Assembly: GCA_001636495.1 (NCBI GenBank)
Contig: KV440964.1
Location: 3,302,666 to 3,366,665, forward strand
Direction of reading: 5' to 3'
DNA: 64,000 nt
Source of the DNA: Sutcliffiella horikoshii
GTDB taxonomy: Bacteria > Bacillota > Bacilli > Bacillales > Bacillaceae_I
Translations under genes and position numbers: made by a program
Shown: one piece after another, positions 1 to 64,000 of the stretch
How positions within the stretch are numbered: the stretch's first letter is position 1
Layout: every line of letters starts with the position of its first letter
The notes under the pieces: model-generated
What the model saw: only the letters and a program-made list of their open reading frames with translations
What the model was told of the DNA's origin: nothing
Database searches by the model: none

Positions 1-68
1 ATAATCGGTTCAAAAGCCAGAGGGTTTCCTCCCAAGACAGCAATGATATTTCCCCTCACGTCCATCAT
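1..68 (-). CDS. Partial unidentified CDS running off the window start
   Basis: An open frame begins with ATG at 66-68 and overlaps the stop codon of the upstream sigma/anti-sigma gene by an ATGA junction, a typical sign of translational coupling. Only about 22 codons are inside the window (starting MMDVRGNIIAV). A purine-rich stretch (GAAGGCGG) lies upstream inside the previous gene. The product cannot be identified from this fragment; it could also be a chance frame. Confidence 0.35.
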   Translation of the reverse strand, partial: MMDVRGNIIAVLGGNPLAFEPI

Positions 69-2257
69 TCCGATCCGCCTTCTGCTTTTTTCTCTTCTTT
101 AAATAATGGATACTTTTCTCCCTCAAAGTCCGTGAACTGTGTAAATATGTTATCTGCTTTAATGACCAATGTTTCAGGAAAGGCAGCTTGTCCTTGTCCG
201 TATCTTTGTCCTATGTCCACATGAAGCAATTTCTTTATTCCTTCCTTATCCCGCTCATCATAATGATACCACCCCTCAGATTGGACATATTCATCGTTTT
301 CATCCATGAGGGTCCAGCCTATCTCGCCGCTTCGAGTATCACTTTTCCCATTGATAATCAGCTCATACTTGCTGACATCACCATAACGGTCCTTTGTTGC
401 GACAATACTGTAATCTGTTAGTTCATAACCGTTGATATCGCCTTTCAACTCTGTACTTTCTGTTTCTTCAAGAGGAATTTCCAAAGAAAAGAATGCAGGT
501 TCTTGGTAATAAGCTCCCATTATTTGTGCATAAAGCTCCTCCATTGGATTTTCTAGCTTCCCAGACACTTCATAATATTGATTATCCATATAATAATGGG
601 AAAAGTGCATTTCAATCGGTTCATTTGAATCGTACATCTGCATGTTGTGAAAATAAATCGGCATTAAATAGTTTCCCTCTTTCGTTATGCCATTTAACCC
701 AACCTGATGCCATAATTCAAACTCCTGCATTCTGTATTCCTGGTCGTGCTCTTTGAGTAGTGCCAGCAATTTATCCCTTTCTTCATCAGTACGTTTGATG
801 TTATACCTGAATCTACTGACGTTTGTACTATAAGTAACATCCATAAATTCAATAATTATTTTATCCTCAATGTTTATTTCTTCATTCAATGCAACTGTCA
901 CTGAAGTATCTACTACCTTGTCATATCTTATTGGGATATCGAATTTCCATGATCCAAACTTTGATTGCAGTTTAGTTATGTTTATTTTAATGTCAAATTG
1001 GTCTGGCAGGCTCTCCTTATCGTTGATATGCACTAAAAAGAAAGGCCGGTACTCCCCTTCTTTCTCCAATACCTTCCGACCGCTACGAAGATACTCCGGT
1101 GCTGTCACTTGTATCGGGTGCTCCTTACCTGTTTCATCCACTATTTTAACGGGTGTATAAGAATAGAAATCAATATCTTCATTAGAAAAATAACTGGCTT
1201 CTTCTTCCCCTTCTTTTCTGACATCATAATAGATGTACATGTAGAGGGAGTCCATCTCCACACTTGTCACTTCAAATGTTAGCTCTTTATCTGTTGCCAC
1301 ATACGTGCCTTCCAACCAAACGTTATAGATCGTGCCATGTTCCATATAGGTACTCACCATGCCCGCAATTGGCTTCAAGCTAGGCAAAATAAATACACTG
1401 AATAGAAAAATGGCACCGAGAATCCCAAGGACACTAAGCTGATATTTCCAAGTGCGGTGCTTTGGCTTCTTTGGAGTAAAGGGGATAAGTTCGTTCAGTA
1501 CTTTCTTGTTGAAAGATTCATCCAATTTAGGAAGCTCCAGGACAAAATCAAGGGAAGCTTCTTCCCTTTTAAGTCCTTCTAACACCCCCCGGCATTCAGG
1601 ACAAAATTCCAGATGGTCTTTAATTTCAACTTGTTCCTTTTCTACAAGCTTACCGTCATAGAAATCGGTCAATTCAAGCATGCTATGGCACTCGCTTTTT
1701 TTCTGATAGCTTTCGATTAGAGTGAACTGGCGGATCTGTATCCACGATTCCTTGTATCTGCCTTCAAGATCCTCTAAACTTGTTTCCAATAGATTGGAAA
1801 GGTGCTCAGAAGAAAAATGGAGAACCCTTATGAGCAGAAACTCCAACTTGGCTTTCTCAGGCAGAGAATGGAGTGCTTCCTCCATTTTAATGTAATGGGG
1901 ATTATGCATTGGCAGGTGGGTAGCAGTGGGGCCTCTTGATTCCCCTTGCTTCTGGAAAAGTGGTAGAAACTGTTCATACAACCACTCCGTAAAAAATGAT
2001 GATTCTTCATATGTATCGAGCTTGTTATATGCATCCTTAAACCCCTGTTTCACTAAATCTTCAGCATCTTCCTCGTTGCGTGTAAGACGAAGAGCAACAG
2101 CATAAATCTTATCTTTGTAGCGATCTATAATCTGATCAAATTTATCCTTTTTACCGGCTACTATCTCTCTAATTATCAGACTCTCTTCATTCAAATCCTT
2201 TTTCACCCTTTTTATGAATCTATTGTATCTCTTTTCCACTATTATACCATTTAACAT
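65..2257 (-). CDS. ECF-type sigma / zinc anti-sigma / DUF4179 fusion protein
   Basis: A single uninterrupted 730-residue frame joins parts that are normally separate proteins. Residues about 24-100 look like sigma-70 region 2 (…YKDKIYAVALRLTRNEEDAEDLV…). Residues about 126-178 resemble a degenerate region 4. C190, H215, C219 and C222 form the HX3CX2C zinc anti-sigma motif. A transmembrane segment follows (about 271-293), then a large C-terminal domain, outside the membrane, of the DUF4179 type. Inference: a membrane-tethered, self-contained signalling protein. The start is uncertain: the listed ATG has no ribosome site and lies in a palindrome. A TTG near 2194, preceded by AAAGGGTG, would begin LNEESLII and suits the sigma family better. 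The next gene overlaps its stop. Confidence 0.7.
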   Translation of the reverse strand: MLNGIIVEKRYNRFIKRVKKDLNEESLIIREIVAGKKDKFDQIIDRYKDKIYAVALRLTRNEEDAEDLVKQGFKDAYNKLDTYEESSFFTEWLYEQFLPLFQKQGESRGPTATHLPMHNPHYIKMEEALHSLPEKAKLEFLLIRVLHFSSEHLSNLLETSLEDLEGRYKESWIQIRQFTLIESYQKKSECHSMLELTDFYDGKLVEKEQVEIKDHLEFCPECRGVLEGLKREEASLDFVLELPKLDESFNKKVLNELIPFTPKKPKHRTWKYQLSVLGILGAIFLFSVFILPSLKPIAGMVSTYMEHGTIYNVWLEGTYVATDKELTFEVTSVEMDSLYMYIYYDVRKEGEEEASYFSNEDIDFYSYTPVKIVDETGKEHPIQVTAPEYLRSGRKVLEKEGEYRPFFLVHINDKESLPDQFDIKINITKLQSKFGSWKFDIPIRYDKVVDTSVTVALNEEINIEDKIIIEFMDVTYSTNVSRFRYNIKRTDEERDKLLALLKEHDQEYRMQEFELWHQVGLNGITKEGNYLMPIYFHNMQMYDSNEPIEMHFSHYYMDNQYYEVSGKLENPMEELYAQIMGAYYQEPAFFSLEIPLEETESTELKGDINGYELTDYSIVATKDRYGDVSKYELIINGKSDTRSGEIGWTLMDENDEYVQSEGWYHYDERDKEGIKKLLHVDIGQRYGQGQAAFPETLVIKADNIFTQFTDFEGEKYPLFKEEKKAEGGSE

Positions 2258-2269
2258 GGTATATTTTCA
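2241..2269 (-). promoter_or_regulatory. Candidate promoter with perfect palindrome for the sigma-fusion gene
   Basis: On the minus strand TATAAT (2241-2246) lies 17 bp from a weak TGAAAA (2264-2269). The perfect inverted repeat TATACCAT-N5-ATGGTATA (2243-2263) almost fills the spacer and touches the -10. It could be an operator. If so, translation starts downstream of the ATG at 2257. Confidence 0.4.
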
Positions 2270-2311
2270 GAAAAATGAAAGTTTTCAATGTGACCTTCGA
2301 GATTAGAAAAG

Positions 2312-2349
2312 GCCAAAAAAAAGAAGCCACCCATGTTCAGTAGCTCCTT
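2312..2349 (-). terminator. Terminator after the 38-aa gene
   Basis: On the minus strand AAGGAGCTAC pairs imperfectly (one G-U) with GTGGCTTCTT and is followed by a run of T. Confidence 0.5.
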
Positions 2350-2466
2350 CTAGAAACGTCGTACCATATCACTTTTTAAGTAGATTTCCATTCTTTTCTC
2401 ATCAATTGAAGCTCCCGTTCTTTCGTGCTTAGCTTCTTTTTTACTTCCAAACAATAATGTTAACAT
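2350..2466 (-). CDS. Small unidentified protein, 38 aa
   Basis: The frame starts at ATG 2464-2466 with GGAGG nine bases upstream (2476-2480); an earlier in-frame ATG at 2475 sits directly on the GGAGG and is unlikely. The peptide starts MLTLLFGSKKEAKHERTG and ends LKSDMVRRF. It is charged, apart from a short hydrophobic N-terminus. A hairpin followed by a T run lies just downstream. I do not recognise the family. The strong ribosome site and terminator argue for a real gene. Confidence 0.55.
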   Translation of the reverse strand: MLTLLFGSKKEAKHERTGASIDEKRMEIYLKSDMVRRF

Positions 2467-2672
2467 TCTATTCATCCTCCATCATTCCTTTGTTTCGTTC
2501 TCACTATTAGTATAGATTTTTGCGGTGATTTGGATAACAACCTGTAGAACGGTTTTGTTTCATTCTTTTACCTACAGTCATTTCCAGCTTTATACCGAAA
2601 GATACTAAGCCTTAAGGCGGAGATGAAAAAAACCATACAAAACCGCGTGGAAACTTTAGTTGTTTGGTTCAT

Positions 2673-2807
2673 CGCCGCTGTTCCTTTCCGCAAATAGCTT
2701 CGCTTTCCACGGGGCGACCTTGAGCCTCCTCGGCGTTCGCCTGCGGGGTCTCAAGATTGTCGCTACTCCCCCGTAGGAGTCTACGCTATTTGCTCCAATC
2801 CACAGCT
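2673..2807 (+). repeat. Type A GC-rich intergenic repeat, copy A1
   Basis: The roughly 130-bp unit runs from CGCCGCTGTTCC to GCTCCAATCCACAGC. Its core is GGGGCGACCTTGAGCCTCCTC followed by GCGGGGTCTCAAGATTGTCGC, so CTTGAG/CTCAAG and GCGAC/GTCGC can fold back. Four other type A copies occur in this window (23220, 39498, 45663, and 61201 inverted). It is much richer in GC than its surroundings. Together with B1 it fills most of the gap between the 38-aa gene and the LysM gene. Confidence 0.8.
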
Positions 2808-2868
2808 AGAAACCAGTTACATCTTTTAGATAGTTTTTAGTTTTTTTTGGGTGAATGATACTTCCTTA

Positions 2869-2990
2869 TTGATTGCAGTGGAAGGCGCGCAGACTCCCGC
2901 GGGAGGAAGGGACAGGTAAGACCCCGCAACGGAGTGAGGAGGCTTACGGACCGCCCGCAGGAAAGCGAAGCGCCTGGAACGGAAATCAAC
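2869..2990 (-). repeat. Type B GC-rich intergenic repeat, copy B1
   Basis: This unit begins near TTGATTGCAGTGGAAGGCGCG and ends GCGCCTGGAACGGAAATCAAC. Its reverse complement shares the frame GAGCCTCCTC…GCGGGGTCTC…CTCCCGC with type A, so A and B are related and lie head to head about 60 bp apart. The same paired layout recurs at 23.2-23.6 kb and 45.7-46.0 kb. The open frame across it (2826-3053, minus) is a by-product of the repeat. Confidence 0.8.
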
Positions 2991-3030
2991 CGGATTATAA
3001 ACTTTCTTAGTTTTTAAAAAAGTCCACGAA

Positions 3031-3061
3031 AAAAAGAGATGCATCCGACTCATCTCTTTTT
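3031..3061. terminator. Bidirectional terminator-like hairpin
   Basis: AAAAGAGATG and CATCTCTTTT form a 10-bp stem around a 9-base loop, with A and T runs on the two sides. It lies between the repeat pair and the LysM gene end. I see no gene in 3062-3284. Confidence 0.6.
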
Positions 3062-3284
3062 TCCTGGCATTAAGTTTGGGAAGTAGCCATTTTTCACAGG
3101 TAAGGGTTCAGGTTGACTGGTTGCATCTATTCATTATGAAAAAGGGGAGTAATTCATGACATGTTAGATTTGGCAACATCTTTGTTACGGCAAAGAAGTA
3201 TATATCAACCTTACAACACCTATATTAGCTCTTGTTTATTAAGCTTGTTTAATGCCTATATTAATGTTCTGTAAATCTTTCCTT

Positions 3285-4304
3285 TTATAAAACTCTTACC
3301 GCCTTCACCGCTCTCGGTTTCCAGTATGTATTATAGGAAGCAAATGCGACACCAGTGTTCGTTGCAGCATGCAAAAGTGTGTTGGAGTCCATCACGATGG
3401 ATACATGATTGATTACTCCGTCCCCTTCCGTATCGAAAAATACAAGGTCCCCTTTACGGATTTCACTTAGCGGTATTTCCTTTCCAACATTCCCTTGCTG
3501 AGCAGAGGTTCTTGGAAGATTGATGCCATTTTCAGCAAAAACTCTTACCGTATAGGAAGAACAGTCAAACGCGTCCGTTCTGTTGGTAGATGCTCCGTAC
3601 AAATATTTTGCTCCTAAATACTTTTCCCCTGTTTTAATGATGGCATCGGCTTTTTCTTGCCAAGAAGAATTATCACCAACTGGAGCACTTGTTGCATTTC
3701 CTGGAATCGTTATTACTTGTCCAATCGAAATACGGTTAGCATCCTTGATAGCTGGGTTGGCATTTAATAATGCGCTCAATGTTACACCGTGTCTGCTTGC
3801 AACAGAAGAGAGGTTGTCCCCGCTTTTAATGGTGTAAGTCCCTGAAGCTGGAGCAGGATTACTAGGGATCGGCGCTGGTTGGGAAGGCTGACTTGGAGCG
3901 GATGGGGCTCCAGCAGCCACATTAACTTTTTGCCCGATAAAGATTCTGTTTACATCTGTAATGGACGGATTCAATTTCAGCAGATTAGCTAGTGTCGTTT
4001 GATGATTTCTAGCAATCACTGACAGAGAGTCTCCGGCTTTTATCGTATATGTAGATGTCGTCGGTTGGCTAGGGGCAGGTTGCGTTGTGCCCGATCCAGC
4101 CGCCTTCAAGGATAGCCTTTGACCAGGGAAGATAAGGTCATTTTTCAGGTTGTTCCACGTCTTGATATTGTTTACCGTCACCTGATGGTTACTCGCAATC
4201 TTCCATAGGGAGTCACCTGATTTTACGGTATAATCAGACGCATAAGCATGTCCAGAAAACATAAAAGAAGTTATAAGGGCACCTGCAATTACTTTCTTTT
4301 TCAT
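3285..4304 (-). CDS. Secreted LysM-NlpC/P60 peptidoglycan endopeptidase (LytE/CwlS-like)
   Basis: This 339-residue exported cell-wall hydrolase probably cuts D-gamma-glutamyl-meso-DAP bonds, as known for LytE, LytF and CwlS. A signal peptide ends near AYA-SD (about residue 23). Three LysM domains (about 24-67, 86-129, 156-199; each YTIKAGDSL-like) are separated by Pro/Ser linkers. An NlpC/P60 domain occupies about 215-339. The catalytic Cys is in DAFDCSS, and the His residues are in INHVSIVMD and LLHAATN. GGAGAATGGAACAATC precedes ATG. Domain order and length match B. subtilis LytE, but a paralogue (CwlS-like) cannot be excluded, so no symbol is given. Confidence 0.88.
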   Translation of the reverse strand: MKKKVIAGALITSFMFSGHAYASDYTVKSGDSLWKIASNHQVTVNNIKTWNNLKNDLIFPGQRLSLKAAGSGTTQPAPSQPTTSTYTIKAGDSLSVIARNHQTTLANLLKLNPSITDVNRIFIGQKVNVAAGAPSAPSQPSQPAPIPSNPAPASGTYTIKSGDNLSSVASRHGVTLSALLNANPAIKDANRISIGQVITIPGNATSAPVGDNSSWQEKADAIIKTGEKYLGAKYLYGASTNRTDAFDCSSYTVRVFAENGINLPRTSAQQGNVGKEIPLSEIRKGDLVFFDTEGDGVINHVSIVMDSNTLLHAATNTGVAFASYNTYWKPRAVKAVRVL

Positions 4305-4456
4305 GATTGTTCCATTCTCCTCATAATTTTACTTTTTTCTATGTATAAAATGATGGTAGCATATATTTTCCAACAATAAAATATAAATTTCTTCATCAAC
4401 TCTTTTAAATCGACAAAAAGCTTGCAGATTCATCTTCTCTACAAGCTTTCCAGTGT

Positions 4457-5353
4457 CTAAATTCCTGCAGAACGTTGCAACCGCTTCGCAATCTCCATAA
4501 AATCCTCCTGAGATATGCCTGGTGCAAATTCCTCTGGCACGTTTTCTAAATCTGGCATTGGCCCTCCAGGCGGTGTCCCCTGTATCACCTCAAGCCTCCC
4601 ACCATCTTCTGGATGACTACCTTTCCAGATCATTGCCACATCCTTGTAATCAGTAGCACTAAAGGTGTACAGCTTTCTATGCACTCCTTCTGCCTCAAAT
4701 TTTCTGGTCGTTTCAAACGCTTTGTTTTCCAAACTAGGTATTGGGACAAGCTTGGTAATATCCACTCCTGTCGCTATTTCCAGCGCCTTGGCATACGCTA
4801 TTACGTGAACGCCGCCGCGCACCAAAAGATACCCAATCATCTCCCTTGCCACAGGGTTGTCAGTCATTTGATATACCCGCATTTTATGGGTTCTGGCCCC
4901 GCACTCCAGGAAAAAGTTGTGAAGCAGGTCTAACACAAGGTTTCCACTGTTAAAGACATTATCACCCGTCCACGGCCTTCCCATAGAATCCCCCGGGAGT
5001 GCTGTCTGTCCATTCACGATATAATGATAGGTATTGCGCAAATCCTTTGTATCCCTTAGAGGGGTCGCATCAGGTGGAGCAGGGTATGTAACCCCCTCAA
5101 GCATCAGATTGATTGTCGTAGTGACCAACTCGACATGTCCAAGTTCCTCTGCTGTAATACTTGCGACCAGGTCAAAGAAAGGTTTCAGCTTCTTTTTATT
5201 TCGGAAGTTGAATGATTGAAACATATAGTTGTTCAGCGTGGACATTTCGCCAAACTTCCCTCCAAGCAATTCCTGTACAGCAGCCGCACCATTTGGGTCG
5301 GGGTTTTTCGGTTTAGGCAACGGTATCTGCAGTCGATTCATCCGTGTAAACAT
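4457..5353 (-). CDS. Manganese catalase family protein
   Basis: This 298-residue protein has the four-helix-bundle Mn-catalase pattern. The metal-ligand segments are visible: E in AAVQELLGGKFGEM, EELGHVELV, and ARTHKMRVYQMTDNPVAREMIGYL followed by a GGVHV segment. The family removes hydrogen peroxide; relatives include B. subtilis YdbD and the shorter spore-coat protein CotJC. GAGGAGGGTGAAAAA precedes ATG. A sigma-E-like promoter lies upstream, which suggests mother-cell expression and a spore-coat-related role. It is longer than YdbD, with a Pro-rich C-terminal tail (PPGGPMPD). Confidence 0.88.
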   Translation of the reverse strand: MFTRMNRLQIPLPKPKNPDPNGAAAVQELLGGKFGEMSTLNNYMFQSFNFRNKKKLKPFFDLVASITAEELGHVELVTTTINLMLEGVTYPAPPDATPLRDTKDLRNTYHYIVNGQTALPGDSMGRPWTGDNVFNSGNLVLDLLHNFFLECGARTHKMRVYQMTDNPVAREMIGYLLVRGGVHVIAYAKALEIATGVDITKLVPIPSLENKAFETTRKFEAEGVHRKLYTFSATDYKDVAMIWKGSHPEDGGRLEVIQGTPPGGPMPDLENVPEEFAPGISQEDFMEIAKRLQRSAGI

Positions 5354-5393
5354 TTTTTCACCCTCCTCTAAAACTTACAGAAAGCTCTATTTA

Positions 5394-5421
5394 CTTGTAT
5401 GAGAGAAGGAAATTGTCCTAT
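5394..5421 (-). promoter_or_regulatory. Candidate sigma-E promoter of the Mn-catalase gene
   Basis: On the minus strand a -10 CATACAAG (5394-5401; sigma-E consensus CATACAnT) lies 17 bases from ATA (5419-5421) within TCATAGG. This is a pattern match only. Confidence 0.4.
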
Positions 5422-5465
5422 GACAGGAAGATGGCTTTTCGCGACCTTACCGGGCATTCGCCCAT

Positions 5466-5493
5466 ACACAATGGGTGTTTGTAACATAAGGTA
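5466..5493 (+). promoter_or_regulatory. Candidate sigma-K promoter of the YjcZ-like gene
   Basis: AC (5466-5467), a 17-base spacer and CATAAGGTA (5485-5493) match the sigma-K consensus AC-N17-CATAnnnTA exactly. They lie about 30 bases before the tiny spore gene. Confidence 0.6.
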
Positions 5494-5524
5494 GAGTATC
5501 AACTTCAGAAAGGGGAGAGGTTAA

Positions 5525-5617
5525 ATGAGCAAAGGCGCTGAATGTGGTTCAGGCTTTACACTTTTTATCATCTTATTTATTCTTCTTATCATCATCGGAG
5601 CGGCTTATTTGTATTAA
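5525..5617 (+). CDS. YjcZ-family tiny sporulation protein, 30 aa
   Basis: The frame encodes 30 residues: a Gly/Cys-containing N-terminus (MSKGAECGSGF) followed by one hydrophobic stretch (LFIILFILLIIIGAA) and a short tail. This is the pattern of the YjcZ / tiny transmembrane Bacillus spore family. AAAGGGGAGAGGTTAA precedes ATG, a sigma-K-like promoter lies upstream, and a strong terminator follows. Family members are associated with spores; their molecular function is not known. Confidence 0.85.
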   Translation: MSKGAECGSGFTLFIILFILLIIIGAAYLY

Positions 5618-5637
5618 AAAGTAAATTCTTAACGTAT

Positions 5638-5670
5638 CGCAGGGCATGCAAACCGCACCCTGCGTTTTTT
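5638..5670 (+). terminator. Terminator of the YjcZ-like gene
   Basis: CGCAGGG and CCCTGCG form a 7-bp stem followed by TTTTTT. Confidence 0.85.
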
Positions 5671-5751
5671 CATTCTTTTCAAAGAATAAATTAACATAAT
5701 TTAGGAGCAATAGGTCAAGCTATTGTTAGAGTAATGGCTGGAGGAGTTTAT

Positions 5752-5808
5752 ATGAAGTGGATAAAATCATCAGAAGTACATACATATAAAGGGCCAATCT
5801 ATGAATAA
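5752..5808 (+). CDS. Possible 18-codon leader peptide
   Basis: GGAGGAG lies close before an ATG that opens an 18-codon frame (MKWIKSSEVHTYKGPIYE). Its stop overlaps the start region of the following gene. The ribosome site is stronger than that of the next gene. It may couple translation, or it may be chance; nothing similar is known to me. Confidence 0.3.
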   Translation: MKWIKSSEVHTYKGPIYE

Positions 5809-6274
5809 ATCCCTTGAACGACTATTATGGAGTATTGCCCTCCCAGGCTTTGGCCAATTACTCAACAAGAAATACATCAAGGGATTAGTGTTTATATTCC
5901 TGGAATTCCTTATTAATGTCCAAGCAAATTTTAATTCGATCATCATGTACAGTTTTAATGGGGACATTGAACGGGCATTCCTGGAGACGAACTATTTATG
6001 GCTTATGTTCTATCCATGTTTATATTTTTTTGCGATGTGGGATGCCTTTAAAGATGCTGGCGGAGGGAAAGCACCATATTCCTATCTTCCTTTTATAAGC
6101 TGTGCCTACCTTGTAACAGTAGGATTGATGCTATCTGGTAAAATAAAGCTTTTCGGAGTTCTGGTTGGACCTGTATGGATGCCTATGCTATTTGTCATTC
6201 CTGGGCTATTGCTCGGCTTTTCAGTAAGGGGAATAATCTTATATGTAGAGAATAGGAAAATTCGGGAGGATTGA
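5801..6274 (+). CDS. Multi-pass membrane protein with PGFG motif, 157 aa
   Basis: No named family is recognised. The protein has hydrophobic segments near residues 8-42, 64-80, 95-112 and 122-145, and the motif ALPGFGQLLNKKYIKGL near the start. Its first 80 residues align by eye with each half of the protein at 32381-33145 (PGxG…, a conserved N, IxMxxxG, A, then W…Y-F-x-x-WD-x-x). It therefore seems to be the single-module form of that two-module protein. AAAGGG lies seven bases before ATG. It ends directly before the alpha/beta hydrolase, so the two are probably co-transcribed. Confidence 0.7.
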   Translation: MNKSLERLLWSIALPGFGQLLNKKYIKGLVFIFLEFLINVQANFNSIIMYSFNGDIERAFLETNYLWLMFYPCLYFFAMWDAFKDAGGGKAPYSYLPFISCAYLVTVGLMLSGKIKLFGVLVGPVWMPMLFVIPGLLLGFSVRGIILYVENRKIRED

Positions 6275-7054
6275 TTGTACATGGGGTATGTCCGTACAAG
6301 TGACAATGTGAAGATCTTCTATCGTTTGATCGGTTCCGGACCTAAGACCATTCTATTCATCCATCCACCAGGAATGGGACACGTCACATTTAAACAGCAA
6401 CTGCCATTATCCTCCCATTACCGGCTTTTATTTTTGGACTTGCGCGGTAATGGTAACAGCGAAAGAAGCGATGCCCCCATCAGGTTTTCCCTTCTAGCGA
6501 GTGACATCTTTGAAGTGTGTCAGCAGTTGGCAATTGATAAGGTGATAGTTTGCGGCTATTCCAACGGTGCTTCCATCGCACTTGAAACCAGCTTGAACTT
6601 CCCGGATATAGTGGAAGGACTAATATTGATCGGTGCTTTTCCCAAAGTCAATTCTTTTCTTCTGTATAATGAGTTCCTCCTTGGAATTCTTGCATCACAT
6701 TTTGATGGGTTGGGAATTATTGCGCGAACCATTGCCAGAGCGCATACCTATTCAAAAATATGGGAAGAGGAGCTAACTTCTTATATGATGAAAACAGATG
6801 CCAACACCCTACATCAATATTATACGGAAGGCCTAACCTATAACTGCACAGAAAGGCTCGCTGATATCACCGCACCAATGTTGCTCGTCTATGGCCAACG
6901 TGATTACTATGTTCACCATTACCATAAGGAATTTCTTTCCCGTCTTCCAAAAACCAAAGTCGTTTACATCACTGGCGCCAGACACCAAGTCCCAACAAAA
7001 TTCCCAAACGAACTTAACGCAATTACCAAAGAATTCATCCAGAGTCTTGGGTAG
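6275..7054 (+). CDS. Alpha/beta-fold hydrolase
   Basis: This protein of about 258 residues has a complete alpha/beta-hydrolase layout: HPPGMG oxyanion region, DLRGNGNS, nucleophile elbow GYSNGAS, acid in YGQRDYYV and His in GARHQVP. The substrate is unknown; lysophospholipases, esterases and quorum-quenching lactonases all look like this. The start is either TTG 6275, immediately after the previous stop and 5 bases from GGGAGG, or ATG 6281, 11 bases away. It shares a transcript with the PGFG membrane protein. Confidence 0.85.
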   Translation: MYMGYVRTSDNVKIFYRLIGSGPKTILFIHPPGMGHVTFKQQLPLSSHYRLLFLDLRGNGNSERSDAPIRFSLLASDIFEVCQQLAIDKVIVCGYSNGASIALETSLNFPDIVEGLILIGAFPKVNSFLLYNEFLLGILASHFDGLGIIARTIARAHTYSKIWEEELTSYMMKTDANTLHQYYTEGLTYNCTERLADITAPMLLVYGQRDYYVHHYHKEFLSRLPKTKVVYITGARHQVPTKFPNELNAITKEFIQSLG

Positions 7055-7076
7055 TTCCCATTCCGCCATATTAAAT

Positions 7077-7108
7077 AAAAGTGCCCTGACCGAAGCCAGA
7101 GCACTTTC
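7077..7108. terminator. Bidirectional terminator
   Basis: AAAAGTGC…GCACTTT hairpin between the converging hydrolase gene and the 95-aa gene. Confidence 0.65.
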
Positions 7109-7127
7109 ATCTTCATTGGGAGTGTGA

Positions 7128-7415
7128 TTACTTACTAGTAATGCCGGTATTTTTAACTTTCATGCCAGATGGAACACTCTCGTTAATGCAGTTGTGGGCG
7201 ATTTTCATTCTGCTTAAAGTTGTTTTAAGGGTGTCATTTGCATCTTTTTCCCGCTCCAATTGGATATTGGTCATATCCACCATGGCACGAACCACATTTT
7301 CAAAGGCAATTCTCAACTTTTCGTCCTGGAGGGACTGTCCGTCCTTGACAATCATTTTGACTAGCTCGTTCGCATAGAGATTCATTTTCTCAACCGTTTC
7401 CACTTTAGCTTTCAT
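7128..7415 (-). CDS. Hypothetical protein, 95 aa, helical
   Basis: This is a conserved-looking, charged, probably all-helical protein (MKAKVETVEKMNLYANEL…). ATG 7413-7415 is chosen because GGAGGAG lies just upstream; the longer frame from 7433 would translate the ribosome site itself (MEEEF). No signal peptide or membrane segment. Family not recognised; cytoplasmic and monocistronic. Confidence 0.6.
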   Translation of the reverse strand: MKAKVETVEKMNLYANELVKMIVKDGQSLQDEKLRIAFENVVRAMVDMTNIQLEREKDANDTLKTTLSRMKIAHNCINESVPSGMKVKNTGITSK

Positions 7416-7778
7416 CGCAAACTCCTCCTCCATTCGTCTCTTTAAATTTTATGAAAACCGGAAGTTCTACATGCCATACTGTTTTCTTTCACACTTTCCG
7501 TTCATCTCATCTTTTAATTATTCTATGATAATTGCTTAATTCCTTCCCCTCGACAAAACAAGCCTAAATCTACATCCTTTCGACCAAACATGCTCTGTCA
7601 TAACAAGAAACTTTACGAACAACCTACAAAAATCAACAAGCAAAAAAGAAGTAATAAAAATGCATCTTTTCGATATACGAAGTTTTTCACAATAACACCT
7701 GCTTTTTACACAAAAGCTATTTTCTTACAGAGTTTTATCATCTATAATATAGGAAATCGTGCAGAGGGAGTGATAAAG

Positions 7779-7967
7779 ATGAAACTCGTAGAACTTGCCG
7801 TAGAAAAGAAACGTAAACAAATGATACAGACTGCTTTCAAAACAGGATTAACCTCTGCCGAAACAGTGAGGCTGAGTCAAGAGCTCGATGAAATGTTGAA
7901 TGTCTTTATTCCTCCACCTTCTGAAGAACCGAGCAAGAATAAAAAAGATCGTTGCATCAACTTTTAA
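7779..7967 (+). CDS. Spo0E-like aspartyl-phosphate phosphatase
   Basis: The 62-residue product carries the Spo0E-family signature SQELDEMLN after a helical EKKRKQMI segment. Family members dephosphorylate Spo0A~P and delay sporulation. ATG 7779 with GAGGGAG upstream is chosen over the longer frame from 7590, whose first 60 residues show no family similarity. A TATAAT-like -10 lies at 7743-7748. Between 7434 and 7778 I see only the divergent promoter region. It contains two weak Spo0A-box-like sites on the minus strand (TTGTCGAG near 7551 and TTGGTCGAA near 7580). Confidence 0.8.
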   Translation: MKLVELAVEKKRKQMIQTAFKTGLTSAETVRLSQELDEMLNVFIPPPSEEPSKNKKDRCINF

Positions 7968-8003
7968 ATTGTGTATAATAATTTCAAATATATAGTTATT
8001 CAT

Positions 8004-8231
8004 TGATGAAAAAGAGAGTAGTCCATAGATGGCAAATGCTAAGCGAATCAGGGACGGTGGAAGCCTGATGGAAGTCTTTGGACGAAGCGCACTTTAGAGA
8101 TGAACGGATACGTCCTCCATACGGACGATAAGCGGCTTTCCTGAGAGGGAAGGCAATTAGAGTGGTACCGCGGGCATATGAAACCAAGCTCGTCTCTTCA
8201 ATATAATTTGAAGAGGCGGGCTTTTTATTTT
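8004..8231 (+). promoter_or_regulatory. T-box leader of argS, specifier CGC (Arg)
   Basis: The antiterminator T-box AGAGTGGTACCGCGG lies at 8159-8173. A terminator follows at 8187-8228 (long GC stem, loop, CTTTTTATTT). In Stem I, GTCC (8021-8024) pairs with GGAC (8080-8083), leaving AGTA on one side and GAAG-CGC-A on the other. This puts the arginine codon CGC (8088-8090) in the specifier position. A promoter TTGCAT-N16-TATAAT (7952-7979) overlaps the end of the Spo0E-like gene. Uncharged tRNA-Arg should allow read-through into argS. Confidence 0.92.
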
Positions 8232-8287
8232 TGAATTGGGAGAACAGCCTTTATTATTTACATAAATTTTAATAGGAGATGATTCAT

Positions 8288-9976
8288 TTGAAACTGCTTA
8301 ACATCGCAGCAGAAACCCTTCACCAAGCCATTCCCGAACTAAATTTAACCAACATAACAAACCTACTAGAAAAACCGAAACATGCTCACCATGGAGACCT
8401 AGCATTTCCATGCTTTGAGCTGGCAAAACAAAAAAGAAAAGCGCCAACCCTCATTGCTTCTGAGCTTTCGTCCATCCTAAAAAGTCCTTTGGTGGAAAAG
8501 ACGGAGGCTGTCGGCCCATATGTTAATTTCTTTTTCAAAAAAGATAAAATTCAATTAAAAATTGTCCAAAAAATAGTAGAGGAAAAAGATCAATATGGCA
8601 GCATTGATATCGGCAAAGGAGAGAACGTAGTATTGGACCTCTCCTCCCCTAACATCGCAAAACCTTTCTCCATGGGGCATCTGCGATCTACGGTGATAGG
8701 AAACTCCATCGCAAACATTTTGGAGAAGTGCGGATATAACACAGTGCGTATCAACTACCTTGGAGATTGGGGGACTCAATTCGGAAAATTGATTGCCGCC
8801 TATCTGAAATGGGGACAGGAAGAAAGGGTACGGAACAATCCCATTCCTGAACTCCTGAAGCTATACGTGAAATTCCATGAAGAGGCTGCCAATGATCCTT
8901 CCTTAAATGATGAAGGCCGCCAATGGTTCAAGCAGCTTGAGGATGGCAATGAGCAGGCGATAAGTCTGTGGAAATGGTTCAGGGAGGAATCCTTGAAGGA
9001 ATTTGAAAAAATCTATCAACTTCTTGGAGTTACATTTGATTCCAATAATGGTGAGGCTTTCTATAACGATAAAATGGAGGCAGTAGTCGACCTGCTGGAG
9101 CAGAAAAGGCTGCTCGTTCAATCCGACGGCGCAGAGGTTGTCGAACTTGAGGAAAACTCCTCCCTCCCACCTTGTCTTATAAAAAAATCGGACGGTGCTA
9201 CACTATATGCAACCCGTGATCTTGCAGCCGCTTTATACAGAAAACAGGAGTATAAGTTCTCAAAGGCGCTTTATATAGTAGGACAGGAGCAGACGATCCA
9301 TTTTCAGCAAGTAAAAGCGGTGTTGAAAAAAGCTGGATTTGCGTGGGCAGAAGAAATGCACCATGTGCCTTTCGGACTTCTTCTGAAAGATGGGAAAAAA
9401 ATGTCCACAAGAAAAGGGAAAGTCGTATTACTCGAGGAGGTTATCAAGGAAGCCATCCAGCTCGCTGAGAAAAACATTCAAAGCAAAAATCCCAACCTTT
9501 CTGATCAAGAAGAAATCGCACGACAGGTGGGAGTCGGCGCAATCATTTTTCATGACCTGAAAAATTACCGGATGAATTCAGTGGAGTTCTCTTTAGAGGG
9601 GATGTTGAAATTTGAAGGAGAAACAGGCCCTTACGTCCAGTACACCTATGCCCGTGCGAACTCCATCCTGAAGAAAGGCAACTGGACACCAGAAATAATC
9701 GAGGATGGTTTAAAGGACTCTTACTCATGGGAATTAACCAAGCTTCTGCAAGAATTCCCAGCCATGATTGAAAAGGCACACGAGGATTTTGATCCATCTA
9801 TACTGGCAAAGCATATCGTAGACGTCTGCCAAAGCTTTAACAGCTGGTACGGACAGGTGAAGTTTTTGACTGAAGACGATGAGAAAGCTGCAAGACTCGC
9901 TCTTGTGGCAGCAACGACCATCACCATAAAGGAATCTCTTCGTTTACTTGGAATACAAGCCCCTCAAGAAATGTAG
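8288..9976 (+). CDS. argS: Arginyl-tRNA synthetase, T-box-regulated divergent form
   Basis: This 562-residue class I synthetase charges tRNA-Arg. It has an N-terminal Add-1-like domain, the HIGH-region motif in NIAKPFSMGHLRST, a KMSKS-like MSTRKGK, and a C-terminal anticodon-binding domain with TGPYVQYTYARANSIL. TTG 8288 is chosen because AGGAG lies nine bases upstream; the ATG at 8279 touches that AGGAG. The sequence differs strongly from housekeeping B. subtilis ArgS (there VEFVSANPTGDLHLGHARG) and looks like the SSPNIAKPF type of lactobacilli and eukaryotic organelles. It may be a second, inducible ArgRS. Confidence 0.93.
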   Translation: MKLLNIAAETLHQAIPELNLTNITNLLEKPKHAHHGDLAFPCFELAKQKRKAPTLIASELSSILKSPLVEKTEAVGPYVNFFFKKDKIQLKIVQKIVEEKDQYGSIDIGKGENVVLDLSSPNIAKPFSMGHLRSTVIGNSIANILEKCGYNTVRINYLGDWGTQFGKLIAAYLKWGQEERVRNNPIPELLKLYVKFHEEAANDPSLNDEGRQWFKQLEDGNEQAISLWKWFREESLKEFEKIYQLLGVTFDSNNGEAFYNDKMEAVVDLLEQKRLLVQSDGAEVVELEENSSLPPCLIKKSDGATLYATRDLAAALYRKQEYKFSKALYIVGQEQTIHFQQVKAVLKKAGFAWAEEMHHVPFGLLLKDGKKMSTRKGKVVLLEEVIKEAIQLAEKNIQSKNPNLSDQEEIARQVGVGAIIFHDLKNYRMNSVEFSLEGMLKFEGETGPYVQYTYARANSILKKGNWTPEIIEDGLKDSYSWELTKLLQEFPAMIEKAHEDFDPSILAKHIVDVCQSFNSWYGQVKFLTEDDEKAARLALVAATTITIKESLRLLGIQAPQEM

Positions 9977-10052
9977 AGTAAATAGGTATTAAGCACATGA
10001 AACCTCCATCCCCCTCATATATTGAAGTATTAATACTATTGGGGGGATGCCT

Positions 10053-10508
10053 ATGAAATGGCTTGTGCTTATTCATATTTTGGTTGCAATCGTCGGAATT
10101 GGTCCCACTTTTTTCGGAACTATCCTGCTGAGGAAACATCAGACCATTTCGGATTTGCGTCACAATGTCCTGCTTCAACACAAGCTAGACTATTTCCCGA
10201 AGATTGGCGGAACACTTGCGGTCATAACCGGGATTCTACTCGTACTCTTCGGCAGCTATGGTTCCATTCTCCAAGTATGGCTTTTCGGCTCCCTTGTCCT
10301 TTACCTTGGTATCCAAGTCATTGTGATCGGCTTCATCTCACCTGGCCTCAGTGAGCTTCAACGGTGGCTATTACATCCTGACAACCGTGCATCCACCCAA
10401 CTGCCACCCACACAGACAATCGCTCTCCACAAAGTAAGCAATCTATACTGGCTGACCATTCTTTTAGGCTTGATTATTTTTATCCTGATGATCATCAAAC
10501 CATCTTGA
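10053..10508 (+). CDS. DUF2269-type integral membrane protein
   Basis: This is a 151-residue protein with four likely membrane segments (starting KWLVLIHILVAIVGIGPTFFG, and near residues 55-75, 77-100 and 130-148). The N-terminal histidine in a hydrophobic helix and the GP-FFG motif fit the DUF2269 family, of unknown function. ATG 10053 is preferred over 10047 because the GGGGGG tract is six bases away. Confidence 0.7.
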   Translation: MKWLVLIHILVAIVGIGPTFFGTILLRKHQTISDLRHNVLLQHKLDYFPKIGGTLAVITGILLVLFGSYGSILQVWLFGSLVLYLGIQVIVIGFISPGLSELQRWLLHPDNRASTQLPPTQTIALHKVSNLYWLTILLGLIIFILMIIKPS

Positions 10509-10663
10509 TCTATAGGTCATCTCCTTTGCAGCATCATGTTCGAACAGAAAGTAGGCGGAGGTGTTGGCCTATATTGATTAAGACAAATTTCAGCGTTACC
10601 AACTCAGCGTAATAATCCCCACGCACTTTTCCTTTTCCCCTCCAAAAAAGACGCCGCATATAA

Positions 10664-10918
10664 TCAGGCGCCTCCTACTCCCATCTCCCCACTTCTTCTT
10701 TTCCGGTAAAATGCTTCTCTCCCCATATAGCTGTTAAACAGCAGTTCCATCTTTTCCAAATCCACTTGCGACACGATTGGATCGCGCTCATCCCAATAAA
10801 CATAGGAAATGAAATAGTATTTCTTTATCGGGGAAAAGAGCACCTTCGAATGAGGAAACTTATCAAAAAAACCTAGTATTTGCCCTTTTTTCATATAAGA
10901 TATATTCACTAATTCCAT
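10664..10918 (-). CDS. Hypothetical protein, 84 aa
   Basis: The start is ATG 10916-10918 with AGGTG six bases upstream; an upstream GTG at 10927 is possible. The product (MELVNISYMKKGQ…) is rich in aromatic residues and Lys/Arg, with an FxxSY(V/M)xWDE-like middle. No signal peptide. Family not recognised. A terminator-like GGCGCC hairpin with a T run overlaps its stop (10645-10672). Confidence 0.5.
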   Translation of the reverse strand: MELVNISYMKKGQILGFFDKFPHSKVLFSPIKKYYFISYVYWDERDPIVSQVDLEKMELLFNSYMGREAFYRKRRSGEMGVGGA

Positions 10919-11002
10919 CCCGATCACCTACTTTACTGATAGCTTCATATCAAGGACAAATGGGGCTTTTCTCTTCTATACCACCCATGCTTAGGACTTA
11001 CA

Positions 11003-11995
11003 CTAAACCAGGAAATATCTCCTCAGCTTTGTGTTCCCTGAAAAGGAAATAAACTCTGAATTTAATAGTCTCCTTAAAGTGGTAGGGCTCTTCACTCCTA
11101 TGAACTCTCCGAACTCAGAGATGGAAATGGTTGAGTTTAAAAGCAAACTAAAATCCTTCAAAGTTTCTATATGAGCTATCTTAGAACGAAATTTGCAATT
11201 GGGGCATTCCCATTGTCCTTTATTTAGCTTCATTCCTAGTTGATTGCAACTCAAACAATGAACTCCACTTAGAATTTCATTAGACGTAACACCATATTTA
11301 TCAAGGGTGTTTGTATTCCTAAAGGGTTCATTTCCACTTAATAATACCTTAACGACTTTTTTCAAATCTTTCTTATTTAATTTTTCACGAGGATATTTGT
11401 TATACAAGTCTTTTATTCTTCTTGCTAAAGCGCTGCTTCTTGTTACGTATTTTTCCACCGTATTTTGATGAGATTTCACTGTGAGTTTTGTCTTCTTATT
11501 TGTCATTACTACAAGACTTTCACATGGGAGGTATGGTTGCTTTGTTGCCTTTATCCACTCACCAAGTTGAGCACTTTGTCTAAGCACCTGTTCAATAGGA
11601 TCATCCCATATAAGTTCTTCTTCCAGGCCATCTTTCATAATTTTTTGTATCATCTGTTGAAATGCGGGATCGAATACTACTGTACCGGAATGGTTTTTGA
11701 CTTCTAGGATTAGAATAAAAGATGGGAAAAGTAGGAGGGTGTCAATCTGGAAGTAATGGTTCTTGAATGGGAGTCTAATATCATGAAACACATAGAAATC
11801 TTCGTCTATTCCAGTCAATAAATCAAGAAAATAATCTATTGACTCTTCCCCTTTATACCCTGATAGATACCCTGCCAAATCTTTTTTTACTTGGGCACGC
11901 TTGGGGTTATTGGGATGCAATCTTCTATCTAATGCAGTTAGTACTTGAATAACTTGTGACAGTTGTCTTTCCTTTTTAACAATCAAATATTTCAC
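11003..11995 (-). CDS. NERD-domain (nuclease-related) protein with zinc ribbon
   Basis: This protein has 330 residues. Residues about 48-160 carry the NERD / restriction-endonuclease-like core: GEES, then IDTLLLFPSFILILEVKNHSG, giving the D…ExK catalytic pattern. A four-cysteine ribbon (CLSCNQ…CPNCKF) lies near residues 248-268, followed by a helical C-terminal region that could bind DNA. NERD proteins are predicted DNA-processing enzymes; the true role is unknown. It stands alone, upstream of a strange 21-bp repeat array, with AT-rich codon use. Confidence 0.8.
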   Translation of the reverse strand: MKYLIVKKERQLSQVIQVLTALDRRLHPNNPKRAQVKKDLAGYLSGYKGEESIDYFLDLLTGIDEDFYVFHDIRLPFKNHYFQIDTLLLFPSFILILEVKNHSGTVVFDPAFQQMIQKIMKDGLEEELIWDDPIEQVLRQSAQLGEWIKATKQPYLPCESLVVMTNKKTKLTVKSHQNTVEKYVTRSSALARRIKDLYNKYPREKLNKKDLKKVVKVLLSGNEPFRNTNTLDKYGVTSNEILSGVHCLSCNQLGMKLNKGQWECPNCKFRSKIAHIETLKDFSLLLNSTISISEFGEFIGVKSPTTLRRLLNSEFISFSGNTKLRRYFLV

Positions 11996-12257
11996 ATCCT
12001 TTTTAGAATTGGTACCTAGATAGTATTTGCTTTATCTTGTCGATTTTCCTGCTATATTTGTAAAATCGTATTTTGCTATTGGTGATTGAACAATTTGATA
12101 GCTTTTGCGTTTCCTTTAGGTAATAGCACTTGACCTTTACTGAATTTCAGTTGTTTTCCCCTTATTATATAACCGGTATCTTCAGAATTAGTAGATTGCC
12201 TTCCCATCCCCCCACTAAGATCGTTTTTCTCGTCACCATAAGGGCTTATTCCAACCG

Positions 12258-12404
12258 ATTAGGAAGGTAATCCCCCCATACATCAAAGCAATCCCCCCAT
12301 CTAAAAAATAATCCCCCCAAGAAAAAGGATATTCCCACCACACGAACGAGGAATTCACCCACAAAACCCAAGAATCCCCCCACAAAAGGAAGTTTTCCCC
12401 CCAC
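12258..12404 (-). repeat. Seven-unit 21-bp G-tract tandem array
   Basis: Seven consecutive units of exactly 21 bp, each starting (G/T)TGGGGGGATT or a variant on the minus strand, followed by a T-rich half. Because 21 is a multiple of three, a frame through the array (minus, 12246-12470) reads as heptapeptides such as VGGFLGF, LGGLFFR and WGDYLPN. That frame has only a TTG start and no clear ribosome site, so I treat the array as DNA or RNA rather than a gene. The rest of 11996-12489 holds no gene that I can support. Confidence 0.75.
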
Positions 12405-12489
12405 TACTCTCAACCTAGAGTTTATTATTCGATCATACCCCACACCAAATACTATATTACCTATTTTCAACTACCCAATGCCCCAAATA

Positions 12490-12524
12490 AAAAACCGACC
12501 ACCCCAAACAAGGGTAGCCGGCCA
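12490..12524 (-). terminator. Terminator of the ytr/bcr-like ABC operon
   Basis: On the minus strand CCGGCTACCC pairs with GGGTGGTCGG (with G-U pairs) and is followed by TTTTTTATTT. Confidence 0.75.
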
Positions 12525-12565
12525 CAACTCCAAACACTCCAAACATCCTAACACCCATCACTCCA

Positions 12566-13528
12566 TCAAGCAGCAATATCCCGCTTCACAAACGTCCAAA
12601 AGCTCACCACATGAAGCAATACAAAATACACAAGGAACATCACAACCGAAAACCAGAACGTTACCCCACCTACAACAGGCATTCCATCAAGGAACGTCTG
12701 GAAATGGATATTGGCGAATGGGGAAAACTTAGCCCATTCGAATTTCATTCCAATCAGAGACGTAATCTGTGTTCCAGTGAAAAGCAAGAACAATGAAATC
12801 CCAATTGCCAATGAGTTATTTCTGAATACACTCGAGATCATGAAAGCGATGGTAGCAAACATGATGATCCCCAATCCGTGCAGGCTAAGCTTCAGCAGCA
12901 AATACAGCATCGGATGAATCTCGGATACCTTACCTCCCATATACAACAGAGAAGGTGCATGATCAAATCCGAAAGCGATGGCACCTGTCACAAATGAGGT
13001 GACAAACAATATCGTCATAAAGATGACCATAAATACAAGTACACTTAAATATTTTGCCACTAATATTTTACTCCTGCTAATAGGTCGTATCATTAAAAGC
13101 TTGATGGTTCCCCATGTAAACTCGCTGGCAATCATTCCACCAGCAATGATGACAACAAAAAGAGTTATTACACTTGTTAATCCAAGGTTTTCATCCATAT
13201 ATGTCCATACGGAATTTCCCTTCGAAGGTTCTAGGTCATTCGCCAGACGGTGCTCATTAATAGCTAGCTGTCGCTCGAGATATCCTGTTGGACCGGATTC
13301 TTCCTGGATAGTCATTTGAAGGTATTCGTTTTCCTGCTCCAAGCTTTCGCGCCAGCCCAACTGCTGAACTTCTCCTTCACTTCTGGCATCGTCCAGCATC
13401 GTCCCCATCATGATGGTAAATACAACCCCAACAATAGACAATAACATTAATATCGCGCTCATCACATAGAAGCTTGGCCTTCTAAACCATTTGATAAGTT
13501 CATTTTGAATTAAATTTTTCATGATCAT
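12566..13528 (-). CDS. ABC-2 type transporter permease
   Basis: This 320-residue membrane protein has an N-terminal NELIKWFRRPSFYVM motif, a first membrane helix, a large extracytoplasmic loop rich in charged residues (about 45-110) and five further helices, as in BcrB-type permeases. It is the last gene of the operon. Its ATG at 13528 overlaps the stop of the ATPase gene (ATGA); a second ATG at 13522 is better spaced from GAGGTG. It probably forms an exporter with the ATPase encoded at 13525-14442. Confidence 0.85.
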   Translation of the reverse strand: MIMKNLIQNELIKWFRRPSFYVMSAILMLLSIVGVVFTIMMGTMLDDARSEGEVQQLGWRESLEQENEYLQMTIQEESGPTGYLERQLAINEHRLANDLEPSKGNSVWTYMDENLGLTSVITLFVVIIAGGMIASEFTWGTIKLLMIRPISRSKILVAKYLSVLVFMVIFMTILFVTSFVTGAIAFGFDHAPSLLYMGGKVSEIHPMLYLLLKLSLHGLGIIMFATIAFMISSVFRNNSLAIGISLFLLFTGTQITSLIGMKFEWAKFSPFANIHFQTFLDGMPVVGGVTFWFSVVMFLVYFVLLHVVSFWTFVKRDIAA

Positions 13529-14442
13529 GCACCTCGTTCCTGTGACGTTTTTTCCAGGAACTTATCTTCCAAGGTTTTTGTCACTTCTTTTACTTCAAAT
13601 ACTGCTATATCTCGTTCAATCAATCTCTTTATCAGTAAAGGTACACCTTCACGTTCCATTTCCACTTGCAAAACTCCACCTGTTAAGTTATGTGGCAATT
13701 CCATCTCACTCATTACTGTCATCGCCTCTTCAACTGGTTCACACTCCAATTGATAAAGTGTCTTCCCGCCATCCTGAATGAAGTCTCTGATACTTTGGAT
13801 ATCAATCAGTTCACCCTGTTGTATGATTCCAACCCGGTCACACATCAGCTCCATTTCGGATAACAAATGACTGGAGACAACAATAGCCATGCCCTCCTCC
13901 CTTGCCAGGCTTCTCAAGTAATCGCGAATCTCGCGGATACCTGCCGGGTCCAATCCGTTCGTCGGCTCGTCAAGAATTAGTACTTTCGGTTTATGTAGCA
14001 AGGCCTGCGCAATCCCCAACCGCTGCCTCATCCCCAAGGAATAGGTCTTTACCTTTTCTCGGATACGACCAGTCAGACCGACAAGTTCAATCACTTCATC
14101 CAGGCGCTCCGCGGTTACCCCCGGCATCATTCGGGCATATTGCATCAGATTCTGATAGCCTGTGAGAAATTTATACATTTCCGGGTTCTCGACGATAGCA
14201 CCAACTTGGCGAACTGCCTTTTCATAATCGGTCTTGATGCTGGCACCGTCGATGTGAATATCACCTGAAGTAATACTCATCAACCCAACCATCATCCTAA
14301 TAGTCGTCGTTTTACCGGCACCGTTTGGTCCAAGGAAACCAAACACTTCTCCTTTATACACTTCAAAAGATACATCCTTAATGATTTCCTTACTCCCAAT
14401 CTCTTTACATACATTTGTAAGCTTTACTGCCACTTCACTCAT
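13525..14442 (-). CDS. ABC transporter ATP-binding protein (BcrA-like)
   Basis: This 305-residue ATPase has Walker A GPNGAGKTTTIRM, signature YSLGMRQRLGIAQALL, Walker B VLILDEPTNGLDP and the His switch SSHLLSEME. The C-terminal extension of about 80 residues is typical of BcrA / lantibiotic-immunity-type ATPases. It energises the permease encoded next. By its context it belongs to a GntR-controlled operon that elsewhere responds to cell-wall-active compounds; the substrate is not evident from sequence. Confidence 0.9.
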   Translation of the reverse strand: MSEVAVKLTNVCKEIGSKEIIKDVSFEVYKGEVFGFLGPNGAGKTTTIRMMVGLMSITSGDIHIDGASIKTDYEKAVRQVGAIVENPEMYKFLTGYQNLMQYARMMPGVTAERLDEVIELVGLTGRIREKVKTYSLGMRQRLGIAQALLHKPKVLILDEPTNGLDPAGIREIRDYLRSLAREEGMAIVVSSHLLSEMELMCDRVGIIQQGELIDIQSIRDFIQDGGKTLYQLECEPVEEAMTVMSEMELPHNLTGGVLQVEMEREGVPLLIKRLIERDIAVFEVKEVTKTLEDKFLEKTSQERGA

Positions 14443-14457
14443 GATTCGTCACTCCCT

Positions 14458-15234
14458 TTATACCTCTATTTTTTTCACATTTTTTACTGAGAGGAAAAAC
14501 ACCAATACACTTACCGCTAGAAATACTGCAAACAGCCCAAAGGAAAACTCCGACAATCTAACTCCCATCGAAATTTCCTGATACCCATTACTCGTTTCAT
14601 TTGTAACTAAAGTCCCGAAAGATACAGAAGGAAAACTGCCAACATCCTTCAGTCGATCATATAAGGTACTAAGCATGAAACCTTTATGTATCACAAAAAT
14701 AAAGTACGCAATAAATCCGCTAAAAGCGATGCGCACATATTCAAAGCTCTTCCCTTTTGCAGCAGCAATTTGGGACCAGAAAAAAATGGCCCAAATCGCG
14801 AGATACATACCTACACCTATAATTGTACCTATTAATGCCAAGCCCTCAAAAATTTCCTTGCCTTGAAAAAAGGGCTGGCCACTGATGAAACAGGAAATGG
14901 CATACAGTACGATGGCAAAAGTTATGGAAAGCAGACAGTTGAACAGCGAGATTACTAATTTACTAGAAAGCAGAGAACGAGCAGGGTTGGGATTATATAA
15001 CCACATCTTTAATTTTTGCTCTTTTACAAGATTCATAACCATATCGGTTCCCATGTAGAAAATATGGATGCTTATTAAAGTCAGCCCAATAGCTATGGAA
15101 ATTTCCGGCTCATCTATACTTAACGATAACCCCAAACCTAACATCCAGAGTGCTAGAATAAAAAGATAATTTTGCAGTTGCGCCTTCATCGAAAGCTTCC
15201 AATCTTTTAATAACAGCCCCGTGTAATAACCCAT
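14458..15234 (-). CDS. ABC transporter permease, YtrC/D-like
   Basis: This is a protein of about 258 residues with six likely membrane helices (MGYYTGLLLKDWKLS start, then paired helices). ATG 15232-15234 is chosen because GGGGGGAG lies five bases upstream; the longer frame to 15267 would overlap the preceding ATPase gene. The C-terminus (VLVFFLSVKNVKKIEV) is conserved with the permease encoded at 16311-17096 in general layout. It is probably the partner of the ATPase at 15248-15940. Confidence 0.82.
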   Translation of the reverse strand: MGYYTGLLLKDWKLSMKAQLQNYLFILALWMLGLGLSLSIDEPEISIAIGLTLISIHIFYMGTDMVMNLVKEQKLKMWLYNPNPARSLLSSKLVISLFNCLLSITFAIVLYAISCFISGQPFFQGKEIFEGLALIGTIIGVGMYLAIWAIFFWSQIAAAKGKSFEYVRIAFSGFIAYFIFVIHKGFMLSTLYDRLKDVGSFPSVSFGTLVTNETSNGYQEISMGVRLSEFSFGLFAVFLAVSVLVFFLSVKNVKKIEV

Positions 15235-15247
15235 TCTTTCTCCCCCC

Positions 15248-15940
15248 TTACTCCTGTAAATTTGCAATCATCCAGTCTTTAACCGACAGTCCATCCGATT
15301 CCCTAATATGTTCTACGTTTTGATTGGCCATAAAGTTTCCATTTTTTATTAACACCACTTCATCGAGCAGTGATTCAATTTCATCTATTTCATGGGTGGC
15401 AATAATAATCGTCTGATTACCGAAATCGAGGAAGGTTAGAAGCCCTTTTACAATGGAATCTCTCACCATGGGGTCCAATCCTGAAAACGGCTCATCCAAC
15501 AGAATGTAATCCGCTTGCCTAGACAGTGCCAGAACAAGCTTCAATCTGCCTCTGTTACCTTTGGACAACGCTTTTATCTTTTTGGATGGCTCAAGTTTCA
15601 TGAACACCAAAAGCTCTTCCGCCTTCTCTTTGTTGAAATCCCCGAATTGAGAGGCGTAGAATTTGACCATGTCCTCTACTGAGAAAGCATCATAAAATAC
15701 GTCAAGTTCCGTCATATAGGCTACCTTTCTTGCAATCTTACGGCTGGCTATTTCCCCATCCACCGTCACCCTACCTTTATCAGGTCTTACCAAACCGGCA
15801 ATCATCTTCAGACTGGTAGACTTTCCGCTGCCATTTGGACCGAGCAAACCAATGATTTTTCCTTTTTCAAAAGACAGGTCCCCATCCTTCACCGCAATAT
15901 CTTTGCCGTATTTTTTACTAACCTGTTCAAATTTGATCAT
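15248..15940 (-). CDS. ABC transporter ATP-binding protein, YtrB-like
   Basis: This 230-residue ATPase has Walker A GPNGSGKSTSLKM, a shortened signature (LSKGNRGRLKLVLAL), Walker B YILLDEPFSGLDP and HEIDEIE. The LSKGN form of the signature is typical of the YtrB group. It overlaps the GntR gene upstream by four bases and so is translationally coupled to its regulator. Confidence 0.88.
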   Translation of the reverse strand: MIKFEQVSKKYGKDIAVKDGDLSFEKGKIIGLLGPNGSGKSTSLKMIAGLVRPDKGRVTVDGEIASRKIARKVAYMTELDVFYDAFSVEDMVKFYASQFGDFNKEKAEELLVFMKLEPSKKIKALSKGNRGRLKLVLALSRQADYILLDEPFSGLDPMVRDSIVKGLLTFLDFGNQTIIIATHEIDEIESLLDEVVLIKNGNFMANQNVEHIRESDGLSVKDWMIANLQE

Positions 15941-16314
15941 TTCTGATTCTCCCCCTCCTCCAAAAATCTTTCCACACTTTCAACAATTTCCCTTTCTGAT
16001 GCACCGATCTCCCTCATACTCTGGACAAAGCTTTCAACAACTTTCGTTTCCATGGCTTTTTTCAAATGCAAAAGCATTCCCTCATTTTCCGTAACAAATG
16101 TCCCTTGCCCTCTTTTGGTTTCCACGATTTCCATCCTCTCCATTTCACTGTATGTTCGTTGAATGGTATTTGGATTTACACCTGACTGAATGGCCATTTC
16201 CCTAACGGAAGGAAGTTTATCTCCAGGCTTTAACAAACCTCGAACGATTTCTTTACTTAAACGATCAATTATCTGCAGATATATCGGTTTATCTGCATCG
16301 TATTTTGCTGTCAT
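15937..16314 (-). CDS. GntR-family regulator, YtrA subfamily
   Basis: The 125-residue product has a winged-helix domain at about 10-75 (PGDKLPSVREMAIQSGVNPNTIQ, then RGQGTFV) and a short C-terminal helical part (FVQSMREIGASEREIVESV), the small dimerisation tail of the YtrA subfamily. Such regulators sit in the ABC operons they repress. The likely operator is the inverted repeat at 17116-17143. It is flanked by and overlaps permease and ATPase genes. Confidence 0.9.
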   Translation of the reverse strand: MTAKYDADKPIYLQIIDRLSKEIVRGLLKPGDKLPSVREMAIQSGVNPNTIQRTYSEMERMEIVETKRGQGTFVTENEGMLLHLKKAMETKVVESFVQSMREIGASEREIVESVERFLEEGENQK

Positions 16315-17096
16315 TTTACTTCCACCGCCTTATTTAAGAGCCAACTTGTTAAGAAAAAAATCCCAGTTATTTTCAATGTAGAGAAAAGCAAACCTACCCA
16401 TGAAATCTTTTCTCCGCCAGAACTGATCCAAAGGCCATCTTCTCCTATATGGACGTTCATGAATTTTGTCATTTCAATTGGAACAGGTAAAACCGACTGC
16501 AATCCTCCCAACAATTGTTCTTCTATAAATAGAAGCAAAAGGAAGCTGACAATGATAAATAACGTGAAAAGAACTACTTTAAACTTGGCTAAATAATAGA
16601 ACTTCCCCATTGAATGGTAAATCGCCCAATAAAACGTATAGAACATCGCGAGTTCTAAGCCGCTAACTGTTATTAGGACACTCATTTGAAAAATAGATCC
16701 TGTCGTTAAGAGGTTTACCGTTGTTCCTCCCGGATCAAAGAAAATTACTGTTATCCCTAACAACAGAAACGCTGTACATAAACTAGTGATTTGAAGCCAT
16801 ATTCCTGTTAGAAGTTTGCTCCCTAAAATCTGGGATGTGGAACGTGGATTATGTAGCCACATTTGCGACTTTTCCTCCAAGCTCAGTCCTGATCCAACAA
16901 TCATCGTGATATATATTACATGGATACCGACAATTATGGATGTCGCAATATACAAAAGTTCATGGTTCTTCGTAAACAAACTCCCCCCCAATACAACTGC
17001 CCAAATAAAGAGCTTGAAACATATTAGAAGTATAAAAGTGTTTTTGGATAGCAACCATTCTTTTCTCATCAATCCTTTAAAAGCATTCGTTTCCAT
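16311..17096 (-). CDS. ABC transporter permease, first gene of the ytr-like operon
   Basis: This 261-residue, six-helix membrane protein starts METNAFKGLMRKEWLLSKN. Its layout is similar to the permease encoded at 14458-15234 (GxRKEW/LLKDWKLS start; YLxNP-like WLHNPRSTSQILGSKLL loop). AGAGAGGGGAGTTTTA precedes ATG. As the first gene after the operator-promoter, it precedes the regulator gene, unlike B. subtilis, where ytrA comes first. Confidence 0.82.
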   Translation of the reverse strand: METNAFKGLMRKEWLLSKNTFILLICFKLFIWAVVLGGSLFTKNHELLYIATSIIVGIHVIYITMIVGSGLSLEEKSQMWLHNPRSTSQILGSKLLTGIWLQITSLCTAFLLLGITVIFFDPGGTTVNLLTTGSIFQMSVLITVSGLELAMFYTFYWAIYHSMGKFYYLAKFKVVLFTLFIIVSFLLLLFIEEQLLGGLQSVLPVPIEMTKFMNVHIGEDGLWISSGGEKISWVGLLFSTLKITGIFFLTSWLLNKAVEVK

Positions 17097-17115
17097 TAAA
17101 ACTCCCCTCTCTGTT

Positions 17116-17161
17116 TTAGTGTTCTAGTTAGATAGTACACTAAGACAAATTGAAACGTCAA
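17116..17161 (-). promoter_or_regulatory. Promoter and candidate GntR/YtrA operator
   Basis: The perfect inverted repeat TTAGTGT-N14-ACACTAA spans 17116-17143. It covers the -10 TACTAT (17132-17137) of a minus-strand promoter whose -35 TTGACG lies at 17156-17161, with 18 bases between. AGTGTA…TACACT-type sites are typical for YtrA regulators. Binding would block initiation, giving autorepression. Confidence 0.7.
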
Positions 17162-17387
17162 TCACTTTTTCCAATTTAGTTACAAGAGGTAGTTTCCCGA
17201 AGTTATGCTAAACATCCAGATTATTATTCCGATAAAATAAATACCCTCTCATCATAAATGTGGTAAAATGACACTGGTGTACATAAAATTAGTTTTTTTT
17301 ACAAATTTCTACTTAATTACTTATTATTTGTTAGAATATTTTGTATAATATACTTACAAATTTCTTCATGTGTGTAGGAGTGAAGTG

Positions 17388-17543
17388 ATGGATACAAGAG
17401 CGAGAAGAATTGTACGCAATAACAAAAAAAGTCAGTTTCATTTTTTAATTGTTTTAAAGGATTTTATCGGTTCTTTTGTTCTTCATGCAATTTCACTAGT
17501 CATTGTAGCCGCATTTTTAATCTGGGTTTTGAATCAGGTTTAA
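17388..17543 (+). CDS. Small single-span membrane protein, 51 aa
   Basis: ATG 17388 is preceded by TAGGAGTGAAGTG and followed by a strong terminator. The peptide has a basic N-terminus (MDTRARRIVRNNKKSQ) and one hydrophobic helix near residues 28-48 (LHAISLVIVAAFLIWVL). Upstream TATAAT-like sequences occur at 17342-17350. Family not recognised. The 17144-17387 stretch is AT-rich and holds only its promoter region. Confidence 0.6.
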   Translation: MDTRARRIVRNNKKSQFHFLIVLKDFIGSFVLHAISLVIVAAFLIWVLNQV

Positions 17544-17570
17544 GTTGCAGATGTTAAACAGACAAACCAA

Positions 17571-17612
17571 AAAAACGAGAAGGATCGAAAATCTGATCCT
17601 TCTCGTTTTTTA
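17571..17612 (+). terminator. Terminator of the 51-aa gene
   Basis: ACGAGAAGGATC and GATCCTTCTCGT form a 12-bp stem followed by TTTTTTAT. The A run on the other side lets it serve the minus strand too. Confidence 0.85.
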
Positions 17613-17622
17613 TGTGTAGAGC

Positions 17623-17781
17623 CTATCTCTTCTTATGAAGGGGGACAACATTTCTTGTTTCCCATTTTGCTTCCAACTCTATAATACGATCTTCCAATTT
17701 TCTGTTGGTTGCATGCAGACGATAGAAAATTGGGATATAAATGATTATGATAAAGCCTACCGCTGATAAGAAAGATGTCAT
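17623..17781 (-). CDS. Small membrane-anchored coiled-coil protein, 52 aa
   Basis: The frame starts MTSFLSAVGFIIIIYIPIF, a membrane anchor, followed by a charged helix (NRKLEDRIIELEAKWE) with heptad-like spacing and a basic tail. GAGGGATTGGT precedes ATG. It lies 23 bp after the zinc-ribbon membrane protein gene and is probably in its operon. Family not recognised. Confidence 0.6.
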   Translation of the reverse strand: MTSFLSAVGFIIIIYIPIFYRLHATNRKLEDRIIELEAKWETRNVVPLHKKR

Positions 17782-17804
17782 ACCAATCCCTCACTTTAAT
17801 AAAC

Positions 17805-18137
17805 TCATTTTTTCTTCTCTGCTACATGTTGTTGTTTTGATTTTTTATAACGGACTTTTGTTGCTGCATAAAACACCCCTGCAGATCCAAATACCAAAAC
17901 AATTAGCACCTGGCTCCATCTTGTATGCAGGATACCCATCATCGCACTGAGCATATAGGCGATAAGTATTGGTATCAAAACTGTGTATAAAGAGAGGATG
18001 AATCGGAATTTTTCATCCACTTCATAGATAGTGCCACACCCTTCACACTTGATGGGGCGGTACCCGAAAAAAACGGATTTTAATCTTGTTTTATATGTTA
18101 CTTTCTCTTTGCAGTTTGGACATTGCTGAAATGACAT
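17805..18137 (-). CDS. Cxxc-20-cxxc zinc-ribbon membrane protein (TIGR04104-like)
   Basis: This is a 110-residue protein. The N-terminus has two CxxC pairs about 20 residues apart (CPNCKEK…CEGCG), followed by two membrane helices (LSLYTVLIPILIAYMLSAMM and LIVLVFGSAGVFY) and a Lys-rich tail. This is the pattern of the putative zinc-finger family TIGR04104. Function unknown. Co-directional with the 52-aa gene. Confidence 0.75.
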   Translation of the reverse strand: MSFQQCPNCKEKVTYKTRLKSVFFGYRPIKCEGCGTIYEVDEKFRFILSLYTVLIPILIAYMLSAMMGILHTRWSQVLIVLVFGSAGVFYAATKVRYKKSKQQHVAEKKK

Positions 18138-18255
18138 GTGTTAATCTCCTTTTTCCTTGCTCTGAAAAGATCAATCAGTAAACTTTTTGTTTCAATTTTC
18201 CTATAATTTAATCATATCAAATACGATGTCAAAGGAATAGAAAAAACGTGAAAAA

Positions 18256-18293
18256 AGAATCCACATTAAGCTTTATCTGCTTCTGGATTCTTA
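18256..18293 (-). terminator. Terminator of the nucleoside hydrolase gene
   Basis: AAGAATCCA and TGGATTCTT pair across a loop of about 20 bases, followed by TTTT on the minus strand. Confidence 0.6.
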
Positions 18294-18318
18294 TTAGTAA
18301 TTATTAAGTAGTTGGTTA

Positions 18319-19272
18319 TTATTGGCTTGGCATGGAACCAGACATTACTTTTACAAAATCGTCTGTGAAAGATTGATAGTCCACTTCCAGTGCAATCGTA
18401 ATCTTATTCCCTTCTTCATCCGGTTTTGGACGAAAATCAGCAATGCTGACCCCACGAAGATTCCCCTCATCCAATCCTACGGTCACTACTTTTTCGACAT
18501 ATTTGAATGCTTGAGGGGTCGTCACAGCAAACAAGGTCATCACATCATGCAAGGGGCTGCCTTCGATACCTGGAACAAGCTTTTGGTAAGCTTCAAAATA
18601 ATAGTCAAAAATTTCTTTGACAAGCTCTTGAAATGGGTTGTTTTGCCCTGTTGTTATCTCGTCAATCATTTCGGGTGTGATAATAGCTTCATTGGTGACA
18701 TTTAATGGATACAATACCCCTTGCTTCGCCTTTTCCATCACGATACCTGCAGCGATGGGGTCGCCATAAAAGTTAGCTTCTGCTCCTGCCGTAACATTTC
18801 CGGGAGTTAGAAATCCACCACCCATCAAATAGAAACCCTTAACCGTATTCATCGTCTCCTCCCCAGCAAGATTAAAGGAGATGGCAAGGGATGTGGATCG
18901 CCCTACATCCACAATAATCAACTCTTCCCCATATTTTTCAATCACCTTAAAGATTGCGTCAAAGTTTAAAAGTTCCCCTTTTATGGTCGATGGAGGCTTT
19001 ATTGGTCCAAGCCCCTGTTCTCCATGTATTTCTGGATAATAAGGAGTAAACTCCCCTGAAAGCGGGGTTTTGGCTCCACCAATCAAAATTACATCGTTTC
19101 TATCCGCGAGGTCCAGCAGATAGGCAACATTTTGGGTTGCTTGTTCCTGATCGACGTTACCATAGCTTGTCACCACACCAACCAATTCAATTTCAGGATT
19201 TAAAAGAGCATAGATGATTGCTAATGAATCATCTATTCCGGGGTCGCAGTATAATAAAACCTTCTGAGGCAT
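18319..19272 (-). CDS. Nucleoside hydrolase (inosine-uridine type)
   Basis: This 317-residue protein carries the calcium-binding signature CDPGIDDSLAI at residues about 9-19. VVTSYGNV, GPIKPPS, an MGGG segment near residue 150 and EANFYGDPIAA are also recognisable family landmarks. Such enzymes split ribonucleosides into base and ribose in salvage. No signal peptide, so cytoplasmic. It is a single gene placed between the small membrane proteins and the ger operon. Confidence 0.88.
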   Translation of the reverse strand: MPQKVLLYCDPGIDDSLAIIYALLNPEIELVGVVTSYGNVDQEQATQNVAYLLDLADRNDVILIGGAKTPLSGEFTPYYPEIHGEQGLGPIKPPSTIKGELLNFDAIFKVIEKYGEELIIVDVGRSTSLAISFNLAGEETMNTVKGFYLMGGGFLTPGNVTAGAEANFYGDPIAAGIVMEKAKQGVLYPLNVTNEAIITPEMIDEITTGQNNPFQELVKEIFDYYFEAYQKLVPGIEGSPLHDVMTLFAVTTPQAFKYVEKVVTVGLDEGNLRGVSIADFRPKPDEEGNKITIALEVDYQSFTDDFVKVMSGSMPSQ

Positions 19273-19331
19273 TCGATTACCCCTTTCCTGAGTATGTTAT
19301 TTCATTATATTCCCGGACTTTGGCAACTTTC

Positions 19332-20414
19332 CTATTCTGTAATTCCCGTACTTACTATTCTTACTTCTGCATTCACCTCAATTTTCACAGTTGGGTATAT
19401 TTGCTCCTCCCACTTTTTGAAATCAAATCCCCTTTTTCTTGATTTGACTTCAAATCCGAAACCTACTGGATCAACCCCTCGTGCTTGAAACTCTTTAATC
19501 ATGGATTCGGATTCCTTCACGATTTTTTCTTCAAAAAGTTTTTGGAATTCTTTTAACTTTTTTGGCGTCACTTTATTGCCGGTAAACTCTCTTAATGCGC
19601 CGTCCACCCTTATATTAATAGTGATGGAGGGAATATCATTTTCCCATTTCACTTTTAACTTCTTCTCAGTATTGATGCTTCGCAAAGAAACATACTCTTC
19701 CTTATCAGGCTCTTTTAACGCAAACGACCCTTGGGAATATTTATCAACCAACGTTTTAAAGTAAAAAAGTCTTTCATTTGGGATCGACATTTCATATTTG
19801 TCACCTTTTAACACGACAACACCGATGATTTCTGCTTTATCTTCTGTTTTCTTTAATAGTGGCAGACTTGGATCTTTTCCTTCCTGGAAGTAATCGGAAA
19901 GGAAAATATGCATATTGGTCTTGGGTACATCCCTTCTGTCGATATTGTGCTTCACCAGATTGAATAGGTGATCCCCCGTCCCTCTTGTACCTAAATCTTG
20001 GTTCAGAAGTTCCCGAACCTCTCCATCAACAATTGCCAGGTAAAGCCCTGTTCCAATGCTTGCATCACGCTGAAGCCCGTCCACCAACTTGATGATTCCT
20101 TTTTTTGCCAGTTTCATATCGAACATCACAAGTTCCAAACTTCCATTCACAATAGGGGAGGAAGATTCTTTTTGGGCACTGCGAAGTATATCCTTATTAA
20201 GATTAGAAATAGCTGAGAAGGTTTCATTTACGATCGTTTTATCGGCCTGGTAGATAGGAACAAGAAACGTTCCCATTATTTCCTCTCCGTTTTCTTCGAC
20301 AAGATCGAACCCCTCAACCGTCTCGATATTGATGTCATCCACAATCTCTTTTTCCAAGCACCCAGATAGCAGTAAGGAACAAACGAAAAACAGAAAGATT
20401 TTATGATGTGGCAT
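19332..20414 (-). CDS. GerC-family spore germination lipoprotein
   Basis: This is the C subunit of a GerA-type germinant receptor. It is a 360-residue lipoprotein with signal peptide and lipobox LLLSGC (residues about 11-17), then a GerAC-type domain. ATG 20412-20414 is chosen because GGGGGAAG lies seven bases upstream; the frame to 20453 would run into the B-subunit gene. It overlaps the end of the B gene by 14 bp, as is common in ger operons. It acts at the outer face of the spore inner membrane. Confidence 0.9.
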   Translation of the reverse strand: MPHHKIFLFFVCSLLLSGCLEKEIVDDINIETVEGFDLVEENGEEIMGTFLVPIYQADKTIVNETFSAISNLNKDILRSAQKESSSPIVNGSLELVMFDMKLAKKGIIKLVDGLQRDASIGTGLYLAIVDGEVRELLNQDLGTRGTGDHLFNLVKHNIDRRDVPKTNMHIFLSDYFQEGKDPSLPLLKKTEDKAEIIGVVVLKGDKYEMSIPNERLFYFKTLVDKYSQGSFALKEPDKEEYVSLRSINTEKKLKVKWENDIPSITINIRVDGALREFTGNKVTPKKLKEFQKLFEEKIVKESESMIKEFQARGVDPVGFGFEVKSRKRGFDFKKWEEQIYPTVKIEVNAEVRIVSTGITE

Positions 20415-21504
20415 TTTCCTTCTTCCCCCTTTTCCAGTGCGCAAACGATACAATTAAAAACAGTAAGGGGATGTAGACATATCCCATGTAAAATCCGACT
20501 ATCCCCATATATGAGTTCAGGTCATTTATCAACTTACGGTCTTCAAACTGTAACATTAAGAAGAATGTAATTACTGTGATGACCATCAATGCAGTCCTAT
20601 GCCGGATTTTCGTCAATCTTTTTGCCAATCTGCTTGAACACCATAGAAAGATACAGACATTTGGCAGAATAATTAAACACCAGTTGGCAATACCTATATA
20701 CTCTACTCGCTCAACAAAAGGTAACTCGATAATTTTCCATATTGATAATGTGGCCCAAATATTCTTTTGCAGTTTCCCTTCACTAAAGTATGAGAAGGTG
20801 ACCAGTGCAAAAAAGAAGTAAACAAATGAGGTCATGAATATGCCAAGGTGGGCCCACTTTTTCGATTGCTCCGGTTTTTTCAAGAAAGGATAGAAAATCA
20901 AGAGCGTTTCAAACCCAAGCATACTTAACGTCATATCCTTTCCAGAGAGGATGATGTCTTTGATGGAATGATCAAACACTGGAAGCAGGTTTCGGAAGTT
21001 GGCGTATTCCAGCGGGATGATCATAGTCAAAAGTAGATAGGATGGAAGCATCACTCCTAAAAAAGCTATTCCTGTGATGACCCTAAAACCGCCGGTGATT
21101 ATATAAACGACAAGCAAAAGAAATATGGATGTGAATAACCATGTATGGAGATCTGGAAATAACCAAACTTGAACTACTTCGATATATGTCCGTAGCACTG
21201 TCACTGTGGTAAAAATAAAATAGATAATAAAAAACAAAGTGAATAGTTTTCCAATCCACTTCCCGAAAGCCATACGATGGGCACTGGCTAGGTCACCACC
21301 ACTTTTTTCACAAATCTTGTATATCATATAAACCACAACATGAGTGAAAAGACCAAAAAGGATGATGCCCAACCACGCATCGTAGCCGGCAGACATTGCA
21401 ATTACCCTCTGAAAACCAAGGGCACCTACTCCAAATTGAGTACTATGTATTAAGAAAAACACTAAAAACGGGGAAACTTGGAATTGTTTCGGGATTTTCT
21501 GCAA
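20401..21504 (-). CDS. GerAB-type germinant receptor permease subunit
   Basis: This 367-residue protein has ten likely membrane helices, of the APC-superfamily spore germination permease family (GerAB/GerKB). It starts with TTG, preceded by AAGGAGG seven bases away. In known receptors this subunit binds the germinant and forms a water/ion path. The nutrient sensed cannot be read from sequence. Confidence 0.9.
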   Translation of the reverse strand: MQKIPKQFQVSPFLVFFLIHSTQFGVGALGFQRVIAMSAGYDAWLGIILFGLFTHVVVYMIYKICEKSGGDLASAHRMAFGKWIGKLFTLFFIIYFIFTTVTVLRTYIEVVQVWLFPDLHTWLFTSIFLLLVVYIITGGFRVITGIAFLGVMLPSYLLLTMIIPLEYANFRNLLPVFDHSIKDIILSGKDMTLSMLGFETLLIFYPFLKKPEQSKKWAHLGIFMTSFVYFFFALVTFSYFSEGKLQKNIWATLSIWKIIELPFVERVEYIGIANWCLIILPNVCIFLWCSSRLAKRLTKIRHRTALMVITVITFFLMLQFEDRKLINDLNSYMGIVGFYMGYVYIPLLFLIVSFAHWKRGKKENATS

Positions 21505-21528
21505 TGTCTTACCTCCTTTCAGGGACCA

Positions 21529-23049
21529 CTATTCATCAATATCTTTTTTCCGCTTTGCCTTTATTCTTGTTCCTCTTTGCGGATTCTTCGTCCGCAGTTG
21601 CTCCGGTCTTTGGCCTTGCATGGAGAATGGCAGCCTTAACAGGGCATCCTTCATGTCTTTAACCCTTGGAGGATAAATCGGCTCCAAGTATGGTCTTCCA
21701 AGGGAGGTCAATCTCAATAAGTGAGCGGCTAATATACAAAAACAGAACACAATCCCTAACAGCCCCCATAGCTCTGCAAACAATAGAAACGGAAACCTTA
21801 AGAGACGGATCGTATTACCCATTTTATAAACAGGGGTTGTAAAGGACGCCAAAGCAGCCAATGCAACGATGATCAAAAGTACATTACTGGTAAGTCCGGC
21901 TTCAACAGAAGCCGTCCCAATAACGATTCCTCCTACGATACCAATTGTCTGACCTACCTTCGTGGGAAGTCGCGCCCCTGCTTCCCTTAGAAGTTCTATT
22001 GTCAATTCCAGAAAGATTGCCTCCATTATAGGCGGCAATGGTACCTCTCGCCTTGAGGCTATCAATGTGCTTAACAAGTCCTTTGGGATCAATTCATAAT
22101 GATAACTTAGTACCGCTACATAAACAGGCGTTACTAAAATGGAGAATGCTACCCCGAAAAGACGGATAAGTCGAAAAAATGATGCTAGCCAATAACTCAA
22201 GTAATAATCTTCAAAAGAAGAGAAAAATTCCACTAATGTGGTCGGCCCTATAAGTCCATGGGGAGAGCCGTCCACCAGGATTACTACCTTCCCCTCAGTG
22301 AGTGCGGACGAGATCCGGTCGGGTCTTTCTGTATCTAGCAACAGGGGGAAGATAGTGTTACCATTATCCGATATTAATTGAGTGACATAGGAGCTGTCAT
22401 TGATATGATCAAATTGTACATCTTCAAGTCTTTCCATCACGGTTTGTACATTCTCTTCATTGACTATGCCGTCCATGTACATCACAGCGATTCTTGTTCT
22501 AGAAATCGATCCCAACGTTTTTTGATCAATCGTAAGCATCGGGGTGCTTAACCTGCGTCGCACAAGGTTTATATTTGAATCTAAATTTTCAACAAATGAT
22601 TCCTTAGGTCCTATTACACTGAATTCCACTTCCGGTAAGGAAACGGAACGAGTCTGGACAAATTCTGAACGGACTAAAAGCCCTTTCTTGTCCTTTTCTC
22701 CAATCTGTACAAAAATGAAGCCTGTCAACAGCTTTTCCCTGATTTCTTTAGGATCCGAACTTATTGTCACCACTTCGATAGGCAAAATGTTTTTTAATTC
22801 CTTCAGATTAGACCACGGTCTAGTAGAGATGCTGTGAAGGATATCACGATGTAAGAAGTCCGTATCTATAAGTGTGTAGTAGTAGTTTATCCACACCTGT
22901 CTACTGCCATCATCTGTATAATCGGAGAATCGGAGAAAGTCCACAGACTTTTCCATTTGAAGGAGCAATTCCGTTACCGTCATATCCTCCACTTTATTCG
23001 AGGACGATTTGGAACCGGATGTAAACAGCTTCTTTAAAATGTTTATCAC
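21529..23049 (-). CDS. GerA-type germinant receptor A subunit
   Basis: This 506-residue protein is the first gene of the A-B-C receptor operon. It has a long N-terminal soluble domain (about 1-280, with GSKSSSNKVEDMTV-type start) followed by several membrane helices, including the conserved SRREVPLPP and EAGARLPTKVGQTIGIVGG regions that mark GerA/GerK/GerB A subunits. The C-terminal tail is basic (RTRIKAKRKKDIDE-like). No fourth (D) subunit gene is adjacent. Confidence 0.92.
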   Translation of the reverse strand: MINILKKLFTSGSKSSSNKVEDMTVTELLLQMEKSVDFLRFSDYTDDGSRQVWINYYYTLIDTDFLHRDILHSISTRPWSNLKELKNILPIEVVTISSDPKEIREKLLTGFIFVQIGEKDKKGLLVRSEFVQTRSVSLPEVEFSVIGPKESFVENLDSNINLVRRRLSTPMLTIDQKTLGSISRTRIAVMYMDGIVNEENVQTVMERLEDVQFDHINDSSYVTQLISDNGNTIFPLLLDTERPDRISSALTEGKVVILVDGSPHGLIGPTTLVEFFSSFEDYYLSYWLASFFRLIRLFGVAFSILVTPVYVAVLSYHYELIPKDLLSTLIASRREVPLPPIMEAIFLELTIELLREAGARLPTKVGQTIGIVGGIVIGTASVEAGLTSNVLLIIVALAALASFTTPVYKMGNTIRLLRFPFLLFAELWGLLGIVFCFCILAAHLLRLTSLGRPYLEPIYPPRVKDMKDALLRLPFSMQGQRPEQLRTKNPQRGTRIKAKRKKDIDE

Positions 23050-23167
23050 TATGCTTCCCTCCCCTCATTCTAAAAATGAACCCTCAGAAATTCTTCTCTT
23101 ATTTTTCCTATAATATTGGTTAATATACCTTCTCTTCCAAGACATGGCTGAATAGAACCTAAGAAAA

Positions 23168-23551
23168 ACCGGGCAGAAACCGCCCGGTACTTTTAAAGCT
23201 TTTAGTTGTTTGGTTAATTCACCGCTGTTCCTTTCCGCAAATGGCTGCGCTTTCCGCGGGGCGACCTTGAGCCTCCTCGTAACACTTGCGGGTCTCAAGA
23301 TTGTCGCTTCTCCCCCGCTGGAGTCTTCGCCATTTGCTCCAATCCACCGCTAGAAATTGCGTAAACGAAAAGTTAATGCAGCTAGCTTAATTGCTATTCG
23401 TTAACCTTTAGATGAATGAAGTCATCTTGTTGATTGGAGTGGAAGGCGCGTAGACGCCAGCGGGAGGAAGGGACAGGTGAGACCCCGCAAAGGAGTGAGG
23501 AGGCTCACGGACCGCCCGCAGGCAAGCGAAGCGCCTGGAACGAAAATCAAC
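23168..23551. repeat. Composite repeat: CCGGGC hairpin, type A copy A2 and type B copy B2
   Basis: A terminator-like hairpin ACCGGGC-N7-GCCCGGT (23168-23188) is followed by type A (23220-23351) and type B (23430-23551) units, head to head. The order, the hairpin and the spacing are almost the same at 45605-45978. The block lies upstream of the germination operon and downstream of the YolD-like gene. The open frames across it are by-products. I see no gene in 23050-23602. Confidence 0.82.
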
Positions 23552-23602
23552 AGAATTATATACTTTCTTATTCCTATAAAAAAAAGAGCCCTATTAGGAC
23601 TC

Positions 23603-23929
23603 TTACTTTTGTGATCGTCTGATTATCTCCACTACATCAAAAATACGAATATGGTAAATATTCTTATCCATATCCTTTATGGTAAGTTTGTTCGCCTTAT
23701 AGCGGAAGGATTGAATCCTACCGGTAATCTGGATCACATCACCTTCAAACCAGATGGACATTTTAAACACTTCTTTTGCCATATACATATGGCGCAACAA
23801 TTTCTTTATATATTGAATATCCGGAATATTTTCCGGATACAATAAAAACCCTTGAACCGTCCGATCAGCGTCATTTTTCCATAGATACATGGATTGATTC
23901 GCTAATTTATCCTCTTTTTTATGTTCCAT
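23603..23929 (-). CDS. YolD-like family protein
   Basis: The 108-residue product has the C-terminal YolD-like pattern: short beta strands in EGDVIQITGRIQSF, LTIKDMDKNIYHI and IFDVVEIIRR. The N-terminus is helical. Function in the family is unknown; several members are linked to DNA-damage genes. AAAGGGG precedes the ATG. It is divergent from the sigma-factor gene at 24133, so the two may share the 200-bp intergenic control region. Confidence 0.6.
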   Translation of the reverse strand: MEHKKEDKLANQSMYLWKNDADRTVQGFLLYPENIPDIQYIKKLLRHMYMAKEVFKMSIWFEGDVIQITGRIQSFRYKANKLTIKDMDKNIYHIRIFDVVEIIRRSQK

Positions 23930-24132
23930 GGCAATTACCCCTTTTTATCATTATCGTCGATACTTCTTTACAGGTAACTTCCATACTCTTCAAAATCTAT
24001 AGGTTTATCTTCCATACGGCTATACTATCTCATAGTTTATGCCTCGTATTCTTACATGTCAACCTATGAAGAGTCTACTATATTTATCTTACCGGGAATA
24101 AAGAAGAGCTAGCTTTTCGTCAGGAACGACAA

Positions 24133-24609
24133 ATGGTATCAACTTTTGAAGAAGTTTTATCCCAATATACTCCCATGATACATCATATCATTAAATCATT
24201 GAATATCTACAAAGATAAAGATCGTTATTTTCATGAAGCCACCATCATACTTTGGGAGACCATGCTTACACAAGACCACCAAAAAGGATCGTTTACTTCT
24301 TATGCTTATTCATCCATCAGGGGAAAATTGCTTAACCACCTAAAAAAAGAAGTGCAATGGGAAGCAACTCATGCTTTTGTTGAACATATACCTGAGCAAC
24401 CATTTGAACCCTCCCTCTCTGATATAGAAGGTTTGGAAAAATACACACAACACCTCACCGACAGACAGAAAGTATGGCTCATTGAATATATAGGGAAAGG
24501 AAAAAGGCTAGAGGACATTGCAAGAGAAGAGGGAGTTTCGATTAGTGCCGTAAAGTCTTGGCGTGGAGAAGCATTGAAAAAGTTAAGAAAAGAATATCAC
24601 TCCAAATGA
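24133..24609 (+). CDS. Orphan sigma-70 family factor, 158 aa
   Basis: The small sigma-like protein has a region-2-like N-terminal half (YKDKDRYFHEATIILWETM…, GSFTSYAYSSIRGKLLNHL) and a clear region 4 helix-turn-helix (LTDRQKVWLIEYIGKGKRLEDIAREEGVSISAVKSWRGEALKKLR). It has no adjacent anti-sigma gene. It resembles the group of small accessory sigma factors related to SigO/ComX-like proteins more than classic ECF factors. AGGAACG precedes the ATG. A symmetrical hairpin follows the gene. Confidence 0.8.
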   Translation: MVSTFEEVLSQYTPMIHHIIKSLNIYKDKDRYFHEATIILWETMLTQDHQKGSFTSYAYSSIRGKLLNHLKKEVQWEATHAFVEHIPEQPFEPSLSDIEGLEKYTQHLTDRQKVWLIEYIGKGKRLEDIAREEGVSISAVKSWRGEALKKLRKEYHSK

Positions 24610-24610
24610 C

Positions 24611-24648
24611 AACAGGTAGCGAGGGACAGAATATCCCCGCTACCTGTT
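24611..24648. terminator. Convergent terminator hairpin
   Basis: AACAGGTAGCG and CGCTACCTGTT form an 11-bp perfect stem between the sigma gene and the 64-aa gene; the T tracts are weak. Confidence 0.6.
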
Positions 24649-24842
24649 TAACTTCTTGCCTCTTGTATGTATTGATAGACCACTTCACCTTTATGTTTTG
24701 CAATTCCACGGAAGTGTTTGAAGTCCTCACGAGCAACCAACACTTTCCTGAAAATCATGAACTCCTCTTTAGAGATTCTATATTCATGCAATTCACCGTT
24801 TTTGAGCTTGTCCAGTATTTCCGTAGCTAATGCTTCATTCAT
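24648..24842 (-). CDS. Conserved-looking hypothetical protein, 64 aa
   Basis: ATG 24840-24842 is chosen because TTGGAGTGATGATA precedes it; the longer frame to 24875 lacks a site. The peptide (MNEALATEILDKLKNGEL…) is charged and helical with a KEEFMIFRKVLV core. Family not identified. Between 24843 and 25233 there is a terminator-like hairpin AACCCCTTCT…AGAAGGGATT near 24940-24967 and otherwise AT-rich DNA without a gene. Confidence 0.55.
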   Translation of the reverse strand: MNEALATEILDKLKNGELHEYRISKEEFMIFRKVLVAREDFKHFRGIAKHKGEVVYQYIQEARS

Positions 24843-25233
24843 TATCATCACTCCAACTTCAAATAATACCACCATTCATTTTACCATCATTCATCCAAAC
24901 TGAACATAGAGTGCATCTAATTGAAAATGCAATATAAAAAAACCCCTTCTTTGAGCAGAAGGGATTCCATGGGGGATAAGGAATAAAATGAATGGGGCAT
25001 TAAAAAAGCCCTACTTATCTATATGCCCCTCTTTCCAATTTGGTTACATCTCACAAAGAACAAATTAATTGAAAGAAAATTTAGATAAAATACAAAGAAA
25101 CTATTTACGAGATGAAAAAAATAATGCAAACTGTATGTAACACTTTTTTATCCACTATTTCACAAAAATAAAAAAACTAGACAGTCACTACTATCAGCTG
25201 TCGGTGATACCATTTATTTAGGGGGAGTTATAG

Positions 25234-25416
25234 TTGAAAAAAGCGGAAGTCGGAAATATTATAGAATTTCGGGAGGGTCTTCAAGGAGTAGTAGAAAAAG
25301 TAAATGAAAACTCTGTAATTGTTGACCTGACCTATATGAACAATTACCGTGATTTGGAACTAGAACAACGTACTGTCGTAAACCATAAGAATTATAAGAT
25401 TGTTAAAGGGTTGTAG
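25234..25416 (+). CDS. YkvS-family (DUF2187) protein
   Basis: The 60-residue product (MKKAEVGNIIEFREGLQG…) matches the YkvS/DUF2187 pattern closely: EVGNIIEF, GVVEKVNENSVIVDL, then a basic tail with VVNHKNYKIVK. It is a small SH3-like beta protein of unknown function. Translation begins at TTG, with GGGGGAG seven bases upstream. Confidence 0.85.
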   Translation: MKKAEVGNIIEFREGLQGVVEKVNENSVIVDLTYMNNYRDLELEQRTVVNHKNYKIVKGL

Positions 25417-25457
25417 GGATAATTGGGGTTCCACTGATTAGCTTCACAAATCAATCG

Positions 25458-25499
25458 AAAAAGGGCTCCCTAGATGTAAAATCCAAGGGAGCCCTTTTT
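25458..25499. terminator. Bidirectional terminator
   Basis: AAAAAGGGCTCCC…GGGAGCCCTTTTT, 13-bp perfect stem between converging genes. Confidence 0.9.
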
Positions 25500-25505
25500 C
25501 TGTTT

Positions 25506-25820
25506 CTAGCCGATTTCCTCTTCTAAAATTTCCAGTACGACGGCCGCTCTTTCTTTATCCAACTTCACGGAGAAATGCGTTTCCTCACTTATGTTCAAGT
25601 TACGCCTAATCTCAATGGGTATATTGACCTTCCCATTGTTGGAAACTATTGATTCATTATAAATATGCTCTTCATTGATTGGTTTCATGACTAACCCTAA
25701 AGGCTGTTCCATAATCATCAATACATCGCCATCGGAAATTTGCAGTTGTTCACGAATTGACTTGGGAATGGTTAAATGGCCAGATTTACGAATTCTTCGA
25801 AACTCTTTCGTTTGGCTCAT
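25506..25820 (-). CDS. Tandem AbrB/SpoVT-fold protein
   Basis: The 104-residue product contains two swapped-hairpin AbrB-like units in tandem: residues about 5-50 (RIRKSGHLTIPKSIREQLQISDGD) and about 58-100 (SIVSNNGKVNIPIEIRRNLNISEE). Single-unit relatives are antitoxins or transition-state regulators that dimerise to bind DNA; two units in one chain would be a covalent dimer. ATG 25818-25820 is chosen with TAGGAG upstream. No toxin gene is adjacent. Probably a DNA-binding regulator of unknown target. Confidence 0.8.
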   Translation of the reverse strand: MSQTKEFRRIRKSGHLTIPKSIREQLQISDGDVLMIMEQPLGLVMKPINEEHIYNESIVSNNGKVNIPIEIRRNLNISEETHFSVKLDKERAAVVLEILEEEIG

Positions 25821-25971
25821 AGAGGACACTCCTATTTTTTTATACTTATTCCCTGCTTTGTTGAAATGAAAACGAAAACTCCTCTGAAAGTTATCGTGGC
25901 ATGAACATATCGTGCTAATCGGTGAGGTAACTCCTTTGCACTAAGGAAAGGGGGAGAACAAGAAAAGATAA

Positions 25972-26643
25972 CTATAGTCTACCTATTTTGGCAATAAGGT
26001 CTGACTCCACTACATGGACACCCTCTCTTCCATTTTTCAGGAATTTCACCATGGCCTTGGCAACTTCCTTTCCATGTATGGACTGGTATTTTTGCAGCTT
26101 TCCTCTCAACAAAGGATTGATAGCCTTTCCTAGGACCTCTCCTGCTTTCTCTCCCAATCTAAATTCCTTCCTGTCTCCAAGAAGTAAAGATGGTCTGAAT
26201 AGGTAAGTCGAGGGGATCCCTATCTCAGCCACCGCTTTTTCCATCTCTCCTTTAACCTGATTGTAAAAGAACTTGGAATTCGCATCAGCCCCGATTGCCG
26301 AAACGACAGCTATCCTCTTGACACCACACTCCATGGCTAGCCGGGCTGCTTCTACTACATAATCATAATCAACTTTACGAAAGTTCTCGTTTGATCCTGC
26401 TTTTTTCTTTGTTGTACCAAGACAGATGTAGAGATCGTCCACCTGAAAAAATTGCTTATAGGATGACAGATGGGTAAAATCGGCTGTAACCTCGGTCAAT
26501 TTTGGGTGTTCCTCTGGGATATGTCTTCTGACTAAAATAGTAAGGGTTTCATAATCCGAATTTTGCAAAATCTCTTCCTTCAAGTGAGCTCCTATCAGAC
26601 CTGTTGCTCCAATTAATAAAGCACTTCTTTTTATATTCATCAT
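25972..26643 (-). CDS. NAD(P)-binding oxidoreductase, TIP30/YraR-like
   Basis: The 223-residue Rossmann protein has GATGLIGAHL at the N-terminus, LYICLGTTKKKAGS and KVDYDYVVEAARLA, characteristic of the HTATIP2/TIP30 group of atypical short-chain dehydrogenases. The active-site pattern YNQVKGEME (YxxxK) is present. Substrate unknown. Monocistronic. Confidence 0.8.
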   Translation of the reverse strand: MMNIKRSALLIGATGLIGAHLKEEILQNSDYETLTILVRRHIPEEHPKLTEVTADFTHLSSYKQFFQVDDLYICLGTTKKKAGSNENFRKVDYDYVVEAARLAMECGVKRIAVVSAIGADANSKFFYNQVKGEMEKAVAEIGIPSTYLFRPSLLLGDRKEFRLGEKAGEVLGKAINPLLRGKLQKYQSIHGKEVAKAMVKFLKNGREGVHVVESDLIAKIGRL

Positions 26644-26699
26644 AGGTACTCCTCTGCCTTTGTTATTTCCTTTATACCAAACTCAGGCGTTTTCTACAA

Positions 26700-27713
26700 C
26701 TATTCGCGCTTTTTTGACAGTTCCTTTCTGTCTGCAGTTGCCGGTGGTTTTTCCATCCACCGATGGTTTACCATAATATCTGCACCGGATTTTGCAAGCA
26801 AAGCTGATTCTGATGAAAGCTTTTCATATTTCATTGCAATATCTGTCCTTTGACTTGCAGAGGCTGCCGTCGCATAATTGCCTATTCCGGCCGCTATCAT
26901 CATGCTGTTGTGAAACATCATCAGCTTGTCAGAAAAAGGCGGTATCTTTGAATCCGTTATGGAATAGTCTGCTGACATAGGAGCTTGTATATCATCCTTC
27001 ATCAAGATATCAATGAAAGTCTTAATATGACTATGGGCCATCTGCTTGCCTTTCACCATAAACTCCCGGACTTCCTTATGCATTGCTGTCTGTGAGAACG
27101 CAGTACACAACATCATGCCAATCTGATTGGTCTCAATGTTAAGGCTTAGATGGGTCACTTCAATGGTGTTCAAGGTCCTTTTATTAACGAATGGATTCAT
27201 TCCACTGAAGTATTTTGGGTCATCAACAAATTCAGCCTTTTCTGGAATAACGGTATATGGCTTTTTGGTATATAACCCTCTTTTCAATAAAAGTTCTGTG
27301 GATTCATTGAATAGATCTACCGTACGTTGCAAAAAAGTGCTATAAAGCTTTCTTATATCCTTTCTTGATACCGCACCAAGGCTCGCACCATATGTAATCA
27401 TCCCTATTTTCGCCATTTGTAAAATATAGGATAGCTTAAATGAGTCAGAAAATAGGCGTGGTGCTTGAAAGTTAATATCATTTTCTGAAAACCCTATCGG
27501 CGTAGGGTATTGTTCCTTCCAAAAAACGGACTTCAGTTCGTTTTCGTTGTTGGAAGCCACATCAAACGCCTTTGCAACCACTTCTCTGATTTCTTTATCT
27601 TCTACACATTCCAAAAAATATCTCAGCACACACGCTGACATGGAATTGTTCATATATAAGGTCCACAATGTGCTTGTCTCCGCTGACGTCAATTCTGTCG
27701 TATGATTGGTCAT
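26700..27713 (-). CDS. DUF3231 family protein, two repeats
   Basis: The 337-residue helical protein has two homologous halves (about 8-165 and 180-330), each with a ferritin-like four-helix pattern: ETSTLWTLYMNNSMS versus TIEVTHLSLNIETNQ, and MITYGASLGAVSRKDI versus MMIAAGIGNYATAASASQRTDI. This is the DUF3231 pattern known from Bacillus, of unknown function. No signal peptide. Confidence 0.82.
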   Translation of the reverse strand: MTNHTTELTSAETSTLWTLYMNNSMSACVLRYFLECVEDKEIREVVAKAFDVASNNENELKSVFWKEQYPTPIGFSENDINFQAPRLFSDSFKLSYILQMAKIGMITYGASLGAVSRKDIRKLYSTFLQRTVDLFNESTELLLKRGLYTKKPYTVIPEKAEFVDDPKYFSGMNPFVNKRTLNTIEVTHLSLNIETNQIGMMLCTAFSQTAMHKEVREFMVKGKQMAHSHIKTFIDILMKDDIQAPMSADYSITDSKIPPFSDKLMMFHNSMMIAAGIGNYATAASASQRTDIAMKYEKLSSESALLAKSGADIMVNHRWMEKPPATADRKELSKKRE

Positions 27714-27800
27714 TTAGTTCCCCTCCTATGTTTTTTGTTATTATTTTCAAATGGAGTGAATTTTAGTATTGATAAAGGGGTGAATTTGAAAAAGAAGTGC

Positions 27801-27829
27801 AAAAAAAGAAACACAACCAAAGTTGTGTC
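27801..27829 (-). terminator. Terminator of the que operon
   Basis: ACACAAC-TTTG-GTTGTGT followed by TTCTTTTTTT on the minus strand. Confidence 0.85.
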
Positions 27830-27839
27830 ACTTCTTTTC

Positions 27840-28337
27840 TTATCTATTATCCACTTTTTCCGGATACAAATCGTGGTTCATAAGACGGTAATCGGCCATC
27901 TCTTCATATTTAGTTCCTGGTTTTCCATAGTTGGTGTAAGGGTCAATGGAGATGCCTCCACGTGGAGTGAACTTTCCCCATACCTCGATATACTTTGGAT
28001 CCATTAATTTAATTAAATCGTTCATGATGATATTCATGCAATCCTCATGGAAATCACCATGGTTGCGGAAGCTGAACAGATATAGCTTTAGTGATTTGCT
28101 TTCCACCATCAAATCACCTGGGATGTAACTAATGTAAATGGTCGCGAAATCTGGCTGATTTGTTTTCGGACATAGGCTTGTAAATTCCGGGCAGTTAAAT
28201 TTAACAAAATAATCCCTGTTTGGATGCTTGTTTTCAAATGTTTCCAACACATCCGGGGAGTAATTGAATAAGTAGTTTGTACCTTGGTTCCCTAGAAGGG
28301 TTACACCCTCCAGTTCTGAATCTTTTCTTCCTGACAT
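27840..28337 (-). CDS. queF: NADPH-dependent preQ0 reductase QueF
   Basis: This 165-residue enzyme reduces preQ0 to preQ1 in queuosine synthesis. It has the catalytic Cys in [12 protein letters not shown], the QueF motif [15 protein letters not shown] and a C-terminal [15 protein letters not shown] 28335-28337 is chosen with AAGGAGAGAG eight bases upstream, giving exactly the B. subtilis length. It is the last gene of queC-D-E-F behind a preQ1 riboswitch. Confidence 0.96.
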
Positions 28338-28354
28338 GTTCACTCTCTCCTTAT

Positions 28355-29077
28355 CTATACTCCGCGTTTATTGCCCCAAACCAATGTGTGCAGCTGTGGC
28401 AATACGCGGACGTTGTTCATTTCGTTATCTTTCATCACCTGATCAATCAACCACTCATACTTATTCAACAATATGCGGACCAGCTCTTCATCTTCTTCTG
28501 TTGTGGTGTCTTCATTCCCCACCTGCACGTAAAAAGCTACGTCTGAATATCTTTGATGGACCTTTTTGGCATAAGCTAAATCTCTCTCATCAAACACTAC
28601 TACTTTTAAAGACACATTTCGGATATCCACTCTTTCTAGGACATTGTCTAACATACTGAAATCGGTATCCATCCCTGAGCTTGGTGGTTTTGGTGAAATG
28701 GTCAGGTCATCGATTTTTGCAAGCCAGTCTTGCCATTTGCTTCCTTGGGTTTCCAAAGCCACTTTTATATCGTTTTCATGTAAAAGTTGGACAAGAACTC
28801 CGATATTCTTTAAAAGCGCAGGGTTACCTCCGGAAATAGTAACATGATTAAAAGCTGTTCCGCCAATTTCACGAAACCGATTAAAAATTTCCTTTGAGGT
28901 CATCAATACAATATCATCCCTTGCGCTGCCATCCCATGTAAAGGCGGAATCACACCAGGAGCAACGATAATCACATCCTGCTGTACGCACAAACATCGTT
29001 TTCTGACCAATGACCATCCCTTCGCCTTGAATGGTAGGGCCGAATATCTCTAGAACTGGTATTGTCGCTTTACTCAT
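28355..29077 (-). CDS. queE: 7-carboxy-7-deazaguanine synthase QueE
   Basis: This 240-residue radical-SAM enzyme converts carboxytetrahydropterin to carboxydeazaguanine. The CX3CX2C cluster site is in [15 protein letters not shown] (residues about 33-43), and the SAM-binding region SGGNPALL is clear. It overlaps the queD end by eight bases. Confidence 0.95.
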
Positions 29078-29513
29078 CTTTCTTCCCCTTTTTTGGACGG
29101 TACATGCAATAGCTTGTTGGTGTCTCCCTTACAAATACCTGCAGGCAGGTCGGTTGGGAAGGGAGCGTCTTCAAATGATTTTCGATTGTTTCCCACATCG
29201 TTCTTGCGACCACTTCCGTTGTTGGGAAAAAATTCGGATCTTGATCATTAAAGACGTCCTTATGATCATTTAGGATGGTATGGTCAAATTTATCATGTAA
29301 AAGCTTTTTCAATGCTTGAAAGTTAACTAGAAAACCTGCTTCATCCAGTTCATCCCCCGCAACCGTCACATTGACGAAGTAGGTATGGCCGTGAATCTGT
29401 TTGCATTTACCAGCAGCATCTGTCGGGACATAATGTGCAGCTGCAATGTGCATATCTTTATTAAGTTCATAGCAATAATCATGCTGAACCTGTGGGTAGA
29501 TCTGTTGCATCAT
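29070..29513 (-). CDS. queD: 6-carboxytetrahydropterin synthase QueD
   Basis: This 147-residue enzyme of the 6-pyruvoyl-tetrahydropterin synthase fold has zinc-binding His residues in [10 protein letters not shown] and [10 protein letters not shown] and a catalytic Cys before QIHGH. It makes CPH4 from dihydroneopterin triphosphate. Its ATG overlaps the stop of queC. Confidence 0.95.
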
Positions 29514-30181
29514 GAGGATACAACTCCTTTATTTTTTGCGGCAAGGTAATCATCCAAACCACGTTTTCTCAGTTTACATGCAGGGCACTCGCCACATCCA
29601 TCGGCAATTACCCCGTTATAACAGGTTAATGTCTTCGTTCTAACAAAGTCGAGGGAATCCAGTTCATCAGCAAGCTGCCATGTTTCCTCTTTGTTCAGCC
29701 ACATCAATGGTGTGTGAATGACAAACGGGTAGTCCATGGACAAATTCAACGTCACATTCATTGATTTGATGAATACATCACGACAGTCCGGGTAGCCACT
29801 GAAGTCTGTTTCACAAACACCAGTCACGATATGTCTCGCACCTATCTGCTTAGCTGCAACCGCTGCAAAGGAAAGGAATAGAAGGTTTCTGCCGTCCACG
29901 AACGTGCTAGGTAACTCCCCTTCTTTTTCTTCAATATCGATTTCATCTCGCGTTAAAGCATTTGGCGTTAATTGCCCCAGCAAGGACATATCAAGGATGC
30001 GGTGTTTTACACCAAGTTCTTTTGCAATATTTTTAGCGCATTCAATTTCCAGTTCATGTCGCTGCCCATAATGAAAAGTGACAGCCTCCACTTCATCAAA
30101 TTCCTTCATTGCCCACAGCAAGCATGTGGTACTGTCCTGCCCACCACTGAACACGACCATTGCTTTTTCCTGTTGCTTCAT
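29510..30181 (-). CDS. queC: 7-cyano-7-deazaguanine synthase QueC
   Basis: This 223-residue ATP-dependent enzyme makes preQ0. It has the PP-loop [13 protein letters not shown] and a C-terminal zinc site ([19 protein letters not shown]). AAAGGAGTGATGACACG precedes ATG. It is the first gene after the preQ1 riboswitch. Confidence 0.96.
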
Positions 30182-30270
30182 CGTGTCATCACTCCTTTTG
30201 AAGTCACTGTCTATATCAAATAAAAAACGCTAACCAAAATTAATGGAGGCTAGCGCATAACATCAGAAAA

Positions 30271-30305
30271 AATAAAAAAACTATATCCTAAGGAATATAG
30301 TTTGG
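30271..30305 (-). terminator. Expression-platform terminator of the preQ1 riboswitch
   Basis: AAACTATATTCC…GGATATAGTTTTTTT on the minus strand, between the aptamer and queC. Confidence 0.85.
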
Positions 30306-30312
30306 TATCTGT

Positions 30313-30350
30313 CCTTAGTTTTTTATAGAGGGTATTTGCTAGAACCTCTC
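30313..30350 (-). promoter_or_regulatory. preQ1-I riboswitch aptamer
   Basis: The minus strand reads AGAGGTTCTAGC, then ACCCTCTATAAAAAACTAAGG. It matches the preQ1 class I aptamer: P1 stem AGAGG/CCTCT, the C-rich loop and the A-rich tail that forms the pseudoknot. With the terminator at 30271-30305 it should switch off queCDEF when preQ1 is abundant. Confidence 0.95.
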
Positions 30351-30482
30351 CTTACGCCCAAAAATAGACGTCAGACTTTATTCAATTTAACTTTGTTACT
30401 ATAACATATTTCAAAAAAAGATTCTACTATTTCTTGTGAGGCAATCAACGGAAATTCCCAATATCCGAAGGAAGTGTTAACT

Positions 30483-31817
30483 ATGGCAAGATCAGCAACC
30501 CTTTTACGCTTACGAACGAGCTTTTGGTATCTACCGTCTTTTTATGGTGGACTGGCATTTTTTTTGGCAATAGGTACATTGTTTCTTGATAACTATATTC
30601 TTTCCATCAAAGGTGCGGAGAATCAAATACCTTCCATATTTCTCTCCGACATCAGTCTTTCTCAAACTATTCTCAGCTCGATTGCATCTTCTCTGTTAAC
30701 GATGACTACCATTACCTTCTCCACCATTCTCGTTGTATTGACCACTTATCTGTCGGAATTTTCCCCGAGGGCTTTGCAGAATTTCATTACCGACCACTCC
30801 ACACAAAGAGTGCTTGGTATTTTTACGGCTGGGTTTATCTATTGCATCATCCTGCTCCTTTTTTTAAAAGAGACCACAGAAGAGCAGCTCTTTCTTGTCC
30901 CTTCCTTTGCAGTCGCCATTGCCATCCTTTGCTTAATTGTATTCGTATTTTTCATCCAACATGTCACCACCTGGATTCAGGTCAGCAATTTACTTCATAA
31001 CATAACCGTCGAGACGATGGAGTGTATGGAAGAACTGTTTGAAGAAAGTGATGCCTCCTTTCATGATGCACCATGGGATGATTGGGAGAGCCAGGAAATC
31101 TCCACGAAAGAGCCTGTGACCATCATGAGCAAGGAGCCCGGTTATGTACAGTATGTTGATGTAGAAGCATTATTGAAAGAAGCATATGAATCAGATTGCA
31201 TTGTCAGGGTGGAAAGACAGCAAGGGGATTATATCAATGAACATACGCCAATCCTTTCTGTATGGGGATCAGGTCAGAAAATAGAAAAAGATTCGTTCCG
31301 ATCATTGATTACCGTCTCCATTGCCAGAGCCCCATTGGAGGATGTGGAATTCGGAATAAGAAAAGTGACCGAAATCGGGGTAAGGGCCCTTTCATCCGGA
31401 ATAAACGATCCAAGTACTGCTGTCCATTGCATAGAACAACTTGGCACCCTGCTCTCAAAGCTCACATCCTTACAAGGGCCTCAACCCTATTTCAATGATA
31501 AGAATAGGAATCTTCGTGTGATTGTCAAAACACCCGACTTTTTCGATTACCTTGATATCGCCTTTTCTCCGATATTGCGTTACGGAAAAGTGGACATTGA
31601 TGTTATTTCATCCATTATTCATGTGCTCAAAATAATTTCCGATCATTCTCCAGCCTTTCGTAAAGAAGCGATTTGGAAATACACAAAACATACAATGGAA
31701 TCCATAAAAGAAGAAACCTATTATGAATTGGAAAAGGAGAAATTGAATAGGAATTTGAAGGAACTTTGTTTTTCGCTGGGACATGGGAAGGAATATCAAA
31801 GATTGTTTATAGAGTAA
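30483..31817 (+). CDS. DUF2254 family membrane protein
   Basis: This 444-residue protein has four N-terminal membrane helices (about 10-165) followed by a soluble C-terminal domain of about 270 residues (ISVWGSGQKI…ISSGINDPSTAVHCIEQL), the pattern of DUF2254. The GINDPSTA motif is strongly conserved in that family, whose role is unknown. ATG 30483 with GGAAGTG upstream is chosen over TTG 30474. Monocistronic, with a strong terminator. Confidence 0.85.
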   Translation: MARSATLLRLRTSFWYLPSFYGGLAFFLAIGTLFLDNYILSIKGAENQIPSIFLSDISLSQTILSSIASSLLTMTTITFSTILVVLTTYLSEFSPRALQNFITDHSTQRVLGIFTAGFIYCIILLLFLKETTEEQLFLVPSFAVAIAILCLIVFVFFIQHVTTWIQVSNLLHNITVETMECMEELFEESDASFHDAPWDDWESQEISTKEPVTIMSKEPGYVQYVDVEALLKEAYESDCIVRVERQQGDYINEHTPILSVWGSGQKIEKDSFRSLITVSIARAPLEDVEFGIRKVTEIGVRALSSGINDPSTAVHCIEQLGTLLSKLTSLQGPQPYFNDKNRNLRVIVKTPDFFDYLDIAFSPILRYGKVDIDVISSIIHVLKIISDHSPAFRKEAIWKYTKHTMESIKEETYYELEKEKLNRNLKELCFSLGHGKEYQRLFIE

Positions 31818-31820
31818 AAC

Positions 31821-31862
31821 AAGTGCCATTCCGTTGGTAGGAATGGCACTTCTGATTTTTTT
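31821..31862 (+). terminator. Terminator of the DUF2254 gene
   Basis: AAGTGCCATTCC and GGAATGGCACTT form a 12-bp stem, then a T-rich tail. Confidence 0.85.
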
Positions 31863-31904
31863 ATGTAGTATGTGAAAACAGCCTCATTGAAAGTTATATA
31901 GAAC

Positions 31905-32363
31905 CTATCGATCAAGCACCCCTACTCCTAACACCATATTGTTCCACAACACATCCTCTACTTTTTCCTGTTTCTCCTTTGGGCATTGGATCATGATGAC
32001 AAGGTCTGCATCTGAACCACGTTTACGCAAAGAATGCTCACTTTTTTTAGTAAAATAATAATCAATCAAAAATCCAAAGACAAACCCGAAAACAAGACCA
32101 AACAACCCCCAAAGAATGGGACCAAGATAAAAGATATATCCATAGATGACTCCCAGTAACATGAAGATGATACCAAAGATAGCCGCTAAATCAATCAAGC
32201 TCCGTCCATCCGAACGATGCATGGAGTCGATGACCTTCGTTTGAAATTTCATCTTGTCAAGTGGCATCACAAGAATCTGCTCTTTCGTGAGACCCAACTC
32301 TTCAAGTTCACGTAAAGTAAGTTCCATTTCCATGTTGTATTTGAATGTCGCGAAAATGTACAT
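31905..32363 (-). CDS. General-stress-like membrane protein, 152 aa
   Basis: The protein has a short N-terminal domain, a hydrophobic pair with Gly-rich spacing (AAIFGIIFMLLGVIYGY and GLVFGFVFGFLI, glycine-zipper-like) and a C-terminal soluble strand region ending VLGVGVLDR. The layout recalls DUF1269-type stress proteins, but the match is not certain. It follows the PGFG double-module gene by 17 bp and is probably co-transcribed with it. Confidence 0.65.
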   Translation of the reverse strand: MYIFATFKYNMEMELTLRELEELGLTKEQILVMPLDKMKFQTKVIDSMHRSDGRSLIDLAAIFGIIFMLLGVIYGYIFYLGPILWGLFGLVFGFVFGFLIDYYFTKKSEHSLRKRGSDADLVIMIQCPKEKQEKVEDVLWNNMVLGVGVLDR

Positions 32364-32380
32364 TACCTTCCAGCTCTTTT

Positions 32381-33145
32381 CTATATCGGCATTTTAAACT
32401 GACTATCCTGGTATTTTTTCTTCAATTCTCTTGCAAGGTATTTATCAATAAATTTATTCAGCTCCACCGCACTTACATATGAATCATAGGCAGCGAAACA
32501 ATAGATGGACGGTATAAACAGGAACCATTGAGGGACAAGTATGTTCGTTGCCCCCTGGAAATTTCCTACTAGTGTCATGTGAATAGCAGGAAAGACATTT
32601 GCTTGATAGGTAATAACCAGCCACCATGTCAGAACAAAAATAACCGACAGGACCCGTGTTACGTAGAGGTTCCCTAATCCAGGTGTCAAGAGGGACCAAA
32701 CAACCGCAAGCAGCGGATTCTTTTTGTCCAGGACATTGATTTCGATGGAGGAGGTGTTTTTAATAAGGATAGGAAAATCTTCGTGATAGGCCAAAGAATA
32801 ATGCTTATTCATCTCAACGGTCAATCGGTAGCTATCCCAGATAGAAAAAACATACATGCAGACATATATGATAATCCAGTGCTGATCTAATACAGCGATT
32901 GCTTCCTCATACCTGCCAATCATGGAAAGATAGATCGCTTCATTCAAATGTGCCAATGTATTAATAATAACTTCCCAAGAAATGAGGATGAACGCTGTCA
33001 GGTATTTGGATAACATAAAGTGACCGAAGCCAGGAAAGGCGGCTCCCCACCAAGCTACCACAAACGGTTTCCTGTAATGTAAAAGACTTGTTGTGTAGGG
33101 GCTTAAGATGGCAACATACCTTTTCTTTTCATGTTGATTTCCCAT
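32381..33145 (-). CDS. Two-module PGFG membrane protein
   Basis: The 254-residue protein consists of two related membrane modules: about residues 27-115 (AAFPGFGHFMLSKYLTAF…YEEAIAVL…WDSYRLTVEMNKHY) and about 145-240 (LLTPGLGNLYVTRVLSV…GATNILV…YDSYVSAVELNKF). Each has PGxG, a helix with a conserved N, I(Y/H)MxxxG, an Ala-rich turn, then (W/Y)DSY. The 157-residue protein encoded at 5801 is a one-module relative. No named family is recognised. Probably in one operon with the stress-like gene downstream. Confidence 0.7.
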   Translation of the reverse strand: MGNQHEKKRYVAILSPYTTSLLHYRKPFVVAWWGAAFPGFGHFMLSKYLTAFILISWEVIINTLAHLNEAIYLSMIGRYEEAIAVLDQHWIIIYVCMYVFSIWDSYRLTVEMNKHYSLAYHEDFPILIKNTSSIEINVLDKKNPLLAVVWSLLTPGLGNLYVTRVLSVIFVLTWWLVITYQANVFPAIHMTLVGNFQGATNILVPQWFLFIPSIYCFAAYDSYVSAVELNKFIDKYLARELKKKYQDSQFKMPI

Positions 33146-33224
33146 AATACATGCCCCTTTTTCTGTAATATCTTCCCATAGTATGCTTTCTATGGGCTTT
33201 CAATATACACACTCCTATACAGAG

Positions 33225-33261
33225 AAAGAGCCATTCCGCAAAGACAGGATGGCTCTTTTTC
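33225..33261. terminator. Bidirectional terminator
   Basis: AAAGAGCCATCC-type stem (AAAGAGCCAT…ATGGCTCTTTTT) after the DUF6254-like gene. Confidence 0.75.
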
Positions 33262-33268
33262 ATTTTTA

Positions 33269-33388
33269 TCATTTATTCTTTCCGGCTTCATCTGCAAGCT
33301 GTTCAAAACTTTTCACTTTACCGTGTTCATTCTGTGACTGCTTTCTTACTTTACGCTGTCTTTCCTGCTGGCTTTTGGATTGTGTCAT
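33269..33388 (-). CDS. DUF6254-like small basic protein, 39 aa
   Basis: The frame starts MTQSKSQQERQRKVRKQ and ends EQLADEAGKNK, a highly charged short protein like those annotated DUF6254 in Bacillus. AAGGAGCTGTAACG precedes ATG. No function known. Confidence 0.65.
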   Translation of the reverse strand: MTQSKSQQERQRKVRKQSQNEHGKVKSFEQLADEAGKNK

Positions 33389-33499
33389 CGTTACAGCTCC
33401 TTCGTTTCCTTATTATTTTTTCTTCCATAGTATGTACGTTTATCTGCTTGCCCTTAACTGTTAAAATAAGGGGAGACAAACTTGCGTGGGGGAAAACAA

Positions 33500-34114
33500 A
33501 TGAATCAATTACGCTTTACAATAATAATTTGGGTATTAGCAAACCTTTTATTAGGAATCAGTTTTCAGCTTACTGACCATTTTTGGATTCTTTTCCCCAT
33601 TTCCTTACTTATTCTTATGCTCATCAGTATAAGCTCAGGAGTGATTGACTCTAAAAATAAGAAGCCTCTCCTATCTCAGGATGTTGTTTATGGCATTGTG
33701 ACGGGTTCGATTTTGTATGGTGTATTTTTGGTGACATATCTCTTATTAAAAGTGCTACCTTTGCCTCTACTTCCTTATGTGGAGGAATTGTATAGAATTG
33801 TCGGTCCTTCTAGTTGGTGGCATTATGTCGCACTCATCCTCATTATCATCCCTGGGGAAGAGGTTTTTTGGAGAGGGTTTGTTCAACCGAGGTTGATAAG
33901 AGCAATGGGAAGGATTCAAGGATTAATGATTGCGGCTACCATGTATGCCCTTGCCCATATATGGACAGGAAATCCCATGCTTGTAGCAGCAGCTATGACG
34001 GCAGGTATCGTTTGGGGTGCTTTATACGAATGGAAGAAGTCACTTGTACTAATCATCATTTCTCATCTTGTTTTTGATTTATGGCTTTTGGTTATTTTTC
34101 CATTAAATTTCTGA
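33500..34114 (+). CDS. CPBP-family intramembrane metalloprotease
   Basis: This 204-residue, multi-helix protein carries the CPBP/Abi signature EEVFWRGFVQPRL (EExxxR, about residues 126-138) and the second motif ALAHIWTG with a metal-binding His. A further His is in ISHLVFD near the C-terminus. Relatives act as CAAX-type proteases or in bacteriocin self-immunity. ATG 33500 is chosen with GGGGGAAAACAA upstream. It may be co-transcribed with the c-like gene downstream. Confidence 0.85.
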   Translation: MNQLRFTIIIWVLANLLLGISFQLTDHFWILFPISLLILMLISISSGVIDSKNKKPLLSQDVVYGIVTGSILYGVFLVTYLLLKVLPLPLLPYVEELYRIVGPSSWWHYVALILIIIPGEEVFWRGFVQPRLIRAMGRIQGLMIAATMYALAHIWTGNPMLVAAAMTAGIVWGALYEWKKSLVLIIISHLVFDLWLLVIFPLNF

Positions 34115-34183
34115 TTATTGATATCGTTAATGAGCAATTTGAGATAAAATAGAAGCTTATGATATTGATTGTGGAGGGATTTT

Positions 34184-34585
34184 GTGGACGCGTTATATTT
34201 TTTTGTACTAGCTGCCGTAATAGCAAGCTTTGGTATATCCATTGCACTAAGATCAAGTATGGAAAAGCTTGTTCTTGAACCGGAGACTTTACCGCAGATA
34301 CAAAGTAAGTTTTTTATTTCTGTAGCTATAATTGAAGTATTACCAATCATACTTATCGTTTTGGGGTTTATTGGTTTAATGGATTCTACAGCAAGCGCAT
34401 TTATCCCGTTAGTTATTGTAGGTGCAACAGTACTAATTAATTTCATCATAAATTTGATGAAAAAGTCTGCATTGGAAAGTCAGGCACCAGATTTGAAAGA
34501 GAAACTGATGACATTCTTCCTGATGGGGAATGTACTGATGACGGCCCTCCCAATAGTGGCAGTAGTTGCGACCTTCATACGATAA
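34184..34585 (+). CDS. Double ATP-synthase-c-like membrane protein
   Basis: This 133-residue protein has four helices (about 4-23, 43-65, 71-91, 110-131). The first hairpin reads like F0 subunit c: IALRSSMEKLVLEPE corresponds to the GLIVSRTIEGIARQPE loop, and FFISVAIIEVLPIILIVL to MFIGVALVEALPIIAVV, with E51 at the ion-binding position. The second hairpin repeats the pattern (SALESQAPDLKEKL, FFLMGNVLMTALPIVAVV) but has Thr in place of Glu. GTG 34184 is chosen because GGAGGG is six bases upstream; TTG 34169 is the alternative. No ATP synthase genes are nearby. Confidence 0.65.
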   Translation: MDALYFFVLAAVIASFGISIALRSSMEKLVLEPETLPQIQSKFFISVAIIEVLPIILIVLGFIGLMDSTASAFIPLVIVGATVLINFIINLMKKSALESQAPDLKEKLMTFFLMGNVLMTALPIVAVVATFIR

Positions 34586-34600
34586 GATACTGTGCACACT

Positions 34601-34724
34601 GTTGATCTTCGTTACAGGCGCTTCGCTTTCCTGCGGGCGGTCCGGGAGCCTCCTCGGCAAGCCTGCGGGGTCTCCCCTGTCCCTTCCTCCCGCGGGAGTC
34701 TTCGCGCCTTCCACTACGATCAAC
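34601..34724 (+). repeat. Type B repeat, lone inverted copy B3
   Basis: This is the reverse complement of the other type B copies (TTGATCTTCGTTACAGGCGC … GCGCCTTCCACTACGATCAAC). It is the only B copy without an A partner and lies between two converging genes. Confidence 0.8.
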
Positions 34725-34736
34725 CTGGTTATTGCA

Positions 34737-35759
34737 TTATTTTCTAATAATCAATAGAACTAGAAACGCCATACTTACATAGCCGAAAAAAGGATATAAA
34801 TGCTCAATCAAGCTACCGTAGCCAATTTGACTGATCATATAAATAATGCTGACTAATACGAAAGTTATCACATACCTCGACACTTTCAGCATACTTTCTA
34901 ACTGTCTTTGCAGACCAAAAATATCACTTACTACAGAGGTGAAAATTTCCCCGTAAATCACAAACACATATATTCCAAAAAATGAAAGCATACTCAATTT
35001 AACCACTTCTGCCATCGGAATTTCGTAGGTCTGAAAGTTGGGAAGAGAAGCAATGGAAATGTGGCAGGTCAATAATATAAAACATAAGACCGCTCCACCT
35101 ATGAACCCTCCTCGCTTGATCACCCAGTCGTCCTTCGCTTCAGCTGCCAATGGAACAAGAACAGGCTGTGCCATTGCCAGGTTGAAAGCTACATACATGA
35201 ACGGTGCAATCCATCCCTTCACACCTGTGTTAATGGGGCTGAGATTCATGAAGGATAGACCGTTTTCCATTATCGCGTTTCCCGCAATGATAAAGCTGAA
35301 AATGATCATCACAGGAACCACAACTACATTAACCCCCACTAAACCCTTCACACCAAACAAGACCACACTCACAGCAAGCACTACCGTAATAAGCATGCCT
35401 AGTTGAAACGACCAGCCGAGCTGTTCCTCAAACACTGCTCCTGCTCCCGAAAGCATGACCGCTCCTACACATATAAGAATGACCAGCATAAAAATATTCA
35501 CTGCAGTGCCGGCTGATACTCCAAACAAATATTCATTAAATTCTTTATAGGAATTGGCTCTAATACGTTTGGAAATTAACATCATCTTTGTTCCTAACCA
35601 AATGAACAAAAAACCGCTTATTAGTATCGTAAAAAAGCCGATCCAGCCATACTGAGTAAAAAATTGGACGATTTCTTTCCCAGTGGCAAATCCAGCCCCA
35701 ACAATGGTTCCAACGTATACTGCTCCAATTTGACAAGCACTCATCCAACTGCGCTTCAC
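34737..35759 (-). CDS. YkvI-family membrane protein
   Basis: The 340-residue protein has about ten membrane helices and the N-terminal motif VYVGTIVGAGFATGKEI, typical of the YkvI family in the APC/LeuT-like transporter superfamily. ALCFILLTCHISIASLP and IGYGSLIEHLYPFFGY are other landmarks. Substrate unknown. A terminator separates it from the hom operon. Confidence 0.82.
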   Translation of the reverse strand: MKRSWMSACQIGAVYVGTIVGAGFATGKEIVQFFTQYGWIGFFTILISGFLFIWLGTKMMLISKRIRANSYKEFNEYLFGVSAGTAVNIFMLVILICVGAVMLSGAGAVFEEQLGWSFQLGMLITVVLAVSVVLFGVKGLVGVNVVVVPVMIIFSFIIAGNAIMENGLSFMNLSPINTGVKGWIAPFMYVAFNLAMAQPVLVPLAAEAKDDWVIKRGGFIGGAVLCFILLTCHISIASLPNFQTYEIPMAEVVKLSMLSFFGIYVFVIYGEIFTSVVSDIFGLQRQLESMLKVSRYVITFVLVSIIYMISQIGYGSLIEHLYPFFGYVSMAFLVLLIIRK

Positions 35760-35786
35760 GATTGCCCCACCCTCTTCTAAAAAAAA

Positions 35787-35816
35787 CGACTTGTCACATG
35801 TATATGAGACAAGCCG
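35787..35816 (-). terminator. Terminator of the metYX-hom operon
   Basis: CTTGTC…GACAAG stem followed by GTTTTTTTT on the minus strand. Confidence 0.75.
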
Positions 35817-35837
35817 GTTAGAAAGAATGGTGTTTTT

Positions 35838-37043
35838 CTATATCGTCACTTTTTCAGGAGTATGCAGATACCCCCCTTTTAAAGAAAAGCAGGTGACAAG
35901 TGGGTTTTCTGTAAGAATCTCTTCAATATTATCCGTTTCCACAACTAGTGTTTTATCTGTTCTACGCGCCAATACTTTGCTAACATAAGGAAGTTTAATA
36001 TCCACTTTATCGCTGAACAACACCCATTTCGAGGACTCCTCTGCCTCCTCTTGGAATTCCACAAAGGACGGGGCCGCGGGTACAGGACGGTTTATTTGAA
36101 TGATGTCTTCAATGATGGCACTTGCCGTAGGGAACATACCGGCTCCTGGTCCATTCAACTGAATATTCCCAACAAGATCTGTGTCAATGGAAACCCCGTT
36201 CTGTACCCCCTCCACCTGATAAAATGGATGCTCGGATGAAACCAGGGCAGGCTCTGCCTGACAATGGATTTGGCCGTTTTCTTTGTACAGAGTGACAATA
36301 TGCCTGAAGCGCAAGCCAAGTTCGCTTGCTCTTTCGATAAAATCTGCCGTTATACTTCTTATCCCTCTTCTGCTAGTTGTATGGTTTTCCGGCGTTTTCC
36401 CATAAATGAGCTGACTGAGTACCAAGCCTTTGAAAAAAGCATCGTGCCCTTCAATATCATTACTCGGATCTGATTCAGCGTAGCCATTTTGTTGGGCAAG
36501 CTTTAAGGTGGCATCAAACGAATGCCCCTCCTTCCTCATACTGGTGAGGATGAAATTTGAGGTCCCATTTAATATGGCCTCGACCTTTTTAATTCTGTTC
36601 ACCTGCAACAACTGCTTGATGGTTTGGATGACTGGAATCCCACCGCCGACAGTTGCCTCAAACCCTATGGTAACACCGTTCTCCTTTGCCAAAGCAAGAA
36701 GTTCTTCCCCGTGATGTGCGAACATTTCTTTATTGGCAGTGACAACATGGCACCCTTTTTCAATCGCTTTCTTCAAATAAACATTTCCAGGCTCGCAACC
36801 GACTATGGCATCCACGACTACATGTAAATCAGATATTGCTAATATGTCCTCAAAGCTGTCCGTCAGCACTAATCCATCCTTTTTGGATTGCTTATGTTTT
36901 TCTAAATCTTTAACTAATATTCCAACAACCCTTACCCTTTTCCCTAATACTTGTTCGAGCCTTGATTGATGGGAGTTGATGGATTGATAGACACCTTTGC
37001 CTACCGTTCCAAATCCCAATAACGCAACATTTATGCAAGACAT
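35838..37043 (-). CDS. hom: Homoserine dehydrogenase
   Basis: The 401-residue enzyme reduces aspartate semialdehyde to homoserine, feeding MetX. It has the NAD(P)-binding start LLGFGTVGKGVYQS, the catalytic region GGGIPVIQTIKQLL and SDPSNDIEGHDAFFK. It is shorter than the B. subtilis enzyme (433) and its C-terminus does not look like an ACT domain, so feedback control may be absent or different. It overlaps metX by 13 bases and so is part of the S-box-controlled operon; a separate threonine-pathway hom may exist elsewhere. Confidence 0.93.
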   Translation of the reverse strand: MSCINVALLGFGTVGKGVYQSINSHQSRLEQVLGKRVRVVGILVKDLEKHKQSKKDGLVLTDSFEDILAISDLHVVVDAIVGCEPGNVYLKKAIEKGCHVVTANKEMFAHHGEELLALAKENGVTIGFEATVGGGIPVIQTIKQLLQVNRIKKVEAILNGTSNFILTSMRKEGHSFDATLKLAQQNGYAESDPSNDIEGHDAFFKGLVLSQLIYGKTPENHTTSRRGIRSITADFIERASELGLRFRHIVTLYKENGQIHCQAEPALVSSEHPFYQVEGVQNGVSIDTDLVGNIQLNGPGAGMFPTASAIIEDIIQINRPVPAAPSFVEFQEEAEESSKWVLFSDKVDIKLPYVSKVLARRTDKTLVVETDNIEEILTENPLVTCFSLKGGYLHTPEKVTI

Positions 37044-38128
37044 CGTGTCACTTCCTTTTTCTCTAGTAAGCTTTTAACATGGTGTCCCCATTTTTCAAAT
37101 TCCACCAGGAAGCCATCATGCCCAAATTTTGTATCCACTTCTATATAGGTAGCTTGCTTATCGATTTCTTTTAGATGATCTATAGTGTTTTTGGCTAGTT
37201 GTGGCGGGTAAAGAAGGTCACCTGCAAAACTGAACATGCACACGTTTGCTTCTACTGTTTCCAGTGCATGCTGCCAGCCATTTCTGCCGTGGCCGATATC
37301 AAATTGGTCCATTGCCTGAAGAAGTACAAGATAGCTATTGGCATCAAACCGGCGAGAAAATTTCTCTCCCTGGTATTTCATATAGGAGTCCACCTGATAT
37401 TCAATGCCCTCTCCCTCCTTACGTTCCCGATTAAAACGGTCGTTGAATAAGGATTGCGAGCGATAGGTCACCAACCCAACCATTCTGGCAACTTCCAACC
37501 CTTTAATATGTGCATCATCCGGATAGTTCCCGTTTTCCCAAGCTTGATCGGAGATAATGGCATGCCTGCCGATAGAGTTGAAGGCAAGAGCATAATCCGT
37601 AAAATAAGGAGTGACTGCCATTGGCACCAGAATCTCCGAAAACTCTGGATAAAGCGTTCCCCATTCCAATACCTGCATCCCGCCGAGTGAACCTCCAATA
37701 ATTGCTTTCACACTTTTGATTTCGATTTTGCTTAATGCATGGTGTTGCGAATGTACCATATCCCTGATGGTGATTGCAGGAAAGTCCGCTCCATATTTAC
37801 ATCCCGTTTCTGGATTGATGCTAGACGGCCCTGTGCTTCCATTGCATCCACCTAGTACATTCATGGTGATCACTTGAAATTTATTGGTATCTATATATAG
37901 ATCAGGTCCGATAAATGAGCTCCACCACCCAGGGCTAGCTTCCGAACCTACAGATTCCTGATTTCCGGTAAGGGCATGGCATACCACCACCACTTCCCCA
38001 TCCGGGTTACCGACCCTTTCGTAGGCGATCTCTACATTTGGGAGCTTTTCCCCATTTTCTAATAAAAGTGCACCTATGGACACTTTATTAATATAGGTTT
38101 GTTCTGATTGACAGCTCACGTTTCCCAC
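37031..38128 (-). CDS. metX: Homoserine O-acetyltransferase (MetX type)
   Basis: This 365-residue alpha/beta-hydrolase-fold enzyme activates homoserine with an acetyl group. It has GCNGSTGPSSINPETG, the nucleophile in GGSLGGMQVLEWG, the Asp in FAGDLLYPP and the catalytic His in KFGHDGFLVE. The start is probably GTG 38128; a second GTG lies nine bases inside. Family knowledge: MetX usually makes O-acetyl- rather than O-succinylhomoserine, in agreement with the metY gene upstream. Confidence 0.93.
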   Translation of the reverse strand: MGNVSCQSEQTYINKVSIGALLLENGEKLPNVEIAYERVGNPDGEVVVVCHALTGNQESVGSEASPGWWSSFIGPDLYIDTNKFQVITMNVLGGCNGSTGPSSINPETGCKYGADFPAITIRDMVHSQHHALSKIEIKSVKAIIGGSLGGMQVLEWGTLYPEFSEILVPMAVTPYFTDYALAFNSIGRHAIISDQAWENGNYPDDAHIKGLEVARMVGLVTYRSQSLFNDRFNRERKEGEGIEYQVDSYMKYQGEKFSRRFDANSYLVLLQAMDQFDIGHGRNGWQHALETVEANVCMFSFAGDLLYPPQLAKNTIDHLKEIDKQATYIEVDTKFGHDGFLVEFEKWGHHVKSLLEKKEVTRCLA

Positions 38129-38134
38129 TCTTTT

Positions 38135-39454
38135 CTATATATTTTGACTCACTGCAGCACTTTTGGACTTCCCGGTTGCGATGAATAAAGCCTGATCCAG
38201 ATCCTTTTTCAAATCGTTCAAAGATTCGATTCCTACGGACAGTCGGATAAGGTCTTCTGTCACCCCCGATTTTTTCAGGTCGTCACCTGTTAGCTGCTGA
38301 TGTGTAGTGGAAGCCGGGTGGATGATAAGTGATTTGGCATCCCCCACATTTGCCACGTGTGACCATAGTTTAATGTTATCAATAGCTTTTCTGCCTGCAT
38401 TCCTTCCGCCTTTAATTCCAAAATTGACAATCGATCCATTTCCATTGCCTAGATATTTTCTAGCCAGTGAATGTGCTGGATGATCAGGCAGTCCGGGGTA
38501 GGAAACCCATTCTACTGCAGGATGATCCTGCAAATACTGCGCAAGTTCCAGGGCATTCTCATTATGCTTTTCCACCCTCAAATGCAAGGTTTCAAGACCC
38601 TGTAATAGTAAAAATGCATTCTGTGGACTTAAGCACGCTCCAAAATCTCTTAACAATTGAACTCGGAGTTTGACTGCGAACGCCAAATTACCAAATGTCT
38701 GCGCGTATTTGATACCGTTATAGCTTTCATCCGGTTCTGTAAATCCAGGGAAATTAGGATGGTCCCAGTTGAACTTCCCACCATCGACTACTACGCCACC
38801 GATGGTCGTTCCATGACCACCGATCCATTTGGTGGCGGAGTGAACTACAATATCAGCCCCCCATTTAATCGGGTTGCACAGATAAGGGGAAGCAAATGTA
38901 TTGTCAATGATAAGCGGTATGGAATTATCATGAGCAACCTTGGCTACCGCCTCTACATCGAGCACTCTAAGACTCGGATTTCCGATAATTTCCCCAAACA
39001 ACGCTTTCGTTTTCGGTGTAATCGCGTTCCGGAAATTTTCCGGATCTGTTGCATCTACAAACTTCACTTTGATTCCGTATTTCGGGAGCGTGACAGCAAA
39101 GAGGTTATACGTTCCGCCATATAGGTTTTCCGCTGCAACAATTTCATCACCGGCATGAGCGATATTTAATATGGCAAAAGCGATGGCGGACATCCCGGAA
39201 CTCGTGGCAACAGCTGCCGCACCGCCTTCGAGTAAAGCAAGTCTTTGCTCCAGTACATCCACTGTCGGGTTCATGATTCTTGTGTAGATGTTCCCGAATT
39301 CATTCAGTGCAAATAGATTTTGGGCATGGTCGGTGTTGTCAAACACATAGGAGGTTGTTTGGTAGATCGGTACTGCTCGAGATCCTGTAGTCGGATCAGG
39401 TGTTTGCCCTCCGTGTAGTAATAACGTTTCTACATCATAATTTTGGTTGCTCAT
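38135..39454 (-). CDS. metY: O-acetylhomoserine sulfhydrylase (MetY type)
   Basis: This 439-residue PLP enzyme combines O-acetylhomoserine with sulfide to make homocysteine. The PLP lysine is in VHSATKWIGGHGT, and ETLLLHGGQTPDPTTGSRAVPIYQT is the family start. ATG 39452-39454 is chosen with GGAGGAATGTAGA upstream; the longer frame to 39562 enters the type A repeat. It is the first gene of metY-metX-hom, behind two SAM riboswitches. Confidence 0.94.
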   Translation of the reverse strand: MSNQNYDVETLLLHGGQTPDPTTGSRAVPIYQTTSYVFDNTDHAQNLFALNEFGNIYTRIMNPTVDVLEQRLALLEGGAAAVATSSGMSAIAFAILNIAHAGDEIVAAENLYGGTYNLFAVTLPKYGIKVKFVDATDPENFRNAITPKTKALFGEIIGNPSLRVLDVEAVAKVAHDNSIPLIIDNTFASPYLCNPIKWGADIVVHSATKWIGGHGTTIGGVVVDGGKFNWDHPNFPGFTEPDESYNGIKYAQTFGNLAFAVKLRVQLLRDFGACLSPQNAFLLLQGLETLHLRVEKHNENALELAQYLQDHPAVEWVSYPGLPDHPAHSLARKYLGNGNGSIVNFGIKGGRNAGRKAIDNIKLWSHVANVGDAKSLIIHPASTTHQQLTGDDLKKSGVTEDLIRLSVGIESLNDLKKDLDQALFIATGKSKSAAVSQNI

Positions 39455-39497
39455 TCTACATTCCTCCGATTTAAGTAAAATAAAGGTTCTGGTATAC

Positions 39498-39629
39498 GCC
39501 GCTGTTGATTTCCGCAATAGGCTTCGCTTTCCGCGGGGCGACCTTGAGCCTCCTCGTTTCACTGCGGGGTCTCAAGATTGTCGCTACTCTCCCGCTGGAG
39601 TCTACGCCTTTTGCTCCAATCTCCAGCTG
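39498..39629 (+). repeat. Type A repeat A4 inside the metY leader
   Basis: A full type A unit (CGCCGCTGTTGATTTCC … GCTCCAATCTCCAGC) lies between the proximal SAM-riboswitch terminator and metY, so it is present in the read-through mRNA. Confidence 0.82.
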
Positions 39630-39649
39630 GAAACCTGCTCTTATCAACA

Positions 39650-39807
39650 AACAAAAATAAAAACCTCTTCATAAGAAGAGGTTGATACTCCTCCTCTTAT
39701 CTGTCAGGCTACTCCGCCTGCAGGAATTAGCACCAACTCAAGAATATTGATTCTTGAAGGTTGCCGGACTTCATAGGGCCTGATCCCTCAGTCACTCTAG
39801 ATAAGAG
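39650..39807 (-). promoter_or_regulatory. SAM (S-box) riboswitch, proximal copy
   Basis: The aptamer runs from 39807 to 39694, with P1 CTCTTATC/GATAAGAG. The conserved minus-strand blocks GAGGGATCAGGCCC, ATGAAGTCCGGCAACC and GGTGCTAATTCC are present. The terminator AACCTCTTC-TTAT-GAAGAGGTT-TTTATTTTTG follows at 39650-39683; its 5' arm can pair with P1 3' sequence. Confidence 0.95.
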
Positions 39808-39902
39808 TTATTTAGTTAAGTAACACGTTAACTTGAAATAGTATCTAATTTACGTTATTTATCAGATTGGCTAAATATAACTATTTTTTGCATTCCTCCC
39901 TG

Positions 39903-40059
39903 AGAAATAATAAAAACCCCTTCCTAAGAAGAGGTTATCGTCATAAGCCCTCTTCTTATCTTTCAGATACGTGATCTGCAGAAATTAGCACCTTTCCAAC
40001 ATACATTGCAGGTTGCCGGGCTTCATCGGGTCTGTCCCTCCGCCACTCTAAATAAGAAG
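39903..40059 (-). promoter_or_regulatory. SAM (S-box) riboswitch, distal copy in tandem
   Basis: A second complete aptamer lies at 39952-40059 (P1 CTTCTTAT/ATAAGAAG; AGAGTGGCGGAGGGACAG; GATGAAGCCCGGCAACC; GGTGCTAATTTCTGC). It has its own terminator at 39903-39936 (AACCTCTTC-TTAG-GAAGGGGTT-TTTATTATTT). It lies about 145 bp upstream of the proximal copy on the same transcript. Confidence 0.94.
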
Positions 40060-40198
40060 TGTTGCTATTAAGTTGTAACGTCTTTGTTTTGCTTTTTGCA
40101 ATTATAGCAACTGAGACAGGCATAAGTCAATAAAATATTCTGAACTTTTCATCACTTAATTATTTTCTTTTTCCAACTATTACCTTAAAGCAAACTAC

Positions 40199-40262
40199 TT
40201 GAAAGTCAAAATAGGTCAAAGTATAATGAGCTTACAACCTTTAAAGGTCAATATAAGTCAAA
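40199..40262 (+). promoter_or_regulatory. clpE promoter with two CtsR boxes
   Basis: -35 TTGAAA (40199-40204), a 17-base spacer and -10 TATAAT (40222-40227). CtsR heptad repeats AGTCAAAATAGGTCAAA (40204-40220) and AGGTCAATATAAGTCAAA (40245-40262) match the consensus GGTCAAAnAnnGGTCAAA closely; box 1 fills the promoter spacer and box 2 is just downstream. This predicts heat-inducible repression by CtsR. Confidence 0.9.
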
Positions 40263-40292
40263 CTATTTTTTAATTATTTAGGAGGTAGCATA

Positions 40293-42437
40293 ATGATGAA
40301 ATGTCAAAAATGCGAAGTGAACCAAGCAACCATTCAATTCAAATTTCGTTCCAACAATGAACAATCACAATTAGTCTTGTGCTCTTCCTGCTTTGAAGAA
40401 GTAAGAGCACACCTTAAATCACCGTCTCCGAACGGCTTCTTCTCTGACTTTCCATTTATGAAAGGCATGTCAAGTGAAGGAGGGCATCCGTTTGGCAATT
40501 TTCCACAGTCCTCTGCACACCAACAAACTACCGGAACAGGTGGCGGGATCTTGGATGAACTCGGTAAAAACATCACAAACATTGCGAAAACCGGGTTAAT
40601 CGACCCTGTTATCGGTCGCGACAAAGAAATTAAAAGAGTTATAGAAATATTGAATAGACGAAATAAAAATAACCCCGTTCTAATAGGGGAACCTGGCGTA
40701 GGTAAAACTGCGATAGCGGAAGGATTGGCAGTGAAGATTGTAGAAGGCGATGTCCCTTCCAAACTTAAAAACAAAGAAATCTATTTATTAGATGTGGCTT
40801 CCCTTGTTGCAAACACAGGCATTCGAGGACAATTCGAAGAGAGATTGAAACAAGTGATTGCAGAGTTGCAACAAAGAAAGAACATTATTCTGTTTGTGGA
40901 TGAGTTGCACTTGATAGTCGGTGCCGGATCTGCAGAAGGTTCCATGGATGCGGGAAATATCCTGAAACCTGCCCTAGCAAGAGGAGAGCTTCAATTAATT
41001 GGCGCTACAACTTTGAACGAGTACCGCCAGATTGAAAAAGATGCTGCGCTCGAACGTCGTTTCCAACCAGTAACGGTGAAAGAACCTTCTACTGACGAAG
41101 CACTGAAAATTATAAAAGGAATTCAGTCAAAATATGAGGATTACCACCAAGTCAGTTATGCAGAAGATGCCATAAAAGCATGTGTGGAGCTTTCACATCG
41201 CTATATACAAGATCGTTTTTTACCCGACAAAGCCATTGACCTAATGGACGAAGCAGGTTCAAGAAAAAATCTAACATTGGACACGATCGATTTGGAACAG
41301 ATCGATGCCCGCCTGTCTCAGCTTGAAAAAGAAAAGCAGGCTGCTCTTTCCAAAGAAGATTATGAAACTGCTGCTAAATTACGAGATGAAGAAGAAAAGC
41401 TGGAAGCACAAAGAAATTCCGATGCACCTAAAGATACAGAAAAAGCTCAAGTTACCATCGAAGACATCCAGAAGATCATGGAAGAGATGTCCGGCATCCC
41501 TATTGGGAAATTGCAACTAGATGAACAAAAAAAGCTGAAAAACTTAGAAGCAAATTTAAATAAAAAAGTGATAGGCCAACAGGAAGCTGTCAAAAAAATC
41601 ACAAAAGCTATCCGCAGAAGTCGTGCAGGTTTGAAGAGAAAAGAACGTCCAATCGGTTCATTCATGTTTGTCGGACCTACCGGTGTCGGGAAAACGGAAC
41701 TCACAAAATCCCTAGCCGAAGAATTATTCGGTACAAAGGATGCGTATATCCGCTTTGATATGAGTGAATACATGGAAAAGCACGCTGTATCCAAGCTGAT
41801 CGGTTCCCCTCCAGGCTACATCGGTCATGAGGAAGCGGGACAATTGACCGAAAAAGTTCGGAGAAACCCATACAGCATCATCCTTCTTGATGAGATGGAA
41901 AAAGCCCATCCTGATGTATTGCATCTATTCCTTCAAGTGATGGAAGATGGAAGACTGACGGACAGTCAAGGCCGAACAGTAAGCTTTAAAGATACGGTAA
42001 TTATCATGACGAGTAATGCAGGTGTCACCGACAAAAAGATTACAGTCGGCTTTGAAAAGCAGGATTCTCCGGCAACAAATTCTATTTTAGAAAGTTTAAC
42101 TACCTACTTTAAACCGGAATTCCTGAATCGCTTTGACAATATCATCGAGTTCTCACAGCTAGACAAAGAACATCTGATTGAAATCGTCGATATTATGCTG
42201 GGTGAACTAAACGGTATGTTGAAAGAGGAACGCCATTTCGAACTTACCGTTTCAGGCGCCGCGAAGGAAAAACTCACTGAGCTTGGCTATCACCCTGCAT
42301 ATGGCGCTAGACCACTGCGTCGGGTTATCCAAGAGCATATTGAAGATCCAATAACCGACCTTCTGTTAGATAACGAAGCACTTCAGACCATTCATGTGGA
42401 TGTTTCTGAAGATAAAATGGAAGTAAAAGCTTATTAA
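40293..42437 (+). CDS. clpE: ClpE, ATP-dependent Clp protease ATPase subunit
   Basis: This 714-residue Hsp100 unfoldase works with ClpP. It has an N-terminal four-Cys zinc finger (CQKCEVN…CSSCFEE, residues about 4-33), AAA domain 1 with GEPGVGKTA, a short UVR/M segment (SKEDYETAAKLRDEEEK), and AAA domain 2 with GPTGVGKTE and ILLDEMEKAHPD. AGGAGG is seven bases before ATG. The two CtsR boxes and zinc finger separate ClpE from ClpC. Confidence 0.96.
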   Translation: MMKCQKCEVNQATIQFKFRSNNEQSQLVLCSSCFEEVRAHLKSPSPNGFFSDFPFMKGMSSEGGHPFGNFPQSSAHQQTTGTGGGILDELGKNITNIAKTGLIDPVIGRDKEIKRVIEILNRRNKNNPVLIGEPGVGKTAIAEGLAVKIVEGDVPSKLKNKEIYLLDVASLVANTGIRGQFEERLKQVIAELQQRKNIILFVDELHLIVGAGSAEGSMDAGNILKPALARGELQLIGATTLNEYRQIEKDAALERRFQPVTVKEPSTDEALKIIKGIQSKYEDYHQVSYAEDAIKACVELSHRYIQDRFLPDKAIDLMDEAGSRKNLTLDTIDLEQIDARLSQLEKEKQAALSKEDYETAAKLRDEEEKLEAQRNSDAPKDTEKAQVTIEDIQKIMEEMSGIPIGKLQLDEQKKLKNLEANLNKKVIGQQEAVKKITKAIRRSRAGLKRKERPIGSFMFVGPTGVGKTELTKSLAEELFGTKDAYIRFDMSEYMEKHAVSKLIGSPPGYIGHEEAGQLTEKVRRNPYSIILLDEMEKAHPDVLHLFLQVMEDGRLTDSQGRTVSFKDTVIIMTSNAGVTDKKITVGFEKQDSPATNSILESLTTYFKPEFLNRFDNIIEFSQLDKEHLIEIVDIMLGELNGMLKEERHFELTVSGAAKEKLTELGYHPAYGARPLRRVIQEHIEDPITDLLLDNEALQTIHVDVSEDKMEVKAY

Positions 42438-42442
42438 ATGCA

Positions 42443-42478
42443 AAGAAGCAAGATAACTAACCCCTTGCTTCTTTTTTT
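42443..42478 (+). terminator. Terminator of clpE
   Basis: AAGAAGCAA…TTGCTTCTT stem followed by TTTTTTT. Confidence 0.85.
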
Positions 42479-42484
42479 AATAGC

Positions 42485-42817
42485 TTAGATATCCAACTCT
42501 TTATTTAAATCTAAGCCTATACCACGTCGATAAAGTCTGAACCCTCTACTTTTAAACTCTGGAATATAGAACTTCATTTTTTCATTTTGTGAATTTCCAA
42601 TGAATATCAAGTTGTATCTGGTTAACCCTTGTAGATTAATTAATCTAAGCACTTCGTCAATCTCAGTATCCAATTCAACAATAGCATCAACCTTTTCCTG
42701 TTGGACAATCCGGTCTTGCATCAACGAATTGGTATTTTCCACCTTTGTCTTCGATTGACACGCTGATACATTGAATAGAAGCACAAAGGAAAACAATACA
42801 TGAAACATACAAGTCAC
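42485..42817 (-). CDS. Small lipoprotein, 110 aa
   Basis: This is a signal peptide with lipobox VSAC (residues about 17-20), followed by a short soluble domain with a mostly beta C-terminal part (YNLIFIGNSQNEKMKFY, GFRLYRRGIGLDLNK). The GTG start at 42817 has GGGAGG eight bases upstream. Family not recognised. Exported and membrane-anchored by prediction. Confidence 0.6.
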   Translation of the reverse strand: MTCMFHVLFSFVLLFNVSACQSKTKVENTNSLMQDRIVQQEKVDAIVELDTEIDEVLRLINLQGLTRYNLIFIGNSQNEKMKFYIPEFKSRGFRLYRRGIGLDLNKELDI

Positions 42818-42896
42818 GAAACTTACCTCCCATACTTATCGTGACCCGTAAACTATTCGATATGTGCTTTACCGTTATTTGTTACAGAACTGTAAT

Positions 42897-43799
42897 CTAC
42901 TCTAACTCAAATTCATGCAGATGGACAAAGCTGAAACCTTGTTCAATCAAGGATAAAACCGCTTCTTTTGCCCCCTCAGCAGTCTCGCTTTCGGGCTGGT
43001 TCATATGTAGAATAACAATGGAACCCGGCTGGGCTTTAAGCATTTCCTGAACTACTTCATCTTTGGTAAAAGTAGCCCCACCGTCGCCTATTACATCAAA
43101 ATTAACTACCTGTACTCCTAAATCCTCGGCTATTTGAACAGATATCTCATCATAAAAGGCGGTTCCTGACCGAAAGTATTGTGGAATGGTTCCTGTTATT
43201 TCAAGAATCTTCAGTTGATTATCCATTATTTCATCAATTATCTCTGCCTGTGTGGAAGTGCTTGATATCCTCCATGCACTTCGAGGAGAAGTGGATAATG
43301 GTTTATGCTCGGTACCATGATTCTGAATAGTAAATAACGGATTTTTAGACAACTCTACAAACGCCTCATATTGTGCATCAATCCATCTTGCATTGACGAA
43401 AAGATCCGCCTTTATATTATTTTCAATCAAAAAAGATATCAACTTTTCATCAAATCCACTGCCAAACTCGCCACCGCATGCATCCAGAGTCAGCGATATA
43501 ACCTTTTCTTCTGTTTCCATTCTGGTTTTCACTCCGGAAACATACTCGGAAAATTCCGACGAATCATCGTACACTTGGCCATTCACTTCTAAGGCAAGCT
43601 CTTCAAGCCCTTGTCTTAGTTCGTCCTTCTCTACATCAAGAGGGTCTTCTTCCAATGCTTCAACAGCTTCCGGAGTTTCTTCCTCCTTATAATTTTCCAT
43701 ATTGCTATCAACATTTACCTGATTCAAGACTGTTGAATTGCTCGAACAGCCAATTACAACTAGAACCATAAACAAAAATACCCCTACCCTTTTCCCCAT
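42897..43799 (-). CDS. Polysaccharide-deacetylase-family lipoprotein
   Basis: The protein of about 300 residues starts with a lipoprotein signal (MGKRVGVFLFMVLVVIGCSS) and an acidic linker. A NodB-like domain follows: ISLTLDACGGEFGSG (Asp motif; the second Asp of the classic DD is replaced by Ala), QNHGTEHKPLS (HxxxH) and IVILHMNQPES. Such proteins remove N-acetyl groups from peptidoglycan or other glycans. ATG 43799 is preferred because the frame to 43829 has no ribosome site. Confidence 0.82.
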   Translation of the reverse strand: MGKRVGVFLFMVLVVIGCSSNSTVLNQVNVDSNMENYKEEETPEAVEALEEDPLDVEKDELRQGLEELALEVNGQVYDDSSEFSEYVSGVKTRMETEEKVISLTLDACGGEFGSGFDEKLISFLIENNIKADLFVNARWIDAQYEAFVELSKNPLFTIQNHGTEHKPLSTSPRSAWRISSTSTQAEIIDEIMDNQLKILEITGTIPQYFRSGTAFYDEISVQIAEDLGVQVVNFDVIGDGGATFTKDEVVQEMLKAQPGSIVILHMNQPESETAEGAKEAVLSLIEQGFSFVHLHEFELE

Positions 43800-43862
43800 T
43801 TCCCTTACATCCCCTATGCAATTCGACATTTATTTCCAAAGGAATATCTTCATTTACTCAAA

Positions 43863-43916
43863 AAAGATGACTAGCTGAAGGTGCACTTCGTTAATAAGTG
43901 AACCAATCAACTAGTC
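43863..43916 (-). terminator. Terminator of the MurE-like gene
   Basis: TGACTAG…CTAGTCA stem, then TCTTTTTT on the minus strand. Confidence 0.6.
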
Positions 43917-43932
43917 AGTCTGTTTCCTGTTT

Positions 43933-45423
43933 CTATGTTGTCGGAATCGTTTCTGTTAATGGATATGCTTTGACTGCTCTTAATGTAATTTCTTTTTCAT
44001 CAAACGGTACAGATTCTTTCCCTATCAATTGATAGTTCTCATGTCCCTTACCTGCGATGAGGATAACATCACCTTCCCTTGCAACCTCCACTGCACGGAT
44101 AATTGCCTGCTCACGGTCTGGAATGCATTCGAAGTTATCATGGATAGCTCCTGCCGCCATACCTTGTACGATTTCCTCTCCAGGTTCGTCTAACGGGTTG
44201 TCGGTAGTAAAAATGACATATTCAGATTTCTCAGTAGCAATTCTTCCCATCTTCGGACGCTTGTCCTTGTCTCTTCCTCCGCCTGTACCAATAATGGAGA
44301 TGATTTTATGATTAGAAAACATGCGGATACTGTCTAACACTTTTCCGATGGCATCCTCGGTATGGGCATAGTCAATGATGACATTTCGCTTATCCCCCGT
44401 ATCCAGTGTTTGCATGCGGCCACTTGGTGGAGGTGTTTCTGTAAGATGCTTCAAAATCCTTTCAAACGGCATACCTTTATCCCAAAGAACACAAATTACG
44501 GAAAGAATGTTATACACATTGAACTCTCCAACGAAAGGAATTTCCATCTCAAACTCACCAAAGTTCGTTTCAAGTGTGAAGCTTGTTTTATTCTCAAAGA
44601 ACTGGATATCCTTTGCTTTGAAGTCCGCGTCATTCTTAATACCATACGTGATGATTCTTGCACTTGTCATGGTGATATAATCATTGCTTGCATCATCATC
44701 TGCGTTCAGAATTGCTGCTTTATCCTTGCGCAGGTCTTGTCCAAGTTGTGCAAAAAGCAATCCTTTTGCATGTTTATAATGCTCCATCGTACCATGGAAA
44801 TCCAAGTGATCCTGTGTGAGGTTGGTAAATACACCGTTCTGAAATTCAACCCCCGCAAGTCGTCCTAGGATCAGTCCATGAGAAGATACTTCCATCACTA
44901 CATCCGTCACACCGGCTTCTACCATATCCTTTAACATGCGTTGCATGGTGAGGACATCGCTTGTCGTGTTCTTGCTCTCAAATTTCTCTCCATCAATATC
45001 AATTTCAATGGTACCGCTCAAGCCGGTTTTATAGCCTTCTTTTCTCAAGACATTATTGATGACACTGGACACCGTCGTTTTCCCGTTGGTTCCTGTAACC
45101 CCTACAATACGCAATTTAGTGGAAGGATGATCAAAGAACACATTTGCAAGCTGCCCCAGCGCTCTTTCCGTATCTCTTACATGCACATAACAAACGCTCG
45201 CATCCCTATATTCTGGCAGGTCCTGCACCACAATGACTCGTGCTCCTTTTTCAATGGCAGATGAAATATAGCGATGTCCATCCACCGTATAGCCTTTAAT
45301 ACAGACAAAAACGGAATCTGCAGTCACTTGTCTAGAATCAGAAAAAATATTAGAAACGGAAAGAGGAAACTCTCCATATACTTTTATAGTTGAAACATTG
45401 GAAAATAAAACGTTCGTCTTCAC
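43933..45423 (-). CDS. MurE-like UDP-MurNAc-dipeptide ligase paralogue
   Basis: The 496-residue ATP-dependent Mur ligase has N-terminal DSRQVTADSVFVCIKG, the P loop GVTGTNGKTT, QDHLDFHGTMEHY, DYAHTEDAIGKVL and GKGHENYQ. MurE adds the third residue of the peptidoglycan stem. The substrate loop reads TTDNPLDEPGEE, whereas the DAP-type consensus is DNPR, so the Arg that holds DAP is missing. It stands apart from any division/cell-wall cluster and is probably a second copy. GTG 45423 with AAGGAAG upstream is chosen over the frame to 45474. Confidence 0.88.
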   Translation of the reverse strand: MKTNVLFSNVSTIKVYGEFPLSVSNIFSDSRQVTADSVFVCIKGYTVDGHRYISSAIEKGARVIVVQDLPEYRDASVCYVHVRDTERALGQLANVFFDHPSTKLRIVGVTGTNGKTTVSSVINNVLRKEGYKTGLSGTIEIDIDGEKFESKNTTSDVLTMQRMLKDMVEAGVTDVVMEVSSHGLILGRLAGVEFQNGVFTNLTQDHLDFHGTMEHYKHAKGLLFAQLGQDLRKDKAAILNADDDASNDYITMTSARIITYGIKNDADFKAKDIQFFENKTSFTLETNFGEFEMEIPFVGEFNVYNILSVICVLWDKGMPFERILKHLTETPPPSGRMQTLDTGDKRNVIIDYAHTEDAIGKVLDSIRMFSNHKIISIIGTGGGRDKDKRPKMGRIATEKSEYVIFTTDNPLDEPGEEIVQGMAAGAIHDNFECIPDREQAIIRAVEVAREGDVILIAGKGHENYQLIGKESVPFDEKEITLRAVKAYPLTETIPTT

Positions 45424-45604
45424 TATAGCCACTTCCTTTTCTGACACTAAAATTGTTAATAATAGTATCCTCATTAAAATCTCTATGTATCTTACCGCTT
45501 TTTGTTAAAAAATCAGATGAATAATTTTCACCTATTCTGGTTATACTGTACCCTCTATTCTACAAAATTTGCGAGAAAAGGGAAAGAAAAAGCCAATAAG
45601 AGAA

Positions 45605-45978
45605 ACCGGGCAGAAACCGCCCGGTCCTTTTAAAGCTAAAAAAATATAGTTGTTCTGTTAATCGCCGCTGTTCCTTTCCGCAAATGACTGCGCTTTCCGC
45701 GGGGCGACCTTGAGCCTCCTCGTTTCACTGCGGGGTCTCAAGATTGTCGCTACTCTCCCGCTGGAGTCTACGCCATTTGCTCCAATCCACAGCTAAAAAC
45801 CAGTTCCCATTTTTAAAGAATTTTTAGTTCTCCTTTTGATGAATGCTATAACCTTGTTGATTGGAGTGGAAGGCGCGCAGACGCCCGCGGGAGGAAGGGA
45901 CAGGTGAGACCCCTGAAGCGTTGTGAGGAGGCTCACGGACCGCCCGCAGGCAAGCGAAGCGCCTGAAACGGAAATCAA
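45605..45978. repeat. Composite repeat: CCGGGC hairpin, A5 and B5
   Basis: Hairpin ACCGGGC-N7-GCCCGGT (45605-45625), type A (45663-45794) and type B (45856-45978), in the same order and spacing as at 23.2-23.6 kb. It lies between the MurE-like gene and pepF. I see no gene in 45424-46026. Confidence 0.82.
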
Positions 45979-45992
45979 ACTTAATTTTCAAA

Positions 45993-46020
45993 AAAAGCTG
46001 TCGTGAAAATACGACAGCTT
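45993..46020 (-). terminator. Terminator of pepF
   Basis: AAGCTGTCGT-N6-ACGACAGCTT followed by TTTTT on the minus strand. Confidence 0.85.
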
Positions 46021-46026
46021 AGATGC

Positions 46027-47721
46027 TTATAATGCTTTATCATTTACTTCATTTAAATAAGACTCAATTTCACCAACAACCGATTCTACGCACCCGTCCT
46101 CAAACGGTGAACGCAGACCTGCAAATTTCACTAGATCTACAAATGACTTGCTTCCGCCTTGTTTGCAAAGCTCCAAATAGGAATTCCACGCTTCCTCAGC
46201 GTTTTCTTGAGACAGCTTCCAATATTGCAATGCACAAATTTGAGCCAGTGTGTAGTCGATGTAATAGAATGGACTGCGATAAATATGGCCTTGTCGTTGC
46301 CAAAACCTTCCTGACTCCAAATAAGAATTTCCATCAAAGTCACGGCCAGGCATATATTTCTGTTCCATTTCCCTCCATGCCTTACTTCTTTCAGCAGGAG
46401 TGGCATCCGGATTTTCATACACGAAGTGCTGGAATTCATCTACTGCCACTCCGTATGGAAGGAAAGAGATTGCTCCACTCAAATGGGAGAACTTGTACTT
46501 CTCTGTATCTTCCTTGAAGAACAATTCCATCCAAGGCCATGTAAAGAATTCCATGCTCATGGAGTGGATTTCACACGCCTCATAAGTAGGCCAGTTATAC
46601 TCTGGTACATCAAAGTCACGGCTCATATACACCTGGAAGGCATGGCCCGCTTCATGGGTAAGAACGTCAATATCACCACTTGTGCCATTAAAGTTCGAGA
46701 AAATGTAAGGTGTTTTATATGTTGGGATGTATGTGCAATATCCCCCAGCTTCTTTTCCTTTTTTCGCAACAAGGTCCATCAGATTCTTATCAATCATGAA
46801 TTGGAAGAACTCTTTTGTTTCCTCGGATAGCTCTTCATACATCTGCTTTCCATTTTCAATGATCCATTCTGGAGTCCCCTTAGGTTTTGCGTTACCAGAC
46901 TGGAACTTAAAGCCTTCGTCATAGTACTTCAGGGAATTGACACCAATACGCTCTTGCTGTCTTTCAGCTAGTTTTGCTACAAGGGGCACAATGGATGCTT
47001 TCACTTGGTCGCGAAATTTCGCAACCATTTCCGCATTATAATCTGTACGGGTCATACGCGCATAGCCAAGCTCCACGAAGTTTTGATAGCCCAATTTCTT
47101 CGCCATTTTCGTACGGACTTTTACAAGCTGGTCGAAGATTTCATCGAATTCTTCTTGGTTTTCCTGGAAGAAACCGAATTTTGCTTCACTTGCCTGCTTA
47201 CGGACTTCACGGTCTTCGGACTCTGTATAAGGATCCAATTGAGCGAGAGTCAGTTCTTCGCCATTAAAATCAATTTTTGCAGAAGCGACTAACTTGGAGT
47301 ATTTAGTCATCAGCTTATTTTCGTGCTGCAAGTCTTCAATAATGGAATCATCAAATGTCTTTAATTCACATTCAGCGAGCGCGAAAAGCTGTGTTCCCCA
47401 TTTCGCTTCCAGTTCCTTTCGGAAAGGGGATTTAACGAGTGCTTTATAGTATTTTGTATCCCATGACTTGGTTAGCGGCTCAATTTCATCTAGGAAATCC
47501 TGTTCTTCCTTGTAAAATTCGTCATTTGTATCAATGGAATGACGAATATACACCAAATTGAAGTCCGTGCTCAAATGATTACGAACATCATTGATCTCCT
47601 GAATCGCTTCCTCCTGCTCTCCAACAGAACCAGCCGCCTCAAACCTTTCCAAAGCAGCTATAAACTTTTTCTCCACCTCATCCACTTTAGGACGAGTATA
47701 ACTAAAATCCTCAAATCTCAT
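46027..47721 (-). CDS. M3-family oligoendopeptidase (PepF-like)
   Basis: The 564-residue zinc metallopeptidase has the HExxH site in DVLTHEAGHAFQVYMS (about residues 355-370) and the third ligand region YEACEIHSMSMEFF. M3 oligoendopeptidases degrade short cytoplasmic peptides. No signal peptide. The palindrome GGGGTCTGTCCCC lies upstream at about 47790-47802. Confidence 0.9.
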   Translation of the reverse strand: MRFEDFSYTRPKVDEVEKKFIAALERFEAAGSVGEQEEAIQEINDVRNHLSTDFNLVYIRHSIDTNDEFYKEEQDFLDEIEPLTKSWDTKYYKALVKSPFRKELEAKWGTQLFALAECELKTFDDSIIEDLQHENKLMTKYSKLVASAKIDFNGEELTLAQLDPYTESEDREVRKQASEAKFGFFQENQEEFDEIFDQLVKVRTKMAKKLGYQNFVELGYARMTRTDYNAEMVAKFRDQVKASIVPLVAKLAERQQERIGVNSLKYYDEGFKFQSGNAKPKGTPEWIIENGKQMYEELSEETKEFFQFMIDKNLMDLVAKKGKEAGGYCTYIPTYKTPYIFSNFNGTSGDIDVLTHEAGHAFQVYMSRDFDVPEYNWPTYEACEIHSMSMEFFTWPWMELFFKEDTEKYKFSHLSGAISFLPYGVAVDEFQHFVYENPDATPAERSKAWREMEQKYMPGRDFDGNSYLESGRFWQRQGHIYRSPFYYIDYTLAQICALQYWKLSQENAEEAWNSYLELCKQGGSKSFVDLVKFAGLRSPFEDGCVESVVGEIESYLNEVNDKAL

Positions 47722-47820
47722 ATGTAATTTCCCCTTTGCAAACAGACTTAACCTTTTATAAATTCGACATAGATCAAGAAATTCCTTGTGGGGTCTGTCC
47801 CCTTTTTTTCCTTTTTCAAC

Positions 47821-47857
47821 AAAAAAATAACCTTCCGTAGTGGAAGGTCATTTTTTT
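47821..47857. terminator. Bidirectional terminator
   Basis: ACCTTCC-GTAGT-GGAAGGT with A and T runs; it overlaps the end of the MarR gene. Confidence 0.75.
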
Positions 47858-48297
47858 GGGGTTGCTACGTTCAGTCCGAGCTTTTTGATTAGTTCGATGG
47901 CTTGTTCTTTTTCTTGTTGTGTTAGGCCGTCCATCAGGCCGTGGATGTGTTGTTCATGCTTCGGGAAGATTTCGTGGAGCAGCTTTTTTCCATCCTCGGT
48001 TATTTGCGCATAGGTTACCCTTCTGTCTTTTGGACAGGCTTTGCGGGCAAGAAGTCCTTTGCTTTCCAGCTTATCAACCACATATGTGATGCTGCCACTT
48101 GCCAATAGGATTTTCCCGCCGATTTGCTGAAGGGGTTGATCGCCTTTATGAAACAGTAGTTCTAGTACTGCAAATTCAGTCGGGTTTAAGTTGAAACTTT
48201 GAATGGATTGGTTTGCTTGATCGTTTACCGCACGAAAAGCTCTGGATAGGACGATAAATAGTTTTAAAGATGTATCGAGCTCGTGTCTTTCTGCCAT
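47848..48297 (-). CDS. MarR-family regulator
   Basis: This 149-residue winged-helix dimer protein contains NPTEFAVLELLFHKGDQPLQQIG (recognition region), GSITYVVDKLESKGLLAR and the wing with CPKDRRVTYAQITEDGKKLL. One Cys (CPKD) lies next to the wing, as in thiol- or quinone-sensing relatives (MhqR/OhrR groups). ATG 48297 is preferred, with AAAGGA nine bases upstream. A long-distance 11-bp inverted repeat surrounds its promoter. Confidence 0.87.
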   Translation of the reverse strand: MAERHELDTSLKLFIVLSRAFRAVNDQANQSIQSFNLNPTEFAVLELLFHKGDQPLQQIGGKILLASGSITYVVDKLESKGLLARKACPKDRRVTYAQITEDGKKLLHEIFPKHEQHIHGLMDGLTQQEKEQAIELIKKLGLNVATPKK

Positions 48298-48319
48298 AAT
48301 AGTCATTCCTTTTTACTTT

Positions 48320-48388
48320 TTCTAGAATATCTTGAATTAAAACTAATGGTATAGTAATTAAAGTGAAACGTCAATGCATATTCTAGAA
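48320..48388 (-). promoter_or_regulatory. MarR promoter flanked by 11-bp inverted arms
   Basis: TTCTAGAATAT (48320-48330) and ATATTCTAGAA (48378-48388) are perfect inverted copies 58 bp apart, centre to centre. A minus-strand -35 TTGACG (48369-48374) with a -10 near 48350 lies between them. The two sites could bind one dimer each, or be brought together by looping. Confidence 0.55.
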
Positions 48389-48410
48389 ATTGTCAATCAA
48401 AGCAGGGCAG

Positions 48411-49988
48411 TTATACACCTTCTCCCCATATTACCTTCCAATTGCCATTTACCGTCGCATCAATCACTTTATTCTCCAAAATATAGTTTGCGATCAGTTC
48501 GGACATGTCCAAAGGGATGTCTTTCACCACCTGCTTGCCTCGGTACATGGTGTAGTCTCCTCCACCACCTGCACGGTAATTGTTCATCACCACATCAAAT
48601 TCCTCATCCATCATAATTGGAACACTGTTTCTTGCCAGTTTTACCACTCTTTCACCTATTGGTTTACGGATATCCAGAATATACTCGATTCCTTCCCACA
48701 TATCGTAATTATAGTGCTGCGGTTTTGGGGTGGTGAAAGAAGGATTCACTTCCAAATCTCCGTTTCTCCCTATAATAAAATAGGAGGCTGAGCGCTCTAA
48801 CGCATCCTTCATATCTTGACCTGATATCTGGATAACCTTCAACGTATTAGGATAGATATAGTTTGAAACGATATCCCTCATGGTGACATTTGCAGGAAAT
48901 CCTGGGGAATTATTATGAAAAAGAGCAGTGTTGGAAATGGAAGCACCTGAAACCTTCATTTGAACTTTATTGATGAATTCGATTAGGGCGTTATCTTGTG
49001 TACGTATATCATGGGCATTTTCTACAAGCATATCGCCATTGATTTTTCCCATCGGCAGATCCAACCATTTTTGTGTGTCCGTTTCATATTCTTCAATTAG
49101 TGCTACCACCTCATGGTCCGCCTCTATTTCTTCCACGGATAGGAGCTCTGCGTCCTTTTTGATGACCTGCCAGCTACCCTCTTTTTTTTCAAAAGTTACA
49201 GTCGCTTTTCCTACCAATTGGCCATTCACGCCGGGCTGTAGGACGAGTACATCATGAATAGATGTGGCGATGGTACGGTGTTGGTGTCCCGTCAGAAGAA
49301 TATCAATCCCCTTTATCTTGCTGCAAATCTCATAGCCTTGATTTTCACCTGTGAGGTTTTCCGTTGCTTCACCGGTAGACGGGTCACGCTCGAAGCCTCC
49401 ATGATAGCTGACAATTAACAAGTCAGGGTTTTCATTTTCTCGAATATCGGATACCCATTTTTTAGTGGAAACCAGCGCGTCCTCAAAAGATAGACTTTCA
49501 ATATGATCAGGGTTTTCCCAATTTGGTATGTAATGTGTCGTTACTCCTAAGACTGCCACCTTTATAGGACCGAATTTCTTAATCATATAAGGCTTTCCTA
49601 AAAATGGCGTTGCACTATGTCGGTCGAGAATATTGGCGGATAACCAAGGAAACTTTGAGGTGTCTACAGCATTCTTTAATACCCCAAGACCGTAGTTAAA
49701 TTCATGGTTGCCCACTATAGCAGCGTCATAGTTCAAGTGATTTAATACATGAACCATCGGATTTTTTTGGTGTGCTTGCTTTTTTACATAATGATAGGTT
49801 AAAGGTGTTCCTTGTATCAGGTCCCCATTATCAATTAATAGAACATGTTCTTCCTTTTTCCGCTCTTCTTTTATGACCGTTGATACTTTTGCCAATCCTA
49901 ATGGTGCCGCTTCATTGTTTCCGTAGCTTAAAGGCATAATGCAGCCATGGACATCGCTTGTTTCAAGTACAGTTAATTTCAGCTTCAC
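48411..49988 (-). CDS. 5'-nucleotidase / cyclic-nucleotide phosphodiesterase family, cytoplasmic form
   Basis: The 525-residue two-domain protein has a metallophosphoesterase half (TSDVHGCIMPL, DNGDLIQGTPLTYHY, VGNHEFNYG, LTGHQHRTI) and a C-terminal 5'-nucleotidase half. The metal ligands DVHG, GNHE and GHQH are all present. Unlike YfkN-type relatives there is no signal peptide or anchor. GTG start with GGAGG upstream. It is the last gene of the phosphonate-type ABC operon, which suggests phosphate scavenging. Confidence 0.88.
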   Translation of the reverse strand: MKLKLTVLETSDVHGCIMPLSYGNNEAAPLGLAKVSTVIKEERKKEEHVLLIDNGDLIQGTPLTYHYVKKQAHQKNPMVHVLNHLNYDAAIVGNHEFNYGLGVLKNAVDTSKFPWLSANILDRHSATPFLGKPYMIKKFGPIKVAVLGVTTHYIPNWENPDHIESLSFEDALVSTKKWVSDIRENENPDLLIVSYHGGFERDPSTGEATENLTGENQGYEICSKIKGIDILLTGHQHRTIATSIHDVLVLQPGVNGQLVGKATVTFEKKEGSWQVIKKDAELLSVEEIEADHEVVALIEEYETDTQKWLDLPMGKINGDMLVENAHDIRTQDNALIEFINKVQMKVSGASISNTALFHNNSPGFPANVTMRDIVSNYIYPNTLKVIQISGQDMKDALERSASYFIIGRNGDLEVNPSFTTPKPQHYNYDMWEGIEYILDIRKPIGERVVKLARNSVPIMMDEEFDVVMNNYRAGGGGDYTMYRGKQVVKDIPLDMSELIANYILENKVIDATVNGNWKVIWGEGV

Positions 49989-50064
49989 TTGGTGACCTCC
50001 TCAATGCATTTCTAAATGAAATAGAAAGGGATGATCACGAAGATCAACCCTATTTAGTAGGTAC

Positions 50065-50862
50065 TTATACGATTCTTTTACGAATGGCTGAAGATAGAAA
50101 GTCTATGATGGTTACCACTACGATGATAACCAATAGAATTAGCCCCATCTCTTCCCAATTACGATTCATCTGTGCAAATTGTATAAGTGTCCCGATACCA
50201 CCGGCTCCAACAATTCCAAGAATGGTGGACGCACGGACATCTATTTCGAAACGATAGATGGCATAGGAAAGGAATTCCGGTATGATCTGTGGAATAACCC
50301 CTTGGAAAAGGATTTGTATTTTGTTCGCTCCACTTGCTTCCATGGCCTCCACGATGTTCATATCAATGGATTCCAACACTTCCGAGTATAGTTTACCAAG
50401 CATTCCTGTAGAACCGATTGCGATGGCCAACACACCTGCGAATGGGTTCGGTCCTACTGCAACAACGAATAGTATCGCCAAAATCAGGTCAGGGAATGCC
50501 CTTACCGCACTTAAAATCCACTTGCCAAATGTGGTCAGCAGTTTGCTTTTGGTCATATTTTGTGCAGCCAAAAATCCAAGTGGTATGGCAAGAATTGCTG
50601 CCATAAGGGATCCTGCAAACGCGATATACAGCGTTTCTACCATTGCTGACCAGACTTTTCCGATTGCAGACCATTCAGGACTGAACAATTTAGGAATAAC
50701 ACGGTGGAAGTTGTTGACCATTCGCTCTGCCGCACGCGTCCAGTTGATGTCGATGGTGGCAAAAGTCCAGACATACATCAACGTAAGGAATAGGAAAATT
50801 CCCCAGTTTCTTAACCTTTTAAATAAGGATGTTTTCTTTTTGGGAGGTAATACAAGTTCCAT
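50065..50862 (-). CDS. phnE: Phosphonate-type ABC transporter permease 2
   Basis: This 265-residue permease with six helices and the EAA loop EAMEASGANKIQILFQGVIP is the partner of the permease encoded at 50862-51662, with which it overlaps by one base (TAATG). The two together form the membrane channel. Confidence 0.92.
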   Translation of the reverse strand: MELVLPPKKKTSLFKRLRNWGIFLFLTLMYVWTFATIDINWTRAAERMVNNFHRVIPKLFSPEWSAIGKVWSAMVETLYIAFAGSLMAAILAIPLGFLAAQNMTKSKLLTTFGKWILSAVRAFPDLILAILFVVAVGPNPFAGVLAIAIGSTGMLGKLYSEVLESIDMNIVEAMEASGANKIQILFQGVIPQIIPEFLSYAIYRFEIDVRASTILGIVGAGGIGTLIQFAQMNRNWEEMGLILLVIIVVVTIIDFLSSAIRKRIV

Positions 50863-51662
50863 TATACGATCGCCTCCCTGATTTTAGTTGAAATGTATTC
50901 AATAATAACTACCATGGCAAAGATGACAAGTATAATTAACATTGCATTAGGATAGTTATAGAATCTCAGCTGCTGACTTAAGATTATCCCGATTCCTCCA
51001 GCCCCTACTAAACCAAGGACGACTGATGCACGGATATTGATTTCAAATACATACAGAACAAAGGAAACAAATTGCGGCAACACCTGCGGAATCAATGCAA
51101 ATGATATTTTCTGAAGCGTATTCGCCCCAGAAGCACTCATTGCTTCCATTGGATTCATATCAACAGATTCGATCGTTTCACTGATTAACTTCGCTAAAAT
51201 TCCTAATGAGAAAATGATAAGTGCAAGAATACCAGGTAATACCCCAATACCGAATAGACCAACGAAAATAACTGCAAGTACCAAATCCGGAATGGTTCTT
51301 AATATATTTAGGAACGTACGTACAGCCGTATACACAAATTTATTGGTCGTTACATTTTGCGCAGCCAATAAACTTAGCGGGATACATAAAAGTGAAGCTA
51401 CTGTAGTGGCAATGATGGCCATTTGGACAGTCGTTGCCATTGGTTCTAAAATGTGTACGAAAACATTCAGGTTTGGCGGGAAGAATTTGACGATCACCTT
51501 GAACATATTTGGTATTCCGGAAATTAAGTCCCCAATTGTCGCATTAGTCTTCACGGTACTTAAAATATAGAAACCTATTACCAATGAAAAAATAACACTC
51601 AGCTTAAATTTCGTTTTTGCCGGAAGGAGTGAAGGTACTTTTTTATTCTCTTCTAGCTTCAC
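50862..51662 (-). CDS. phnE: Phosphonate-type ABC transporter permease 1
   Basis: This 266-residue permease carries the EAA motif EAMSASGANTLQKISFALIP and six helices. It overlaps phnC at its start (ATG within the phnC end). It is about 40% similar by eye to the second permease gene, pointing to a duplication. Confidence 0.92.
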   Translation of the reverse strand: MKLEENKKVPSLLPAKTKFKLSVIFSLVIGFYILSTVKTNATIGDLISGIPNMFKVIVKFFPPNLNVFVHILEPMATTVQMAIIATTVASLLCIPLSLLAAQNVTTNKFVYTAVRTFLNILRTIPDLVLAVIFVGLFGIGVLPGILALIIFSLGILAKLISETIESVDMNPMEAMSASGANTLQKISFALIPQVLPQFVSFVLYVFEINIRASVVLGLVGAGGIGIILSQQLRFYNYPNAMLIILVIFAMVVIIEYISTKIREAIV

Positions 51663-52432
51663 TGTTCCACACCTCCGCGCAAATCGTCTTCCCGAATTGC
51701 ACGACCATAGATTTGTTCAAACGTTTTTTCCGTTACTTCTGACACAGGTCCGTCAAATACCACTTCCCCAGCTCTCATCCCGATGATGCGATCCGCGTAC
51801 TCCATTGCCATATCAATGAAGTGTAGGTTTACAATTGTGGTTATCTTGTCTTCTTTGTTGATTTTCTTCAAATACGTCATCACCTGATGGGAGGTAGGTG
51901 GATCCAGTGATGCAACCGGCTCATCTGCCAGGATATATTTGGGCTTTTGTGTCAGAACACGGGCGATACTTACACGTTGTTGCTGCCCTCCACTTAATTC
52001 ATCCGCACGGTTATAAAGCTTTTCTTCAATATTTACACGTTTCAAACTTTCATAGGCAAGTGCCATATCTTCCTTTTTAAATAAATTGAACATGGAACGC
52101 AATGTTCCCGTATATCCTAAACGACCAGCAAGTACGTTTTTCAGAACATTCGCTCTTTTTACTAGATTATAGTTCTGAAAAATCATCCCCACTTTGGTTC
52201 GTAGCTTTCTGAGATCAGTGTTGCGGTATGCCAGAATATTTTGATTATCTACATTAAGTTCTCCTGAAGTTGGAGTAACCAATCGATTGATACTTCTAAT
52301 GAAAGTGGATTTACCTGCACCGGATAGGCCGACAATAACAACGAATTCGCCCTCATTGATTGTTACATTAATATTCTTTAACCCTTGCGTTCCGTTCGGG
52401 TACACCAAGGAAACATCTTTGAACTGTATCAT
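51659..52432 (-). CDS. phnC: Phosphonate-type ABC transporter ATPase
   Basis: The 257-residue ATPase has Walker A GLSGAGKST, signature LSGGQQQRVSIARVL, Walker B KYILADEPVASLDPP and the switch VNLHFIDMAMEY. It couples ATP hydrolysis to import through the PhnE pair. Confidence 0.93.
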   Translation of the reverse strand: MIQFKDVSLVYPNGTQGLKNINVTINEGEFVVIVGLSGAGKSTFIRSINRLVTPTSGELNVDNQNILAYRNTDLRKLRTKVGMIFQNYNLVKRANVLKNVLAGRLGYTGTLRSMFNLFKKEDMALAYESLKRVNIEEKLYNRADELSGGQQQRVSIARVLTQKPKYILADEPVASLDPPTSHQVMTYLKKINKEDKITTIVNLHFIDMAMEYADRIIGMRAGEVVFDGPVSEVTEKTFEQIYGRAIREDDLRGGVEQ

Positions 52433-52515
52433 GTTGCAAACCCCCTCAATTCTTTACATACATACAAAATAGGGGGAAGTATGCAACCTCCCCCTGGATT
52501 GCGAATCATATTAAA

Positions 52516-53451
52516 TTAGAAAGAAATGGAATCTTTGAATTTTTCGTATGTTTCTTTTACAACTTGGTACTCTTCGTCAGAAGCTTCACTGATAGCATCC
52601 CAATTGTAAACATCGTTCATAATTTGAATCATTTCTTCATCATCATTGAAAGATAGGAATGCATCTTTAATTTGCTGTACTAATTCTTTATCAAGTTCTT
52701 TCGTTACGGAAATCGTGTCGTTTGGAATTTCTTCCGTGTAGCCTAAGACTTTTAAGTCTTCCATGATTGTACCGTATTCTTCTGTAAGTGTTGTACGAAC
52801 ATCATCAAACGTTGTTGCTACATCAGCGTCCCCTTCCAAAACTGCGATAGCAGCTTGGTCATGACCACCAGTTTGAATCGTATCTGAGAAGAAGTTCGAT
52901 TGTAGATCCTGTGTGGATGCAATATCAAACTCATCCATTAGCTGAGAAGCCGGGAAAAGAAATCCGGATGTAGATGTTGCATCTCCGTATGCCCAAACTT
53001 TTCCTTCCAAGTCCGCTAACGTTTCAATTCCAGAATCCGCTCTTACAAGGTATTGCGCCTTGTATGTACCGCTTCCGTGTCTCATGGATTTTAAGATTAC
53101 TTCCGTTCCATATTGCTCATTTGCAAGTACATAACCGAAAGCCGGGATAAATCCAACGTGCACTGTGTTAGAACCCATTGCTTCAATTAGTGCTGTGTAA
53201 TCAGTCATTACACGGCCTTCCACTTCCACTCCAAGCTCTTCACCTAAACGGTCAGCCAAAGGTTGAACAGTGTCTGCAATAGAGTCAGAGTCTTGAGAAG
53301 GTACAAATCCCATTACAATCTTTTCCGGTTTGATTTGCTCGCCGGAGTCTCCATTACTTGAGTTATTCTCTGTGCCCGAGTTGTTGCTGCCACATGCAGC
53401 CAAGCTGATTGCTAGAATGGCAACCAAAAAGATTGATAAAAACTTTTTCAT
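52516..53451 (-). CDS. phnD: Phosphonate-type ABC transporter binding lipoprotein
   Basis: This 311-residue lipoprotein has a signal peptide with lipobox LAACGS (residues about 17-22), an Asn/Ser linker and the PhnD-like binding domain (IVMGFVPSQDSDSIADT; HGSGTYKAQYLVRADSG). ATG 53449-53451 is chosen because GGAAAA lies upstream; the frame to 53493 has extra N-terminal residues without a site. Family members bind phosphonates, phosphite or related anions; the ligand cannot be read here. Confidence 0.9.
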   Translation of the reverse strand: MKKFLSIFLVAILAISLAACGSNNSGTENNSSNGDSGEQIKPEKIVMGFVPSQDSDSIADTVQPLADRLGEELGVEVEGRVMTDYTALIEAMGSNTVHVGFIPAFGYVLANEQYGTEVILKSMRHGSGTYKAQYLVRADSGIETLADLEGKVWAYGDATSTSGFLFPASQLMDEFDIASTQDLQSNFFSDTIQTGGHDQAAIAVLEGDADVATTFDDVRTTLTEEYGTIMEDLKVLGYTEEIPNDTISVTKELDKELVQQIKDAFLSFNDDEEMIQIMNDVYNWDAISEASDEEYQVVKETYEKFKDSISF

Positions 53452-53500
53452 TTTTCCTTTTCCCCCTAAGAAATGATGATTTTGTTTTCTCACAATTAAA

Positions 53501-53608
53501 AGTATAACGAAACTTTTCTACATTAGGCTACAATTTTTTCGGTTTTTTTACAAAATGTTAAAAATATTTACTTTTCATTGCAGAAAAACAGGCTTTTCCG
53601 CCTGTTTC
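53501..53608 (-). promoter_or_regulatory. phn operon promoter region
   Basis: A -10 TATACT (53501-53506) is followed by an AT-rich stretch with TTAACA- and TTGTA-like motifs; a hairpin AAACAGGC-TTTTCC-GCCTGTTT lies at 53588-53608. A TTTAACA motif may be half of a PhoP site. The 53609-53760 stretch has no gene; it contains a short stem GAGG-GACGT-CCTC. Confidence 0.4.
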
Positions 53609-53744
53609 TTAACATGTTCTTTACAAACAGCTCATATTTTTAAGCTATTTACTATCAAAACATGGTAATGTTGTCGGACGAATGATGAGGGACGTCCTCC
53701 CTTCTTTTTGCTACGTAAAATGGACCATTGATAAATCTATCCAC

Positions 53745-53772
53745 TTGTATCTGCTAGATATATTGGTACAAT
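53745..53772 (+). promoter_or_regulatory. Candidate sigma-A promoter of the ZIP gene
   Basis: TTGTAT (53745-53750), 16 bases, TACAAT (53767-53772), about 42 bases before ATG. Confidence 0.5.
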
Positions 53773-53814
53773 AACGTTAATACTTCAGTTCAAGACAAGA
53801 AAGGAATAGTATAT

Positions 53815-54546
53815 ATGAAAGAGGCTTTGCTCGGAAGCGTTTTGGCCGCCATGTCGACCGGTGTGGGTGCCTTGCCAATCCTGTTTTTAAAAAACACTTT
53901 AACGCACAGATGGAAAGATACGCTACTCGCTTTTACTGCAGGCATCATGATGGCTGCCGCAACATTAAGTTTAATACCGGAAGCACTGTCTTATGGAGGC
54001 TTTCTTCCTTTGGGGGTTGGGTTAATTTTCGGAGTCATTACCTTGACCCTGCTAGAGAAGTCTATTCCACATATAGATCTAGAACATAATAGAAGAGGAA
54101 TTGCTTTTGATCAAAAAGCGATGTTGATCGTGGCAGCTATTACCCTGCACAATATTCCTGAAGGTCTCTCCGTTGGGGTTAGTTATGCTTCTGACGCAGA
54201 AGAAACCGGAAATTTGATAGCATTTGCGATAGGAGTGCAAAATGCTCCAGAAGGATTTCTCGTGGCATTATTTTTAATCAATCAAAAAATATCCAGGCTG
54301 AAGGCTTTTTTTGTAGCTACTTTAACTGGGGCAGTGGAAATACCGATGGCTATACTCGGTTTCTACTTGACTTCGGTGGTATCCTCGCTCGTCCCGTATG
54401 GACTTGCTTTTGCAGCGGGGGCTATGTTGTACATCATCTATAAGGAACTGATTCCTGAGAGTCACGGGGATGGACACGAAACGTCCTCAACATACTCTTT
54501 TATCATCGGTCTCCTATTTATGATTTTTATAATCCAGATTTTCTAA
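53815..54546 (+). CDS. ZIP-family metal transporter
   Basis: This 243-residue, eight-helix protein carries the ZIP metal-binding motifs HNIPEGLSVG and QNAPEGFLV in helices 4 and 5. A His-rich C-terminal loop (ESHGDGHETS) precedes the last helix. Likely imports zinc or another divalent metal. Monocistronic with a terminator AACCG…CGGTTTTTTT at 54545-54571. Confidence 0.88.
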   Translation: MKEALLGSVLAAMSTGVGALPILFLKNTLTHRWKDTLLAFTAGIMMAAATLSLIPEALSYGGFLPLGVGLIFGVITLTLLEKSIPHIDLEHNRRGIAFDQKAMLIVAAITLHNIPEGLSVGVSYASDAEETGNLIAFAIGVQNAPEGFLVALFLINQKISRLKAFFVATLTGAVEIPMAILGFYLTSVVSSLVPYGLAFAAGAMLYIIYKELIPESHGDGHETSSTYSFIIGLLFMIFIIQIF

Positions 54547-54582
54547 CCGTTCCGTTTGGGCGGTTTTTTTATTTCTATTTGT

Positions 54583-54756
54583 TTATTTTTTCTCATAAAT
54601 CATTTCTTGGTATTGATAAATCAGCTTGTCCAAGTCCTGACTGCATTTTACAGTCTGTTCACTGATATATCCTGTATTGTTGGCAACAGCCATCATATTG
54701 TCCCTTTTTTCTTTAATTAGTAGTAACAGTTGATCTACATACCCTTCATACGACAT
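54583..54756 (-). CDS. Second Spo0E-like aspartyl-phosphate phosphatase, 57 aa
   Basis: The product (MSYEGYVDQLLLLIKEK…) ends in the Spo0E-type helix-loop-helix with SQDLDKLIYQYQEM, the SQxLD signature. ATG 54754-54756 has AAGGAG nine bases away; ATG 54762 is closer to it. Family role: dephosphorylation of Spo0A~P. It is divergent from the polysaccharide deacetylase gene. Confidence 0.75.
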   Translation of the reverse strand: MSYEGYVDQLLLLIKEKRDNMMAVANNTGYISEQTVKCSQDLDKLIYQYQEMIYEKK

Positions 54757-54788
54757 GGTCATTCGCTCCTTCTCTCTCTAAATACCAC

Positions 54789-54823
54789 AATAGAAATTAT
54801 TACAATAATTTCTATTATTGTAA
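54789..54823. promoter_or_regulatory. Overlapping palindromes upstream of the second Spo0E-like gene
   Basis: AATAGAAATTAT-N4-ATAATTTCTATT (54789-54816) and TTACAATAA-N6-TTATTGTAA (54800-54823) are both perfect and share bases. They could be an operator for a dimeric repressor of the Fur/PerR size class or a general AT-rich element. Confidence 0.45.
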
Positions 54824-54994
54824 ATAGAATCGCAAAGTTAGACATTTTTTTCATTGAATTTTTTTCTAGATTACAGGTAAAAATAGGACAAAGTATCTAG
54901 AGCGAGTAAGTTTTCTAGCATATCCTCAAAAGTTCCTTATGAAGAAAATTGTCGAATATTGTTAGCAAATAGACTAAGCGAAGCGGGTGGGCGT

Positions 54995-55768
54995 ATGAAA
55001 TTTTTTTTGGTGGTCATATTGAGCTGTACCATTCTTTTCACCTTCTCTACTCAGAAGGCTTCTGGCGAAGAACATACCAGCAACAAAGTCGCCATTGTAA
55101 TTGATGACTTTGGTAATAACATGAAAGGGTCAGAGGAAATCCTTCAATTACCTGTTTCATTGACAGTGGCCGTCATGCCTTTCCTATCAACGACCAAAAA
55201 GGATGCTGAAATGGCTCACCGCTTAGGACATGAAGTGATTTTGCATCTTCCCATGGAGCCTTTAAAAGGGAAAAAGAGCTGGCTTGGCCCTGGAGCCATC
55301 ACATCCGACCTATCAGATGAGGAAATTTACAAAAGAGTAAATGATGCCATCGATTCCGTCCCCTATGCAGTAGGAATCAACAACCATATGGGGTCAAAGA
55401 TAACTGCCGATGAACGGATTATGAGTGTGATCCTTGGTATCTGCAAAGAGAGAAACCTTTATTATCTAGACAGTAAAACAACAAAAAAAAGTGTTGTCGC
55501 TAAATTGGCCACAGAAATGGGAGTTCCTTTTTTAGAGAATGAGATGTTTTTTGACGAAGTTTTTACAACAAATCACATAGTAAAGCAGACTACTTCTCTT
55601 ATCAAGAAAACAGAGGTGGATGATTCCATTATTGCGATCGGACATGTTGGGGTAGTAGGGGAGAAGACTGCGAGTGTATTAAAGCTATATATACCGAAGT
55701 TAAAGGATAAAGCTGATATTGTCACACTATCCAATATATTGATTGATAAAGAAATATTATTGCATTAA
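54995..55768 (+). CDS. Divergent polysaccharide deacetylase family protein (YibQ-like)
   Basis: The 257-residue secreted protein starts with a signal peptide (MKFFLVVILSCTILFTFSTQKASG) and then has the DUF610/divergent deacetylase domain: AIVIDDFGNN, LTVAVMPFLST, HEVILHLPMEPL, NNHMGSKIT and GHVGVVGEKT. ATG 54995 with GGGTGGGCGT upstream is chosen over TTG 54959. A TTGTCGAA sequence (54949-54956) resembles a Spo0A box. Confidence 0.82.
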   Translation: MKFFLVVILSCTILFTFSTQKASGEEHTSNKVAIVIDDFGNNMKGSEEILQLPVSLTVAVMPFLSTTKKDAEMAHRLGHEVILHLPMEPLKGKKSWLGPGAITSDLSDEEIYKRVNDAIDSVPYAVGINNHMGSKITADERIMSVILGICKERNLYYLDSKTTKKSVVAKLATEMGVPFLENEMFFDEVFTTNHIVKQTTSLIKKTEVDDSIIAIGHVGVVGEKTASVLKLYIPKLKDKADIVTLSNILIDKEILLH

Positions 55769-55812
55769 AAGAACGAGCGGTCTCCAATTAAAGAGGACCG
55801 CTCGTTCTTTTA
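55768..55812 (+). terminator. Terminator after the deacetylase gene
   Basis: AAGAACGAGCGGTC…GACCGCTCGTTCTT stem followed by TTTT. Confidence 0.9.
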
Positions 55813-56448
55813 TTTTTGGACATCTATCTGATCTACGTGTGTAACCCTGAACTCTTTTTCTCCAAGCTTCTTAACTAGTTTGTTCAGTTTCTCCTCTGGC
55901 AGTTCGGCAGGAAGATTCACTATAATACGTCTCAAGTATTTTTCTCCATTGTCAAGAGTAAGCAAACCGTCGATATTGACGTCTTTTAACATGGAGACGA
56001 GATCCTTGATGGCACCTTTATGTTCAATTGTAGCAATGGTCAGAGTATATCCACCTGTCTTCATACCAAATGAATCGGCAAGCACATCCATGACATTAGC
56101 GTGTGTCAAAATACCCAGGAATTCATTTTCTTCGTTCAGCACTGCGATAAACGGAAGACGCTTGATTGTGAAGAAAGCCTTGAAAAAGGAGTCCTCTTCA
56201 AAAATAAATGCGTCTTGATTTTTAATCAGCACCTCTATGGAATCGTCCCCACTGCCTTTTTCTTCATATAGATAATCCAGCAGATGAATTTTATAGACAA
56301 GACCCAGGAAGTTGTGGCCATCATTGGAAAGAATGGGAATACAACGGTAACCAGTATCCTTGATTTTTTCATATGCTTGCTTCACTGTATAAGACGGTTC
56401 ACAGTACTGCACATCATGTTTAGGTACAAAATTGTAACGGACCTTCAT
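55810..56448 (-). CDS. CBS-pair / ACT-like protein, CbpA-like
   Basis: The 212-residue cytoplasmic protein has two CBS motifs (about 10-60 and 75-130: VPKHDVQYCEPSYTVKQAYEKI; FLGILTHANVMDVLADSFG) and a C-terminal ACT-like domain (about 137-200). The layout matches cyclic-di-AMP-binding CbpA-type proteins. Nucleotide binding is inference. ATG 56448 with GGGAGTG upstream is chosen. Confidence 0.8.
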   Translation of the reverse strand: MKVRYNFVPKHDVQYCEPSYTVKQAYEKIKDTGYRCIPILSNDGHNFLGLVYKIHLLDYLYEEKGSGDDSIEVLIKNQDAFIFEEDSFFKAFFTIKRLPFIAVLNEENEFLGILTHANVMDVLADSFGMKTGGYTLTIATIEHKGAIKDLVSMLKDVNIDGLLTLDNGEKYLRRIIVNLPAELPEEKLNKLVKKLGEKEFRVTHVDQIDVQK

Positions 56449-56554
56449 TTCTCTCACTCCCAATCAATATGTATGTCATGATACTACTATAACATTAGCA
56501 TAATTGACTTTTAAGGTAAAGAAAATTCATAATATTTTAACTACTTGCCTCGTT

Positions 56555-57898
56555 CTATTTTGCAGCGTTGGCCGCCACCTGAACCGCATCCCAAACAGTT
56601 GCATATGGCGGTGCATAACTAAGGTCGAGCATCCCTATTTGTTTGGTGGTCAATTCGCAAGTAATAGCCGTCGCGAAGATATCCATCCGCTTGGCGATAG
56701 CGTTATCCTTTCCAATCATCTGCGCCCCCAGCAACTTTTGTGTGCCCGTTTCATAAACAAGCTTGATATGAACGGTTTCTGCTCCCGGGTAGTAGGAAGC
56801 GTGGTTATTCGTTTCAATCACTACGGTATCAACATCAAGCTTTTCTTTTTTTGCTTCTTTTTCAGTCAGTCCCGTCATAGCTGCAGTCCATTCCATTATT
56901 TTCACAACATTTGTTCCGAGTATTCCTGGAAACGTGGAGGAGATGCCAGCAAGATTATCCGCAGCCACTCTTCCGTGCTTATTTGCCGTTGTCCCCAAAG
57001 CAATATTGACCGGCTTGTTCAATAGGAGGTGGTTACTTGTTGCACAGTCCCCCGCAGCATATATGGAAGGGAGACTTGTCTTCTGATGGGCGTCCACGAT
57101 GATTGCTCCGTTTTCGAGCATATCCATTCCCAGATCCTTTACAAATTCTGTGTTTGGTTTATTGCCGATGTTGACAATTACAGCATCCACCTCAACGGAG
57201 TTCTTGTTCGTGACAATATTTGTCACTTTATTATTCGATACTTTAAGTTCCTTCACTTCTTCCCCGGTCCGAATGGAAACACCTTCTAATGATTCCAGAG
57301 TATCCGCAATTATATTTGCCATTTCCTGGTCATAATTGGGTAAAATCTGGTCCTGGAGTTCGATGACCACAACCTCTTTCCCCAACTCTATCATGGTTTC
57401 GACTAGCTCCATTCCAATATAGCCGCCACCGATGATTCCTACCTTCTTTATTTCTTCATCTAAAAAATACTCCCTCATGTTTATTCCATCATTAAGGGTT
57501 TTCAAGGTGTGGACATTTGTCGCCTCTTTAGGGACGAAAGGCGGAACAATTGGCTTGGAACCTGTTGCAATCAGAAGTTTATCATAACTGACGATGGTTT
57601 CATCTCCTGAGTTAAGATTCTTCACATTCACGCTTTTATTTTCTGGATCCACACTGATTACTTCATGATGGATATGGACCTGAATGTTTCGCTCTTCAAA
57701 ATCTTCCACTGTTCTTGCAAGCAGGTCTTCATGCGATTTTGTCACTCCGGATATGTAATATGGCAAGCCACATGCACCGTAAGATATATGCGAATCCTTT
57801 TCAAACACACTGATTTTCACCGTTTCATCCAATCGTCTCAATTTGGAAGCTGCACTCATTCCTCCGGCTATTCCACCAATAATAACAACATGTTCCAT
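56555..57898 (-). CDS. CoA-disulfide reductase family flavoprotein
   Basis: The 447-residue FAD/NAD(P)-binding protein starts EHVVIIGGIAGGMSAASKLRR and has the single active-site Cys in SYGACGLPYYISG (about residue 43), which marks the CoADR/NADH oxidase group and excludes classic disulfide reductases. A second Rossmann GGGYIGMELVE and the C-terminal dimer domain are present. It keeps low-molecular-weight thiols reduced; relatives act on CoA disulfide or persulfides. AGGAGGAAACACT precedes the ATG. It follows the mtn genes but after a terminator. Confidence 0.88.
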   Translation of the reverse strand: MEHVVIIGGIAGGMSAASKLRRLDETVKISVFEKDSHISYGACGLPYYISGVTKSHEDLLARTVEDFEERNIQVHIHHEVISVDPENKSVNVKNLNSGDETIVSYDKLLIATGSKPIVPPFVPKEATNVHTLKTLNDGINMREYFLDEEIKKVGIIGGGYIGMELVETMIELGKEVVVIELQDQILPNYDQEMANIIADTLESLEGVSIRTGEEVKELKVSNNKVTNIVTNKNSVEVDAVIVNIGNKPNTEFVKDLGMDMLENGAIIVDAHQKTSLPSIYAAGDCATSNHLLLNKPVNIALGTTANKHGRVAADNLAGISSTFPGILGTNVVKIMEWTAAMTGLTEKEAKKEKLDVDTVVIETNNHASYYPGAETVHIKLVYETGTQKLLGAQMIGKDNAIAKRMDIFATAITCELTTKQIGMLDLSYAPPYATVWDAVQVAANAAK

Positions 57899-57985
57899 AG
57901 TGTTTCCTCCTAGTGATGTTCTTGCGTTATTTTCTACCATTATATTCCCTCTTAGAGGGGAAAGTAGTCATGAAATCAAACCAAA

Positions 57986-58016
57986 AAAGATGACTCATAT
58001 TGCGGAGTCATCTTTA
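57986..58016 (-). terminator. Terminator of the mtnWXBD operon
   Basis: AAAGATGACTC…GAGTCATCTTT stem followed by TTTT on the minus strand. Confidence 0.85.
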
Positions 58017-58021
58017 ATAGG

Positions 58022-58555
58022 TTAATTATTCACTTTTTCATTTTCATAGATTGGTACCCAGCCTTCTGTTGTAACGAAGATTCGGACTGCGACCACTTTA
58101 CGGTCATCCATAAGAGTGAAATAGTGGCGAACATTTGGTGGCACTGAGATCAGATCACCTGGCTCAAGCTCTACATCAAAGAATGAACCATTTTTGCCTT
58201 GGATAACGAAAATTCCGTGTCCACTCACAATAAAGCGTACTTCATCGTCGGTGTGGTGATGTTCTTTGTTGAAGTTTTGCAAAAGCTGCTCCAAATTCGG
58301 TGTTGTGTCAGACAAGGAGATGACATCCTGAGCCTTGTATCCTCTTTTTAGAGAAATTGCGGCAATCTCATCCTTGAAAACAGTTAATATTTCTTCCTTG
58401 TTCTCGTCCGTCAATGAGAAGTTTTCCTGTAGATGTTGAGGTAGCTTTGCAATGTCCCAGTTTTCATAGATAACTTCATTTTCATTTAAAAAGCTCTCCA
58501 CTGATTCCTTTCCACTGATTCTTTCATTCGTTTCGTGTAATCTGATTTCTGCCAT
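58022..58555 (-). CDS. mtnD: Acireductone dioxygenase
   Basis: The 177-residue cupin has the metal-ligand cluster EHHHTDDEVRF and a third His in PPNVRHYF. It splits the acireductone of methionine salvage to 2-keto-4-methylthiobutyrate and formate. Last gene of mtnW-X-B-D. Confidence 0.95.
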   Translation of the reverse strand: MAEIRLHETNERISGKESVESFLNENEVIYENWDIAKLPQHLQENFSLTDENKEEILTVFKDEIAAISLKRGYKAQDVISLSDTTPNLEQLLQNFNKEHHHTDDEVRFIVSGHGIFVIQGKNGSFFDVELEPGDLISVPPNVRHYFTLMDDRKVVAVRIFVTTEGWVPIYENEKVNN

Positions 58556-58589
58556 GCTTAGTTCCTCCTTAAGGGTGATTTTGTAATAG

Positions 58590-59228
58590 TTAGATGGATA
58601 TTTTCGGTTGCACCGAATTTTTTACACTGAGGAGCTTTAGGTGATAGCTGAACAGAAACTCCCAAGCCTCCAGGTATTTTTTTGCTTCAAAGGCTGTCTT
58701 CCCCCACACGGTAATTCCGTGATTCTTGATGAGAACGGCGCCTGCATCAGCAATAACATGGTGAGAGAATTCATCCGCAAGTGTAGGAATATCTGCATGA
58801 TTTCTTATGATTGGTATTTTCACTTCTGCATCTTCCTCCCAAATTCCGAAGGCTTTGATGATTTCCTGTCCTTTAAATGTAATTTCTCCGTGGTCGCCAT
58901 ATAACTCAGATATGACATTATTATCTATGGTATGGACATGCAGAGAACAACCTGCCATCGTCTTCCGGTACACTTCCAGATGCAGCAATGTTTCTGCAGA
59001 AGGTCTCAAGTCTGTGTTTTCGACGGCCTTTCCTTGTGCATCCACTAGGAGGAAATCTTCTGGTGTTATCTTTCTTTTATCCTTCCCGCTTGAAGAAACC
59101 AGAAACTGCAAAGGATTTTGTGATACTTTTATAGAAAGATTACCGCTAGTGCCATAAAACCAATCACGTCCAGCCAGCTCTTCTTTTACTTCAGATAGCT
59201 CTGTCCATCTCTTTAAAAATTGACTCAT
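58590..59228 (-). CDS. mtnB: Methylthioribulose-1-phosphate dehydratase
   Basis: This 212-residue class II aldolase-like enzyme has [23 protein letters not shown] and [10 protein letters not shown] (zinc ligand His residues). It dehydrates methylthioribulose-1-P. Its ATG overlaps mtnX. Confidence 0.94.
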
Positions 59229-59890
59229 GCGGTCACCTCCCGTTTTTTCAAAATCTCCATCACATCATAGAACGTTTCAAAAGGAGAGAATGCAATGGCG
59301 TGCTCCTCACATTTTTCAATCAGGAAATCCCTCGCAATCACTTGGTCGGCGAGTTTTGCCGCTTCAAGATCTGTGATGGAATCTCCAATGACAATTTTAT
59401 AGGTTCCTGGTTCCGCAAGTTTCCGGATAATCGATGGCTTGCAACAACCACAATCGTTTTCACATTCTGAATCACACGTATGTGGCCAGAGGATGTTTAT
59501 TTTTTCTCCTGAAAAGTCGGATCCGTTGCAATAGATATGCTCATCTTCCACCAACCCTTTCAAAAGTGGTTCCACAAAAAAGTCGATGCCACCTGAGACG
59601 ATGTAGAGTGGGATCTCTTCTTTCTTTGTGAAAGCTACAAATTCCTTAAAGCCTTCCCGTATCTCCGCGTGATCTATTATATATTCGGTAATATCCTTTT
59701 TTTGCTTAGAAGGAAGCAGAGCGAACATCTTCCCTACCCCATCCTTGATGGAGACTTCCTGGGATAAAACCTTATTTTTAATATCGTCCCATTCTTCTGG
59801 GGCGAATTTCTTCATGATGGCAATGATGTTATCACTATTGGTGATGGTTCCATCAAAGTCGCAAAAAATCATCGGATTTCTCACTGTCAT
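59225..59890 (-). CDS. mtnX: HK-MTPenyl-1-P phosphatase
   Basis: This 221-residue HAD phosphatase has [23 protein letters not shown] and [11 protein letters not shown]. It acts after MtnW to give acireductone. Overlaps both neighbours by four bases. Confidence 0.95.
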
Positions 59891-61131
59891 TTTACAACCT
59901 CCACACTACCCCACTGTTTGAGGGCGATCTGCAGTTCAGGGTGCGTTTCTCCGTAACCTGCCAGGGATGCGCCACTCCTTACCGCTTCCACCGCTTGTCG
60001 GAAAGCTTTCCCCCCGGCTGCCGCACCAAGCTCATGACCATGGACACCACCACCCGCATTGATGACCGCATCATTTCCAAAATCTTGATAAAGTAACGGA
60101 ACCAATCCTGGATGGATTCCAGCTGATGGCACAGGCAAGGTCGCTTTAAAATGATCGTCTGGTACTGTTAGAGCATCACGTATTGCCAGTGCCTGTTCTT
60201 TCGGCAGAGCAACACTTCCGTAAGGGGAAGGAAACAAGGAAAAGTCAGCTCCTGCATATCGAAGTAGTTTACCTAACAGTAATTCATTGGAAATACCATA
60301 AAATTCAGATGGCGTGATTGCCCCGCTAACAGCAGGATGCGCCATGATCGGGATGGATATTTCCTTGTCCTCCGCAAGGCTTTGAAGGGTATCAAGACCA
60401 TAGGCAAATACATTGAATAGCAGAAAATCAGCACCAAGCTCTACAGCCCTTTTCGCTTTATCTTTCAGATCAAATGTACGTCCTGTCAGGTTTACTGCAT
60501 ACCTTGCACGATGACCAGTTTCTTCTTTCACTTCCTCAAGGACCCTTCTGCCTTCCGTTATCCGCTTATCAAAGGGAGTAAGTTCGTTTTCAAACAAAAT
60601 CTCGTCATCCTTGATAAAATCTAGTCCCCCAAGTGCCTGCTCCTTCAATTGATTGGAAAGAAAGTTAAGGTCCCTGCCGATAACACCTTTAAATATGCTC
60701 ATAATAAATGGTCTTTCATGCACACCTGTAATGGAACGAAGTCCTTCTATTCCGAATTTCGGCCCAGAATAAGCGCGCTTCAAGTCATCACCGAATTCCA
60801 GGTCCAAAAGTTTAATCTCCCCGTCCAGTGATAGCTTGCCAAATACAGTCGTCATTATCGCAGGAAGGTCATTGCTAAAATTCAACCCTGGATATGCAAT
60901 TTGGATAATACCTCGAGTAACGGTTTTCCCCAAGTATGCATCCACCCTGTCGCTTGAAGAAATTTCTTTCACACTTACGACTCTGCCTTTATGCTTTTTT
61001 AACTGTTCCTGTTCAAGCTGAGGCAAATCTGTCCAGGAACCTATGGTAAGTCCGAGTGCGATACCCTCCGCTTTTTTCTCAAGATTCCCTTTATGATCAT
61101 GAACCAGATAGGTTGCTAGAATTTCAGACAT
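59887..61131 (-). CDS. mtnW: Diketo-methylthiopentyl-1-P enolase, RuBisCO-like
   Basis: The 414-residue type IV RuBisCO-like protein has the lysine site in [11 protein letters not shown], with HPAVSGAI and [17 protein letters not shown]. It has exactly the length known from B. subtilis MtnW. ATG 61131 is chosen with AAAGGGTG upstream. First gene after the third SAM riboswitch. Confidence 0.96.
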
Positions 61132-61200
61132 TAAGTACACCCTTTCTTCTGTTAAAACATAAGCACTATTAAAGTTGACGGTTGATAATGAGAGGGTTCC

Positions 61201-61333
61201 CAGCTGTTAATTGGAGCAAAAGGCGTAGACTCCTGCGGGAGAGTAGCGACAATCTTGAGACCCGCAAGTGTTACGAGGAGGCTCAAGGTCGCCCCGCGGA
61301 AAGCGAAGCCTATTGCGGAAATCAACAGCGGCG
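61201..61333 (-). repeat. Type A repeat A6 (inverted) inside the mtnW leader
   Basis: This is the reverse complement of the other type A copies (TTGGAGCAAAAGGCGTAGAC … GCGGAAATCAACAGCGGCG). It sits between the SAM-riboswitch terminator and mtnW, so, like A4, it is in read-through mRNA, but in the opposite orientation. Confidence 0.82.
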
Positions 61334-61347
61334 TTTAACAGAGCAAA

Positions 61348-61498
61348 ACATAAAAAACCTCTTCGATAAGAAGAGGTTAGTCTGCCTAACATCCTCTTAT
61401 CTATCAGCCTCATGCTGCAAGATTTAGCACCGTGCTTATTGAAATAAGTCGGTTGCCGGGTTTCATCGGGCTAGTCCCTCCACCTGCTCTTGATAAGA
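61348..61498 (-). promoter_or_regulatory. SAM (S-box) riboswitch of mtnWXBD
   Basis: The aptamer occupies 61395-61498 (P1 GATAAGA/TCTTATC; GAGGGACTAGCCCGATGAAACCCGGCAACC; GGTGCTAAATC), with a terminator AACCTCTTCTTATC-GAAGAGGTT-TTTTATG at 61348-61378. Confidence 0.95.
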
Positions 61499-61575
61499 TT
61501 GGATTATATTTTATTTCATTTCATAAATTCTAGTTGAGATTATGCCATCATTTCGCAAAGATGTCAACAGACTAT

Positions 61576-62748
61576 TCAGAAAATCTTTAATTCTCTGATC
61601 CGTTGAACCGCCTCCATTAATCTTTCGGTACTTGTCAACAAACCTACACGGACGTAGCCATCACCATAGGTACCGAACCCTATTCCTGGTGCCACCACAA
61701 CATGCGCTTCATAGAGGAGCTTGTCTGCAAATTGCTCTGACGTGAAACCTTCCGGAACCTTTAACCATGCAAAAAAGGATCCTTTCGGAGCTGTTACCTC
61801 CCAGCCGATCTCCTGTAATCCCTGGATGAAGGCATTACGCCGGTCCTCATACAAATCCACCAATTCATGAACACATTTTTGTGTATCCAGCAATGCAGTT
61901 GCCGCCGCTTCCTGAACCGCCCCAAAAATACTGACATACATATGGTCCTGCAGAAGATTGATGGCTTTAATGACACTTGCATTCCCAACAGCAAATCCTA
62001 CGCGCCAACCGGCCATATTAAAAGTTTTCGACAATGTGTATATTTCAATGCCGACATCTTTCGCACCAGGCGTCTGGAGAAAACTTTTTGGTTTTTTCCC
62101 ATCAAATCCGATAGCACCATAAGCGAAGTCGTGTACGACACAAATATCGTGCTGATTTGCAATGTCCACCGTTTTTTTAAAAAACGCAGAAGTCGCCACA
62201 GCCCCTGTCGGATTATTGGGATAATTGAGGAACATTAGCTTTGCTTCCGCTAAAACTTCCGGATTGATATCTTCATAGTTTGGTAAAAAGTGATATACTT
62301 CTTTTAGTGGCATATATTCCATTTTCGCTTTCGCCAATGCCACACCTGACCAATAATCGGGGTAGCCTGGATCTGGGACTAGCACAGTATCTCCTTCATT
62401 CAATAAACACTGAGGTATTTCCACAAGTCCCGCTTTCCCACCAAAAAGGATGGCTACTTCTGTATTCGGATCTATGTCGACATCGTATTCCCTTTTATAG
62501 AATGTCGCAATGGCTTCTTTGAAAAAAAGATGCCCCTGAAATGGGGAGTATTTGTGATGACTCGGTTTTTCCACAGCCTCTTGCAATGATTTTACAATAT
62601 GTTCAGGTGTGGGTTGGTCCGGGTTCCCTTGTCCAAGATTGATGACATCATGACCTTGTGCCATGACATTCCCCACTTTTTCAACCAAAGAGGCAAAAAA
62701 CTGTTTCGGCAGTGTATTCAACAATTCAGATTGTTGGAAATGTTTCAT
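61576..62748 (-). CDS. mtnE: PLP aminotransferase of methionine salvage
   Basis: The 390-residue aminotransferase class I has YTLSKTFNMAGWRVGFA (PLP lysine), NLGQGNPDQPTPEHI and PDPGYPDYW. In position and family it corresponds to MtnE, which turns keto-methylthiobutyrate into methionine. ATG 62748 is chosen with AGGTG six bases away. Confidence 0.92.
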   Translation of the reverse strand: MKHFQQSELLNTLPKQFFASLVEKVGNVMAQGHDVINLGQGNPDQPTPEHIVKSLQEAVEKPSHHKYSPFQGHLFFKEAIATFYKREYDVDIDPNTEVAILFGGKAGLVEIPQCLLNEGDTVLVPDPGYPDYWSGVALAKAKMEYMPLKEVYHFLPNYEDINPEVLAEAKLMFLNYPNNPTGAVATSAFFKKTVDIANQHDICVVHDFAYGAIGFDGKKPKSFLQTPGAKDVGIEIYTLSKTFNMAGWRVGFAVGNASVIKAINLLQDHMYVSIFGAVQEAAATALLDTQKCVHELVDLYEDRRNAFIQGLQEIGWEVTAPKGSFFAWLKVPEGFTSEQFADKLLYEAHVVVAPGIGFGTYGDGYVRVGLLTSTERLMEAVQRIRELKIF

Positions 62749-62846
62749 CTTGTTCACCTACTTTAAAAATTCTTGAAATCCTAGTCACAAATCATATATG
62801 GTTAGATTCAACTTGTAAAGTATTTTTTCAACGGAGGGATATTCCT

Positions 62847-63629
62847 ATGAAATGGAAAATAACGTGTGTGCAATTTGATGTAGCCTTCGGTGATCCCGAA
62901 GCGAATATAGAAAAAGTATGTGAGCTTTTGACAGTAGCAGGCAAGGATCGTCCTGATATCATTGTTCTTCCTGAACTTTGGTCCACAGGCTACGACCTTG
63001 GACGCCTCGATAAGATTGCTGATTCAGGCGGCTTCGTTACCACTAAGTTCCTTAAATCCGCCGCAAAGGAGTTACATAGTCACATTGTTGGTGGTTCGGT
63101 TGCAAAAAAAACGAACAAAGGGATTTATAATACAATGATTACTGTAAATAACAATGGAGAGGTTGCCGGCGAATACAGCAAGCTGCATCTGTTCCGGTTA
63201 ATGGACGAACATCACTTCCTTCAACCTGGCAAGACCGATGGCATGTTTGAACTAGATGGGGAAACCTGTGCTGGTTTCATCTGTTATGATATCCGCTTCC
63301 CCGAGTGGATTCGCGCCCACACTACAAAAGATGCAAAAGCAATTTTCGTAGTTGCTGAATGGCCACTGGCAAGGGTCGATCATTGGCGTACATTGCTTAT
63401 TGCCCGTGCCATCGAAAATCAGTGCTATGTGATTGCATGTAACCGATCTGGTGCAGACCCGAAGAATACCTTCGCAGGGCATTCCATGATCATCGATCCT
63501 TGGGGCGAAATACTGGCTGAAGCCGGTGAAGGAGAAGAAATCATTACAGCTGAAATCGACTTGGCAAAAGTGGATGAAGTGAGAAAAAGAATTCCGATTT
63601 TCGAGGATAGAAGACCGCAGTATTATTGA
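62847..63629 (+). CDS. mtnU: Nitrilase-family omega-amidase-like protein
   Basis: The 260-residue carbon-nitrogen hydrolase has the triad E in VLPELWSTGY, K in EYSKLHLFR and C in GFICYDIRFPEW. By family and by divergence from mtnE it is MtnU, which hydrolyses alpha-ketoglutaramate-type amides formed by glutamine-using aminotransferases. GGAGGG lies upstream of ATG. Confidence 0.92.
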   Translation: MKWKITCVQFDVAFGDPEANIEKVCELLTVAGKDRPDIIVLPELWSTGYDLGRLDKIADSGGFVTTKFLKSAAKELHSHIVGGSVAKKTNKGIYNTMITVNNNGEVAGEYSKLHLFRLMDEHHFLQPGKTDGMFELDGETCAGFICYDIRFPEWIRAHTTKDAKAIFVVAEWPLARVDHWRTLLIARAIENQCYVIACNRSGADPKNTFAGHSMIIDPWGEILAEAGEGEEIITAEIDLAKVDEVRKRIPIFEDRRPQYY

Positions 63630-63689
63630 TTCGGTGTATGACCGTTCCTTTCCGCTGCAGGCAAAAAAAACACATATTCAATCCAAAAT

Positions 63690-63719
63690 AAAAAGGACCC
63701 CTAAATGGAGTCCTTTTCT
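63690..63719. terminator. Bidirectional terminator
   Basis: AAAAGGAC…GTCCTTTT stem between mtnU and the cold-shock gene. Confidence 0.75.
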
Positions 63720-63731
63720 ATTTGGCTAGCA

Positions 63732-63947
<216 letters not shown>

Positions 63948-64000
63948 TTAACCCACGTAAATATTACTATTCTTGCTCTTTGAAACATTTCAAGACGAAA

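Follow-up and report, generated by a model that had tools for sequence, protein, structure and literature searches.

MITEs of the IS1595 family have ends of the forms GGCTCTGTTAAA and GGCTNTTTTCGTA and 8-bp AT-rich target duplications, and the A copies of the repeat analyzed here are like them in both respects. Unlike those MITEs, the present repeat contains a covarying hairpin core of ~130 nt, which is also found in units with other ends. The BOX, RUP and SPRITE repeats of Streptococcus pneumoniae, compared by description, are similarly small and MITE-like with nested insertions, and SPRITE is terminator-like, as far as the available text of the source goes (PMC10969869); however, they belong to another host, whereas here one core occurs across much of an order. 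The Bhal-1 repeats of Bacillus halodurans (74 nt, 36 copies), also compared by description, likewise form a family of stem-loops within a Bacillaceae genome, according to the available portion of their report (PMC2267715). In the case of the IS1272/IS1182 group, transposition replaces a stem-loop and the target is an inverted repeat, as it is here (accessible part of PMC5678879). REP/BIME elements are described, in the excerpt available, as 20–40-bp palindromes with a GTAG or CGTC tag (PMC3733652); by contrast, the present unit is ~130 nt, and a constant tag was not seen by eye at its foot. PMC8161180, in its accessible part, treats tandem repeats and is unrelated. In the literature searched, which mostly excluded subscription papers, a description of this repeat was not found, and short sequence fragments used as text queries returned, among the matches listed, only literature unrelated by title. 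By the features tested, the repeat is a MITE, of IS1595 type for the A copies, and its shared, covarying, dock-like core is what is new.

The window, that is, the whole 64,000-nt stretch of Sutcliffiella horikoshii DNA that was analyzed, was searched with a covariance model of the core. Nine matches were obtained (E 9.3e-24 to 1e-16), and a tenth copy was not found in the window at E 0.01. The original prediction had listed five A and four B copies, and each was recovered within a few bases of its predicted position; a repeat search of the window also placed the A and B families there. The strand of a copy is given as the strand of the frame AGCCTCCTC..GGGGTCT. The first head-to-head pair consists of the A1 core (2677–2805, +) and the B1 core (2866–2993, −), both located by the covariance model and alignments. 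Composite 2 holds the A2 core (23224–23349, +) and the B2 core (23427–23554, −), and composite 3 holds the A4 core (45667–45792, +) and the B4 core (45854–45980, −), all four located by the covariance model. These three pairs, which had been expected to lie about 60 bp apart, have spacings of 54, 71 and 57 bp. The B3 core (34598–34726, +; covariance model and flanks) is single, and its outer ends are unrecognisable.

Alignment confirmed that the frame is common to A and reverse-complemented B, which are two subfamilies of one hairpin core of ~130 nt. The proposed folding of a pair into one long hairpin was also supported: the first A–B pair reached −154.2 kcal/mol on the given strand (shuffle mean −109.4, z −10.2) and −149.9 kcal/mol on the reverse strand (z −7.8), with 0 of 100 shuffles as good in either case. 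The covariance model comprised 132 positions and 50 pairs and was built from 32 copies, two from the window and 30 from records with 11 genus labels. For this alignment, L022 (which holds an insert), L091, L103 and L119 were left out of 30 listed copies, and four other copies were added together with the two window copies. The loci of other species were picked by the frame pattern, and the conservation of AGCCTCCTC and GGGGTCT is therefore partly by construction. Standard pairs filled 85.0% of the pair cells in the 32 sequences, compared with 77.0% after shuffling and 39.5–47.3% with slid partners; because the tested structure was itself obtained by folding these sequences, the comparison with the slid controls is biased in its favour. 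Double changes occurred in 28 of the 50 pairs (17.7 shuffled), and 110 cells were doubly changed (38.9 shuffled). RNAalifold alone gave 22 pairs, nine of which had double changes. The helices of the core thus covary strongly in the 32 sequences, and the compensatory changes sought after the original prediction are present.

Such a fold could belong to a structured non-coding RNA family that is multicopy by chance, with the B–A–terminator composite as its gene; this explanation is considered unlikely. The conserved fold with its compensatory changes agrees with it, as do two pairs that, read on the frame strand, are U-G in all or most sequences (32/32 and 26/32). The composite, too, resembles a gene in that it starts after a TATAAT-like stretch and, in many cases, is closed by a terminator-like hairpin of its own. 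Over all 50 pairs, there were 96 G-U cells and 37 A-C cells; however, 58 of the 96 came from those two pairs, the first of which sits in the search pattern, and 38 G-U cells stood against 37 A-C cells without them. For the 36 mainly Watson–Crick pairs outside the search pattern, G-U cells were fewer than A-C cells (15 vs 30). The TATAAT-like stretch differs between copies by eye and was rejected as a conserved promoter before the composite, being too variable. The A copies, moreover, occur in both orientations, and the insertion hallmarks and empty sites given below also argue against an RNA gene. With their conserved fold, the repeats may or may not be the "structured RNA family" of the original prediction; they did not reach the cut-off of any Rfam family. 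An identity with tsr24 was rejected (12.8 bits, E 1.7, against a cut-off of 50). The pair counts are compatible with constraint on RNA or on DNA, and in their light the RNA explanation was rated slightly higher and the transposon explanation slightly lower. The hairpin may be recognised as DNA. The apical loops may be extra-stable DNA triloops.

The search for further copies genome-wide showed that the original prediction had underestimated the scale. The exact frame pattern (AGCCTCCTC-N6-24-GGGGTCT) was found at 241 places in the host genome, compared with 0 for the control, i.e., the pattern reversed. With the covariance model, all 150 scored candidates matched, out of 952 candidates, and the host copy number lies in the hundreds. 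Across the host's order, the pattern was present in 265 of 397 genomes and 97 of 135 genera, with two control matches in the table and a maximum of 289 matches per genome; it was absent from the other 132 genomes. Within the host's genus (15 genomes including the host), 11 genomes had 182–289 matches and the rest had 122, 96, 29 and 13. The holders among the matches listed include, by record title, Sutcliffiella, Rossellomorea, Neobacillus, Peribacillus, Planococcus, Halobacillus, Oceanobacillus and Sporosarcina. In a phylum-wide sample, only 6 of 299 genomes held the pattern, namely, the host, a second genome of its order, a genome from a different order of the class (20 copies) and three with one or two matches. 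One copy comparison kept 137 of 140 copies of the matches listed. The repeat was held by 13 plasmid records, 11 of them without an annotated feature at the best match, and the pattern matched none of 50,697 phage records. Carriage by viruses was rejected, as none of the 120 virus stretches found by pattern among the matches listed holds the core by profile. Carriage in distant phyla was likewise rejected, as the single pattern matches among those listed look like chance.

Read on the frame strand, a complete A element has the structure GGCTCTGTTAAACG - core - ACTAACTTTAACAAAGCC. A copies carry ends GGCTCTGTTAAA and 8-bp target duplications, like the full-length IS1595-family elements of other Bacillales, at which the duplications are 8 bp and AT-rich. 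The A3 element (39485–39653, +; core 39501–39626, covariance model) has a decayed right terminal repeat and is flanked by the target duplication AAAATAAA at 39477–39484 and 39654–39661, the latter lying, by eye, at the T-run of an S-box terminator; a SAM riboswitch is nearby (39694–39807). The A5 MITE (61163–61344, −; core 61204–61329) is 182 bp long, has ends GCTCTGTTAAA / GCACTATTAAA, and is flanked by the target duplication AAAACATAA at 61154–61162 and 61345–61353. It sits between an S-box terminator and a RuBisCO-like gene (59887–61140, Pfam RuBisCO_large), and a SAM riboswitch is located at 61394–61499. Exact direct repeats of 9–10 nt flank L302, L305, L309, L318 and A5. Terminal repeats (at least 9 of 12 positions) and 8- or 9-bp duplications (at most one mismatch) were then scanned jointly in all species, and 23 of 231 core matches passed, A5 among them, against 2 of 854 shifted controls, with the first window pair counted twice (also as L001). 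Accordingly, the target-site duplications that had been sought were found together with terminal repeats. The ends of the 23 passing cores were GGCTCTGTTAAA (9), GGCTNTTTTCGTA (5), GAGGCYRCTGAAAAA (2, with 9-bp duplications), a hairpin-duplication class (3) and unrecognised (4).

Genes for the IS1595 transposase (PF12762) were found in 35 of 150 genomes of the order, and 11 of 33 IS1595 loci had paired GGCTCTGTTAAA- or GGCTNTTTTCGTA-type ends with 7–8 of 8 bp duplicated. Since these ends and duplications are common to the A copies and the IS1595 loci, A is an IS1595-type MITE. The copies are short (core ~130 nt, A5 182 bp), numerous and devoid of a transposase of their own, with terminal repeats, duplications, and filled and empty sites, as MITEs are. 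Three further best end pairs at IS1595 loci have other ends and look like chance; at one of those loci, L358, inspection by eye also showed type-2 ends and an exact duplication. The IS1595 transposase was not found in the host genome, and of the 16 genomes surveyed in the genus only one has it; thus, the copies may be fossils. The IS1182-type domain PF13751 had a single match in the host genome, outside the window. IS1182 was rejected as the sole mobiliser because of this single match and because its left end is unlike the A and B ends.

Outer ends like TGTAGACAAA / TTTGTCTACA were found on four cores, i.e., L296 (host), L329 (a relative), L121 (S. horikoshii) and L041 (Bacillus sp. ISL-34), and in L121 and L296 one or both of these ends have diverged. 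The same four cores are bracketed by two copies of a terminator-like hairpin; at L121, a 23-bp terminator stem-loop is identical on both sides, while at L041 the copies have diverged. With the motif used, TGTAGACAAA-like ends are rare (at least one on 8 of 243 cores, both on 3 of 243), and the units having them include B-type cores. These ends differ from those of the host's IS1182 copy. In a host sample of 27 pairs, 26 B units and 26 A units, from which three B units at locus edges were left out, direct repeats of at least 9 nt were in modest excess for A units (5/26, controls 3/78), B units (6/23, controls 4/69) and pairs (4/27, controls 4/81). Direct repeats of 12–15 nt occurred at 4 of the 27 pairs, one of them mostly an A-run, whereas none of the 81 controls had a repeat as long as 11 nt. 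The spacer is conserved among pairs, and their far end often has a terminator-like hairpin. In the window, such an intrinsic-terminator-like hairpin, of the GACCGGGC..GCCCGGTTTTTCTTA type, ends composite 2 (23160–23200, −; repeat D7, seen by eye at the same place in many other pairs), and another ends composite 3 (45597–45637, −; repeat D7). A terminal repeat of the composite as a whole was, by eye, at best 7 bp (TAAGAAA).

In raw counts, taken with no genome-wide baseline, 22 of 23 single B units and 22 of 26 A units lay beside a gene 3′ end. A same-direction gene preceded 22 of the 27 pairs, and convergent gaps held 10 of the 23 single B units and 6 of the 26 A units. The placement of the pairs and single B units would suit a core that is a host-beneficial module, such as an insulator or transcript-end protector, kept by the host with the MITE ends as a mere vehicle, and the spread of the core through the order would also suit it. 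However, the drop to 13 and 29 copies in two members of the genus and the lack of a pattern match in a third of the order (132/397) do not, and hairpin-seeking insertion explains the position too. A beneficial role as the reason for the repeats is therefore regarded as rather improbable.

Orientation was evaluated with the 40 best matches of each type. B orientation agreed with the half-genome split in 33 of 40, which 1 of 2000 shuffles reached, and A orientation agreed in 25 of 40, which 1438 of 2000 shuffles reached. A bias restricted to B is expected if the targets of B have polarity and those of A have none. This bias, along with the palindromic, intergenic, high-copy and head-to-head nature of the repeats, is also what a REP/BIME-like system would show, in which a Y1 (RAYT) transposase spreads short palindromes in single-stranded form. 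Yet the unit measures ~130 nt, and A and some other units have terminal repeats with target duplications, which Y1 transposition is not known to make. A REP/BIME-like origin is accordingly very improbable.

Relatives were compared at two of the window sites. Composite 3 is a head-to-head pair with its own terminator, inserted behind a host terminator; its B4 core comes immediately after the terminator of the peptidase M3 gene (46027–47721). At this place, 14 of 15 relatives have the terminator without a core, and the composite's own terminator-like hairpin is missing from the empty sites; the fifteenth relative has two different cores. The A5 place is empty in all 10 relatives whose leader was inspected. 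Upstream of the RuBisCO-like gene, a core match lies within ~350 nt in 4 of 16 genomes. The host core is behind the S-box terminator, those of L247 and L254 are between the promoter and the S-box, and that of L253 was placed by coordinates only. Thus, species of the host's genus have empty sites, for which the original prediction had also called. Its "non-autonomous element" is upheld by the terminal inverted repeats, the target duplications, the occurrence of both occupied and empty sites, and the presence of these ends on full-length transposons elsewhere in Bacillales.

The repeats are therefore most probably mobile, non-autonomous hairpin MITEs on borrowed transposon ends, moved by transposases in trans, for which a host role is not needed; the observed features are explained without a host regulatory role. 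The cores would have been moved by transposases supplied in trans that are now missing or rare in the host. Insertions would have gone into intergenic DNA, often at terminators, where harm is slight. The fold may have been kept at least partly because the mobilising or inserting enzymes recognise a DNA hairpin, as a single strand or a cruciform.

The MITE units that contain the core differ in their ends, and several end types can be told apart; the assignment is firm for the IS1595 types. In L029 (Evansella), the core lies within a unit with ends GAGGCTGGGACA, which is placed, as judged by eye, at the centre of a palindrome and without a duplication; visual inspection also shows GAGGCTGGGACA at the left end of L322, the IS1182-type copy of the host, and L029 is like the IS1182 group in this. 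The core is also entered by other sequences. The insertion site inside the core is CTCCCG-CAGGA-GTC, and a sequence of ~55 nt ending in CATTTTCGA is inserted there in many species. A profile built from 10 such inserts, all picked inside cores, gave 19 matches in the 2.60 Mb examined, i.e., the 10 seeds and nine others. Seven of these nine were within 30 nt of a core, and cores make up 1.26% of the 2.60 Mb, much of which had been collected for holding cores. The Bacillaceae-1 RNA (RF01690; PMC2864571, PMC4333381), a separate sequence of ~67 nt and not the core itself, was also found inserted in cores. Its strand is uncertain, and CsrA binding has been suggested, according to the accessible part of PMC4333381. 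RF01690 was called in four loci, of which L073 had been scanned on account of its insert, and L027, L078 and L110 after a motif search of all the DNA examined had turned them up. The Bacillaceae-1 motif occurred at five loci in the DNA examined, all at most 7 nt from a core, including L374, which had been collected for another reason. A profile from four Bacillaceae-1 copies matched those five loci and one place 168 nt away, four of the six matches being the seeds themselves. At the same core site, L104 (Sutcliffiella halmapala) has a group II intron with an RVT_1/GIIM protein, and the cores of L099 are interrupted by two inserts of ~190 and ~260 nt. Thus, the core is a preferred site of the ~55-nt insert, the Bacillaceae-1 RNA and, in one case, a group II intron.

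From these observations, a broader role for the core can be proposed tentatively. It might be a guest module passed between MITEs of different transposase families and, across much of the order, a structure-recognised genomic dock for small secondary elements, the Bacillaceae-1 RNA and group II introns. Its vehicles would possibly be IS1595 units with two kinds of ends, IS1182-type units, units with GAGGCYRCTGAAAAA (9-bp duplications) and units with TGTAGACAAA (hairpin duplication). This proposal was rated lower because the seeds of the insert profile were chosen in cores.

Regarding its biological meaning, intergenic DNA in a large part of Bacillales is shaped by this single family, whose copies number in the hundreds in some genomes, and two SAM-riboswitch leaders of the window are among the places concerned. 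If the core is truly shared between MITE vehicles and used as a dock, it would offer a natural system for hairpin-guided transposition, and at least one "sRNA" family of Rfam would have to be reinterpreted. In that case, the Bacillaceae-1 "sRNA" of Rfam would be a site-specific mobile element and not a regulatory RNA gene.

Three S-box riboswitches were found in the window, at 39694-40058 and 61394-61499. The A-type element A3 (39485..39653, plus strand) is situated in the leader of a Cys/Met-metabolism enzyme gene, and A5 (61163..61344, minus strand) in that of a RuBisCO-like gene; S-box terminators were the landing places of both. Elsewhere, three core copies were arranged in one direction in Psychrobacillus vulpis (locus L047, 7413-7996), with spacings of approximately 180 and 340 bp. 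The peptidase M3 gene (window positions 46027-47721), which neighbors the third composite (core copies A4 and B4), was divided by approximately 14 kb of other DNA in one relative (L341, L344; G310:C1 1474463-1488545).

The core itself was interrupted by several kinds of sequence. In many genera, the core carried an insert of approximately 55 nt, GCACGAAGGAAATGCG..CATTTTCGA, always at a single point; this insert resembles an IS605-type passenger. Its profile was built from seeds in loci L114, L022 (two), L026, L035, L077 (two), L085, L089, and L254, and further matches were obtained in L018, L086, L098, L100, L112, and L275, as well as at another position in L085; the one in the host itself (L275) was weak. 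In Sutcliffiella halmapala, the core hairpin was interrupted by a group II intron with a reverse transcriptase/maturase (L104, about 930-2850). Moreover, Peribacillus deserti cores were split by two inserts of approximately 190 and 260 nt (L099, 2352-2700 and 5700-6050), and no Rfam match was obtained at the cut-off in either region.

Rfam Bacillaceae-1 RNA (RF01690) was also detected within or adjoining cores, at L073 6119-6186, L027 6961-7028, L078 7009-7076, and L110 2252-2318, while a Bacillaceae-1-like sequence in the same setting at L374 3250-3283 was a weak profile match only. Because Bacillaceae-1 RNA lies within or adjoining the hairpin core, these results suggest a mobile sequence that has inserted there, and not a gene for an sRNA.
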